Positions 1-64,000 of a stretch of 64,000 bases of DNA are shown here, in pieces. Below the pieces are notes generated by a model, which was not told the origin of the DNA, did no database searches, and was given only the letters and a program-made list of their open reading frames with translations. The translations under genes were made by a program, and so were the position numbers. Positions within the stretch are counted from its first letter, which is position 1. Every line of letters starts with the position of its first letter. Source of the stretch: Phorcus lineatus (Eukaryota; Mollusca; Gastropoda; Trochida; Trochidae); contig OV121088.1 of assembly GCA_921293015.1 (NCBI GenBank), forward strand, positions 1,240,001 through 1,304,000, written 5' to 3'.

Positions 1-50
1 ACGGGGGAACTGGAGTCTCAGCTCCCAGCACAGATGTCTCTGGAGGACAG
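1..50 (+). CDS. Candidate upstream exon end of the Arg-rich repeat protein gene
   Basis: The first 50 bases are open in frame 1 and in frame 3 and end at ACAG|GTCAGT, a plausible splice donor. Read in frame 1, two bases are left over, which is the phase needed by the acceptor before 3170, so this could be the exon directly upstream of the large repeat exon. Frame 3 gives a Gly/Ser-rich reading and would need another exon between. The exon start lies outside the window. The link is inference from phase and position only. Confidence 0.35.
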
Positions 51-479
51 GTCAGTTCTCAGTCTGTCAGGCACATAAGTTATTATATCAGTGTCCATGA
101 CATACCATGTGTACGACATGAGTAATATTTACTGAGCGAGAGCGAGGGGTATAATGATATATAGGGACGAGCGTCATTTACCTTCTATATCAGAGGCAAG
201 AATATGAAGTTCTATTTAATACCTAAGTTGTTAGTTCATAGAAAATAATCAAAATCTGCACCCAAGCATTGTCACATTAGGATCACAACCTCATAGCCAA
301 ATTGTGACGTGAAAACATTGAGAAAATGATATTTTGTCTTAGGGCATCTATTAACAATATGAACCCCGTTATTAATGCGATCATAGGTAAAAATTTGTAC
401 GGGCAAATAAAAAAACCAAATGCAGTTCTTTGGGTCTGATGCTGCTTTTAAGTATATTTCACTTATATAACGGCTGCTA

Positions 480-730
480 ATATTATTGCCGGGTGAAAGC
501 ACGCAACACCATTGTGGTTATGCATTGCGGTGAAACCTGCGAGCATTAGCTGGAAATAGCGAACCATGGCTCGTACTGTGCTGAAATTCAGTGTAGCATT
601 GCATTCAAAGCTTACTGCATGTAGAACTGTACACTACTGCAGACAAAGTTGCCGAGCCCCTGGCAGGATTTGAACCCCAGACTTTTTGATCCGAAGATGA
701 GCATATTGACCACTGCACTATCCTGCCCCT
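480..730 (-). mobile_element. tRNA-derived SINE, copy 1
   Basis: Read on the minus strand, the head has a tRNA-like box A (TAGTGCAGTGGTCAATATG) and a box B (GGGTTCAAATCC), followed by GGGGCTCGGCAAC and a body. The same ~250-bp sequence, in the same orientation, recurs at 63497-63755. Two diverged copies with internal pol III promoter boxes and no coding capacity identify a SINE. No known family name is assigned. Confidence 0.8.
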
Positions 731-869
731 GTTCTTTCATTCTTTGCAGAAAATGTAAGCTGGTGATGATTTCTGGCCACGTTTAATTGCTGTAAAACAT
801 GAAACAGAACATTATATTGGAGAAAAGTAGTTTTGAATTTTATTGTATGTGTTTTTAATTATTATTCCC

Positions 870-2390
870 TACCAAACTAAGTTTTCAGGGATATTGAAAT
901 GACCTTGGTCTGTCCGTGCAAATTGTTATCAGGGATTTACCTTGACTTTTGTATTTGAGGGTCCCTAGGACTCATGGTCATAAATTTTAGGGGTCCTTTA
1001 CTAAAAAATGAGAGTCCCATAATTTTTTATATTTAATGTTTTGATTTATTATAAACACTTTAACATGAAGATTTACCTGAAGAAAAGAACAATTCTGTGA
1101 ACCTGAGTTTTTATTTCTGTTATAAAGCAAATGATACAGGAGTTAATGTGAAATTGATAGGAGTCAGTGACAGTCTCAGTACTAATTTAGACAATGACAG
1201 CGATACTGCGTGGCTTAGCTTCGCGTTGCGAAGGGATTCCAGTGCTATTTTTAACTACACTTTAGATGCGCTTGCGCAAATCGATTACGTCACAAGCGCA
1301 TGGTCAGATCGCCGTAGATAAAAATAGAATTGGAATTCCTTACCAAAACGAAACTAAGAATGACAGTCAACTCAATATTTACGGCACACAACTGATGCAA
1401 AGTATGCTATATCTATCAGCTTACATTTTCGTACCGTCATTGGTTTATAACGATGGAATTTTCTTGTGTCCCTGTGGACGCGAATATCTTTTTTCTTGCG
1501 TCCATTGTATTATTTTATGCGTAAAGGACGCAATATATTGCGTCCAGTAAATCCCTGTGTTATTGGTCTAGAATTTAAAAACCATAAGACCTAGCTCATT
1601 GAAACTTGGTATATTGAAAAATAAACATCAGTAGGGGTGCCTTTTTGGGTAATTATTTTCCTCCTACATTTACTTTTTTCTGTTTCCATAGAAACGCAAC
1701 TTAGAATTTATTTTCCAGAGCAGAACCCCAAAACCCTAAGGCTTAGCTCTTTGAAACTTGGTGTATGGACTAATCATAGTGTGTAGTGGTGCCTTGTAGG
1801 GTTATAAACTTCTTCCTACATCTATTTTGGCACTTTTCTATAGAAATGCAACTTCGAATATCGATTCTGATGGAGAACTCAAAAACCACAAGGACAAGCT
1901 CATTGAAACTTGTTACATGGACCAATCATCAAGTGAAATGGTGCCCATTTGAGATTTCAAGTTAATTCTACTTTACTTTTAGCAGTTTATATGGAAACAT
2001 TACTTAGAACTTTGTTTCCAAACCATCATTAAAAAACCATAATGGTTAGCTCATTGGAACTCGTTGTGTAAAACAACCATCAAGTAAAGTGGTGCCTTTT
2101 GGGTTTTTGACTTCCTCGAAATTTGTTTGTATTCCATGGAAACAAGGCACAAAGTGTATCCAAGGTTGACCCTTAAAAGCTAAGCATAATGAATCTAAGG
2201 ATGCTAAGCAATCATCTTTTGAAGGATAAGTGATTACTAATGATCTACGTAGGAAAGTTTTCATCTAAGAAAATGAGTAATATAGGATTATTAAAATATT
2301 ACAGCCTTATAACTATTTTTCTTTATATTTCCTACTTTTGCCACTAGGCAGGGGATATGGTGAACTCTCTCTGCTATTTTAATTAGCAGT
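870..2390. repeat. Dispersed repeat with four ~152-bp tandem units (copy 1)
   Basis: The anchor AGCTCATTGAAACTTGG recurs, with changes, at 1593, 1745, 1897 and 2048, a spacing of 151-152 bp. The tail (about 2140-2390), with CTTTTGCCACTAGGCAGGGG, is similar to the tail of another repeat at 8570-8790, so both belong to one dispersed family carrying an internal satellite. Elements of this build (pearl-like and Helentron-like non-autonomous elements with ~150-160-bp core repeats) are known in molluscs. The family match is inferred. The left edge is uncertain because a hAT-like element is inserted there. Confidence 0.65.
930..1557. mobile_element. Non-autonomous hAT-like DNA transposon
   Basis: The termini are perfect 11-bp inverted repeats, CAGGGATTTAC at the left and GTAAATCCCTG at the right. 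The flanks share TGTTAT (ATTGTTAT on the left, TGTTATTG on the right), compatible with a slightly altered 8-bp target duplication. CAGGG-type ends with 8-bp duplications are typical of hAT elements. The inside has only short open frames and no recognisable transposase. It interrupts the satellite-bearing repeat around it. Confidence 0.6.
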
Positions 2391-3169
2391 GTTGATACTT
2401 TAGAATGTTATCGATGATCTAAATGATGAACTTTTCCTAAATATAGTATTTTACTGCCACTAACTGGTATAAAAGTTGTATAATTTTTTTAGTAAAATAA
2501 CAGATACAAGGGTAAAATAACCAAGGAAAAAATGTAAAAATAAATCATATGAACACCAATTCCCTTCATTTTGAGAAAAATTCATCAAATTAGCATACTT
2601 AAGTCAAATAGATATTAAGTCTTAAATGTTATCATAACTTTAAACATGCACATCTAGGGGAGATGTTGAATAATTGCTATCAGGAATTTAAAGAAATTGG
2701 ACGAGGACAGATTTATTTTGGCATGGTAGTAATCCTCATTATATAAGCCTACTGCCTGCACATGCACTATACACCATAATCACCGCAGAATGAATCCAAA
2801 ACAAGAAGTAAGTTTTTACACTAAGCAAATAAAAAGTGTTTCACAAATGAGTTTGAAATGAGCAAGGTGTGGCAACAAAATGGAGCTGTTATAATCTCTG
2901 ACATGATATGACACTCTCACTATGATAATGAGTTGGTAAGAATGGGAAACAAGAGCAATAAGTTCTGTACGTAACATAAGACCTACTACTGCTGTTACTG
3001 GATCATAGAGAGTTGTTTGTGATCTTCGGCAGTGTGGGTTGGAGGCATGAAATGACATCCAATTTTTCGATATAAGTTTTAATGAATTGATGATACATCA
3101 TCTTTGAAGTATGACCTGGATGTGTCTATGCTCTGTCAGTGAGACTTATTGCCTTGTTTCCCATTCCAG

Positions 3170-6100
3170 GTTGCCTGTGGTCAACTCCAACCTCCAATCC
3201 ATGCTGTATCTCATCCCCCCATCATACATGAGCGCCCACAATCAGATCCTGCCTGAGTACTGTTGCCAACCTACCCAGATACAAATGACCACTGAGCCAA
3301 GCCAATCCAGCATGAACATGACCTTCGACGGGTTTACCGTGACCACAAATATTTCTGAAGATGAACAGGATCAAGAAGACCTGCCATTGTGGTTCGGGGG
3401 CCCGCCTCTCTCCAATATGGGTCCCCAGAATGTTGGTACAGGTAGCAAGGAAGAGAAACGAGAGAAAGAACGAGTGAGACAGATGCTGACTCGGAGACGA
3501 GACCAGATGATTCTCAGTCTTCCTGTTCATCCAAACATGATCATTCCAGAAGCAAACAAAGTCTGGGTGGAGCAGCAGAGGAATGCTGGAGTGCCAGAAG
3601 AGGATATCTCCTCCCTACAGACGGGACGGGACAACTACAGCACAATTGGAGAACTGAAGAGGAAAATTGAGCAGAAGAGAGCGATAGACCGTGAGAGGAA
3701 AAGGACTAAACGAGCAGAGCTAGGTGAAGGAGTTTATGAGGAAGTGAAGCGAGAGTGTCGCGAGAGGATGAGAGCAAAACGAGCTCGACTGAAGGAACAG
3801 GATCCAGCCGCTGCAGCTGCTTACCGTGAAAGAGAGAGAATACGGAAAAGGGTAGAGAGGAGGAGGAATGCCATGGTGTTGTCACTTCCAAATGAAAGCA
3901 TCACACCAAATACACAAGCTCTCGGGGATAATGGTAACCCAGCTCAAATGCCACTTACACCGGAATTCTCTTCAGCACTACTTGTACTGAGAGAGAACTT
4001 GTTGCAGAAGAGGTTTGAACAGAAGGAGAAAGTTCGTCAGAGGAGAGCTGAGCTCAGAGAGAAACATCCCGAGATTGCTGCTGCTATAAGGGAAAGGGAA
4101 CGTCTTCGTAAGAGGATTGAAAGACGTAGGAACTCGTTACTTCTGAATATGGGACCAGATGCATTACTTCAAGCTACCCAGGCCATCATGAACCAAGATT
4201 CCAGCAGCTCAGAGGCATCCCAGTCTAGTGCAGGTTTACCCCTTCAGGCGGAGCCATTAGAAGATTCAACCAAATTTACTGCTCTCTCAGCTCCAACTCC
4301 AGACTGTTCTGATGCCATCAACGAGTCATTTGGTGAGTCAGAGACTTCTTTTGAGGGAAGCATTGAACTCTCTACCAATTTAGAGAAACTTATTCAAAGT
4401 GCACAAAGAAAGAAGGACCACAACAAAGAAAGGATGCGTCAGAAGCGAGCAGAACTGAGAGAGGATCCTGAAGCATTTGAAGCGATGAAGGAACGTGAGA
4501 GGTTGAGGAAACAGATGGAAAGGATGAAGAAGAAAGGAACTGGTTCAGAGGATGAGGACAGACCTCTGACGTTTGCTTATGATGTGCCTCAAGGTTGTTC
4601 CACATCCACTGCAACATTCGATGTACAGGAAGAAGATAAGGATGAGGATCTGATAGAGGATGATGAGAAGCAGGACCAGAATGCATCAGGCATCAAACAG
4701 GAACCACTAGAGAATCATCGGAAGGCCTCTGTTGAAACATCAACAGCAGCCCATGATGAAGCCTACCAACCTATGAACACTGAAATTAATGAAACAAGCA
4801 GTGAACAAAAGACTGAAATGAACCCACCTGTACAGAATGCAAATTTGGGCAATCTGAGCAACAATTTAATCAAACTGGAGCCTGACTTCAATTCTAGTAA
4901 TGAGAATGAAGAGTCTTTCACAAGCTTACAGAACTATCAACATATCAACCACGAAGGTTCTTCAACTCAAGTTGACCCTGATGTCGTCAGAGTTGAGGAG
5001 AAGCTAGCCCTTCAGTCCGTAGAGGCCAGACTTAAAGCTTCTTTAAAGTGAGTAGAAGTTCTACACTTCTATTATTATTTCACACAATATTTGAAGTAAA
5101 AATGTAGAAATCAAATGTTGTAGAATTGTCAGAAAGTATTCCTTCATGAATGTAACTCAATAATTGATTTGAATCTTTCATGATCACTGTTGATAATTGA
5201 GAGTCTTGGAAGTACAGCCTTTGTATTTGTCGTCTTTGATAAAAAAATGTTTTTGTGAATTTATGAATACATTTGAAATATTTGTTTTGCAAAGGAGGAA
5301 CATTAAAAGAGATGTAATATGATCCTTGATTTTGAAAATTATGTTATTGTATTATAACGCAATTTTCGCACATAAGATTTCAGATGATAAGAAATATTAT
5401 CAATGTTCAAGGAAACTTGATAGGATTGTATCTACGATTTTAAAAGAATGAATTTGAAAGAATGTTAGCATGTCAAGAGTAGAGATCCTTGTGACTGTTT
5501 TAAAAGAAATCATTTTGCAAATACAAAGAGGTAGAGTAGTTAGAGAATGAAATCTGATCGTATTCCAGGAACTCTGGGTCGATGAACATTCCGGCATTCT
5601 CGAGTGTGGACGAGGAACGTGACTGGTTCCAGACACAGCTGTGTCACATTCAGACCCGAGTCCTTGACCCCGACAAGCAGGGCACTCCAGGACAAGCATC
5701 AGCAGGTCCTTCTGCTGGTGACAACCTCGAGATCCAAGGGACCATCATTAACTCTATAACCACCAATTCTAGCACAAATGACCCAGAAGAGTCTGCTAGT
5801 CAAGCTGTTGCCAACCCTGGTAATACACCAGCAGACCCCGCTAGTCTCACACCTCTCTATCACAACACCGGGAGTCAATTCTCTCTGAACCCGTTCACTG
5901 ACATGGCGAAGCTGACAGCAAACCCGGCCCCTAACTCAGACTACCTGTCAGGTATTGCTGAGGTTACACTGAGGAGCTCCCTGGAGCAGATCACAGCTCT
6001 GGCTGGTCCGGAAGTGATGCAGGACCGACTGTGTCAGATGGTTCAGTCTGCCAAACAGGCCCGAGAGAAGGCAAACGAGCAGGCTAGGAGAAGGCGAGAG

Positions 6101-6805
6101 AAGCTGAGGAAGGACCCAGCAATGAGACATAAATACGAGGAGATCAAAGCTCGTGATATGGAGCGGAAGAGACAACAGAGGGCCAAGGAGGCTGAGATAC
6201 GCACCGTGTTCCCGGCGTACAATGAGGAGAAACGGATCCGTGATCGGGAGAGGAAGAAGATGTTGAGGAGTCGGAATAAAGAGCTTGGGGAAGTTCTTGA
6301 GAACACTAGTAACATTCCTGTTAACACTGACAGCAACAGCATAGCACATAGCATCTCACAGAGCATCAACAACATGAACATCATTGCCAGTGGAGCCAAC
6401 ATCCCTCTTGCCAACAACATGGTCTTAAAGAACAATATCCAAATGACAAACAACATTGTACTTAAGAACAACACACAAATGACGGCAATGAACCTAAACA
6501 ACAATATTCCCATGACTAACGCCATTGGACTCAACAGTAACTTTCCAATGCAGACAATGCCTCAGTTTCTTGGCCACAATGTGATGATGCCAAACTTTGC
6601 AGGGTTCCCCTCCCTGCCCCTCCTCCCCCCAATGGACGGCCCAGGCCAAACCCTCCTCCCCCAGGTTTATGCAGCCCCGGGGGTGGTTCCAGGGGGTCTC
6701 CAGCTCTCCTACATCCCCCAGCTAGTGCAGGAAGCCAGACCTGACCTACAGGAGCAGCAAGATGTCAAGAACAATCCCCCTCATAACCCCAGGCTTGCCA
6801 GCTGA
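3170..6805 (+). CDS. Arg-rich repeat protein, probably nuclear (3' part, two exons)
   Basis: The exons are 3170-5047 and 5569-6805 (TGA at 6803). The acceptor CCATTCCAG precedes 3170 and leaves one base to complete a codon. At 5048 an AAA|GTGAGT donor overlaps an in-frame TGA that would otherwise end a separate frame. The acceptor TATTCCAG at 5568 resumes the same reading frame (K-N-S-G-S-M-N), so the two long frames are one protein of more than 1,030 residues here. Basic, Arg/Glu-rich blocks with a ~22-23-residue spacing (pattern RERxRxKRAxLxE, then ERRRNxxxLxLP) lie at about 3445-3530, 3660-3890, 4005-4160, 4390-4540 and 6050-6300. Between them are Ser/Thr/Gln linkers, an acidic stretch near 4630-4680, two SUMO-type motifs (IKQE near 4690, IKLE near 4870) and a Met/Asn-rich then Pro-rich tail. 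The repeat length recalls the 23-residue STPR DNA-binding repeats, but that is a guess. A nucleic-acid-binding regulator is inferred. The 5' end is missing. Confidence 0.75.
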
Positions 6806-6860
6806 TTTTATCTGTATTTACTCTTTACATATATATGGAGAAACATATATGGATGTTATG

Positions 6861-6866
6861 AATAAA
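6861..6866 (+). terminator. Poly(A) signal of the Arg-rich repeat gene
   Basis: AATAAA lies about 55 bases after the TGA of the plus-strand gene and is the nearest canonical signal. Confidence 0.6.
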
Positions 6867-7121
6867 TGCTACCACAAACTTGGTTGTTAATTCTTGGGAG
6901 TGTATATTTGTCATTATTATATGAATGGATTATTTACGTCTTTCTGATTGGCCTACTTGGTCACATGACAGCAATGACGTCAAGCGATATCAACCTGTGT
7001 GGATCGCGAGAGGTTAATATAACAATCCAAACACCTCCGGTGGATAAAAATAGATTTCGAAAATCACGGTTTACCGGAATACCAGAAGAATGGTAATTCA
7101 AGACATAATTCATATAATAAA

Positions 7122-7264
7122 ACAATTATAGACTTCAGACTCGGTTGATCCAATGATTTATCGACCTTGGACATGAGATATTCACCTCGGCTTCGCCTCT
7201 GTGAATATCACACGTCCAAGGTCGATAAATCATTGGATCAACCTCACTTGAAGTCAATAATTGT
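7122..7264. mobile_element. Palindromic MITE
   Basis: An almost complete inverted repeat: the left arm starts ACAATTATAGACTTCAG and the right arm ends CTTGAAGTCAATAATTGT. The long central arms (for example TGATTTATCGACCTTGG) pair across a loop centred near GGCTTCGCC at 7190-7197. Non-coding hairpins of this size are typical MITEs. The superfamily is not decided. Confidence 0.7.
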
Positions 7265-7689
7265 TTAGTGTTACTTATCAATTGTGGGCATTTGTGTCCG
7301 AGCTTGGTTCTTGAGATATTAAGCAAATTCTATCCACGTTATAGCTTGTTTTTCTTTGAAATTTCACAGCTGAAAAAGCATTGAAAGTAACTCAAGCTTA
7401 TTTTTTTTATCTTGAAAGGTCTGATGGGGCTTTTTGGCATGGCATGTCATAATACTTTAAATTATCGGAATGGCAAAAAAACAACTCGCAATTCCATCCT
7501 TGGGAAGATTTTGTTTATGTGAATATTCTACTTGACAGACATCCTTATAAAACTTCAAATTTGATGGAATGGTGCTTTAAAAGTTGCATCTTTAGTAAAA
7601 TTTAAATGTAAAAAATGGAATGTGATTGTGCATTATTATCTAATGGATTATCTCCATTGTCCCCGCTTGAGTATGAGTTTAATGTTATC

Positions 7690-8800
7690 TGAAACAATAT
7701 TTTTCAGGTGCACTTTACGTAGCACTATGATACCCCTAAAAAGGGCCACAGAAGCCACGCCTTGAAAATCTATTTCATCTTCCTCTCCAGAAGCAAAAGA
7801 TCTAGAAAGCCTAACTTTGTGTACAGATTTCTTGGCTGATAGGGATTCAAAGTTATAGATTTAGTAACCATGTGACCCCTAATAAGGGCCATATAGACCA
7901 CGCCCTAAAAACGTATTTTCATCTTCTTCTGAAACAAGAGATCTAGAAAGCTGAAGCATTATGTGAAGACTCCTTTAGCTAATGTGGATTCTAATTTAGA
8001 TTTGTTAACTCCGTCAACCCTCTTAAGGGCCACAGGGGCCACACCTTAAAAACCTATTTTCGTCTACATCTCTAGAAGCAAATGGTCTAGAAAACTGCAA
8101 CCTTGTTTACTGACTCCTTAGCTGATGGTGATTCTAATTTATACATCTGATGACCATTTGACCCTTAATTAGGGCTACATGGAACACACCCTGAAAAGCT
8201 CTTTTCATTTTCATCTCCAGAAGCAAGATCCCTATAAAGCTGAAACTTTGTTTAAAGATTCCTTAATTGATGAGGAATCTGATTTATGGATTTTTTGAGC
8301 CATTGGCCGATTATTGGGGTCACGAGGGCCACACAATTAACACCTATTTTATTCATCCCTTTTTTTAACTCCTTTTTTTCTTTGAAAGAAAAGGCCTAGA
8401 ACGCTAAAACCTTGTGAAAATCTTCAGCTGATGGGTACAAACTCTCAAGCTTAGGAGCAGTAAAATCAATGGATCTAGTGATCCAGGGGCAGGTCATATG
8501 ATGACACTGTGACATGTATAAAATACATTATTGATAACCTGATGAGCTACATGTTTTTGGCTGTTTTGATTGAAACAGAAGTCATAATATTGTTTCCAAG
8601 TTGAACCTTAAAGCCCTACCCCTAAGCATGATGAAAGTTTTCAGCTAAGAATATGAGTTGCTGATGGTTTATGAAAGAATAAAGCTTCTTAACTATTGTT
8701 CAATGTACTTCACACTTTTGCCACTTGGTGGGGATAAAGCCGACTCTGTCTGATGTAAGATTTCTTTAATGCTTCAAAGTGAAGATACTGAAGATGAGAT
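7690..8800. repeat. Dispersed repeat with about five ~143-bp tandem units (copy 2)
   Basis: Degenerate tandem units run from about 7730 to 8420. Each carries a block like CCCTAATAAGGGCCACA, a CACACCCTAAAAACCTATTTT block and an AGAAGCAA-AGATCTAGAAAGC block. Spacing between the GGGCC anchors is about 142-145 bp. The tail from 8570 on (ACTTTTGCCACTTGGTGGGG) resembles the tail of the repeat at 870-2390. The unit sequence differs from copy 1, so the family seems to change its internal satellite while keeping its end. Confidence 0.6.
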
Positions 8801-8829
8801 AATGAACAAACTTTAATAAAAATATAGAT

Positions 8830-10290
8830 ATTTTGCGTCGGCCCGGAACATATGGTTAAAACAGATGTAAGAAGGATTTTCTTATTTGAGGTAATTTTTT
8901 CCCCATAAGACTATGGCGTATTTATGCGTTAAGGGACAGTTGTGGTGATTCTCCCTAACAAATGCTATGTTTAAGTTTCAAATTTGTAATTGTTTAAAAG
9001 AAAATAAAGCTACTACGACTTTCAGATGACACCAAAGGTTCACTACACCTTTTGCCAAATGTGTACCCAACTGGGTTTTGTTATTTTTTGTAAATGAAAA
9101 ATAGTTTTTACACAACAAATTGGGTTTATTTTGGATGACTTCGAAAAAAATATATTGCCAATTATTAGATAACCTCGTATTTAAACATTTAACAAGCATA
9201 ATTAAAAAAGGTAATTTTTCATCCTCAAGATGATTCCAGATAATAAAAGTATGATTAATGTTCCAGTAAATATATATTTGATTGATTTTATATCTCGTGG
9301 TGTAACACTGTGATGATAATGGTGGGGGTTGGTCAATGTGAAATAGTTGTGATAACGTTTAATCGAGAGGTACTATAATTGGCGTCAATTAACGGCTATC
9401 TCCTCATGGATATCTTTCTTACCCTCTTTTCCTAAAGGACATTATCTAACATAACTGTCATAAATGTAAAAATCGTTACTGCGACACTGCATGTCAGCTC
9501 GATTAAACGTAAAATCACCACTCATTAATCTGTTACATGAGTTTTATAGTTTAGTATCTACATCAAAAAGTAGCACTCTTGCAATAGAGAAATCGTATAT
9601 CCTTATTTCTACTATCCAGCCATCCACCACCATCCATCCTTAATTCTTCAAAAAGAGTTATTAACAAAACATTTTCTTCCTTCGTTAATTACTTTATTGT
9701 CCACACCTACAGATTATCGTTTTTCACTAGATATAATAGCAGACGAAATATCGAATCATATCAAGCCGTCTGCTTTGTCGCTAAAATATGTCAAGTATTT
9801 TTACGATTTTATCCCCCACAACTGGATTCTAATACCGAGGTAAAGTAGATAAAGAAGTTTTTTAATTGTGACTATTACGTAAAAAAGTTGCTTAGATTTC
9901 AACGATACGATATAATAATTAAATGTATTAAGTATATGTTTTATATGTATATTATATGTATATGTCCCCAGATAAATACGGATTTTGTCCTATGCATTTG
10001 ATAATAATAACTATAACCTAATACTTAAAAATGCAAGATCATAAAGAAAATCTAATTTTAAGTGTAGAAACACCTGACAGCCGCGTTAGCAAGAAATTGA
10101 ATGGCTCACGAGAAGCCATACTGGATGACATTTAATTACTTTCTGAGACATTTGCAACCAACGCTTTAAGCTTTACTTCACTTTAGTTAAGAAATCCCGT
10201 TTCAATAATGCTTAGGAAAAGTCTTTTAGTCATTTATGCAAGCGATAATGCAAAACGTAAATGGACATAATTTTGATTCCTTCGGAATGG
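8830..10290. other. Spacer with no recognised feature
   Basis: AT-rich sequence with short open frames only. No conserved exon, RNA gene or clear repeat was found here. Missing 5' exons of the downstream glutaredoxin gene would be expected here or further upstream, but I could not see them. Confidence 0.5.
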
Positions 10291-10297
10291 GTCTTTA

Positions 10298-10384
10298 CAT
10301 CTTCCTACGCAAAGCTTAACTATTGCCAGTCTCGAACTGTCCACGTTAACGACTGGCGATAGTTAAGCTTTGCGTAGGAAGATG
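10298..10384. mobile_element. Hairpin MITE with 9-bp target duplication (copy 1)
   Basis: An 87-bp near-perfect inverted repeat begins CATCTTCCTACGCAAAGC and ends with its reverse complement around a ~21-base loop. It is flanked by GGGTCTTTA (10289-10297) and GGGTCTTCA (10385-10393), a 9-bp duplication with one change. The same termini and a 9-bp duplication recur at 62656-62747. Nine-bp duplications are the hallmark of Mutator-like elements. Confidence 0.8.
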
Positions 10385-10804
10385 GGGTCTTCATTACTGA
10401 ATGTTTCTTAAAAGACCGCAAAGCTGGATAAACGTTTGTCATTTAAGTTGCGTTCAACATCAATAGAGAGATGGTTGTCACGTTCCATTAAGAATCTGCA
10501 TTTTCTTTGTTTAAATGATTGTAGGAGATACCGCGGTGAGAAATGAAAAAAATACTACATTCCAGAAAAGATAATTTACATTTACACGACAGATAGTAAT
10601 GCAAGATCAGTATATATAATATCATGTTGTTCCCAAATATACATATGGATTAACATGTTTCCAATAGTGTTGTCTGTGTATAATGTTTCCTTGTGATTGA
10701 CGTGGGGTGGGATATGCGTGGAGTTCTTTTTGAATAAGAATATTTAAAATATGCCATTTCTTATGATGTTAAGTGGATTGTGGATTGTTCTGGTGGTATT
10801 GTAG

Positions 10805-12348
10805 ACTGAAGAAGTTGACCAACAAATCGCCAGTGATGCTGTTTATGAAGGGGAACCCGGACGCTCCGAGGTGTGGCTTCAGCAAGACCACCATTGGGAT
10901 CCTGAAGGAGACTGGGTGAGTGGAAGTCATTCATGCCCCATCTTGGTCTCCGTGAGCAACAGAGTAATCATGAACAGTATTAGAAGCTGGTCCGTCAGTG
11001 TATCAGCGAAACCTCCGTAAGCGCCCTAAAGGAGGAATAAGTAGAAGTGATCCTCTTGTACCTTCTTGGTTTGAGAGGAAGTCATCATTAATGGCAAAGG
11101 CTGCTTCAGTCACTGTTGATATGTAAAGGTTCTTGTAATTGAGTGACTGACCTCTAAATGTCACGAACAGGCCTTTAGTTGGATTTGTATTTAATCAAGA
11201 TTAGCTGATACTTGAGTCGTCTATAGATTTGAGAGTTATCGGGATATCATGGTCCATGAGACTGAACTCTCTGGCTACCATGTGCATATCTGTTGATCTA
11301 GACTAGTAAAGTTGGTTAGTCGGAAGACAATTCTGACATATGGTAAAAGACGTAGATATGTCCCAAGAATTCTCGACTCAGGTTTCAAGGCAATATATGA
11401 CAAAAAAGGTATGTCATTGGAAGGAAGACCGACGTATTTGCTAGCATAACCATTTTGTTATTTCAGAGTTGAGTTCGATACGTTCGACATCCTGGGGGAC
11501 GAGGAAGTGAGGCAGGGACTCAAGAAGTTCTCCAACTGGCCAACGTACCCACAGCTCTACGTCAAGGGGGAGCTGATCGGGGGGCTCGATATTATCAAGG
11601 TGAGGTTCCAGACTGTATTGATAGGGATGTGTACGTGTGTGGAGGTGAAGGTTGTGGGTCGGTTATTTGGAATGGATACTCAAAGTGGCCTACGTCGTAC
11701 CCAAAGCTCACTATGCAAACTTTGGAATTTTGTGAGATGCAAACGGGCTGATACGAATCTGGTTGCTGGGCTCTACGGCATAGAGGAGCTGGTTAGCGGT
11801 CCCTAATATATGAATTTGAGATAGGATCAAATAACAAAAACTCATTTTGTTAAAGAATAGTTCTGAAGCAAAAGATTGAGATATAAGGGTTGTGTTGATG
11901 AGAAGGCAAACCTGTCCTCGTACCCAAAGTTCTGTTATCTGACTGGATGAATGATGTAACGGGTATCAGAAAACGAGGGTTCTTCTCTTGTTGTGAAAAG
12001 AAATTTTTAAAGCATATTAAGCATTTGTATGTTTTGGTAAACAAAGGTTGGTTAACTTTTACACTTTATCAAAACATCATTTGTATGATGACGTTTGTAT
12101 GTTATGAGTTACTGATTTGAGCATTAATTATAACTTACTAGTTATTAGATAAAAACAATTCTATCAAAGTTTGCATTTTTTTTTAAATCTTGAAATTTTG
12201 ATATAATGGCATCAATGCAAGTTTCAATATTAATGGTGAATATATTCATAAAGCATAATATTTTATCGAAACTTAAAATTTCGTACTCTTTCTCCAGGAA
12301 TTGAAGGAAACTGGTGAACTGAAAAGTGCTCTCAAGGGAGATAACTAA
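10805..12348 (+). CDS. GLRX3: Glutaredoxin-3-like, C-terminal monothiol glutaredoxin domain (3' exons)
   Basis: Three exons are supported: 10805-10915 (acceptor TTGTAG, donor GTGAGT), 11467-11599 (acceptor TTTCAG, donor GTGAGG) and 12298-12348 (acceptor CTCCAG, stop TAA). Phases 2 and 0 agree across both introns. The joined translation has the monothiol active site CGFS in context PRCGFSKTT, then [14 protein letters not shown], the [16 protein letters not shown] block that shapes the glutathione/Fe-S site, and [17 protein letters not shown] to the end. This matches the last domain of GLRX3/PICOT proteins, cytosolic and nuclear carriers of bridging [2Fe-2S] clusters with BolA partners. Full GLRX3 has an N-terminal thioredoxin domain and one or two such domains. 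Those upstream exons were not found in this window, so the gene is partial here or a single-domain relative. Confidence 0.85.
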
Positions 12349-12862
12349 GGGAGTGCTTGCTGCCAGAAGTATTTGGATATGAGTACATGTGTTACCTGAA
12401 CTATGGTGTTGTGACCACGTCATATTGTACACGGTTTAACAAGTGGACAGGAGATGCCCTAGCGTTTCTAACCAGCGGTTGCTACCATACAGATTCTGAA
12501 AATGCATCAAAGGATTGATAGATATGATTTCCCGTTGAGTCTGATTTTCAAAGTTGTGTAATGTATGACACCTACCACTAAGACGGCTTCCGAAGTTAGG
12601 GTAATTTTAGAGTTATTAATTGCTCTTATCACAATTCTGTCACCCCTTTTTTTATTATGTATATCTTGAATATCAATCTATTTTTAAAAAATCAGGTAAT
12701 CCTATAAAGACAAATTCAATTCTTACATTTTCATTTACACATATACAGTTGATGTGATTTATTGGGAAGATATTATGATTTCAAATCATATGATTTAAGC
12801 GGAGTTTCTTCTAAAATACAAAGTTCTAATAATTGTTAACTGGTACAAATGCTTCCATAAGA

Positions 12863-12868
12863 AATAAA
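12863..12868 (+). terminator. Possible poly(A) signal of the glutaredoxin gene
   Basis: AATAAA about 515 bases after the glutaredoxin stop is the first exact canonical signal I noticed. Alternatives lie near 13094 and 13555. Confidence 0.35.
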
Positions 12869-12869
12869 A

Positions 12870-15800
12870 AGATAAACATATATTTTATTTTATTTTTGGT
12901 GATACGTTTTTCAGCTTATCGAACTAAATGGTGTATTGTATCATATTTTCGCGTCTTTTGACCTGGTGAGCATGTATTTTCACTTATGACACCTCAGTGA
13001 TTGTATTTAATAACTGATCTCGAACGATATATGAGCATGCCAACCTAAGGTGAATGACATGACGTGCTTGAATCATTGAATGACCGGAGGTCAAATAAAG
13101 CGAAACAAAGTGTACACGGAAACACAATTGATGAACTTGTAAGAACATTGAATGATTAATTATCGGATATTGCCGAGAGCATCTGGATCAAAGTTAAATC
13201 AAAGTGCCACAAACGATTCGTCGGTAATGACAGTAATGACGAGATCAAAAACACAATCTTACGAGCATTTATTCATGTCTATTATTTCAGTCTATATCTA
13301 TCGATATCTGTTATGTCTATTTGTTATTCAGACACAAAAAGAATATTACATGATGCGTCAGAATGCTTCCAGGTATATATGAAATAATTGAGAAACATTT
13401 GATAGACAAAAAATGCGTGTGATGAATCTCAACAAAGCTTGGTTATCACCAAAGCTGTTCATTTCTTGTGTCAGTCTGTTCCTCCGTTCTCATGTACTTC
13501 CACGGATTTTATAGTAGTTTTACATATCGAATTTTTGGATGTCCGTTTGCGGTGAAAATAAACATTGAATGACGAAACGCTAGAAGTAACATTTCAATTT
13601 ACAATAATCTGTCAGACTTATGTGTATTGTTACACTGGCACACAGCCACTCAAAGACATGACGCCAAGTTTGTTGTATTAAAGACCTTCGATCCACATTC
13701 AGATTGCATAGTGCACAAGGGCTTGAACAAGTTTAGCGTCTGAACTTACTATTATGATAATATCCTTAAATCAATTAACATTGGTAATATTGACGTAATG
13801 ACAAATTTCTAACATTTTGTTCACCACACGGACATAATACTGATTTATAAGCTTCTTCTTTTAGTAAATATCTATCAATTGATAAATATAAATGCTGTAC
13901 TGCAATCTTGAACAACTAATTAAAATCTTCTTTCGAAGTCCACCGCTTAGAATATCAAACCAACTATTCTGAAAGCTGAGGAAAAGGACTGTTTTTCAAA
14001 TCTAGAAATGAGCCATGACGATGAGAACAAATCAAATAAAAACGATATCAAATATAAGGGCTTATGGAACTTTTGTCTTGCGAAAACAGAAGTTTTCTAT
14101 TCTGGCTTTCAATCCTAAATAGTATTAATCTTCAAACGTAGTGTCAAGTTTTCCATGTTAACGAATAAACCCAAAAATAGAACACAGAAACAAAAGCAAC
14201 TTGTCTATTTGAGATAATATAATCTGACGTTCAGGTCTTTTTTAGTCTAGTTTTATGTACTTTTTACATTTTTTACACATTTTAATTTCAACTACTATAC
14301 GTAAATTAAAATTGGAAACCTAAAGACACCTGATTTCAATTAAATAGATAAACTATACAAAAAGTACTAGGACTTATGTAAAATATGAAATCATAAATAA
14401 TGATCTGTTTAGTGTTTAACAGACTGATAAAATATTAACACTAACTGTTAAAATATCCCTAAATTACTTTTTGCAAGAATATAGGAGCTGTGGGAATAAG
14501 TCCTTCATTTACAGTGATCTCCACATTCAAACTAGGATTACTCAGGTTAGTGTCGTGTCAGGAGCTACAACGTATGTTTAGTGTGACATGGCTCGGGGGT
14601 GACATCACTCAGCCCAGGGGGACAGAGCGGTCACGTGACAACTCTGCACTTACAGCGGCTACTAATTTCGTAGTGCAACTTGTCGTAAAGCCGTAAAGTC
14701 GCTGTAATGAAACGTTCATCACTAATGTTAAAAGCACACATATGAGTCTCTTATCCATCGTCCAACTGTGTAATCCGAAATGAGCTGCCTTTTGGCTTTG
14801 TAGGATCTCGATAATGATCCTTTATGAATAAAGAAGAAATGTTTAATTTGTTTTTACAATTCAACAAGTAAAGCTATAATAAAAACGTGTATGTTATTAA
14901 AATGCAATTTGATAAGCTGTCTCTATTAATTTTCACTCCGCTAATGGCTGAAATATCGCCTAAGAGGCGCTTAAGAATAACTCACCCACTCACCCTATTA
15001 TCTTAATCTTATATCTTAAGCGCAGTAGCTAAGCACGTAGAGTATGTGTGTATGTTGTATGATGGTCATGTGTGTATTTGTGCCGGCGTGGTCCATAGCA
15101 TCCTACAACTACGGGCTATCCAAACCTAGGAACCAATGTACATTTATTTAGATTGATGGTATAAAGCATACCTTATGGCACTATATATTATATGACCTGG
15201 TATCGTATCCCACTCCCTTCTCATACAACAGCATATGTCAGTAGTAACATAACACACCGCTTACCAAAACCCAGTTCCAATAAAACATGATTGAATCTAT
15301 CACTCGCACCTCGATGCGGTTACAATGAAAACCAGGCAGTTAACGAGTGATAGTTTCGGTCTTGTGATAGATCTTTTGAGACGGCTGGGTCCAATCCTAG
15401 AAATAGTGTCCCGTTACATCCGTAAACAGAACCAGATCTTACTGTGATCAAATCAAACCTGAATACCTTTGTTTTCTCGGAAGCTCTCAGCAACATAAGT
15501 ACCACCATAGAGCTTATGCACCTTTGGGTATATTACAGATATTGGCGCATATTAAGGGTTTCTGGTGATGATGATGATGGCGGTGATTTGATTTGAATGC
15601 ACCTTTACATTCAAAATGATTACAACATTACAAGATCACAGCATATCTCTACACAATACAAAAATATGTTTTGTCCAATTTTTCCTTTTTTAACAAAATA
15701 AATCTTAACAGCACTATATCCACGCCTATCAGCAATCTTCATACCAAAAGGTTTCATTGATCATTACAACATCAAATCATTTCATTACATTCTTAAGATA

Positions 15801-18660
15801 TACACTCCGATATCAGCCTATATGTAACCACACATACACGTTAATACGGGTATCGCTGTGTAATACCATTGTTGCAAGAAGGAAACAGTTTAGTCGTCAC
15901 GTAGGTAACACAACACGTAAAAGTTATGCAAAGGTTTTAAAGAGCCACGGTGTCATTTGATCGTTAAGTATCGACTGTTACCAAAAAGACACATTTTAAA
16001 GCTTATTGGTTTTTTTTACAATATGACAATATGAAGGTAGAACGTCGCAATTATGATCGAAAACCGGACAGTGGTATAACTAGTGGTATAACTAGTATCC
16101 ATTTATATTCGACGTGATATCTACACCTCTTTGCATTTATAAGGCTGTTTTTAGATTAACATGGAAAACCAGTATTTGTCATATATATATATATTTGTCT
16201 TTTGGACATGAAAAAGTAAGATTTTTTTCATTTTATATCACCAAAAATGACATTTAGGTTTGTATTAAAGGGAAATAATATTTTATGAAAATCACGGAGT
16301 GGCTCTTTAATGATATTGATTTAAGGACATACTTTCGTATTAATAAAGTAAAGGCGGCTAGACTGTATTAAGGACTCCTTTTATTCCAAAATAAGTCATC
16401 CAGAACATCTTAACAACGTCTACTTAAATACGTCACATTCAAATGATTAAGGTTTGTGTCACATTTGCAGAGACTGTCACAGTATTCATAACAGTAACTT
16501 CATATTCTCTCGAATGAATTTCAACACGAAATATTAACATGGAAATCCGAGTTTAACTAGTGTTGTCGGTGTTGTTATCAAACGAAATGAATATAAATCT
16601 GTTGAATATAACACTAACCGCATCCATTCAAAAAGATCTGCTAATGAGAAATATTCATATCCGGAGGGTTCGCTTTGACGCATGCGGTGTCACAAGCAAA
16701 TTGGCACTTACGTTATGAGTCAAATAAAACATTTTCCAAGATAAATAACTAAAAACTCGTGATTAAGATAGTCAAACTGACTTGAGTAAAATGGATGCAG
16801 TCTCTGTTGGGTGTCTAAACAGTCATTTTGCAAATTGAAATAGATTACCTAACTACAGCTAAATCGGACGACAAGTAAGCTTTCATAAACAACTTAAATT
16901 CATCTGAAGCAAAAACGACAACAGCAAAAGCACCAATAACCACTCAAGTAGTAACAATTTGACGATAAAATATAATCTGATATAGTCAAGAAATCACCAA
17001 CAACTGGAAGGAATAGGAAACGAATATGGCTAATACTAGGAAAATACTACTACCACATGAACAGACATTAGTGTCCTTACGTAAACTGAATATACAACAT
17101 GTATTGATGAAGTAGATGTTAAAGACACGAGGCTGTGTTTAATTGTATCATCCAAAACGGCCATCATAAGATTCTGATGAAAATGGTACCCCCACTGGAT
17201 CAAATGTCACCAATTATTGTATATATTGATAGTACATATCATGTACTTTACATTCATGTATAATTTTCATCACTCATGTCTTTATTCGCCGATTATTGCC
17301 ATTTTTATGTGTTCAAACGTCATTTTCATGCCTCATTTATCAGCCTTTTTACATGTAGCATTAATATGTCAATGCTCATGTTATATATATATCTACTTGT
17401 AGAGGTCCTTTACTATAAACCATCGTATGGCACCGTAACCCAAATATTTGTGGAGCTAGGGCTAATTCAGTTTCGCAAAGAAACACAACTTAGTGATATC
17501 TTGAAGTTAAGCTACTATCTTCCCATGATGCACTAGAGTGTTTACTTCAACAGACCTCTGTCTTTCGATCTTCAGTGCAGTGAGGTTACAGCATTACGGA
17601 GTCAACAAGTCTACCGTATAGCAGGGTTAATTACGCCAATGCATAGTGGTTCATGACGTATTCATGTCAACCAGCGATAACCATGCTTGCACTTGCTATT
17701 CACACCTAGAAGTCGTATAACATGATTTAACGTTTTCACAAATCATGGATAAAATATGATTCTTGAAAGTATTGATAACAATAACAACATTCCATCAACG
17801 ATGTGAAGATGTGTTTTTTCTAAGAATGTACCCACAAAATATCCCTTTCAAGTCCTCTTAAATTTTATTCGATGATCTCGGACTACCGCCCAGCAAAAAT
17901 CTATCTATTGATCTATCCATCCATCCATCGATCTATCTATCTATCTATCCCCCCTATTTTAAATTTTAATCATCCTCGACATTTAAACATAGATTCTCTG
18001 ACTTCTTTCTTCAGAGGCAACAAATGTATGTTAACATAAAGATTAAATCCGACTAAAATTATAACGGTACCGATTTCCCCAAAAAATAACTATATCTGTT
18101 GTGCCTAAACTCTGTGATAAACGTCACAGATTTCAGAGATACAATATGACATTGTGCTACTTATATACGTTCACTGATCAAAACATCTTCTGTAATGCCA
18201 AATAAGAAACTACCCGAATGTGAAATTTTATCTTTTTTAAAAACAAGTATTGACTAAAATCATACGATTTAAGGAACTATGGGTATTTTGTTGATTTAAG
18301 CCTGTTAGTGAGACCCTTCATTTGGATTAATAAGGGTCATTACAGTTATTACTAAATGAATATCGTCATGTGGCACCTTTAAATTTTAGATTTTGAAGGT
18401 TTATACTGATGTAACCTGTACGTTTTATTAAAAAGCAATTACTGAAAGTAAAAACCTGGCAGAACTTTTTACTTGGTGTTTATTATATAAATCATTCATG
18501 TCTTGTTGTATTAAGGCACACAAACATACTTTCGTGATATCCTGGTATGATCAACATAAAATGATTTCCAAGTTAGATAAACAATCCCTTTGTACAGGGT
18601 TTCTTTGCATATGGGACACCATTGTTGTTATTATATCACGAAATCTAAACGGCGAGGAGT
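12870..18660. other. Long spacer without recognised genes
   Basis: Nearly 6 kb of AT-rich sequence with only short, unconserved open frames. I see an ATCT/ATCC microsatellite at 17897-17951 and a short direct repeat (GGTATAACTAGT twice near 16073-16097), but no exon with flanking splice sites and similarity to known proteins. Confidence 0.5.
17897..17951. repeat. ATCT/ATCC tetranucleotide microsatellite
   Basis: A run of ATCT, ATCC and GATCT tetranucleotides ending in a short C run. Confidence 0.85.
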
Positions 18661-18718
18661 CGATGCGGCATCAGTCACTGTCTCCATTCATCGTAAAGGA
18701 CAATGTAGTGGATTGTTG

Positions 18719-18820
18719 ATTGTTACGTCATATGATATCCACATCGGCTCTTGTGACGTCACAATGACAAGTCGATGAGTAATGGACAATGGCCAGCGAG
18801 GCGGATCAGTGCTATATAAA
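18719..18820 (+). promoter_or_regulatory. G1 core promoter with CRE-type elements
   Basis: ATTGTTACGTCA lies at 18719-18730, a full palindromic CRE (TGACGTCA) at 18754-18761, GGACAATGGCCAGCGAGG near 18784, and a TATA box (TATATAAA) at 18813-18820. Start of transcription is expected near 18840. The whole block aligns with the G2 promoter, and the 12-mer ATTGTTACGTCA is identical in the G3 promoter. Confidence 0.75.
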
Positions 18821-18840
18821 CCTCGACCCCCCAAACATTG

Positions 18841-18899
18841 ACCATCACTACCTCGTGGTCAGTCATCGCATCTACAAGCTTAGGCTCTCATTTCATCAT
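18841..18899 (+). other. G1 non-coding first exon
   Basis: Sequence after the TATA box up to CATCAT|GTAAGT, a consensus donor. It has no open start codon of its own. A close homologue is at the same place in G2. It begins with a small inverted repeat (GACCA ... TGGTC), also present in G2. The 5' edge is estimated from the TATA position. Confidence 0.65.
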
Positions 18900-19525
18900 G
18901 TAAGTAGCCTTTTTATGTACTCACTTTAGTTACTAGTCTAAATTACCTATTCTCTCTGATGCTTAAATGTAAGATTTAAGTCTCCGACTTCTTTGACAAT
19001 TTAAAAAAATATTTTCAGTGACCATTATTTTTTCTTCTTACTGGTGATAATTTAAGTATGAAGTATTAATATTGCATGTCAATATATGCTTATAGAATAA
19101 ATAGTACATACAGAAGGATCCGTCAAATTGTAAGAGTTTTTGTGATATGGTACTATTCAAAGTTCATATTACATTTAGTTCATATTAATTTATATTGAAT
19201 TGGATGATTGTTCTTTGATTATATCTTGAAGAACAATGTAAGGTGACAAGCTTTTAAAACATTCTTTCTCCTTCAAATACTTTGGTGATTGATGAAACGG
19301 AGTTTCTGAATGTTGTTTTAATTTTTATATTGACAGTACATTAAATTTTTCTGGAAAGAAATAATAGCTAATGATACGAAAATGATACGAAATTTGTCAC
19401 TTCTTAAAATGTTTATGTCACTTCTCGAGACTTATGAAAAAATTGTTTGTTGTTTAATTGCAATTGTATAAATGTTTTTTTTAAACTGTTTTTTTTTCAG
19501 ACAATAAAATCGAAAACAGAACAGA

Positions 19526-21102
19526 ATGCATCTAACAGCCTTCACGCTACTGTGCTTTTGCTTGGCATCACAGGCATTAGGTGAGCATATTATTTCTCTA
19601 AAATTTCCAAGATATTAGTGTTATTTTATCTATTAAGTGTTTATTCAATTGTTAAATGACTATAAGTAAAATAGAAAAAACAGGCAGATATTTATTCTTT
19701 AAAATCGACCTAAGATTTGTCATTGTTAAATATGTCATTTTTCTTACACTGATTTACTTTTTCAGGATTTTACACCCCAAGAGGCATGGGATATCGACGC
19801 ATATACAACCCATACAGCCGCTACAACAGAGTAAGAGGCCAGGTACGACAAGCCCCCAAACAAGTGAAACCAGTCAACCTTCCTGCAAAGCCTAAACAGG
19901 CTGTGGCCACTCCTCCCCAAACTCAACCACCAGCCCCAAAAAGGCCTCAAGTTGAACCAATCCACAAACCGGCTGCCTCTCTGCCAAAGGTACAAGGTCT
20001 GAACAAGCAAGTCCAGTCAGTCCACAACCCTTACGATCCTATCCATGTGCCATTCGATCCCGTCTACCAGCCATACGATCCGACTTATGACCACACTAAC
20101 CTGCCCTATGACCCAATCTACGACCAGACATACGATTACCTTCCCGTCGACCTCGGTTCCAAGGGTGTTGGTAACGGTAGGGTCATCTACGTCATCAAAG
20201 AAGACCACCCACTTCCAAGAGGTTCTCCTTCATTCAACAACGGGCCCCATTTGATGTCCACCTCCGCACAGAACTCACCCATTGAACAACAAATCCTCGA
20301 CATCGTAGGACAGTTCCAGCAACAACTCCCAGTCGATAATAGCCAAGCCCAATTCCAAGGACACCCCGTCGACCAGTCAATGGGAAGCAACTTTGCAGCT
20401 CAAAACCAAGCACCTGCAAGCCAAACTGCCTCCATGATGTCCCAGACCCAACCAAGACGAGTCCAAGCTCAAGCCTCCATGGCAGAAACACCTATTGGTG
20501 CCTCATCTGTTGAACCAGCCCGAGCTGATCCCGTCCAATCTCCTGCTGCTCCTGCTGCTCCTACAGTTTCTTCTTCTCCTGCATCTACTGTCCCTGCTGA
20601 CGCTCCTGTTGACCACTTCGACAGGATGATGAGACACCAGTTCATCTCAGAGATGGATCTTCCTCCACACATGTCGGCACAGATGATGAACAGTGGAATC
20701 TTCCATTCCCCATCTGGCTCCACTAACATGGACCCTTACTTCCAGATGCATTTGGCTGAAGCCTTGGACTTTCCCAACCACCCCTCTACACTCCCCGGGT
20801 TCGGACCAGCTGATGCCACCGGAATGAATGCAGCTACTGCCACTTCCGCCTCTACCAAACCTCTGGATGTTGCACCACCAGCTTCCGGTTCCGCCCCCGC
20901 CAGCACCGCTCAAAGTGGCATGCCATCCGATACCGCAGCTGCTACACCCACACCCACAGACGTTCCCGCCACCAATGGCCAGTCGTCCTTCGATGCTGCA
21001 ATGGACAGGGCTTTCGCTATGGGTATGGCTGAGGCCATGGACCTCCCCGGATTTATGCTACCCGGAAGTATGCAACCCGGAAGTAACATTGGAGTCTTCT
21101 AA
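19526..21102 (+). CDS. G1: secreted Pro/Gln/Ala-rich protein with MDLP-type repeats
   Basis: Coding exons are 19526-19580 and 19766-21102, with a phase-1 intron; 463 residues. The acceptor TTTTTTCAG precedes the exon at 19501. The signal peptide MHLTAFTLLCFCLASQALG is encoded almost wholly on the first coding exon. The mature part opens with an R-x-YNPYSRYNR block (about 25-34), a Lys/Pro/Gln linker, a tyrosine-rich YDP repeat region (about 105-148), the segment VIYVIKEDHPLPR (about 157-169), a long Gln/Ser/Ala/Pro linker, and three C-terminal motifs: FISEMDLPPHM (near 311-321), MHLAEALDFPNHP (near 347-359) and GMAEAMDLPGFM (near 438-449). There are no cysteines in the mature part as read, and no membrane segment after the signal. 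Near-identical to G2 and related to G3. Extracellular matrix-like role inferred; the exact function is unknown. Confidence 0.85.
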
Positions 21103-21230
21103 AAACTTCAGCCAAAGATCCTTCAGGAGCGCTTTATAACTCGGGGAAAAATGAGACTCTTGTGGATGTTTACATGATATATTGTTTTATCAGGCTGACA
21201 TTTAAATGTGTTGTTTTTGCATGGTTGATG

Positions 21231-21236
21231 AATAAA
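21231..21236 (+). terminator. G1 poly(A) signal
   Basis: AATAAA in GATGAATAAAATGCTTGAAA, 128 bases after the stop; conserved at the end of G2. Confidence 0.75.
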
Positions 21237-21239
21237 ATG

Positions 21240-22010
21240 CTTGAAACGAATAATTCTCGTCTTTATCCTTCCTTTACAAGTAAGAGTCATCAAATGGATC
21301 ATTTCGAATGCGATGCAACTATTTAAAAGGAAACTCAAACGTTACATACTTCTAATCCTAGAAATCTTTTAACGTATTGATCAGCATCTTAGAGTAGTCA
21401 ACTAATCAATCTTTTTGAAATTCAAATATCGATAGCGGCAAAGCACATTCCATTACTTTACATACCGTATTCAAAATGAGTTTCGGTATAAGAACCTCGA
21501 AAGAAGCAGATTTTGATATATGAACAACGAAACCAATATTAAGTTGTCACAAGTTATTGCCTAAGGTTATACCTGAAAATTTACAAATTATATTGAATGC
21601 AACAACCTTTTAAAATACCAGTGAGTCAGTGAGCATTGAAGGGTTTAACACTGATTCAAGTGAATTTCTTTTCGAACACAGAGGCCGTCCTTTTTTGGAT
21701 TTTGTTAAACCATGCGAGCAATTGATGGATTCACTTGAATTTGCATGATACTCCTTTAGATGCATTTCAGAATTTGAAATCAGAAAAATAAGGTGAAATA
21801 TGAATTAGTGACAACAACTTATTTATTTGTGAACATGTTTTTTTGTGTGTCGTTATCTGCTTGACAAAGCCACAATAATCTTTGTCAGAACATCGCTTAC
21901 CATAAATAAAGAAGGTTTTTTTTTTACCAAGGAATGCCTCTCGATTCATCCAAACTACTGCACTAAATCTAATTGAAGCAATGCAATTCAAAAGTTGCTA
22001 TTGCACAGTC
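21240..22010. other. Spacer after G1
   Basis: AT-rich sequence with no gene or clear repeat seen. From about 22015 it passes into the CTTCTAAGCACT minisatellite. Confidence 0.5.
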
Positions 22011-22014
22011 CACT

Positions 22015-23696
22015 ACTTTTAAGCACTTCTTCTCTTCTAAGAACTTATATTATTTTTAAGCACTACCACTTTTTTAAATTACTTCCACGACCTCTAAGCA
22101 ATACTACTTCTTCTAAGCATAACTACTCATCCTGCTTCTTCCAAACACTACGAGGGTAAATGAAAAATAGTCTCCATTGACATCGATACATTTGGACCAG
22201 CGATTTTCCAGCTTCAGTGTGCCCTTCAAGTCGAACTCCGTATACTGGGTCTCAAGAAATCTCCCTCGGCAGCATTCAGGCTGTTGTTATTAGCAAAAAC
22301 ACGTCCACGAAAATGTTTCATCAGATTTGGGAAGAGGAAGAAGTCTGAATTATACAGCCACATTCGGTCGCGACAGTGACAGACACATGTGCTGTGTGTG
22401 CGGGAGCATTGTCCTGAAGGAGCAGCACTCCTACACTGAGCTTCCCTTGCCGCTTGGTCTTGATTGCTGAGCCTAATTCCCTCAATTCATTTGCATAATA
22501 CCCTGGTTGATAGTTTAGCCCTTCTCTGAGTAATCTATCTATACCATGGCTATCCCAAACACCGAGGCCACCACCTTTCAATGGCAGATGGAATTTGTTT
22601 GAACTTTTTGGGGCGGGGAATTGACGTGCTTCCACTGTTTGCTATGCATTTTTGTTTCAGGGTCTAAGTTATGTACCAAAGTCTCATCCTGGGTCCCTTA
22701 TCGTCCCTTTGAAATGTCCAGGCGCTTCTGTTTATTGTCACTAGCAAACATTCTTGGCACCTATCTTGCAGAGAGCTTGCTCATGTGAGTCCGTATTGTG
22801 AATACCAAAAACTAATACCAAGTGCATGGCCACGCATCTATCTTCAAGCGCAATGTCGTGAACAGCATCAACTTGAACATCACTGGTGGAGGTGCTTGGT
22901 CGACCTGACCTGGCATCTTCTTACACACTATACCGGCCACGTTTGAATTCAACCACATTGGCAACTATGGAGAAAGCAAGGGATTTATTACCCATTGTAT
23001 CGACCATGTCTTCATGGATTTCCGGTGTAAATATTACTCTCCTGAACAACTAGTTGATTACTGCACGCCTTTCAACATCATTCAATTTCCCGGTTTCTTT
23101 ACCCCTATGCACTTTGGAATGTGACACTCTACGAATGATTGCAATATGTTGTCCATTGCTTCAGAAAAGCTTTCTTTCCAGATTTAGAGATTATTTTGAA
23201 GTAGTTGATTGTGGTTATTCTACGAACGTTTTGATTTTCCCTCGTACTTCTCCAAAGCAATTCTACTTCATTCAAATACTTCTACTACTTCTACTTCTAA
23301 GCACTACTACAACTTTTATTATGTCTAAGCAATACTTCCTCTTCTGATTATACCACGACTTCTAAGCTATACTACTTCTTCTAAGCACTTCTATTACTTC
23401 TAAGCACTACTACTCATCCTGTTTTTTTTCAAAGCACCGCTACTACTTCCAAGCGATTCGACTTCTTTTCAATACGTTTACCACATTTAAGCACTTCATA
23501 TACTTCTTCTAAGCTCTTCTTCTTTTTCTAAGCAATACTGCTACTTATAAGCACCCCTTCTTCTTTTAGGCACTACCTCAAATAATAATTAAGCTCTACT
23601 TATTTTTCTAACCATTACTTCCACTTCTTATCATTTCTACTACTTCTACTACAGCTTCATGTACTAATATTAATTCTAAACATTACTACTATTTCA
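22015..23696. repeat. Degenerate CTTCTAAGCACTACTA minisatellite, interrupted by a mariner
   Basis: Loose copies of CTTCTAAGCACTACTACT occur from about 22015 to 22148 and again from 23247 to about 23696. The mariner between them inserted at a TA inside the array, so the array is older than the insertion. Confidence 0.8.
22151..23244 (-). mobile_element. mariner-family transposon, decayed copy 1
   Basis: The ends are inverted repeats starting CGAGGGTAAAT on the left and CGAGGGAAAATCAAAACG on the right (read inward), each next to the TA of the target duplication. Length is 1,094 bp. On the minus strand the transposase is broken by stops and shifts but keeps recognisable blocks: GVWDSHGIDRLL around the first catalytic Asp, VLLLQDNAPAHTAHV around the second, and a C-terminal RWSKCIDVNGDYF block near 22165-22205. 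Intact mariner transposases are about 345 residues; the longest open piece here is about 104. A fossil. Confidence 0.85.
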
Positions 23697-23701
23697 AAGT
23701 T

Positions 23702-23767
<66 letters not shown>

Positions 23768-23850
23768 AAACTTATACCACTACTGTTACTACAACTACTA
23801 CTACTACTACTAATAATAAAACTAATACCACTACTGTTACTACTACTACA

Positions 23851-23893
<43 letters not shown>

Positions 23894-23912
23894 AAACTAA
23901 TACCACTACTGT

Positions 23913-23960
<48 letters not shown>

Positions 23961-24206
23961 CACTACTGTTACTACTACTACTACTACTAAAACTAATACC
24001 ACTACTGTTACTACTACTACTACTACTAAAACTAATACAAATACTGTTACTACTACTACAACTACTACTACTACTACTACTAAAACTAATACCACTAATG
24101 TTACTACTACTACTAAAACTAATACCACTACTGTTACTACTACTACTACTAAAACTAATACCACTACTGTTACTACTACTACTACTAAAACTTATACCAC
24201 TACTGT

Positions 24207-24245
<39 letters not shown>

Positions 24246-24440
24246 CACTACTGTTACTACTACTACTACTACTAAAACTAATACCACTACTGTTACTACT
24301 ACTACTACTACTAAAACTAATACCACTAATGTTACTACTACTACTAAAACTAATACCACTACTGTTACTACTACTACTACTACTACTAAAGCTAATACCA
24401 CTAATGTTACTACTACTACTAAAACTAATACCACTACTGT

Positions 24441-24472
<32 letters not shown>

Positions 24473-24540
24473 AAACTAATACCACTACTGTTACTACTAC
24501 TACTACTACTACTAAAACTTATACCACTACTGTTACTACA

Positions 24541-24571
<31 letters not shown>

Positions 24572-24590
24572 AAACTAATGCCACTACTGT

Positions 24591-24625
<35 letters not shown>
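23697..24625. repeat. (CTA)n array with a higher-order unit
   Basis: Runs of ACT triplets are punctuated about every 40-70 bp by AAAACTAATACCACTACTGTT. The triplet period leaves frames open on both strands and makes Val/Leu-only open frames, which are artefacts. Confidence 0.9.
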
Positions 24626-24635
<10 letters not shown>

Positions 24636-24639
24636 CTCT

Positions 24640-25020
24640 TTTTTGCAGTACTACTTCTAAGCATGTGTATTATCTCTGAGCGTTTCTTTTGAGCGCTAAT
24701 TCTACTTTTAAGCAGCAATTCTTAACACTTTTACTACTTCTTAGCACTACTCCTTCATCTTAGTACTATTAATATTACAGCTTCTTCTAAGCACTTCCAC
24801 AACTAAGCAACTTTTTCTAAGCAGTTCTACTACTTCTAAGCACCACTATTCTTAGTTCTACTACTACCTCTTAGCACTACTATTTCTAATCCCTGCTACT
24901 TCTAAGCACTGCTTCTACGTTTAGGCACTACTTCTACTTCTAAGCTCTACCTATACTTCTTCAAAGCACTGTTACTTCCTTCTAAGCACTAATTCTACTT
25001 CTAATACTACTCTCTTGTAA
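24640..25020. repeat. CTTCTAAGCACTACTA minisatellite segment
   Basis: Degenerate CTTCTAAGCAC units continue up to the LINE fragment that starts near 25021. Confidence 0.7.
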
Positions 25021-26140
25021 AGACAGATTTACCAGTTTGCCCAAAGGCAAGACAAACTTTAAATTCCCTACGCTCACTTGGGCTTAACAATACTGATTTA
25101 CATCCGATTACATGTGTAAGTATATGGAAAAGAATGGTTACACCTACAAGCTTTTATGGTTGTGAAATATTTCCTACCCTTTATGGTAGAGGCATTTATC
25201 TAGTAGATAATACCCAACGGCATTTAGCTTGCTGTATACAAAGTTTTAACAGACGTATGTCCACAGAATCTGCATGTGCTAATCTCGGTCTCTGGACAAT
25301 GGTCAGGTATATTGATAAGTGTAGATTATCATTCCTTGGAAGACTATGTAACAATAGTTGTAACACATCAACGAAAACATTTTTCTGTGCTTTCGGATCA
25401 CCAATTGTTAAATTTTGCACAATCTCACGCAGTATTTGCAATACTCTATTATGTACCGCACGAAAGTATGATCTGCTCAAATATGTAGAAAATTATGTAC
25501 CAACTGGTACCTTTCCCTAAAAGACAGTCTGGCGGAAAATAGTTATAAAGTCTATCTTCCTCTTTGAAGAAACTCAGTGGAAACTGAGACTCTCCATAAG
25601 AAAAGATATGTGAAGATATGCACAGACTCAACAATCTAACAGATCAATACCCAGAGCATAAAGCACATATACACCTGAAAAAGTTTTGAAATTGTGAAAA
25701 AATTTGGTTCGAAAGACAAATTCTCAAAAGAATGTACACTTTGTGATAAGCACTGCTTTGACCATAATGCAAATATCATTTTAGCACTAAAGAAATACAT
25801 TCTAGATGACCTTACTCGACTTACTTGATTTAGATGTCTATACGTATAGAGCTCCTAGATGATGATGATGATGTTCTTGCACTATTTTGCGGTGCACCCA
25901 TTGTCATTCCAGGCCTTACCACTACAGCAAAGCAAATAATTGTCATTGAATTCTCAAAATATATATATGACATGAAAAACTATCTGAACAAATATATCTT
26001 AACTGTCCTTGCTGTAAATATTGTATTGTGCACTGTATTGAACTGAATGCTTTAAAATATTTTCTGTATTTGTATGTGACTAATTGATGCATCATATTCG
26101 TAATCTTCAACTGCCATTGGAGGAAATGAAGAAATTTATT
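25021..26140 (+). mobile_element. Non-LTR retrotransposon 3' fragment (decayed)
   Basis: The open stretch 25134-25520 reads YGCEIFPTLYGRGIYLV, then NTQRHLACCIQSFNRRMSTE, and LGLWTMVRYIDKCRLSFLG. This is the layout of the region downstream of the reverse transcriptase domain in invertebrate LINEs. Later pieces are frame-shifted. It ends near a TTCATTC-rich tail. It lies within the minisatellite field. Confidence 0.7.
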
Positions 26141-26144
26141 CATT

Positions 26145-26390
26145 CATTCTACCTCTCAGCTCTACTTATGCTTCTAAGCACTTCTACTACTTCTAAGCAC
26201 TTCTACTTCTTCTAAGCACTTCTACTACTTCTAAGCACATCTAATACTGCAAAGCAGCACTACTTCTAATCTCTAATAGTCCATCTTCGCACTACTACTT
26301 CTAAACACCTCGTCTTCTACTTCTAAGCAATTTTACTACTTCTAAGCACTAACAATACTTTCAAGCACCATTATCACCAAGCACTCGGGT
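26145..26390. repeat. CTTCTAAGCACT minisatellite segment
   Basis: Units such as CTTCTACTACTTCTAAGCA lie between two LINE fragments, showing that both LINE pieces interrupt the array. Confidence 0.75.
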
Positions 26391-27004
26391 ATGGTTTTCT
26401 TTGGATGAACCAAACTATTGGAAATATATATCTCTTTATATATGATTTTAGAAACCAAGCTTTTAATATGTTTCATCAAGATTGGCATTCTACCCTTAAT
26501 GATAGCTCACGGTATGATTGTTACATGACTTTCAAACGTTTACTTCAACCAGAAAAATATTTGTCAATCTTATATTCCAAAGACTTAAGAAAATTTTTCA
26601 TCAGATTTAGACTTGGGTTGTTAGACTTAATGGTAAATGAAGGGAGAAAAATGTGTATCGAAAATAATAGAAGAATTTGTCATTTCTGTAATCAGCAGTT
26701 GAAAATGAAATACATTTTATGCTAGTTTGCCCATCGTATTCCGTCCTCAGAAGAAAGGACATTCCTAAAAAGTTTTTATTAAAATCACCTAATGTCCTCT
26801 CAGAACGATAATGTTATTCTCCATTTATCATTATTTATCAAGCATAGTTTAAGACTTGGAGATGAACTGTTAAAAACTAGTAACTAAAACGGGATTTTTC
26901 AACTGTCATATGTTGAACTGTTTATTATTTGTGTCTTCACTATTTGTATATGTACTTTTGTATGTGTGCCGGAGGCCTTAAATACAATAAACTCTTTGAC
27001 TTGA
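26391..27004 (+). mobile_element. Non-LTR retrotransposon 3' end (second family, decayed)
   Basis: The frame at 26405-26725 has NMFHQDWHSTLNDSSRYDCY, LQPEKYLSILYSKDLRKF, FRLGLLDLMVNEG and RICHFCN, the C-terminal segment with a CxxC knuckle start common in invertebrate LINE ORF2 proteins. The 3' UTR ends GAGGCCTTAAATACAATAAA, then CTTTGACTTGACT, and the minisatellite resumes at once. Confidence 0.8.
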
Positions 27005-29300
27005 CTAAGCACTGCTACTACCGCTAAGTACTAATACAACTTCTATGCATTTAAACAACTTCTGAGCACCACTATATTACAACCTCTAAGCACTACTACT
27101 ACTAAAGCAGTTCTTTCACTTCTAAGCTCTACTACTCCTCTTAATCACTACTTCAATACATCAAAGCAATAATACTACTCATAAGCTCTACTATTACTCA
27201 TAAGCTCTACTACTACTTCTGAGCTCTACTACTACACATAAGCACTACTAATACATCAAAGCACTAGTACTACTCACAAGCACTACTAATACGTCAAAGC
27301 AATACTACTACTCATAAGCACTACTATTACTCAGAAGCTCTACTACTACTTCTAAGCTCTACTACTACACATAAGCAATACTACTACTTCTAAGCTATAC
27401 TACTACACATAAGCACTACTACTACACATAAGCACTACTAATACATCAAAGCACTACTACTACTTCTAAGCTCTACTACTACACATAAGCACTACTGCTA
27501 CTTCTAAGCTCTACTACTACACATAAGCACTACTACTACTTCTAAGCTCTACTACTACACATAAGCACTACTACTACACATAAGCACTACTAATACATCA
27601 AAGCACTACTACTACTTCTAAGCTCTACTACTACACATAAGCACTACTGCTACTTCTAAGCTCTACTACTACACATAAGCACTACTACTACTTCTAAGCT
27701 ATACTACTACACATAAGCACTACTACTACACATAAGCACTACTAATACATCAAAGCACTACTACTACTTCTAAGCTCTACTACTACACATAAGCACTACT
27801 GCTACTTCTAAGCTCTACTACTACACATAAGCACTACTACTACTTCTAAGCTCTACTACTACTCATAAGCAATACTACTACTTCTAAGCTCTACTACTAC
27901 ACATAAGCACTACTGCTACTTCTAAGCTCTACTACTACACATAAGCTCTACTACTACTCATAAGCAATACTACTACTTCTAAGCTCTACTACTACACATA
28001 AGCACTACTGCTACTTCTAAGCTCTACTACTACACATAAGCACTACTACTACTTCTAAGCTCTACTACTACTCATAAGCAATACTACTACTTCTAAGCTC
28101 TACTACTACCCATAAGCACTACTACTACTTCTAAGCTCTACTACTACTTCTAAGCTCTACTACTACTCATAAGCACTACTACTACTTCTAAGCTCTACTA
28201 CTACACATAAGCACTACTACTACTTCTAAGCTCTACTACTACTCATAAGCACTACTACTACTTCTAAGCTCTATTATATCTAAGCTCTTCTTCTATTCAT
28301 AAGCTCTACAACTACCTCTAAACACTACTACTACTTCTAAGCTCTACTACTACACATAAGCACTACTACTACTTCTAAGCTCTACTACTACACATAAGCA
28401 CTACTACTACTTCTAAGCTCTACTACTACTCATAAGCACTACTACTACTTCTAAGCTCTACTACTACACATAAGCACTACTACTACACATAAGCACTACT
28501 ACTACTTCTAAGCTCTACTACTACACATAAGCACTACTACTACTTCTAAGCTCTACTACTACTACTCATAAGCACTACTACTACTTCTAAGCTCTACTAT
28601 ATCTAAGCTCTTCTTCTATTCATAAGCTCTACCACTACCTCTAAACACTACTACTACTTCTAAGCTCTACTACTACACATAAGCACTACTACTACATCTA
28701 TGCTGTTCTACTACTTTTAATCTCTATTGCTACTCATAAGCACTACTACAACTCATATGCACTTCTTGTATATCATAGCTCTACTACTATTTCTAAGCTC
28801 TACTGCTACTCATAAGCACTAATACTACATCTAAGCTCTGCTACTATATCTAGGCTCTACTACTAGACATAAGCACCGCTACTACTACACATAAGCACTG
28901 CTACTACTTGTAAGCACTACTATTTCCTCTAAGCACTACTGCTACATTTAACTCTACTACTATTTTATTTCTTAGCATTACAACTACTCATAAGCACTAT
29001 TACGACACTGAGCACTACTACTACATCTAAGCTTCACTACTACTCATAAGCACTACTACTACTACTTCTAAGCTATATTACTACATCTACGCTCGTCTTG
29101 TATTCATACGCTCTACAACTACCTCTAAACACTACTACTACATCTAAGCACTACAACTACCTCTAAACACTACTACTACATCTAAGCACTTCTACTACAT
29201 CTAAGCACTACTACTACATCTAACACTACTACTGCTTCCAATCTCTACTTCTACTACTTAAAAACACTAGTACTACTTTTTAGTTGTTTATCTTATCTAA
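27005..29300. repeat. ~38-bp higher-order minisatellite
   Basis: About 2.3 kb built from two related 19-mers, AAGCTCTACTACTACACAT and AAGCACTACTACTACTTCT, usually alternating to give a 38-bp period, with larger blocks also repeated. It is most regular at 27400-28700 and decays at both ends. No protein is encoded. Confidence 0.9.
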
Positions 29301-29339
29301 GCACTAATTCTAGACACTTATACTGCTTCTACTTACTAG

Positions 29340-29750
29340 TTTAGGCCTCTTATACCATAAAGAGTAATTTGAATAACATTCTTTAACTTGATTTTCCTCT
29401 ATTTTCTATTTTCAACCTTGTGGGGTTATTTCTGTAACAGAGTAATAATGTCCACTGATAGCGGCTAGTGGAAAGATTCAGTGGTCGGACATTCAGAGGT
29501 CAGGTAATTCAAAAACAGCCATCAACCTCTGAATATTTTTGACAAAATGAAAATGGAGTGTATTATTGATTACAAAATGATAAAATATGTGTTTCTTGTC
29601 ATAAATACAATGCCATCTCAATGGAAAACCCGGATAAATGAAATGGTTTTTCTGAGAAGTGACAATGCTTGTACCACTTGTTTATTTACTCATTTTTTAA
29701 TAATTTATGAGAAGATTTCGAATTTTTAACCATGATAACAAAACGACGAA
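29340..29750. other. Spacer upstream of the G2 promoter
   Basis: AT-rich with one short open frame (29547-29729) that I do not support as a gene. Similarity to the G1 upstream region begins near 29757. Confidence 0.45.
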
Positions 29751-29811
29751 GGTCTGTGTCGGATCAGTCAGTTTCTCCATTCGCAATAAAGGACAGTGCA
29801 ATCTATTGTTG

Positions 29812-29912
29812 ATTGTTGCATCATATGACATGAACATGGGGTCTTACGACGTCACAGTGACAAGACGATGAGTAATGGACATTGTCCAGCGAGACTGACC
29901 AGTACTATATAA
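29812..29912 (+). promoter_or_regulatory. G2 core promoter
   Basis: Aligns with the G1 promoter. ATTGTTGCATCA (29812-29823) replaces the ATTGTTACGTCA of G1, CGACGTCA (29847-29854) replaces the full CRE, and the TATA box (TATATAA) is at 29906-29912. Two changes in the first element and one in the second may alter CREB/ATF binding relative to G1. Confidence 0.7.
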
Positions 29913-29931
29913 CCCCCGTCCCCTAAGCTTG

Positions 29932-29990
29932 ACCATCACTCCCTCGTGGTCATTCAGCGCATCTACAAGCCTGGGCTCTCAGTTCATCAT
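29932..29990 (+). other. G2 non-coding first exon (weak donor)
   Basis: Homologous to G1 exon 1 up to TTCATCAT, but the donor reads GTTTGT instead of GTAAGT. It still begins GT but is poor. Another donor may be used, or splicing here may be inefficient. Edges are estimated from G1. Confidence 0.5.
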
Positions 29991-30784
29991 GTTTGTATTT
30001 ACCCTTTTCTTTATCTAGTCACGTTAGTTACCAGACTTGATTTCATTTCTGCCGAATTCTCTTTAAATAAGATTCTAGTGTTTCCGGCTTCTTTGCTCTA
30101 CCAGTTAACTCCCATTTCTCACCAAATGCTTTATGTGTAACTTTCAAGATTTTCTTATATATTCAATTACATATTTGTCCTTTCTAGTCTTAAATGCAGT
30201 AGATGATGTCGATTTTTGAAATTCCCTCTCCCCTATTTAATCGTTTTATGGAATGTTCATTTCTTTCTCTTTTTTTAATATTTTTTGCGTGTTTTCATTT
30301 CCAAGTAGTCATATTACATATCAAGTAAGATGTATATACAGAAACAATCAACATAAATACAATCCATGTAAAATCGTAATAGACCTTTTATATATATATA
30401 TATATGTGAAATTTTTGTATATCTCAGAGTACCTAATTCATACATTTCAAACTTCATTTTACATGTACGAATTGATTTTAACCGGATGATTTTCTTCATT
30501 GATATCCGTTCTCTTGTCACGTTTTCTCGTGACAATTTTCATTTTTAAACGCTCTTCCACCTCCAACTATTTTGATGATGTATTGATAGTGCATTCAATT
30601 GATTTGAAAATTCGAAGTTAAAAGTATATATATTGTCACTTATTTACCTATTTGTGATTTCTTAAATACTAGAGTAATCATTTAAAGGTCTTATTAATTG
30701 TTAACGAATTAAAGTCATTATTGTATGAATAAAAACTATGTTCTATTTTTTTTTGCAGACTATAAAAAAGAAGACAAAAATAGA

Positions 30785-32373
30785 ATGCATTTTACAGCCT
30801 TCACTCTGTTGTGCTTCTGCCTAGCATCGCAGGCATTAGGTAAGCTCCGAAATTTCAAAAATAAAATAATATTCGATCCATTAATTGTTTATTTGATTTT
30901 GTTAAATGGCTATAAGTATTAACAATAGAATTAAAAACAAAGGCAGATTTTTATTCTTTAAAATCCACCTAAGATTTGTCCTTGTTTTTCTTACACTTTC
31001 TTACACATTAACATTTTTCAGGATTTTACCCCCGAAGAGGCATGGGATATCGACGCATATACAACCCATACAGCCGCTACAACAGAGTAAGAAGCCAGGT
31101 ACGCCAAGCCCCCAAACAAGTCAAACCAGTCAACCTTCCTGCAAAGCCTAAACAGGCTGTGGCCACTCCTCCCCAAACTCAACCACCAGCCCCAAAAAGG
31201 CCTCAAGTTGAACCAATCCACAAACCGGCTGCCTCTCTGCCAAAGGTACAAGGTCTGAACAAGCAAGTCCAGTCAGTCCACAACCCTTACGATCCTATCC
31301 ATGTGCCATTCGATCCCGTCTACCAGCCATACGATCAGACTTATGACCACACTAACCTGCCCTATGACCCAATCTACGACCAGACATACGATTACCTTCC
31401 CGTCGACCTCGGTTCCAAGGGTGTTGGTAACGGTAGGGTCATCTATGTCATCAAAGAAGACCACCCACTTCCAAGAGGTTCTCCTTCATTCAACAACGGG
31501 CCCCATTTGATGTCCACCTCCGCACAGAACTCACCCATTGAACAACAAATCCTCGACATCGTAGGACAGTTCCAGCAACAACTCCCAGTCGATAATAGCC
31601 AAGCCCAATTCCAAGGAAACCCCGTCGACCAGTCAATGGGAAGCAACTTTGCAGCTCAAAACCAAGCACCTGCAAGCCAAACTGCCTCCATGATGCCCCA
31701 GACCCAACCAAGACGAGTCCAAGCTCAAGCCTCCATGCCAGGAGCACCTATTGGTGCCTCATCTGTTGAACCAGCCCGAGCTGATCCCGCCCAATCTCCT
31801 GCTGCTCCTGCTGCTCCTGCTGCTCCTACAGTTTCTTCTTCTCCTGCATCTACTGTCCCTGCTGACGCTCCTGTTGACCACTTCGACAGGATGATGAGAC
31901 ACCAGTTCATCTCAGAGATGGATCTTCCCCCTCACATGTCGGCACAGATGATGAACAGTGGCATCTTCCATTCCCCATCTGGCTCCACTAACATGGACCC
32001 TTACTTCCAGATGCATTTGGCTGAAGCCTTGGACTTTCCCAACCACCCCTCTACACTCCCCGGGTTCGGACCAGCTGATGCCACCGGAATGAATGGAGCT
32101 CCTGCCACTTCCGCCTCTACCAAACCTCTGGATGCTGCAGCACCAGCTTCCGGAGCTGCCCCCGCCAGCACCGCTCAAAGTGCCTCTCCTGCCGAAACCG
32201 TAGCTGCATCAGCCACACCCACAGACGTTCCTGCCGCAGCCAATGGCCAGTCGTCCTTCGATGCTGCAATGGACAGGGCTTTCGCTATGGGTATGGCTGA
32301 GGCCATGGACCTCCCCGGATTTATGCTACCCGGAAGTAACACGCAACCTGGAAGTAACAATAGAGTGTTTTAA
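30785..32373 (+). CDS. G2: secreted protein, near-identical copy of G1
   Basis: Coding exons are 30785-30839 and 31022-32373, phase-1 intron, 468 residues. Signal peptide MHFTAFTLLCFCLASQALG. The mature protein follows G1 almost residue for residue: YNPYSRYNR block, YDP region (one P-to-Q change), VIYVIKEDHPLPR, then FISEMDLPPHM, MHLAEALDFPNHP and GMAEAMDLPGFM. It differs by one extra Ala-Ala-Pro unit in the linker and by scattered changes after about residue 365. The DNA of the large exon is nearly unchanged at silent sites over its first ~700 bp, while the first intron is not alignable by eye. The frame is intact, so it is probably functional unless the altered first-exon donor impairs it. 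Confidence 0.85.
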
Positions 32374-32485
32374 TCCCTTGACCCAAAGTTCCTTCAGGAG
32401 CGCTTTATAACTTGGGAAAACTAAGATTTTTGTTTGGGTTTACCTGATTTATTGATTACATCAGGCTGTTTTTGCATGGTTGATA

Positions 32486-32491
32486 AATAAA
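32486..32491 (+). terminator. G2 poly(A) signal
   Basis: AATAAA within GATAAATAAAATGCTTGAAA, at the same place relative to the stop as in G1. Confidence 0.75.
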
Positions 32492-32509
32492 ATGCTTGAA
32501 AAGAATATT

Positions 32510-33035
32510 CTCCTTGTCCTTTCTATGTATAAGATTCATCATATTAACTTGAAATGCTAAGTAACTATTGTAAAGCAGACTCAGACTTTGTTATACATCA
32601 AATGCATAAAAAATTGTGCCATTCACCTGCATCATAAAAATCATGAATGCTATCAAAATTAATGTTCATTCTTAGCACAGCTTCCAAAGTTATAATCTTT
32701 TGACCATACTTTAAATGCAGTAGAAACATTTCATTACATTTGTCTGCAATTCCATATAAAAAATTAGTCAAAATTGTCATTGTCAAAACCTGTCGAAGAT
32801 GCAGATTTTAATATAAAATTCGAAATGAATATTTAAAAGCGTATTCCATGTGGTCACAACTTGCAGCTGTTACAGCTTGGAATGATACCAATGAATGAGG
32901 ATGAGACTGACTCAAGTACATTTCTCTGCTAACACTGAGGCCGTCGTTATTTAAGGTTATGCATTCCATGAAACTTTGCGATAAAACGGACAATGAAGCG
33001 CGTCAATTAGTCAAACCTACCTTAAGCAGGTAAAA
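32510..33035. other. Spacer after G2
   Basis: No gene seen. Short open frames on the minus strand lack similarity or splice context. Confidence 0.45.
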
Positions 33036-33045
33036 GATGAATATT

Positions 33046-33288
33046 GAGTTGATGACTACTACTACTATTACTACTACTACTACTACTATTACTGCTGCTT
33101 CTACTACTGCTGCTTCTACCACTATTACAACTACTACCACTACTACGACTACTGCTGCTGCTGCTACTACTACTGCTGCTACTACCACTATTACAACTAC
33201 TAATGCTACTATTGCTGCTGCTACTACTACTACCATTACTGCTACTGCTGCTACTGCTACTAATTCGACTACTATTACTACAATTACT
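33046..33288. repeat. (ACT/GCT)n triplet array
   Basis: About 240 bp of ACT, ATT and GCT triplets. The Thr/Ala-only and Val-only open frames on the two strands are products of the triplet period. Confidence 0.85.
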
Positions 33289-33849
33289 ACGCGAGGTCTA
33301 TTCCGAACACAGCACATTGAAATAACGAAAGAGATCAGGGCAGCAAATAGATTTTACTTCTGATGGACAAGTACAAAGTATATATTGTATAGCCACATAT
33401 CCCTCAAACTCATGGCATCGTTTACAGGTTGAATTCACAAATTGAATTTATTATCATATCATTGCTGTCTAACAAAAACTTATCTGCCAACTCGTATTTG
33501 AAAACCGCAGTTACGTAAGTAGCAAAGAATAGCATACAGACATGTCAATAATGTAAGTATTTAGAAAGCGCATATTTCCAAAACAATATCAAAATTCCGC
33601 CTCTGCTAACAGATAGTGCCTTGATACGAACTAAAATAATTCCATTTGCAAGTAACTCCTTTTGGAGAGACATACCCTTATAGAATGGTCAGACTTTTTA
33701 CTAATGTATAAAAAAGAAATCGTAAATGAAGAAGATATACAATGTCAATCACTTCGCTACGCTTCGCCTCGGAGACCCACGATTCAAACAGGAGGTGTAT
33801 TGAGCGATACACCTCGGGAAGTGTGGGTATATCTAATACATAAACGTCC

Positions 33850-35440
33850 TATTTGTATTCAAATACATCTGCACAGGTGCGTGTTAATGATTGTATTACA
33901 GATCGATTTCAGGTAAATTCCGGGGTCCGCCAAGGTTGTGTACTTTCACTTTCATTGTTTTCTGTATATATAAATGACTTAGTTTCAGAAATTAATATTC
34001 TTAAGTGTGGGATCAATATTGACGACACTATGCTTAGCCTTTTGTTATATGCAATTGACATAGCTTTGGTTGTTCCTGATGAAACATCTTTACAGCAAAT
34101 GTTAAACTGTGTGTCCAGCTGGTGTTCACGGTGGCGTTTGATGATAAATGCTAAGAAAACAAAAGTTGTCCATTTTCGTACGCCTCGTACAATCAGGTCT
34201 AATTATGTTTTTGCTGTTGGCAATGATTATAGATTATAGTAGTGTATATAAATACCTTGGAATTTGGTTTCATGAACATTTAGATTTGAATTTTACTGTT
34301 AAAGAAATTGCTAAATCTGCTAGTCGTGCACTGGGTGTTATCATTTGTAAGTTTAAGGCTCTTGGTGGCCTAGACTTCTGTTTTTAATACATTGTATGAG
34401 AATTTAGTACAACCTATATTATCTTATGGGTCTGCTATTTGGGGCTATCGTCAGTTTAGTTGTATTAATGCAGTCCAAAATAGAGCTTGTAGATTTTTTT
34501 TAGGTGTAGGTTCCAAGACCCCTAATTTAGCAGTAAGAGGCGACATCAACCTTAACTAAACAGAGAATAGAAATTATTCGATTTTGGCGCAGATTTCAAG
34601 GTATTAGTATTGATCCTAATAGACTTATAAGTAGAATATTTAAGTGGTCATTTAGATTTAGAAAATCCTGGAATAATAATGCATTTTCTCTTCTGTCTTC
34701 ATTAAATTTTCCTATCCCGGATATATCAAATATTTCTAACATTGGCTTTAACATTTCTAAACAGTGGTTAATTTCTTTGGATTATTATGATTGGTTGAAA
34801 GATATTTGGAACGACAAGGGTCTTTTAAATGGTAAAAAGCTTCGTACATATCGTTTATTCAAAACTGATCTCAATACAGAAAGCTATGTTCTTTCTATTA
34901 AAAACAGGAAAATTCGTAGTGTTTACAGTAAATTTCGTTGTGGTGTTTTACCTTTGCATATTGAAGTTGGCAGATTTTCAAAACCAGTTACCCCTCTATC
35001 TGATAGAATTTGTAAATACTGTGACTTAAACACCATCGAAGACGAAACTCATTTTTTGATTAATTGTAAGTTTTATTCTGATTTAAGATATGATTTTTGG
35101 AAAACAATAAGTGATGCAGATCCCTCTTTTTGTAATCGTTCACCAGTTGAACAGCTGTGTTATTTAGTTAATAGCCAGTTTGTTACTCCTCTCTCTGCAC
35201 TAATTAATTCAATGTTTCAACGACGAAGAGATTTCATACCACCATACTATTTTACCCCATTTATTGTACTTTTTATATACCATATTTTAATCTTTTATTG
35301 TAACACAATGTCAACTTGTGTCTCGTAGGCCGTTCGGCCGGATGTTGTTTTTTTAAAACATTTCTTATATTATGCAATATGATGTAAAACAACATGTGAC
35401 ACATAAATAAAATACATTTCTTCTTCTTCTTCTTCTGTAT
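33850..35440 (+). mobile_element. Non-LTR retrotransposon with reverse transcriptase, decayed
   Basis: The frame at 33853-34239 carries reverse-transcriptase motifs: VNSGVRQGCVLS (motif 4), LFSVYINDLVSEI, and LLYAIDIALVVP, where the catalytic YADD has become YAID. The frame then shifts to YKYLGIWFHEHLDLNF, KSASRALGVI and, in a third frame, QNRACRFFLGVGSK. A tail frame at 34777-35328 has RICKYCDLNTIEDETHFLINC. The 3' end is marked by ATAAATAAAATACATTTC and a TTC repeat near 35418-35435. The lost catalytic Asp and the frame-shifts show it is dead. Upstream parts of ORF2 are missing. Confidence 0.85.
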
Positions 35441-36345
35441 TATGAATGGTATGAGAAAGTTGTTGTTTTTGTGAATGATATGCTTAATGATGACGGCAGA
35501 TTGTTAACATATGAATAATTTTTCCACTATGTTTTCTATTAATAATAACGTTCTAACTTATTAATCAGTGAAAAGGGCCATAAGGGCATATTCCCGATCA
35601 CATATGAACATAAAGCAATTCAAGAAGAAATTGTCGAATTCTATTTATCCATTCAATGTATCAAAGATTGACGCCATAATTGGAAATACAAAACTGTACG
35701 CCTCTCTTGTAAACTCGAAATGTCATGCTATTCAAAATGGGAAAAATCCTAAAAGTGATCTTGAAGAAAATTATTGGAAATTTTTTAAATATTATTGCCA
35801 ATAAATGTACGATTCTCCCAACAAAACAATTTCTTCATAAAATTTGACATAAATCATCACCATTATGTTCATTTTGTGAAAATGACGTAGAAACAATCAA
35901 TTATATTTTTTGGGAATGTGAACCAATCTTTAGACTATGGAATGAAATCGAATCATGGTTAAACTCTGTAAGTTAAACTGGAATTTACAAAAAAAACCCA
36001 ATCATTTTGGGAATGAAAGGAAAGAACAATAATCCTGTAAATTTTACTAGTCAAACAGCATATTTACAGATGTAGCATAAATGGTTTTAGACCAAAGTTA
36101 GAGTATCTTAAAAGTGAAATTGTACAATATCACGATTTGTCAAGATATGTTTTTTATCAACAGAAACTGAAGAAATGTTTTTGAGTATTGGTCAACTTAA
36201 CATTTACTTCCTTGAAAATAATCCAGTCATTAAGTAAATCGAATTGTAGTTTGTACTAGTATATTTAGCAGTATGTTACTTTATATATGTGTTGAATTTA
36301 TGTCTTTGTCTTTGTGTAATGTGTCTTTGCCTGTGTAACAAAAAT
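35441..36345 (+). mobile_element. L1/Tx1-like LINE 3' fragment (decayed)
   Basis: Broken frames read VNDMLNDDGRLLTYEQF, then NTKLYASLVNSK and, near 35865-35980, CSFCENDVETINYIFWECE with a following LWNEIESWLN. This order is typical of the C-terminal end of L1/Tx1-group ORF2 proteins. Several stops and shifts are present. Confidence 0.65.
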
Positions 36346-36359
36346 GGTGGGGGGATAAT

Positions 36360-36985
36360 TTTTACTCGATGCGCAGAAATCAAACCTTGTATGTAACTAC
36401 CAATCCTGACTACCAATCAGGATTGGTAATACTATATACATTATATTTCTTCATTCGCGAATATACATGGACAAGTTGGTTACGATCCATAGACCTCCGA
36501 GGCTGCTCTAAACCGTTTTGTCACTCGGCTCACCATTCACCAACGCCAAACTCAAACCACAACCTCTCAACCGCCCCCTCCACCAAACGCGCCTAACCAC
36601 GTGTACAACCTGATTGACAACCGATATTGCAGAGGTCAATAATTATTGCAAGGAAAATGATTGATACAAGGGGGATACAATTAGTCAAATGTAGTTGATC
36701 GAGAATACATGGTATGATGATTGGTCTTATTCGAAGTACAATGTATATATACAACATGTACAACAGTCTTGCAGGAACTATAATGCACGATGAAATAATA
36801 GTTTTACTTTCTGTATTAGTTTGGCTGTTATGTTTAAAAACTAATCTTAAGATCAGATCACCTTCAATAAAGTTAGGAAATTATTATTTATGAAGAGTAA
36901 GGGTTAGGTCTTGTGAGTGTGAGGATTGGAGTTTTCACTGTGTTTTGACTGTGAAAAATAAGAATTGCTATCACTATCCACTCTG
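36360..36985. other. Spacer between LINE fragments
   Basis: Contains a short perfect hairpin, TACCAATCCTGA ... TCAGGATTGGTA, at about 36398-36428. Nothing coding is supported. Confidence 0.4.
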
Positions 36986-38050
36986 CAGTTCAAATCAAAT
37001 CTTTTATTTCAATACTTTAAGGCAACAGGCCTATCAGTACAAAAGACACCACATCGGTGCAGACATAAGAATGTGAACTAAGGATATACAAAAAAGTGTT
37101 TTCATAATATGACAATATGTTTCTTCTTTTTATCAAAAGCATAAAAGAGATATTTTGCAATGTTTAAAGACATTAGCAAACTTTGACATGACAATGAAGT
37201 GTTGAATTTTGCTAATTTCGGAAAAAGATAGATATCAGGTAATACATGTTTGCTTCTTTATTCAGTGTAGGCTGGGCATACAAGCAAAAAATGATAGAAG
37301 CAATAGAATCTAAGTTACACATTTTACAATTTCTATGTACTTGGGAATTCTTTTTATATCTACCTCTCTAAATTTCTAAACTATGGGAAATCTTGATAAA
37401 CAAGATCTAAATTTACTTACAATAAGTATATACGTTTCGCAAGAAATTGTTATTTAAAAATTACAATAAAGCATGAATTTTTTTAGCTCTGGGAAAAATC
37501 ACTATGCCATACATGTAGAAAATTATCTGTCAATCGCTGCCAAAAAATATTGACAAGAACATTTCTATCTCCATAAGTATGTGAAAACCAAACGTTACCT
37601 AAACCTAATTCAAATATAACATTTCTTATTCTGGTGACCCAATTCACATGACCTTGTTCATTATACAAACACATCATATTGTAACACTTTCGTGGCAACC
37701 GATATTCAGGCATAACGCTGAGATTTGACCAGTATCTTATACATTTTAAAACAGCGGATAATTGAATAGGGTATCTACCACACTCGGCTCCATTAAAAAC
37801 TCCAGTATTTGATGTTGATAACTTGACATTCAGAAAACGTTTGCGAGCATATAAATGCCCCCAAATTTCGGCCCCATAAAGGAGAATGGGTTTTATCTTC
37901 ATATCAAATAATTTGAAGTACAGGCTAGGAGAGTGTGGTTTCAAAGAAGCCTGAAGACCACTGACGCTGGTCCCAAACAAGATGAGGTCATCAGCAAATA
38001 AAAGAAGGAATATATGTATAAAATCAGGATGTAATTGAACACCACACACT
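36985..38050 (-). mobile_element. Non-LTR retrotransposon fragment, minus strand
   Basis: The minus-strand frame at 37483-38049 opens with a reverse-transcriptase catalytic motif, LLLFADDLILFGTSVSGLQ, then jumps (an internal deletion) to KIKPILLYGAEIWG and a C-terminal segment. The 3' UTR, read on the minus strand, runs towards about 36985 with a poly(A)-like end (TTTTATTTC on the plus strand). Truncated, so not active. Confidence 0.75.
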
Positions 38051-38059
38051 CTGCAGTTA

Positions 38060-38800
38060 GGGCTAAACGTTCACTTCAACTTTTAACCATAGAGACTTTG
38101 TAACTATTTCAATTTAAAATCAAGTATGAGGTTGAGATGAGGTTGGAAACATGAAAACACAAATTTAATAACAAACACGCAAACTACTAGTATTAAGAAA
38201 AAAACAATATAGATTTTTCCAAATACAAAATAAACCGAACAATACTTTCAATCTTTGCACTTTTTGATGATATTCCTTCAAAACAAAGTATCATGCCTTC
38301 ATCTTTTTATGATTTGGTTTTTCAAGTTTCAAACTCCATAGATAAACAAAGTCGCAATTTACCTTATCTTATCCAGGTTGCATATACATAAGTTTGATTA
38401 ACACCAATTATGCATTCATTTCAAATGGACGGGCACATGGAATACAGAAATATAAATCATAACATCGAAAAGAATTATGAGATCAAACTTTCATGATTTC
38501 ATTCATGAATATCTAGGAGAGGGAGTTGGGAACTATAATACAAACAAAATACTTCCATGGATGCTTATCATTTCAAACAAATGTAAAAATGCAATAAAGT
38601 GTGAGTGTTTTGACCATACCTTTTTATTACAGAATATAGCTGTTGCCTGTAACCTAGATGTAAGTGACAGTTTACGTGTTGAGAGCGGATTTAGTTTGAC
38701 GTGTTAGTCTTTATAAATCGATCGACGTTCACCCATCCATCGCCAAATCACATGTGAACATTGTCGTTACGAGACCTGGCTATTGAATGGAGACACGTCA
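38060..38800. other. Spacer upstream of G3
   Basis: AT-rich. A 76-residue open frame at 38477-38707 has no recognised similarity and is not called. Confidence 0.4.
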
Positions 38801-38805
38801 TGATC

Positions 38806-38898
38806 ATTGTTACGTCACACTGAGCTTCATTGTGATGTCGAGCTGACAGTCGGTGACTGATTGTACAACTCCATTGTAACGAGGCAATGCTATATAAC
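38806..38898 (+). promoter_or_regulatory. G3 core promoter
   Basis: ATTGTTACGTCA (38806-38817) is identical to the element upstream of G1, although most of the surrounding sequence has diverged. The TATA box (TATATAAC) is at 38891-38898. Spacing from element to TATA is about 85 bases, against about 94 in G1 and G2. Confidence 0.75.
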
Positions 38899-38919
38899 TC
38901 GCTATCAAGATTTGACCAC

Positions 38920-38960
38920 TCATAAATCTCTGAAGCACGTTGACCGAGTGTTGTATACAT
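38920..38960 (+). other. G3 non-coding first exon
   Basis: Estimated from the TATA box to the donor ATACAT|GTAAGT, the same exon-1 plan as G1. The start is approximate. Confidence 0.55.
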
Positions 38961-39972
38961 GTAAGTAAATCAACTACACTATTGCTTATAGTTAGAAATA
39001 TTTATTGTATTTAGATAAAAACCTCATTTGAGAATATATTATCAATTATGAAATTGTCATATCTTAAAAAGTTGGTATCAAATTTAACCTTTACTTAAAG
39101 TGGAAATATTTTATTTGTTCTGTCCACTTTCGATTGGGAAGGAACGACACAGCAATATAATGAAATAACATCAAATATGTTTTTCATAAAATTTGAATTT
39201 GGAAAATAATTCATCATTTTATGAATGATTCAGAGCGAACTGTTGCTGTCTGTTAAGTGTTTTTGTTAAGTTTTTTAACCAATCAAACAACTAATTACGC
39301 AAGGACACACATCTATTATCCTGTTAACACGTGCTTAAAAGCATTGTTAATTTTTAAAAATATATTACTAAGAATGATATCTTTAAAAGCATATATAATA
39401 TATATAATGTTCAAGTGTTTGAAAGGCATGTATATACTAGTAAGTTGCATACGAAAGAAAAGATTTTCAGGATAAAAAAAATTGGTTAAAAATACTATAA
39501 AACTTAACAACTTTTTGGGGTATATATTTGTTGCAATCAAGGAAATCTTCGACCGCTTTTCATAATTTGTATTGCACAAACAGTGGTATCTAATCGGATT
39601 TATGATACAATAAAATGATGATAATGACAAAATAAGGTATTTATTCACGACCAACTCACAGAGATGTTTACCCGAACATTTCTATCATATCCATATGATC
39701 CATATGACTTCATATGATATGATTTATGTATCAGCTGAGCGAGACCTAGAATTCAGAAACATTACCAAGGTTTCGTTGAGTCATTTGGCAATCTTTCGGA
39801 TGCATTCAATATCACGTAAAATGATTTAGAAATATGAAATAACGTCATATGCTTATTGATACTGAATAATGCTGTGAGACAGTACTTACCAATCACTACT
39901 GATATATGTGCGAATATGTTAAATGTTGATGTTAATCTGTTGCAGGTGTGACTGCAGTAAACGTGGAGCATA

Positions 39973-42900
39973 ATGTATTTTGCTCCAACCATTCTTTTGT
40001 GCCTATTTGTTGCAAGCCAAGCATTTTATATGGGTAAGTTTCTTTTAATAAATCATGAAATGATGTTGCGCTCATATTCATCTCATGTTTGCCAACAGTG
40101 ATTTTACAAGTACCTAAAATGCTGAAACCACTCTCGTATCTTCTTATGTTGTTCTTATTCTTTACGCATAATCGAAAAATGTAAGGTTCAACTGACAGAA
40201 CTGCAAATATTTTTGTGTTAAATTGTGTTAGGCAATAACGTAAAGAAAATATGGCATATACAATAATTATTATATCTTTCCTAAGATTTGCAATGAAAAA
40301 TATGGTTTGCAACAGTAGAGCAATGGCTTGCTCATCCAACTCATTGTCCATTTCAGGACCATACATGAGGCATGAGTTCGGGTACCCACGGATGAGGTAC
40401 AACCCGTACAGCTTCTACAACCGGTTAACCAATCAGAGACGAGCTTCCCAGAACCAGGAACCAGCAAAACCAGCCAATCTTCCTACGAAGGAATCAGTGC
40501 CTGCTTCTTCTGTGAAGACCAATTCAAATCCTTCACAGCCTGTCAGAAATATCCAAGTGGCGACAAGAGCTAACCAAAAGCCAGGAAATCGCATGGAACA
40601 GAACAGAGTTCGTACCATAAAACAGCGAGGGAACAAAGATCAAGTTCGTACAAAAAATCAACAGGTTCGTATTCAAAATCCACAACTTCGTACCCGAAAT
40701 CAACAAATTCGCAACAAAAATCGTGAAGGTCGCACTCAAAATCAACAAGTCCGTTTCCAAAATGCAGAAGTTCGTTCCCTAAATCCACGGAGTCGTGTGC
40801 ATAACTCGGCCTTGGTGAGAAAACGACCTGCCGTCCATATAGAAAGAGCCAACCAACCTCTCCAAATAGTGATCCAAAACTCTGGAAATGCGAATCCAAA
40901 GATGATATATATAAGTGATATGTATGATTCTTCCCAAAATCTCCAGCGGTCTGCTGAAAAATCTACAACGACGGCGAACAAACAAGATATCCGTTTTGAG
41001 CCCCCTCCACAGCACCTCCAGCACACTAGTCGCATGAATGGTAAATCCTCGAACCAAATGAAAGCCGAGTCCTCGAACCAATGGAATGCCCAGTCCTCAA
41101 ACCCATTGAATGTCCAGTCCTCCAACCAATGGAATACCCAGTCCTCGAACCCATTGAATATCCAATCCTCGGACCGAGTGAATGCCCAGTCCTCGAACCA
41201 ATTGAATGCCCAGTCCTCGAATCAGTTGAATGCCCAGTCCTCGAATCAATTAAATGCCCAGTCCTCGAATCAGTTGAATGCCCAGTCCTCGAACCCATTG
41301 AATATCCAATCCTCGAACCAATTGAATGCCCAGTCCTCAAACCCATTGAATGTCCAATCCTCGAACCAATGGAATGCCCGGTCCTCGAACCCATTGAATG
41401 CCCAGTCCTCGAACCCATTGAATGCCCAGTCCTCGAACCCATTGAATGTCCAATCCTCGAACCGAGTGAATGCCCAGTCCTCGAACCAATTGAATGCCCA
41501 GTCCTCGATGCAACTGAATGCCCAGTCCTCGAACCCATGGAATGCCCAGTCCTCGACCAAATTGAATGCCCAGTCCACGAACCCATTTATTGCCCAGTCC
41601 TCGAACCCATTGATTGCCCAGTCCTCCATCCCATTTAATGCCCAGTCCTCGAACCAATTGAATGCCCAGTCCTCAAACCAACTAAATGTCCAGTACTCGA
41701 ATGCCAAGTCGTTGGACAACATGATTCCTCAGTCCTCGACCTCTATGAATAGCCAGTCATTGAACCATAAAATTCCTCAGTCAACGAACCATATAAGTGG
41801 TCAATCCGCGAACAGCATGAGTTCTCAGCCTTCTAACCATAAAAAGTCTCAAACGTCAAACCATATGATTGCTCAGCCCAAGAGTAATATGAATGCTCAA
41901 ACATCGGATCAACAAATGCTCCCTATCCAAATATATGCTGTGCCTCCATTCAAGCGGAATGATCCCAGAAACGAGCCCTACGGATCCAGGAGTGGGACTA
42001 TAAACGGAGGATATCAGGATACACGCGTAAATGTCGGAAGTGACTACTCTCACAAAAGCCAAGCGGGTGTTCCTGTCATGGTAGGAATAAACAGGGATTT
42101 TCTTATCTATAATCAAAACAGAAAAGAACACCTATATCGCCCTTATAGAAATAATCAGAATACCAAGCCTTCTCCAATATTTGCACATATGATTATCATC
42201 CAAGAGGATCATCCTGTTCCGAGAACTTCACTGGAAGTAGATTCAAGCAGTTCCACACTTTTTCTTGGCAGACAGTCCCCTGAGTCCACCAGGAACCAGC
42301 AGTTAGCAGCTCAACAAACACAGCCAGGTTTAAATAAACAAAACAGCATCGGGGAGATTCATGGTCAGCCTCAAGAACAGTTCTATGTAAACAGGAACAG
42401 ACAGTCTCAGGAACCCATGGTCCCGATGTCAAGTCAAACTCCGGTTGACTTTCAAGGATTTTCAAGTAAACACATTCCATCAATGAATCGAGACACATCT
42501 TCTGTGTATGCAGCTACAAACACCGATCGAATACAACAAAAACAACATAATCACCAAGCAGCGTTCGTGCAAGTTCCTGCCAAGCCAGCTCTGACACATG
42601 ATTGGTTGGTTGGAGCTAACTCGAATTCGTTAAAGCAAACCTCAGTTCGAGCGACATCGATTCCAGTCCAGACTGCAATAGTTCCAGTTCAAACCTCTTC
42701 AGCCTCAGTTTCATCTCAAATTCCTTTACTTGAAGCTCAAACCGCCTCGTTTCAAGCTCAAACCGCCTCTTTTCCAGCTCGAACCGCTTCAGTTTCAGCT
42801 CAAACTGCCTCAACTTCAACTCAAACCACCTCAGCACAAGCTCAAACCGCCTCTGCTCCAGCTCAAACCGCCTCTGTTCCAGCCCAAGCCTCTTTTGTTC

Positions 42901-43751
42901 CAGCTCAAACCGCCTCAAATTCAGCTGTAAGAGCATCAGTTCAGTATAAGACTAACCAAAGATCAGTTGGTCCCGGCTCATTTCAAACTACATCAACCTT
43001 TGCTCCGCTTCAGCCATCCTCAGTTTCAGCCCACACAGCCTCAATTCCAGTTCAAAGCGGGTCATTAAAGGTCCAAGTTTTGAGTTCTGGCTCAGGTGAA
43101 GGGACTATCTTCGAGCGAGGAAGTACAGTACAAAGAAATACTCCAGCTCTAACTGCCGCTCTTCAATATCAAGCAGCTGGTGGTACAGTACAATCCACTT
43201 CCACAGTAGATTCTCAGTCTTCCACGCTTCCAGTTCAAGATACCATACCTAATGTTGTTATAGGGAGTACCAATCAACAGCCTCCCCCACAAGTGTCAGC
43301 ATCAGTTTCAACGTCACAAACATCATCAACAGCATCGGCATCATCATCTGCAGTCAAAACCAGTCAACCCGCTGCCAAGGCTAATTCAGTCGTTGATCCC
43401 TTTACAAGGATGATGAGGCAACACTTTATCTCAGAGATGGATCTCCCGTCTCACATGACTCAACAGATGATGAACAGCGGTTTCTTCAAATCAAGCCCTG
43501 GATCCTTTTCAGCCGAAGGCATGGACCCTGTCCTTCGGATGCATATTGCCGAGGCCATGGACCTTCCTCATCCACCTGTCAGTCCGAAACAGGTTCGATC
43601 AAAACCGCCGGTAACCAAGGCATCCACAAAGACTCAGGAAGCTGTCCAAAAGCGAGTTCCTGCCAAAAAAGGCGGCCGTGCTGTTACCTCGTCGACGTCA
43701 ACTAAGGATGTGGCCCGAGCAATGGAATTCCCTTCATCGAGGGCCGTTTAA
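39973..43751 (+). CDS. G3: large secreted repeat protein with SSNQLNAQ and AQTAS repeats
   Basis: Coding exons are 39973-40033 and 40357-43751, phase-1 intron, 1,151 residues. The acceptor at 39945 is CTGTTGCAG. The signal peptide is MYFAPTILLCLFVASQAF. The mature start shares RYNPYSFYNR with G1. Then come 8-residue VRxQNxQ repeats (about 102-169), 8-residue SSN-x-(L/W)-NAQ repeats (about 249-470, degenerate to ~535) coded by a 24-bp minisatellite, MIIIQEDHPVPR (about 632-643), AQTAS(F/V/A)PAQ repeats (about 786-877), and the family C-terminus: FTRMMRQHFISEMDLPSHM, then MHIAEAMDLPHPP and a weak third copy, ARAMEFPSSR, at the very end. Much longer than G1 because of repeat growth in the linker. 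Extracellular; possibly a matrix or gel former (inference). The M at 40251 is in the intron and is not the start. Confidence 0.85.
41041..41700 (+). repeat. 24-bp coding minisatellite inside G3
   Basis: About 27 copies of a unit close to GCCCAGTCCTCGAACC plus eight more bases (24 bp), coding for SSNQLNAQ. Because the unit is a multiple of three and lacks stops in several registers, long frames are open on both strands across it. Confidence 0.9.
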
Positions 43752-43887
43752 CTTGTATTTGTACTTTTGAATAGCGCTGAGATATATGATCTTTACCGGA
43801 TTTTTGTTTATTTTATTATTAGAGAGATGTTATTTATTGTTTTGATATTGCAGGCATCAAATGTTGAGTGATTGGTACATTTTAATG

Positions 43888-43893
43888 AATAAA
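43888..43893 (+). terminator. G3 poly(A) signal
   Basis: AATAAA in AATGAATAAATATAAATAG, 137 bases after the stop. Confidence 0.7.
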
Positions 43894-43914
43894 TATAAAT
43901 AGCTCATATAAACA

Positions 43915-44795
43915 GGCATTTTTTGTTAATCTCATCTAGAGCCCTTATTTGGTATCAATTTAGAAAGCAGTCCTCACGTTTCGATAAAACAACATCCGCT
44001 ACGTCTGTATTTTTGGCTACATCGACTGGCTTTAAAAATCAACTCGAACATAGATGAAAAAAACCCGTTTATATCTTTTTAAAATCTAAGATCTGAAGAT
44101 TTGGTGTCAACTCAAAATAATGTTAATGCACATAAAAGATAGTCGAGAGGATCATGAAACTGCAATGAAGAGCATCGAGGCCAATATTATCATACAGTAA
44201 TATGCGTCTTTATTACCCATATGGTTCATCATGATAATACAGATGACATGATATCAGTTGCTAGGAAACATAATCACAAATAATCTCTTGAAATTCTTCA
44301 AAAACATTTAGAAGCTGGTTTAATGATACAAGAAAATGTTATGGGTGACAACCTCTTTTGATAATTTCTCAAGACGTAGAAAAATCTGACCTTAAATCCG
44401 CCCTTTCTGAGCACATCAACCACTCTATCAACTGGACATACACTAAGTTCCTTGGTCTAGATTTTCGAAACTCTCTTAGCTCTATGATAGTCGTAAGCTT
44501 ATGTTAATGTATGGTACTTATGACTAGCTTACTGCTAAGAGGCCCTGGTTTCCAAAGTCAATGGATAGCGCGAAAGAAACTTCTCGAGTCAATCTGCTTG
44601 AGAAGATTAGCTCCAGAGGTCAACAGGGATCAAGGGGTTTAACTTGATCCAGAAATCTTGATGATCCTTTGCAGGCCAGTTCTAAATGATCTCAATACAA
44701 TTGCATTATTAGAGACTTTGCTAAAAGTTCCTGAATAATCTCAGTCGAGAAAACCCAAAACACGGAAGCTTCCTAGTGCCACAGTCAAAAAACAT
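43915..44795. other. Spacer after G3
   Basis: No gene supported. A short stretch near 44390-44500 might be an old transposon fragment but is too decayed to name. Confidence 0.4.
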
Positions 44796-44799
44796 TTAT

Positions 44800-45355
44800 C
44801 CCTTAATTAGGATATAGCATCACCTAATAAGGACTTAATCATTGCCTAATTAGGACATAACTATCATCTAATTAGGATAAACTGTCTACTAATTAGGAGA
44901 TATTAAGTCCTAATTAGGACATACTAACTCCTAATTAGGAGATAGTTGTCGCCTAATTAGGAGATAATTATCACCTTATTATCACCTAATTCCGCGAAAG
45001 TATCAACTAATTAGGAGATAGAATATCCAAATTAGATGATAGTATCTCCTAATTAGACGATACTATATCCTAATTAGGAAATAGCTATTATTACTTATCT
45101 ATCTCCTATTTATGTGTTACTGTCTGCAAATTAGGAGTTACTGTCTCCAAAATAGGTGATAACTAAATCCTAATTAAGACTTAATAATCTCCTAATTAGG
45201 CGTTACCATCTGTCAATTAGGAGTTACTATCTCCTAATTAGATGATAGTATCAACTAATTAGGAAATGGTTTCCCCAAATTGGTAAAAGTATCTCCTAAT
45301 TAGGCGATAATTAAGTCCTGATTAGGCGATAATTAAGTCCTAATTAGGAAATCCA
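44800..45355. repeat. ~21-bp TAATTAG-rich satellite
   Basis: Roughly 26 degenerate units of 20-23 bp, built on the palindrome CCTAATTAGG followed by spacers such as AGATAGTATCT. At least 15 units keep an intact TAATTA core. The array ends just before 45360. Confidence 0.85.
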
Positions 45356-45542
45356 AATTAGTAAGGAACCTGACCATGGATTCAACAAGGGAGGGGAAGT
45401 TGAAGGACAACCAGCAAACAGTGCAACTCGGACATCCCAGGTTAATACGTAGTGTCGTGCAATGTCGGACCGTCCATTCATTGCTCGGAAGACCGGTGTT
45501 AGAATCCCGGCCGCGTCACACCAAACGACGAAGCGAGTTGTT

Positions 45543-46010
45543 ACTTAAAGTCATAGTCTCATTTTTGCAAGGCAAATTGTAATAACTTCCGGACAAATAG
45601 TTCACCACTCACAGAAATCTTTCCCCTGACGTTTGCAACACTTTTCATAACTCGGCAGGCATTTTAGCCTTCAATAATGAAGTTCAAACTACCCTACCCT
45701 ACCCGAATATTATGTTTTTTTGCGAGCGTTAGTCCTTACCACGTCATTTCGCTAAGACCGTGACGAAGCTGCGATGACTAGATTTCCGGTGTTTCGTACT
45801 CGCGATGGGATTGCACTTGATTCGGTACCTCATCGGTCTGAAACGGCATACGCCAATAAGCTGCTTCATCCAAAACTGTCCAACGGGCATAAAAATGAAA
45901 ATCTTTGCAAATGCGACAGGAAATATTTGTGTTAGTGATCAGATTTTGTTCGTGAAGAATAATTAGTTCAGTTTAGTTGCCTTACAAAAATGAGACTATG
46001 ACTTTAAGTG
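45543..46010. mobile_element. Foldback/MITE with ~32-bp inverted ends
   Basis: ACTTAAAGTCATAGTCTCAT, continuing TTTTGCAAGGCAA, at 45543-45574 recurs inverted at 45979-46010 with one mismatch. The ~400 bp between are non-coding. Just outside, at 45494-45512, is a tRNA box-B-like string (GGTGTTAGAATCCC), possibly a SINE fragment. Confidence 0.65.
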
Positions 46011-46014
46011 CCCG

Positions 46015-47240
46015 GCGCTGTTAAAGTCGAACTGGCTGTCGGCTACCCTAAGCCCACAAAACATTCCCGAAATAAACGATTGACTATAGCTAGAACAATA
46101 TTGAGTGTTAATTCTGTATCTGAGACCGGAAATAGTCTAAGATTAGCCAAACTTTAAGGGAATAATGTGGGTCTTTTCATAATTAATACCTGACGTAACA
46201 CTTTTCACAAAAGACCTCGTGAATAAGGAAGATCTTGATTCATATACGACCATACTTTCACAGCCATTCAAAATATACCATTTTCTTAACCGAAGGTACT
46301 ATCATTCATATACAAAGGTAAATGTTTCTTTTATGTAGTAATCTATACCTTACTATGTCATTTCTATCAGCAAAAACAATCATTTGAAAATATTTCCTTT
46401 GCATTGTGTCAAATGATTTCCTCACTTTCAAAACTTACATAAACATCTCAATGTATTTCTTATGTGGCAACCCGTGTCATATCATATCATTAGAAAATCT
46501 ATTATCACACACACATGCAATTCTTAAGTTTTAAGGTACATTTGTATGTCCTTTATGAAATCTCCAGTAACATTAATGCAGATATTTCTACGCATTTCTT
46601 ATATTCTAATTTGTTGGTTGCCACTAATATCATCGTGGTTAACTAAATTCGTTTGTGTCTGCCAAGTAAGACATTCTTAAAACATATCGTGAATTTTCAC
46701 TCTCGCATATTTGCCAATTTTGCCGACAAGGCATAACTTTCGCCATGTTTCACCACAATCCATCGCTACAAAGATGTTGCGGCCTTTCCTCTGAGCAGTC
46801 GCGATTTAAGTGATAACGATATCGAGTTTAGCTGCAGTAGCCCAGAGAGTTGGCACATACAAAGCATTTGAAATATGCCAAGCTATAATTTGCCAGTCAT
46901 TGCTACTTGTATGGGAAAGAGGTATCTTGCCAAACCGACACGACACGGTTTTATTCTATTCACAGTTAAAATAAAGCGTGACGATAGTGAATAATACATT
47001 TCTATTGTGTCATTTGTTATCAAAGTGGGTTATAAGTTAAAAAGTAAACGTTTACAAATCTTTTTCGTGCGTCAACTGAAGTGAAATTTTATCGGCATAT
47101 TAAAAGGTTGTCAATAGCTGCAAATATAATTTTAGCAGAAGATGAAAGAATTTCCTTTTGGCTAACAGTACATTCGACAAATTGTTATGTGTTGACTTAA
47201 ACATCCAATAGCAAAGAATCGAAAGTATTAAACTACCCCA
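46015..47240. other. Spacer between foldback elements
   Basis: AT-rich, no gene or RNA recognised. Confidence 0.45.
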
Positions 47241-47698
47241 TTCTCTCCCAACAGAGGTAGCTCCGTCATAAATTCCTATACTACCTCTGTCCCATTTCGA
47301 AGGTTTCTTGTGCACGAAATGTAGAAATCTGATTGGATGCAATCAAAGTTAGTTGTGCAATCAGCGACGCCGTTTCAAAATGTATCATTTAAATCGTCTA
47401 AATTATTTCCGTAAGCTTTCCAAAAGCAAATTTTTTTCCGAATATGCAGATGGCACTTTGAGTCTTCTTTATAGAACAAAAACGCCTCATTTTTGCAACT
47501 GCATCATTACATAGGTCTGTGTGTCAACAAATATGTTATTCATGCATTCGGTGTTTTCATTGGTTGAAATATTGCCAGGTAGTTTAAGTTGCAATATCGC
47601 GCCGGTAGGGGCATATGCCTAAAGCACAAGAAACCTTCGTATTAGGACAGAGGTAGTATAGGAATTTATGACGGAGCTACCTCTGTTGGGAGAGAATG
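47241..47698. mobile_element. Foldback element with ~73-bp inverted arms
   Basis: The left arm (47241-47313) starts TTCTCTCCCAACAGAGGTAG. The right arm (47624-47698) is its reverse complement, perfect over the outer ~51 bp and again at GAAGGTTTCTTGTGC. The loop of about 310 bp is unrelated. Non-coding, so a MITE or foldback transposon. Confidence 0.75.
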
Positions 47699-47699
47699 A

Positions 47700-48280
47700 A
47701 ACTACCCAAACGGGCACAATTTGCCGAGTATTAAAGATTTCATAATGGTCATGGGAATTACAGTTTACAAAAGTACTTTAAATATTCTTAAATTTGACTT
47801 GGTTAAGAAAAAGAATAACCAACTGGAAGCTCGGAATTACGGTTTATCTGTCCCTCATTAATTAATGCTCACTAAATCTCGGATCTTATAACAATAATCC
47901 ACTCGGGACAGATCAACCGTAACTCCTTGCATCTTGTTGATTAATCTTATAGTATATCCTACTATGAAATCTCAGATCAGGAGTCAAAACGCACGAATAA
48001 AGAACCATTTATGGATGTACGAAAACTATGTTGGACTTTTTAAATTAGAATCTTCGTAAGTGAAAATTTTCATATTTTAGTTTGAATTTATAGTTTAATT
48101 CTAATTATTGGAATAAATGGTTGACGATAGAGACATGTCAAAAATAGGCTACATGTATGTCACGTGTGTTCAACACTTAGATTACTGAGCCTGTATACCA
48201 TTGATGACATATTCCCCAAAAGGAAACGTACATGTATCATTTAAGATTAAAAAAAAGATGAAAAACATATTCCGAAGAAG
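47700..48280. other. Spacer before the 3' end of G4
   Basis: No gene seen. It contains a loosely palindromic pair near 47820-47940 (CGGAATTACGGTTTATCTGTCC and ACAGATCAACCGTAA). Confidence 0.4.
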
Positions 48281-48283
48281 GTT

Positions 48284-48289
48284 TTTATT
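48284..48289 (-). terminator. G4 poly(A) signal
   Basis: AATAAA on the minus strand, about 160 bases after the G4 stop. Confidence 0.6.
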
Positions 48290-48448
48290 TTCAACCTCTA
48301 CCACATTCAAACCAATTTTTCAGCAGCTTGGACATATGACAATTATGATTAATTTAACGAGAATGGGTTGATGAAGGAAATCTCATGTCGACTGTGAGAC
48401 CGTGAACATTGAACCAGTGAAGATGATATCACGCCGAGATAGACATGC

Positions 48449-49697
48449 TTAGAGGGAGGCTTGAAGTGCGACGGCGTCAGCGGCGGCACCGGCGGGTCCA
48501 GACTGGAATGCAGCGTACGTGGGAAGGTCCAGGGCCTCGTACATGTGCATACGTTGAAGGGTCTTCAGATCCAGTCCTGCAACCTTGCCTGTCTGACCGC
48601 CCACGGTGGGTGCGTCGTAGGGGACAACGTGTTCCATCTCTGAGAGGATGTAGTTCCTGACCATGGCGTCCATCTGGTTAGTTGGCTCGGCTCTGGGCTC
48701 GGCTGCAGGGTTCTGTGTGCCTGAAGAGGTAGAGGCGGCAGACTTTGAAACGGCAGGGGCAACCGAAGCATGGGTCGGTTTAGCGGCAGTCTCAACAATG
48801 AGCTGAGTTTGAGTGTTGAACTGCTCAACAGGAAGTTGAGCGGATGCTTGGAAAGCACCTGCTGAAGCGGGTCCGGCACCTTGGGTGACTTCGACGAACT
48901 TTTGGTTACCAGTGGCAGACTGGTCCAAGGTGACGCGACGGACTTGTTGGTTGTTTATCATTTGACTCTGGACTCCTTGGGTGTTCATCATCTGAGGTAC
49001 AGCGCCAGTTTGAACTGCCTGTGTGTTCATCCTCTGAGCAGGGGACCCGGCTTGACGTCCATTTGGTGTTGGATGGTCCTCCTGGATGACAACGATTGTC
49101 TGACCGTTCCAGTTGGTGGATCCAGCGTTCTTGCCGTATGCAGGATGGATAATGTGTGAGTCGTATCCATTGTTGTATCCATCGTTGTACCCTCCATCGT
49201 ACACATACAGCTCGGGCTCTGGGTAAGGATGTGCGGGCATGTACGGCTTATGAGGCGGCATGGTCACCATTGGAGCCTGTGTGGTGGTTGTGGTGGTTGT
49301 GGTGGTTGTAGTTTCCATGGCTGGTCTAGGACGGACTTGTCTGTAGGGGCTTGGTCTTCTGTATGGGTAACGTGGTCCCCAGGGACCCAAATGTCTGTTG
49401 AACATTCCTCCTGGGAACATGCCGCCTGGAACAGAAGGAAGAAGAGGGGTAAGTCTTCAACGTAGGTTAAGTATTGATAAATAAGAGCAGGGAAATGAAA
49501 GTGTAAAGTTATGATTTGAAGAATTAGCGGAAAAAGCAAAATGAATGACTCCCTAACGTTTATTTACATTTTGCTGGCTTATTCCAATACTATCCTAAAG
49601 ACGTAATGAAGTAGGATTTGGTAAACTTACCGAACGGGAAAGCCTCAATGGCAACACAGAGACAAGCAAGAAGAGCCGAAACTTGAATAGCCTTCAT
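48449..49697 (-). CDS. G4: secreted Thr/Gln/Ala-rich family member, minus strand
   Basis: Coding exons are complement 49631-49697 and complement 48449-49425, phase-1 intron (donor GTAAGT, acceptor TTCCAG), 347 residues. The signal peptide MKAIQVSALLACLCVAIEA is on the first coding exon. The mature part has a Pro/Arg/Tyr-rich start (PRYPYRRPSPYRQVRPRP), an uninterrupted run of 11 threonines, a Tyr/Gly/Asp/Asn segment (YVYDGGYNDGYNNGYDSH), then QTIVVIQEDHPTPNG, matching the EDHP segment of G1-G3. A Gln/Ala/Ser linker with MNTQxVQ repeats follows. The C-terminus keeps MVRNYILSEMEHVVPY and RMHMYEALDLPTYAAF, counterparts of FISEMDLP and MHLAEALDFP. Same gene plan as its neighbours but inverted. 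Function unknown; secreted structural protein inferred. Confidence 0.85.
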
Positions 49698-50047
49698 CGT
49701 CCTTGATCTGAAAACGGGAAAACAAATCGGTGACGGCTATATGATATATGAGTGTAAAGGTACATGGTGAGAGTGTCAATTTAATTCAAAGTTCCAATTT
49801 CTGAAGTATTTTTGAATACTGATGAAATATGACAGTTTTGCTGATTTCTCAATTTTGAAGTTTTGGATTGAATACATATTTATGCAGCATCTTGGATTAT
49901 TTTTATAAAAATAAAAGATACATAGTGATTTTCTTTACAGCTATGTTTATAACTAGTAGTATATGTAGTTTTGATACTACGATGTTGTCAACCAGCGACT
50001 TATATATAGCAATATTACTTGTTAAAACATTTATAGGAATTGCTTAC

Positions 50048-50130
50048 CTTACGACTTGTAGATAGTTGTTGAAGTTGAGACGGGCACCTGTTCAAGATGA
50101 TCTTGTTGAAGGCTGGAGAAGCAACTGGTG
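50048..50130 (-). other. G4 non-coding first exon
   Basis: Minus strand: from about 30 bases after the TATA box to a GTAAGC donor at 50047, or a second possible donor a few bases upstream. It joins the exon starting at 49707, whose acceptor is GTTTTCAG. Edges are approximate. Confidence 0.55.
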
Positions 50131-50154
50131 ATGCTCTGGCTAGGATCAGGTAGC

Positions 50155-50217
50155 CTTATATAGCAGCTGACCGTGTAGATTGAGTCATTCCCATTGTTCT
50201 TGGGTATTGTTACATCA
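50155..50217 (-). promoter_or_regulatory. G4 core promoter
   Basis: Minus-strand TATA box (TATATAAG) at 50155-50162. Upstream are an AP-1-type TGACTCA at 50181-50187 and, on the opposite strand relative to the gene, ATTGTTACATCA at 50206-50217, one base from the ATTGTTACGTCA of G1 and G3. Confidence 0.65.
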
Positions 50218-50289
50218 CAATTGAGACTTGTCCAATTCCTACCCGAGGGGGCTTGCAAAGGCAAGATTAATTGGAATGTCATTAACTGA

Positions 50290-52735
50290 TGACAGTTGAT
50301 GGAGTGACTTTCTTCATTTCATATACCGAACAAAATTTTAATTTGATGACGGAGTAAACGAAATATCGGCAGATTTATTTGAATTCTTTTTAGATTTGGT
50401 AAATAAAATAATGATAAGAAAGGAACGCCAGCCAATGCCTCATTGCCCATCAATGCAGAGAAAGATCTGAATAAAAGTCAAAGTCTCCATCAGCCGATAT
50501 TGTCAGTCCGTTTGTCGAAAATTATTTAAGAATTATTTATATTGCACGAACAGAAAGAATGATAATGTTTAACGTAAGGGTCAGAAAGTTGATCGTAATG
50601 GTGAATGCATTTAAAACTGTTACTCTTCCCTTAATCTGTTTCAAACTTCGTTTAAACTGACAACAGGTGCTTTTATTTATTAATATTATTTCTATACTTT
50701 TTCTTATTATTAGCATTATTCTTATATTATGATCATTTTTTTAAATTATCAATATCATCATTATTATGATTTAATTCTCGATGAGTTGCTGCCTGAATTG
50801 TGAGAGTAACTTATGAAGAACGTTATAATTTTATTCGAACTATCAAGTAACTATTCTAAAGGAAAACAGTTTAATGTTTTCGTCTAAAGATATAAACTTC
50901 GCAATTCTAATGGAATACCGGACTCAGCTGGTTAAATGGTACGCTGACATAAATCAGATTTGAGTTGATGGTATGTTTGAAAGGTAAAAGGTAAATCAAA
51001 TATGCATGTAATTTTGGACGTTTAAAATACGTTTGTTCGAAGATCTTTAATTTGGATATATTGGTCATATAGGGATTAGTATGTGGAATTTTCTGATTTA
51101 TATCCTCATATATGATGTTTTGAAACGTTATAATGGCAAATAAATTAAAAGTTATGAAAAACATGATCTCTTTGAAAATATTTGGGATTAACACCATGTT
51201 ATCAAGTGTGACAAGAGCTTTCTGGTAGTATTTCACAAATAATATCAGTTCCTTCTTCAACTCTATGTCATTTTGTAGAGTCAAAGAGAAAATACTCCAG
51301 GTACATCTTAATGCTATTGATCAAAATAACATGGACATTTCATTCAAATTGACTGATTTCACCAGTTGATGTGTTAGTGAGGGGATATATATTATGATTA
51401 TGAGGATCCCTATTCTACACTGATTTACACAGTTAGGAGAATTCTGAAAGCGCTTCACACAGTATCACCCTGGTGTCACGACTCATAGTGATTAATGTTC
51501 ACTCAGTTGCTGATGAAAACGAAATATAATCATTATTTGAAATTAAAATCGCTACGCTAGTAACGCTACGCTATTTACTCCAATTTGATAATGTCAAATA
51601 TTGATAGAGGCACAAAACTTTTGAAACAATCTTTAAAGAAAATAACAGTTTGTAAAAGTACAGACTGAAGCATAATTGAGCACGATTTAAGATGGATATT
51701 AAGAAGCCATAAGTTGTAGGAAATATAGGTCGTCAGAATGGGGGGAGGAGGTAAATTCTCATTATTGTCAACAAGTGTTTCTGAACTTACAACCGACAGC
51801 GGTCATCTGAGTCATGCACAGAGCCACGCCCCCTTTACTTTCAACACCACGCCCCCGTATATCTATGTATATGTACGATGTACAAATGTATCATTTATTT
51901 TCATTTCAATAGATAATATGCTTAGTGGCCGTATAAAATGTAATATATATGGCACGGTTATTAGAATAAAACAATTGAATATGTTTCTTCTTTCTAATCT
52001 TCATCGCCATTTCATACGTGCTTATTTACTTGAGTCTCCCTCATTAATGAGTATTACATCTGTCCTTCCAAGAGCATAAGCTATTCATCCGTGTAATTAG
52101 GGCAATTAGGCACAAAGAGTACAATGTTCTAATAACTCAAGGTAAGACACATGTCAGCCCAGGGCGTTTTTCCTGTACAGCTGCAAGACGAGAAGCCTGG
52201 CAGTTCATTTATCCTCATACCTCGCAACGCAGTAACTTCGGTCAATTTCACAGTCATTTGTATTTACGAATATAACAAAACGCCTATGTGAATATAGTTT
52301 CAAAACAGGAACGTATTTTTCAATTTTAATGTACACAATTTTGAACAAAGTAAATTTTTCAGGATTTATTTTTTGCTTATCAAATATCTTACTTTGTATG
52401 CAGTACCTATATCAGATCGTCTCTCCCTATCAAATAGTTGATCTAGTATAAAATCCTCAATCTCTCATATACTTAACTTAATTTCCTCTCTATGAAATAT
52501 TTTAACGGCACGTATATCATTGTTGTATTTCCTTTAATGGAGAAATAATCGGTCTTTTGTTTAATTTATTTGGATTTATACCGAGCACGTTTAATTTTAA
52601 TTCTATTAATGATATATCATAAAGCCCTCATTCATGACAGAACGTATAAAGCTATCTGAATGAAACTCGTTTATATTCATATATTTAAAATGTTATAGGA
52701 TTTGAAAAATTATCTAATAAATATAGATGTATACC
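50290..52735. other. Spacer between G4 and a LINE fragment
   Basis: AT-rich with an ATT-rich low-complexity patch near 50670-50770. Open frames at 50907-51284 (minus) and 51738-52079 (plus) have no recognised motifs and are not called genes. Confidence 0.45.
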
Positions 52736-52739
52736 TTAG

Positions 52740-53060
52740 TACAGAATTGATCATATACAGTTACGTCTAGGTTCCAATACTTTAATGGTTGAAGGTCGCT
52801 GTACCGATCCCAAGTTAAAATTTGAATTACAGGAAATGTCGAGTGTGTATTCAGGATTTTGAGGACGAATACCATTTGCTGAGTTGTCCAAAAGAGAGAG
52901 ATTTCTATATAAAGAATAGTATCAATATAATCCTAACATGTATAAATTTACGAAACTTCTACAAGGTAAATGCAATGATACCATTATGAATTTATCTAAA
53001 CCTTAAACGCACTAGTGCACGCCAATATTTCGTAAACACAAAGAATGTACAGATACTGCA
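52740..53060 (+). mobile_element. Old LINE ORF2 C-terminal fragment
   Basis: Plus strand, in shifting frames: LRLGSNTLMVEGRCTDPKLK, then DFEDEYHLLSCPKERDFYIK. The order of R-x-RLGSN and DEYHLL-x-CP is typical of the end of invertebrate LINE ORF2 proteins. Heavily decayed. Confidence 0.6.
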
Positions 53061-53185
53061 TATCTCTCGATATTACTCACTATCCTCACTCAAGTAATCT
53101 ACCTCGTAAGTTATTTAACAAATATTTACGTATTCAGGTGATAAAGTGGATTTTAAAGGCCGGAAGTATTAAATGTTACGTTACA

Positions 53186-53618
53186 TTAAATCCGCATGAA
53201 CTACGATATCGTAAATATTAAGATTTTGCTCATAACCAGAAAAGCGGAAACGGCAGCCGCTATGGTCAATCTAATAAGAATGCTAAAACTGTATTATTAA
53301 ATCGGTTAATTTACAACATTGCTTTCATAAAACATATTTCATGATTTGTTCTCAGTTCAGAGTGTAGGTAAATTCAATAGCTGCACACAATACTAGTTCA
53401 GCCGTTTCACAGTGTCAATAATTGTATTCGTTTTGTGCACAGCTAACCATAAATTTTTATATGTCCAAGCCGACAGCGGCTGTCTTAACGTTTTCATTGT
53501 TGATTGCAGGTAAACTGTAAAGAATGTTTCGTATTTCATTGCATCGATAGAAAGTTTAAGTGAATGCATAAGTCCTCGTAAACCTTAAAATAGCCAATTT
53601 AAACCGTAAAAGCGTGCA
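53186..53618 (+). repeat. ~430-bp direct repeat, copy 1, with a signal-peptide-like exon
   Basis: Closely similar to 59483-59917, same orientation. Inside, after the acceptor-like TTTTGTGCACAG (ends 53442), ATG at 53461 opens MSKPTAAVLTFSLLIA and meets a donor, GCAG|GTAAAC, in phase 1. This is the layout of the signal-peptide exons of G1-G6. It may be an alternative first coding exon for G5 or the leftover exon of a lost gene; equally it may be a dispersed repeat with a chance open frame. Confidence 0.55.
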
Positions 53619-53639
53619 ATGTTTATGTAAATATATTGA

Positions 53640-55680
53640 TGATGTTCTCTATGTATGCTGTGGCTTGAATTGTTAATGTTATGAAAACCCCAGTTTCGTT
53701 TAAACATGGAATTTGTTATTCATTTTCATCACGACAAATATGTAGTCCATCTAATGCCTACTTGTTTCTTTGCTGAAATCATACTTATGTATATTTCATT
53801 ATGGCCATTGACCTATACAGAAATAAGACCATTTGATACATTAGGGTCGATATCGGCCGCACAGCTTATACTGTGTACGCGATTATATGTTTATATGATG
53901 TACACAAAATATTTCTTTCCAACCCTCTTCCTCTTAACCTACTTCTTCTTCCTGAGAGTCTTTAGAATTGTTTCATAACGAAAACATACAATTACATCGA
54001 TACATATGCATTCTTTTGTAGAATTGATATTGTACATATAAAATCATTTGTCCGGGTATGTTCGTGTAATTTTAATTGTTCTACTAAAATATAATGAAAT
54101 ACATTTTTACTATCCCTTGCCTCCCAAACGAAACACAATGTATGAACATTCAAATTGTACATCTATAGCCAATGGTTTTATTACGGCAAAGTAATTGTAT
54201 TCGAGCCATTTGATACTTGTTTTATTGATAAATTTAGCTTTTTAAAGTTTAAATGTGTTTGTTAGTAGTCCTCATTGAAGAAAATGAACTTTCTTACAAA
54301 GTCGGTGATTTTGTGACCTGATATGATAGAACAATTCAAGGTTAAACGTCAATCACACGAATAACTTATCAATAACCTCAGCATTATACCTCATTGCTGT
54401 CTACGTTTTTGTACATGCTTTTGAATGTGGAGATATTGGTTGAATATCATTATATCGACACAATGATAGATAATGAATTGGAATGCAGTTAGTGATTCTG
54501 TTTGTAACAACTTGTAATCAAATATCATATTCCTTGCGCAAGTTTTAATGTTAATGAAAATCCATTATCCATATTTTATCATCGTTACCTTCATGCTTCC
54601 TGGTCTTCAACTGACAAATTTTCCAAAGAGAAAGATGTTCTTATCGCTGGTAAAATAGTTTCCAATACAAATCTACCGTAGCTTGAATAAGAAATTTGAA
54701 ATCTCGAAAGTTTTCGGCTAGTGCAGATGTAACACTTTTAATGCGTAAAGGAGGAAGATCACCCAGTTTAGTGTATATTTTTCACATTCATTCCACTCAT
54801 AATTCGTCTTTTAAATGAGCTTTGAAGTTGCCGAAGGTGTTGGTTTTCTGTATTACCTGAAACCTTTGTTACTTGTCTGGTATTGTAAACCGACTCTGCT
54901 CTGCTATCCAAAATGAACGTGTTTCGGGGTGAAACAGAATCATAAATATAAGTTGTTTTTTCTGTTTGATTACTTTTCTTATTAATATATAGTTATATTA
55001 CAAATGCACCAGAAATTTTCAGATATACAAACAACAATATTAATCAATTTGTTTTTATGAATGGCATTATTTAACCAATGAACACGAAGTTGTTTTTCAA
55101 AATAACAAAACTTATATTTAAATATTTGTATATAGTTAATGCATGTCATTGAGTGATTAACAAATGTAACATAATCAAAATTTTCTCAAACTTTTATCCA
55201 AATTTACCAGAGAAATTGAATTCAAATATCAATAAATATCAAGGACACGGAAACGTTGTGAAACATTTTCCCTGAAAGCCTTTTTTCCCAATGCTCTTAA
55301 AGGTGAAAAGGAAAATGAATTTGTAAAACTGATACAAATCATGAAACAAAAAGGCAAGCATGAACATAGAAACTTGAAAAAATGTCTTGAAATGATTACA
55401 CTGCATATCATGTTAGATTGTCATCGATCAAGTCAATAACACAACGTCACAAAGGGCAGATGAAACAATGCTGTGTTTATTCTACATCGTATGAGAGATT
55501 CAGAGTCATCGAAGGAACTCATCAATCCCATGTCACATTGCACCGCCGGATAAAGGGTACGTGCATTGTTCTATGTTGTCTCAATAAATCAGCGAGGACA
55601 GGTGATTGAGCAACTGGTACCAGCCAATCAGGTTCATGACTGCACATCAAGTATCATTATGTCATGGCTGTATTGAACAG
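53640..55680. other. Spacer upstream of G5
   Basis: AT-rich, no gene supported. Short frames at 53706-53978 and 55229-55411 look like chance hydrophobic reading frames. Confidence 0.4.
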
Positions 55681-55683
55681 TAT

Positions 55684-55736
55684 GATTGTCACGTGACGTC
55701 ATGGTGTTCAGTATTCAGACGCGGTATGCATATAAG
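55684..55736 (+). promoter_or_regulatory. G5 core promoter with a palindromic CRE
   Basis: GATTGTCACGTGACGTCA at 55684-55701 joins an ATTGT half, an E-box CACGTG and a full CRE (TGACGTCA at 55694-55701). A TATA box (TATAAG) is at 55731-55736. The CRE-to-TATA distance is shorter than in G1. Confidence 0.65.
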
Positions 55737-55759
55737 ACGTTGGCTGGTCTTGGAATGCA

Positions 55760-55783
55760 TCGGACTTCATTCCTTCGGCAAAG
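55760..55783 (+). other. G5 non-coding first exon
   Basis: From the expected start near 55760 to the donor CAAAG|GTAAGG. The next acceptor is TTTTCTAG at 56137 or TTTCAG at 56144. Confidence 0.5.
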
Positions 55784-56155
55784 GTAAGGTTGTTACTTCA
55801 CACTGTTAAACAGATTAAGATTTTCTTCGATCAGAACACATGAGATTTAATTATTGACGTATACTTCACAACAGAGAGGAACACAGATTTTGGAATCTAC
55901 CATTACGAACCCATTTTATTGTTATAGATTTGATGTTTCACATCACACCATATAAGCTTATCACGAAAGGCAGTATCAAACGATGAATAAACAATAAAAT
56001 ACTTTAGACTTTACAAAAATAAATTGAAATTGCTGACTTTTCGATTATGCTCTTTAAGACCTTCAGTGAAACAACGTTTTTAAATACATGTACAAATCTA
56101 GTTTCTTCCTGAGATATAATCTTCTAATGTTTTCTAGGTTTCAGAAAATACGACA

Positions 56156-56916
56156 ATGAACAGCATTATTCTCATCACGGCGGTCGTGCTGGCTTGCCTG
56201 AGTGGATCGGGCAGTGCTCAAGGTCAGGGCTCTTTCAGCGGAAATCCACACTTAACACTTGCATTTTAGTTGTGTCTCATTGAGATTATGAAGAGAAAAT
56301 TTAGTTCGCTAGGTTTTATAATCAAACGCAAATATGAATAATTCTGATGATCCTGCAATACGCTTGTCATTGTTTTACGAGTATTATCAATGGTGAAAAC
56401 TTCTGCAAATTACAGTCGGCATTTATGATTAATATACTTATATGTTAAAAAACTGTTGCAGGAGGTGGGCGTCCTAGGATTATCGTCATAAGGAGGCCTT
56501 CATCAAGTACTTCCGGTTCCAACACAGCCTCTGTACAAACCCCGACTTCCGCTTCCTTTTCGCCATCGACCACGACCACCAAAGCCGCATCTCCTTCTTC
56601 CGGTTCCTATGACGCCTCACAAGGTTACGACCACGGACGTATGTTACACAATCTGATGCTCGCTGAGCACCTGGACGTCCCCTACTCCCGAGACCCGACC
56701 CGACACTACCTCAGCAACAAGCTGGACATCCCCTACGTTCTGCTGGCCAACAGAGGCAACTCCGGCGGCTTCGACCACGTCAACTACCTCATCAGTCAGA
56801 AACTTGACATGCCCTATCTGCCTCTCCTGTCAAACGGCAAACGTGGTGGCGCTGATCCGCTTCGTACCGCTTACATCTTGGATTCTCTCGACGCACCGGT
56901 CATCTACAGAATTTGA
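56156..56916 (+). CDS. G5: small secreted protein with four LD-x-P repeats
   Basis: Coding exons are 56156-56222 and 56462-56916, phase-1 intron, 173 residues. The signal peptide begins MNSIILITAVVLACLSGSG. The mature part starts with GGGRPRIIVIRRPSS, where RIIVIRRP sits in the place of VIYVIKEDHP in G1, then a Ser/Thr linker. The C-terminal half holds four spaced motifs: LMLAEHLDVPYS (LDVP near 93), YLSNKLDIPYV (near 110), YLISQKLDMPYLP (near 137) and YILDSLDAPVIYRI at the end (near 165). Each has an aliphatic/aromatic lead of about six residues before LD-x-P, which relates it to the MDLP motifs of G1-G4. The last ~90 codons and the 3' UTR are almost identical in DNA to G6. Confidence 0.85.
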
Positions 56917-56963
56917 GCTTGTATTTATTTTCATTGCTGAGTTTGTGGGTTCATCTATTTATG

Positions 56964-56969
56964 AATAAA
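56964..56969 (+). terminator. G5 poly(A) signal
   Basis: AATAAA in TTATGAATAAATCATCC, 47 bases after the stop; identical in G6. Confidence 0.75.
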
Positions 56970-57099
56970 TCATCCCAAATCATCAAATGTTGTCTCTGTC
57001 CTTCTTTGTTAATTGATAGATATGCTTTAGTCTGAAATGATGACAATATTGCATTAAGAATCATCAGTTAAACAGGAATCCTTTTATTTACTATTCATT

Positions 57100-59480
57100 A
57101 TCTTTCCACAGAGTATCATCCGGTACAATAGGAAGCTAATGGTTGTTCAGTACAAATCCGTTTAAAGAATAGCAGTATATACAGTCTACTCGTATTACCA
57201 GGGTTCACTCCAAAGCGACACAGTGCCGAGCTACTCTGTAATGTTTAGTCTTCGCCTTCACCTTCGATAGGTTGCAAAGCATTCATAATTTCCAACCCAG
57301 CTAGAATTGAAAATACGAGAAGTATAGTAACTCGTCATCTCTGTATCCTGATAAACGTGTATGGCAGTCTCCCCCAAAACTCTTACATCCCATTTCCCCT
57401 TCACCTTATCAAAAGAAATTTATGACGCACTTCTATTCCCTATAACCAGTCACCCCTGGCAACGGTCCTGATTGAGCACAGGGACAGTTGATTGTTTGAG
57501 AAAATGTTTGATAAGCATAACCTACATAGTAAACTGGTATGATAAAATAAATATCCTTTGGAGAAACCATACGATATGTAGTTTTATATATATTAAATAT
57601 TACATACTTTACATGGTCGTTTGCAGAATCAGTTTAATCCGATACTAGTATTTCGTCAATAGTATTGACTCATCAGGGAAACGATATCTATATATCAGTT
57701 CACTGGGAAGACGTATTTATGATTTCATAAGATTAAAACAGTATTTAATTTCTAACACCTAACATAAAATACAAAATAAATTAGAAAATAAACAATGGCA
57801 GAAGGGTCAGCCTATATAGATGCCTCTCTAAAAGCTTAGAACGATTAAGTTGATAGATATAGAAGAAAATTTGAAATTCATGTTCAGTGTTAACCGAGAT
57901 TATTAGCCAGTCTAAACATTACACTTGGTACCGAACTAAAACTGGTGTGTGTTATATATGAAATGGTAATTAAACATACTTTACTATAGATTCGCTCTGT
58001 GAGAAAGAGTCGTAAATGCTAGTAGTAGTTTGCAAGCTTAAAGCCTTTCGCTAAAATTATTCTTTGAATCTGAAACCCTCACATAAATTCATGTGAAAGA
58101 AATAATTGAAAGGATCCTCCAGAATATTTCATTTTTCACACTTGATTCTCCTATGGTTTTAGTTGCAAAATATTATGTCCTTCGGAAAAAGTTCACAACA
58201 GAAAAGTTTAAGCATCACACCTTTGATATAAATTGTTTGGCATTGAAAGGTTACCATAGGGCGGTTTGATGAACAACTGTTTCTTTCTCAAAGAGATCTT
58301 CAAACGATTAAATTATCATTTGAGAATTTTAAGAGAAAGTAAAATTAAAGGAAAGATTGTTTTAAATTACAATTACTCCTTTCAATTGAAAGGGAATGGT
58401 GTGCGATATCATCGTGTCACTAACTGTTTGTCTTTACGTCTGCGATCTAATGATAGTGAACTGTAATTGAGAGGGATTATAGGTATTTACTTGGAAACAC
58501 TTACAGTTTAAGAAGCTTCATTTTTAAACGTTTCCAAGTAACCTCTGTTACAAGGGCTTCCAATTCTCGATTTTTTCTAAATACCTAAGTTTGATCCAAT
58601 CCTTATTTCAAAATCAATTATCATGTTACTCTTCCAACTGTCTTCCGTTTGCATGAAATGTGTGCGCCTCGCATCGGTGAATGAAGTAGCCAAACTTTAT
58701 TAGAGGGGGTGCAAATTTTCTGGCGTCAAGAAAACTTGGAAATCGGCAGTACCTTTGTTTTGTAAAAAATAATTATGAACATCATTTTAATACATAACGT
58801 TTGTAATTTTCATCACGCTTGCCAAACGACTCTCTCACAGGCCAACATATTCTTCAAAAATAGATTTTGAGTAATGAGATTTAAGTTGAAATGCATAATT
58901 TATTTGCTTCAGTCAAAATTGGATATAGAATGAAACACAGAATTAAACAAGCAGTTGCGACTTTTGGCTGCATGGACACTAGTGAAAGAATTATCAGTCA
59001 TATCAGTTTTGTTGAAGTTTAAATAGACCGGAGAACTCACTTTATATTGTGTAAAGGTTCTTTATACTGACACATAAATGGGAATAATAGTTATGTTTAT
59101 CGAATTCTGGGATATCTTCCGTCATATGTTAATTAGTGAAACGTTACTCGGAAATATATCTAAAGTAGCATAAATAATATTTCGTTGATAGTGTTTAAAC
59201 GGTTAATAACTATTACTGATATCGGGGACAAGGTTTCTGAAGTGCAATGTACACAATGCTGTTTAAGGGTGTCAACTCTCAATTGTCAAAGCTTTAATTG
59301 TTATGAATGGATGTATGGAAGTATTTTCGTATTTTAGTTCTGAATATGATGTCATGAAAATATGCTTATGAATCATTGAGCCATGACATTATATGTTTTT
59401 CCTGGTTCGTGTTTTATCATTATCATATTATGAATTGATCCACTTAACGTAACGTAAGAGCTCATTAAATCATCAAATTA
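57100..59480. other. Spacer between G5 and the second direct repeat
   Basis: AT-rich, no gene seen. The first part (57035-57095) still resembles sequence after G6 (61507-61565), so the duplicated unit extends past the poly(A) site. Confidence 0.5.
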
Positions 59481-59482
59481 AA

Positions 59483-59917
59483 TACATTAAATCCGCATGA
59501 ACCACGATATCGGAAATATTAAGATTTTACTCATAACCAGAAAAGCGGAAACGGCAGCCGCTGTGGTCAATCTAATAACAATGCTAATACAGTGTTATGA
59601 AACCGGTTAATTTACAACATTGTTTTCATAAAACATATTCCATGATTTGTTCTCAGTTCAGAGTTTAGGTATGTTCAACAGCTGCACACAGTAATAGTTC
59701 AGCCGTGTCCAAGTGTCAATAATTTATCCGTATTTTGCACAGCTAACCATAGATTTACAGATGTCTAAGCCGACAGCGGCTGTCTTAACGTTTTCATTGT
59801 TGGTTGCAAGTAAATTGTAAAGAATGTTTAGTATTTCATTGCACCGATAGAAGTTTAAGTGAATGCATAAGTCCTCGCAAACCTTAAAATAGCCAATTTT
59901 AACCGTAAAAGCATGCA
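59483..59917 (+). repeat. ~430-bp direct repeat, copy 2, with a signal-peptide-like exon
   Basis: Homologue of 53186-53618. The frame ATG at 59761 reads MSKPTAAVLTFSLLVA and reaches CAA|GTAAAT, again a GT in phase 1, after TTTTGCACAG. Both copies keep the frame, the acceptor-like site and a phase-1 donor. This copy lies directly upstream of G6, which lacks an obvious promoter of its own. Confidence 0.55.
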
Positions 59918-59919
59918 CC

Positions 59920-60504
59920 AGTGCCTTCTTTAAGTAATAACCAATATACAATGTTTCCTTCTTAATGTTCAAATAATGTCGAAAAATTTTGATTTCATCA
60001 CCATTAGTATATTTTCGTGTTTTTAATAAAAATCGAGAAAAGGTAATATAAATGTTAAGAGATTAAAATTCTACATCCCATTTGCTTGTGTGCTTTTTTG
60101 TGATGCACATGTTTGTCGTTGTGTCTAACGTTGATAAGTTTCCAAAGTTACGTTTGAGTCATTGGCGCGTGCCCCTGACCGGTTTTCGATCACAAATCAC
60201 AACTCTTTGTTGTTTATTCTCACCATACTGAATTAAGCATTAAAATGTTAATTTTCAGATATTACCATTAGTTCTCGACATGGTAACACCATTTTTAAAT
60301 TTTGAAATATTTGACCCCCAATTACATACTCTGTGCCCCTTTGATAACTCTGATATTGTTGAAAAATGGTTAAATCATAACTTAACTACCACCCAATCAG
60401 TTCTTTAAGACACATTTACTTTGATTTGTTTTATATTGCATCTTCTCAGAAACAGATAAAAATCGATTGTTCGTTTGATTCACCTTTAAACAACATAATT
60501 ACAG
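59920..60504. other. Region upstream of the G6 signal-peptide exon
   Basis: No TATA box or CRE-type element like those of G1-G5 was found here. The exon before G6, if any, may lie in or upstream of the 59483-59917 repeat. Confidence 0.4.
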
Positions 60505-60528
60505 GTGATACAGACATTACCCGCAGCA

Positions 60529-61410
60529 ATGAACCGTGTCCTCCTCTTCACCACAGCAGTACTCGCCTCTCTGGGTGCAACTTGCTATGCTCAAGGTCAG
60601 TGAAATATTACTGATGTCTTCTATAACCGATACTGTAAATGTAACGTCATTATTGTGAATGATAACTTTAATGAACAAAAATCAATCAATCCTATTTCTA
60701 AGTGAGACGTTGCCTGCTTGGCGTTCCTCCCCATCCTCGTTTATTTGGCTTTTTAGACTCCATTTTCGAGTATTCTTTTCTAACTTTAAATTTTGATTAC
60801 AAATGGATTACAACTAAAAGTCTATATCATGGTCTAAAGGTGGTGAATCATTGTGATATTTTTAAAATTATATTTTAGAACTCAAGTATTTACTTAGAAT
60901 GATTCCAAATACAAGAAACATATTTTCTATCATGTGGTAGGAAATGGACATCGGAGAATAATCGTCATCAGGAGGCCTTCAACATCAAGTTCCTCAAGTT
61001 CCGTCTCAGCCGCTGTACAAACCCCATCTTTCCCTTCATCCGCACCATCGGCCTTGACCAGAAACGCCGCAGCACCCTCTTCCAAAGTCACTTCCGGTTC
61101 CTACGACGCCTCACAAGGTTACGACCACGGACGTATGTATCACAATCTGATGCTCGCTGAGCACCTGGACGTCCCCTACTCCCGAGACCCGACCCGACAC
61201 TACCTCAGCAACAAGCTGGACATCCCCTACGTTCTGCTGGCCAACAGAGGCAACTCCGGCGGCTTCGACCACGTCAACTACCTCATCAGTCAGAAACTTG
61301 ACATGCCCTATCTGCCTCTCCTGTCAAACGGCAAACGTGGTGGCGCTGATCCGCTTCGTACCGCTTACATCTTGGATTCTCTCGACGCACCGGTCATCTA
61401 CAGAATTTGA
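60529..61410 (+). CDS. G6: small secreted protein, paralogue of G5
   Basis: Coding exons are 60529-60595 and 60941-61410, phase-1 intron, 178 residues. The signal peptide MNRVLFTTAVLASLGATCYA has the same length as that of G5 but a different sequence. The mature start NGHRRIIVIRRPSTSS is followed by a longer serine run, then a Ser/Ala linker and the same LDVP, LDIP, LDMP and LDAP repeats as G5. From GSYDASQGYDHGRM to the poly(A) site the DNA matches G5 almost base for base (a two-base swap, TTA/TAT, after ATG), whereas introns, signal peptide and linker have diverged. Probably expressed, but no clear promoter was found. Function unknown. Confidence 0.8.
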
Positions 61411-61457
61411 GCTTGTATTTATTTTCATTGCTGAGTTTGTGGGTTCATCTATTTATG

Positions 61458-61463
61458 AATAAA
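61458..61463 (+). terminator. G6 poly(A) signal
   Basis: AATAAA, same context as G5. Confidence 0.75.
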
Positions 61464-61568
61464 TCATCCAAGTCATCTCTGTTGTCTCTGACGTTCTTTT
61501 TTTTCATTTGAAATGCTGACCATGTTGAATTACTAGTCACTAGTTAAACAGGAGTCCTTTTATTTGCA

Positions 61569-61710
61569 ACGACCATGTCAACTACCTCATCAGTCAGAAA
61601 CTGCTTACATCTTTGATTCTCTCGATCATCTACAGGTTTTGAGTTTGTATTGAATTTGGTTTTTAAAGAGTGTTGGTTTTAATGAGTAAATCATTTCATG
61701 TCATCAAATG
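61569..61710 (+). pseudogene. Decayed third copy of the G5/G6 large exon
   Basis: CGACCATGTCAACTACCTCA followed by TCAGTCAGAAAC matches the VNYLISQKL part of G5/G6. It then jumps, with about 65 bases missing, to TGCTTACATCTTTGATTCTC and TCATCTACAG, the family C-terminus, followed by a diverged 3' UTR with a damaged poly(A) signal (GAGTAAATCAT). No signal exon and no intact frame. A remnant of a third tandem unit. Confidence 0.8.
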
Positions 61711-61719
61711 AAGTCATCA

Positions 61720-62008
61720 GTTATTCCATTAAAAAATTATTTGTTGTTGGAAATACTTGATATTTGATTTTTCTTGGAAGGATACACACTGTGCCAAATG
61801 TCATTTGTATCCGAATTTACCGTGTTAATGTTGAGACCGAGGTATAATTCAATAAACATAACAATGGTTGTAACAGAATCAAATACATTGGAGGGAGGCA
61901 AGGTATGGTGGAGCAAGGCCATGCAGGCATTTAACTACGTGAAGGACGATCTTGAAGACATTCCTGCAAGAAACTGTTAAATGATTAAGCATTGATTATT
62001 AGTTTTTA
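61720..62008. other. Spacer before mariner copy 2
   Basis: A 68-residue frame at 61774-61980 has no recognised motif. The region ends at the TA target site (62007-62008). Confidence 0.35.
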
Positions 62009-63231
62009 CGAGGGTATAAAATTCGTATAATAAGCATGATAACAATCGGCTACTTCCAAATTTTGTATAAACCTTGAAAGAGATAAAATATTGCAACCAT
62101 CCATAGATTTGTTTTCGAGATGTCACATCCCAAAGTGCACAGGGGTGAAGAAACTTAAAAACATTAATGATGTTTAAAAGCGTGCAGTAATCAACTATTT
62201 GTTCCGGAAATAAATGTCTGCAAAAAATGAAGACATGGTCGATAAATTAGGTGAAAACTCCCTTGCATCCCCCACAGTTGCCAAGTGGATTGCTGAATTT
62301 AAACGTGGACTTCAAAGTTTCTTAGATTGTGCCACGTATGGTCAGCCATGGCCAAGAACATCCAACAGTGATGTTCAAGTAGATGCTCTTCACAACATGG
62401 TGCATGCAGACAGTTGTGTGACCATCCAACACATAGCTGAGACACTGACAAATTGACAGATTCAAAGAAACCTTTTGCTCGATTGGAATGGAGACAGGAA
62501 TAATTTCCTGAAATGATTAGAGACCCAGTGCGAGACGAGGGTACATCACTTTGACCCTGCAAACCAAAAACCAAAGCAAACGGAGGAAGCATGCCGATTC
62601 CCCACCCCAGAAAGCGTTCCATCTACTGGAAAGGTGATGGACACTACGTTTGTGTCATCTTCCCCGCAAGGCCAAGCTAGCGCACGTTATCTATAAACGT
62701 GCTCATCTTAGAGCAACGTTGGCTAGCTAGGCTTTGCGGGGAAGATGCGTTTGTGTCAGATCCAGATCATGTCTTAAACGGCGAGTTTGTTAAGATTCCT
62801 TCAGGTAGAAGTTATTCATTACCCCGTTATAAAACCAACAGAGGTAAAATACATTCACTCCTTTCAGCGTTCGTCTGTTTAAGGATCTTTGATTTAATAA
62901 TGTGTTTGTTTATGTATCACATGTATGTTTCTGTATGTTCAAGATCTGTAATGATACAAACTGAATTCCTTTTGGGTAATAAAGTATTATAATTATTAGG
63001 TAGGTCCCATCAAGACCAAGCGGCGAGGGAAGCCCAGTGCAGGAGTGCTGTTCCTTCAGGACAATACTTCCGTCCACACAGCACATGTGACTGTCACTGC
63101 CGCGACCAAATGTGGCTTGGAAATTTTGATTTGGCACCAACAGGCGTCTTCATCTTGCCCAATCTGAAGAAACATTGTTATACTTTGATCTTGCTTCTAA
63201 GTCATTCTACGAACCTTTTTATTTACCCTCG
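62009..63231 (+). mobile_element. mariner-family transposon, decayed copy 2
   Basis: The left end CGAGGGTATAAAATTCG follows a TA; the right end is TACGAACC ... TTTACCCTCG. The transposase is broken but recognisable: an HTH-like N-terminus (VIDKLGEN-type, SPTVAKWIAEFKRG), VTIQHIAETLTN, THVETQCETRV-like and HHFDPANQKPKQTEE blocks, then IKTKRRGKPSAGVLFLQDNT near 63012-63070, where DNAPAH has become DNTSVH. About 50 residues around the first catalytic Asp are replaced by ~350 bp that include a hairpin MITE. It is of the same family as the copy at 22151-23244. Confidence 0.85.
62656..62747. mobile_element. Hairpin MITE with 9-bp target duplication (copy 2)
   Basis: A 92-bp inverted repeat, CATCTTCCCCGCAAGGC at the left and GGGGAAGATG at the right, flanked by perfect 9-bp duplications CGTTTGTGT (62647-62655 and 62748-62756). 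It shares termini and duplication length with the element at 10298-10384. It is nested in mariner copy 2, so it is the younger insertion. Confidence 0.85.
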
Positions 63232-63239
63232 GAGTTACT

Positions 63240-63490
63240 CTACTCTATCTGCTACTTTCCTGTGTTGGTAGTAGGTCAATTGCGTCCTCGGTAAGGTGTG
63301 TCAAGGCTGATACTTAACGGTTTTAATCTGCTTTTCTTCTCATAGAGGTTCAACAGTAAAGGCCGTGGTGATGTTGTAGACTATTAAAACATGTTTAGAC
63401 ACAGTTACAATAGTATATCTAATTGGAATACGGAGGTGTGGGTGATTTGGAGTTTAACGACGATTTCAAGAGCATTTCACTAATATCACG
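63240..63490. other. Spacer between mariner copy 2 and the SINE
   Basis: Nothing recognised. Confidence 0.4.
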
Positions 63491-63496
63491 GTTGTT

Positions 63497-63755
63497 AGTA
63501 TTATTGCAGGGAGAAATCCCGCAACACTATGGGCTATGCATTGCGGTGAAACCATTGCGGTGAAACCTTAGAGAATAGGCTGAAATTAGCAAACCATAGG
63601 TGGTACTGAAATTCAGTGTAGCATTGCACCCAAACCTTACTGCGTGTAGAAAAGTTCTCTACTGCAGACAAAGTTACCGAGCCCCTGGTGAGATTCGAAC
63701 CTCGGACCTCTTTATCCGAAACCGAAGGCGCTAACCACAGCGCTATTCCGCCCCC
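63497..63755 (-). mobile_element. tRNA-derived SINE, copy 2
   Basis: Minus strand: GGGGCGGAATAGCGCTGTGG, then box A-like TGGTTAGCGCC and box B GGTTCGAATCTC, then GGGGCTCGGTAAC. It is closer to a functional tRNA promoter than the copy at 480-730. The distal part has a tandem duplication of ATTGCGGTGAAACC. Confidence 0.85.
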
Positions 63756-64000
63756 TCGGAATTTTGAATTTGAACCTCTGAATCATGAATAATTTCGCAT
63801 CTTTCCGTTATCAATTAGCCATGAGAAAACACCTAAGTTTTTTCACAGTCAAACTACCGCCAGATAAGTTGATTTTGCTTTGTTCATAGGAATACACAAA
63901 TTAACTCTTCAAGGTATTTAATACTATTAAATGTTCAAACGCATGAAGATTCCTGAAATCGCTGTATTAAGATATGTTTTCACAAAATGTTTTTGATTTA

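Follow-up and report, generated by a model that had tools for sequence, protein, structure and literature searches.

The closest described systems come from abalone and limpets. The abalone shell proteins ML5A7, ML6A10, and ML8B1 are Gln- and Met-rich and without homology (PMC2989941), and Has-CL10Contig2 is described as a shell protein whose mantle expression in abalone lies in the nacre zone (PMC2989941; PMC4944945). The limpet radula is also chitinous, and chitin synthases are expressed along it (PMC9263180). Repetitive low-complexity regions are common, though not obligatory, in molluscan shell matrix proteins, and compatibility among rapidly changing matrix proteins is an open question in biomineralization.

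Here, we analyzed a 64,000-nucleotide stretch of DNA (the window) from the thick topshell Phorcus lineatus, a nacre-shelled marine snail. Six of its genes (G1-G6) we read, tentatively and at very nearly an even chance, as lineage-specific genes, clustered locally, for secreted structural-matrix proteins whose C-terminal [LM]-D-x-P (LDxP) repeats would make contacts and which would assemble with chitin and a silk-like protein in the shell, probably in nacre.

Gene models and homogenized modules

The initial annotation had proposed six genes of 173 to 1,151 residues with C-terminal LDxP repeats and a common exon plan, and both proposals held. All six models (G1 463 aa, G2 468, G3 1,151, G4 347 on the minus strand, G5 173, G6 178) are intact and stop-free, with a GT/AG phase-1 intron between a signal exon and a single large exon that carries the repeats at its C-terminal end (Table 1). 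The signal exon is hydrophobic in 6/6 models (judged by eye), in keeping with the secretion of molluscan shell matrix proteins, and its putative signal peptides predict that the products are exported. Cysteine is absent from the ~2,660 mature residues (signal lengths set by hand), composition is biased throughout, and G3 contains a 24-base tandem array, giving the low-complexity, repetitive character seen in shell matrix proteins. The pI of the G1, G2, and G4 products is near neutral. By composition, none of the six is silk-like or fibroin-like, as Ala + Gly do not dominate.

Table 1. Features of the cluster, in window positions
Feature	Position	Strand	Basis and remarks
G1 promoter	18751..18819	+	palindrome TTGTGACGTCACAA (18751), GAGTAATGG (18777), TATA box CTATATAA (18812)
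G1 signal exon	19526..19580	+	gene model
G1 large exon	19766..21102	+	gene model; three LDxP repeats ~20620-20679, 20731-20790, 21004-21051
G2 promoter	29870..29912	+	GAGTAATGG (29870), TATA box CTATATAA (29905)
G2 signal exon	30785..30839	+	gene model
G2 large exon	31022..32373	+	gene model; near-copy of G1
G3 promoter	38807..38897	+	palindrome copy, two mismatches (38807); TATA box CTATATAA (38890)
G3 signal exon	39973..40033	+	gene model
G3 large exon	40357..43751	+	gene model; two LDxP repeats close to its end
G3 24-base tandem array	41046-41701	+	27.3 copies; encodes SSNQLNAQ-like octads
G4 large exon	48449..49425	-	gene model; repeats: one canonical, one degenerate
G4 signal exon	49631..49697	-	gene model
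G4 promoter	50156..50220	-	palindrome TTGTGATGTAACAA; TATA box CTATATAA (50163)
G5 promoter candidate	55694..55735	+	TGACGTCA, then CATATAA ~35 bases further
G5 signal exon	56156..56222	+	gene model
G5 large exon	56462..56916	+	gene model; repeat domain 56605-56913, four LDxP repeats
G6 signal exon	60529..60595	+	gene model
G6 large exon	60941..61410	+	gene model; repeat domain 61099-61407, four LDxP repeats
Decayed fragment, further G5/G6-type tail	61560..61680	+	spotted by eye, unscored

Two pairs are near-duplicates in part of their length. The large exons of G1 and G2 are 94% identical (98.4-98.6% across the first three parts), and G5 and G6 are 99% identical in the repeat domain and near-identical in the 3'UTR. 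Introns and signal exons, by contrast, are old; such near-identical modules beside older sequence bear the signature of gene conversion. The duplication also means that the six genes amount to four independent sequences. A further G5/G6-type copy on another chromosome (C16) keeps all four LDxP motifs, and dN/dS in the G5-type repeat domain is 0.24-0.30, indicating constraint.

The LDxP repeat and its two gene sets

A six-frame scan with the pattern [LMAI]x(0-2)x[LM]D[LFVIMA]P gave 18 matches in the window, 17 of them inside G1-G6 (3+3+2+1+4+4) and the other adjoining a stop; each of the five matches in 200 kb of flank likewise has a stop nearby. When each protein was shuffled 20,000 times (first 20 residues excluded; [LM]D[LFVIMA]P scored), the observed number was reached in 3 shuffles for G1, 2 for G2, 10 for G3, 579 for G4, and none for G5 or G6. 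The motif copies originally listed need correction for G4, which has one canonical copy only, its YILSEMEHVVP being degenerate, and by itself is not convincing. In G3, a weak third copy reads ARAMEFP. An amphipathic helix was considered for the repeats and rejected, because hydrophobic moments do not exceed those of shuffles in 11/11 repeat units.

Whether one motif unites all six genes, as the initial annotation had it, is only partly borne out by sequence comparison. A profile of six repeats from G1/G3/G4 matches the repeats of both G5 and G6 (best 17-column match, 0/400 shuffles each), but without the LDxP columns no G5 or G6 match improves on p 0.12 (these tests were many and their p values are uncorrected). 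The converse G5 profile minus LDxP matches the degenerate G4 copy (0/400 shuffles over 10 columns, 2/400 over 8; likewise uncorrected among many tests) and, on the same footing, does not reach G1, G2, or G3 (best p 0.08). A repeat HMM of eight rows from G1/G3/G4, in which the third G3 row and the first G4 row were out of register, matches G1-G4 and neither G5 nor G6, and profile-profile comparison of the two sets gave a probability of 0.6% (E 0.099).

A single family of six is not supported as proposed, and the sequences give two sets: G1-G4 are paralogues, and G5/G6 with the copy on the other chromosome form a second set, joined to the first mainly by the four-residue tail. That the sets are unrelated, their tails gained independently or by chance, is a real possibility, if somewhat short of an even chance, and is compatible with any functional reading of the cluster. 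The dependence of the likeness almost entirely on LDxP, the failure of the HMM at G5 and G6, and the profile-profile E value argue for it; the identical exon plan and phase of adjacent genes, LDxP numbers exceeding shuffles in both sets, the G4 copy matched without LDxP, and, weakly, an I/V-rich stretch before the linker in both sets (RVIYVIKEDHP, TIVVIQEDHP; RIIVIRRPS) argue against it.

The searches agree with the absence of a described domain: G1, G3, G4, and G5 (near-duplicates G2 and G6 left out) have no Pfam match above the curated cut-off. The same four have no match in NCBIfam, a result of little weight because that library is prokaryote. One solved-structure row for the G5 domain (E 0.013) and four seryl-tRNA synthetase structure rows for a small G1-G4 profile (E 0.0008-0.0017) were judged chance. 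Six heptads from the cluster proteins had no occurrence in literature text, and an LDxP family was not found named in the available portions of the shell, radula, and silk literature.

Promoters and neighboring genes

TATA, palindrome, and GAGTAATGG elements, found by looking, recur among the putative cluster promoters, the palindrome not being found at G2 or G6. The TATA element CTATATAA occurs 16 times and TGACGTCA 30 times in 264 kb. A CRE-like site 15-90 bases ahead of a TATA box is present at 16 places in that span, three of them at G1, G3, and G4, so the combination by itself is not rare. A GTAAGT donor suggests that G1 has an untranslated first exon ending at ~18896.

A chitin synthase gene lies ~30 kb upstream of G1 (PF03142, 53 bits; two exons tested), and a secreted silk-like gene, with Ala + Gly dominating its composition, lies 4.6 kb past G6. 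Both neighbors favor a structural matrix.

A structural matrix and its alternatives

Under the structural-matrix reading, the exported, cysteine-free proteins would consist mostly of low-complexity, presumably disordered linkers, with C-terminal LDxP modules that may form contacts between chains and Q/N/S/P/A linkers that would fix spacing and may change in length. Related promoters would drive the genes beside those for silk-like protein and chitin synthase, gene conversion would hold the modules of neighboring copies alike, and the proteins would join chitin and silk-like protein in the shell's organic framework, probably nacre. More broadly, the six proteins probably serve as construction material for the shell or some other secreted hard part. 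Of the roles originally floated (matrix, adhesive, or egg coat), the first gains from the neighboring genes. The results agree with a secreted, lineage-limited matrix family lacking any described domain, an interpretation that is partly supported.

Egg-coat, egg-jelly, or capsule proteins from the reproductive tract would also be secreted, repetitive, duplicated, and homogenized, and concerted repeats likewise occur in the egg coats of related snails. ZP-type egg-coat proteins, however, are defined by a ZP module with conserved cysteines; the absence of cysteine from G1-G6 argues against a disulfide-rich coat, Pfam gave no match to ZP or another egg-coat domain for G1, G3, G4, and G5, the constraint on the repeat domain argues against fast evolution, and the neighbors are of structural-matrix type, leaving this origin quite improbable. 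Pedal mucus or adhesive proteins are similarly a slim prospect: the products are secreted and Q/S/P-rich, and the Ser/Thr-rich stretch of G5 drew a match to the insect glue family New_glue, but this was set aside at 23.3 bits (E 5.3e-5; cut-off 31), and spans the signal and low-complexity residues 4-76, outside the repeats; the lack of cysteine and the chitin synthase neighbor also count against this role. A matrix of the radula, jaw, or operculum, with the same assembly logic, is unlikely: the adjoining chitin synthase and the expression of such enzymes in the limpet radula (PMC9263180) count toward it, and the likeness in composition of the silk-like neighbor to a nacre protein counts against it.

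Returning to the structural-matrix reading, a bolder form, that LDxP is an undescribed snail hard-part assembly domain, common to chains of widely differing length and kept interchangeable by gene conversion, in a matrix locus that unites a chitin synthase, a silk-like protein, and the protein partners of both under related promoters, seems doubtful as it stands. If the structural-matrix reading itself is right, the locus would be a concrete case in which gene conversion homogenizes C-terminal modules and linkers are free to drift, close to genes behind the chitin and silk-like components of such a composite. The locus also provides a defined pair of motif families searchable in snail shell and radula proteomes.

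Compared by description, the Haliotis asinina proteins ML5A7, ML6A10, and ML8B1 resemble G1-G6 in being secreted, of biased composition, with low-complexity stretches and no recognized domain, but are shorter and basic (theoretical pI 10-12), unlike the near-neutral G1, G2, and G4 (PMC2989941). Has-CL10Contig2 has GN repeats, none of which were seen in the silk-like neighbor; the two share GGSGG repeats, and both have blocks rich in Ala that also contain Ser and Arg, a likeness of composition only. The 14-residue unit of Lottia gigantea Lotgi1|172698 is unlike that of G3 in sequence, yet this 1,184-aa protein is, by its printed description, Q/N/S-rich with many short tandem repeats, as is the G3 linker (PMC3374290). 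By analogy, such Gln/Met-rich and Q/N/S-repeat proteins without homology in abalone and limpet shell lend support to a shell role for the cluster.

Gene models, the terminal repeat, and relatives in the genome

ATG-to-stop models with GT/AG phase-1 introns were obtained for all six clustered secreted-protein genes (G4 on the minus strand; G1, G2, G3, G5, and G6 on the plus strand), each with a hydrophobic signal exon and a single large coding exon, and the common plan described in the initial annotation (signal exon, phase-1 intron, large exon) was thus present in 6/6 models. The first AATAAA lies 48–160 bases past the stop in each gene, and in G1 and G4 the sequence suggests a further, untranslated first exon following the TATA box. 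No cysteine occurs in the 2,664 mature residues of G1–G6 (signal lengths set by hand), nor in 3,022 when the 358 residues of a silk-like (Ala/Gly/Ser-rich) neighbor are included. The fraction of four-fold codons ending in G is 0.01–0.08 in G1, G2, G4, and the silk-like gene, 0.14–0.17 in G3, G5, and G6, and 0.14–0.22 in three comparison reading frames; the low values could be a sign that some of these genes are strongly expressed.

The large exons end in repeat units of ~15 residues closing with LDxP (an [LM]-D-x-P motif), e.g., DPYFQMHLAEALDFP (G1), DPVLRMHIAEAMDLP (G3), and DPLRTAYILDSLDAP (G5). As initially proposed, the motif is concentrated in the cluster (17 of 18 window matches fall inside the six genes), and the five matches in the 200-kb flank are all next to a stop. 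Its claimed unity across all six genes held in part. Over a shared segment of 62 residues that includes two repeats, G1 and G3 are 61% identical (E 2e-16 for the whole genome) and G4 is 28% identical to G1, and a short, weak EDHPxP stretch precedes the linker in G1–G4; G5 and G6 each carry four tight repeats within 103 residues. LDxP occurs in both sets and appears to bear nearly all their similarity, the sole result beyond it being that a G5 profile stripped of its LDxP columns picks up the G4 copy. Consistent with the earlier remark that no described domain was recognizable, G1, G3, G4, and G5 gave nothing above cut-off in Pfam and nothing in NCBIfam, and a literature text search with six heptads from these proteins returned no occurrence; it is in the sense of these negatives only that the proteins may be called undescribed.

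The window corresponds to C13:1240001-1304000. The genome-wide search (957,807,699 bases, 74 contigs) scored only the best candidates, so match counts are lower bounds. The G1 block matched at least three places, all three being G1, G2, and G3, and since this search overlooked G4, distant members may escape detection. Among the best candidates, the G4 query recovered G4 and a single other locus at E 0.4, and the G5 domain matched G5, G6, and one place on another contig (C16) at 85% identity. The latter is an intact gene of G5/G6 type with signal exon (82.6% identical to that of G6), phase-1 intron, and large exon, retaining four of four LDxP, with repeat-domain dN/dS of 0.30 against G5 and 0.24 against G6; it holds 4/6 motif matches within the 30 kb fetched around it. 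Reading frames that look transposon-like by eye lie ~8 kb away.

Apparent homogenization and promoter elements

Identity between G1 and G2 is 79.1% in the promoter, 51.3% in intron 1, 83.6% (46/55) in the signal exon, and 76.0% in intron 2, then 98.4%, 98.5%, and 98.6% in three consecutive parts of the large exon, and farther 3′ 88.6% (linker), 95.1% (last repeat), and 80.1% (3′UTR). For G5 and G6, it is 64.2% in the signal exon, 50.2% in the intron, 75.5% in the linker, 99.0% (306/309) in the repeat domain, 100% (58/58) in the 3′UTR, and 76.5% downstream. Synonymous divergence runs parallel: for G1/G2 it starts at 1.05 in the signal exon, drops to 0.02 across the following 130 codons and to 0.01 across the 150 after them, and then rises to 0.10–0.13; along G5/G6 it is 1.2, 0.47, and 0.013 (signal-exon values are based on 20 and 23 codons only). 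Selection on the protein would be insufficient as a cause, because synonymous and 3′UTR differences would survive it; gene conversion or recent exchange would erase both, and an assembly error is a possible alternative.

With both strands counted, the window contains five copies of CTATATAA, of which four are the TATA boxes of G1–G4; 264 kb contain 16. Perfect copies of the palindrome TTGTGAYGTMACAA stand 62 (G1) and 58 (G4) bases ahead of TATA, and G3 has a two-mismatch copy 84 bases ahead; at two mismatches, none was found within 3 kb for G2, G5, or G6. G5 carries TGACGTCA ~35 bases ahead of CATATAA. Both strands of the 264 kb together hold three copies of GAGTAATGG, each 29–35 bases ahead of the TATA box of a gene, namely G1, G2, or the silk-like gene; this amounts to one independent coincidence because G1 and G2 are duplicates. 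Since all were found by looking, these elements suggest common control, short of proof.

Coordinates of features in the window and beyond it (L numbers, fetched pieces outside the window)
Feature	Position	Strand	Remark
CTATATAA TATA box, G1	18812	plus	
CTATATAA TATA box, G2	29905	plus	
CTATATAA TATA box, G3	38890	plus	
CTATATAA TATA box, G4	50163	minus	
Basic reading frames	3111-5051, 5582-6805		adjacent
Simple-repeat and tandem arrays	23702-24621, 27085-29233		between G1 and G2
Retrotransposon-like reading frame	34537-35325	plus	by eye
Retrotransposon-like reading frame	37483-38049	minus	by eye
CTAATTAG array	44797-45348		between G3 and G4
Chitin synthase exon	-12192 to -10234 (L017:7808-9766)		PF03142, 53 bits vs cut-off 27
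Preceding exon	L017:7100-7324		glycosyltransferase 2 match, slightly over cut-off
Silk-like gene	66037-67128 (L006:2037-3128)	minus	outside window, 4.6 kb past G6
C16 copy of G5/G6 type	C16:9345231-9346175 (L031, L035)		signal exon at C16:9346175

Neighboring sequence and possible role

The array between G3 and G4 consists of 21–22-base units around the palindrome CTAATTAG, with 14 of its 18 copies in 264 kb at 44846–45340; its TAATTA core is of homeodomain type, and the array may be either satellite or regulatory. Long simple-repeat and 19-base tandem arrays separate G1 and G2. The two long upstream reading frames have many RERERxRKR-like basic stretches and gave nothing above cut-off in Pfam; they possibly encode related nuclear proteins.

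The topshell Phorcus lineatus has a nacreous layer. As secreted chains that are low in complexity, lack cysteine, and carry short constrained modules, the products of G1–G6 fit the organic framework of a mollusc's hard part, as do their silk-like and chitin synthase neighbors (the latter identified from two exons of the gene); any role of LDxP is one that we infer. The strongest rival to the shell is the radula, to which the proteins might belong instead. We consider the shell likeliest because of the silk-like neighbor and because shell proteins of comparable kind are known: Gln- and Met-rich ones lacking homology in abalone (PMC2989941) and Q/N/S-repeat ones in limpet (PMC3374290). The silk-like gene, a seventh secreted gene on the same exon plan, encodes a product of 34% Ala, 16% Gly, and 16% Ser without a Pfam match. 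Set against the printed description, this product resembles Has-CL10Contig2 in its GGSGG stretches and its Ala blocks with Ser and Arg, a protein reported from abalone shell, with mantle expression in the nacre zone (PMC2989941; PMC4944945).
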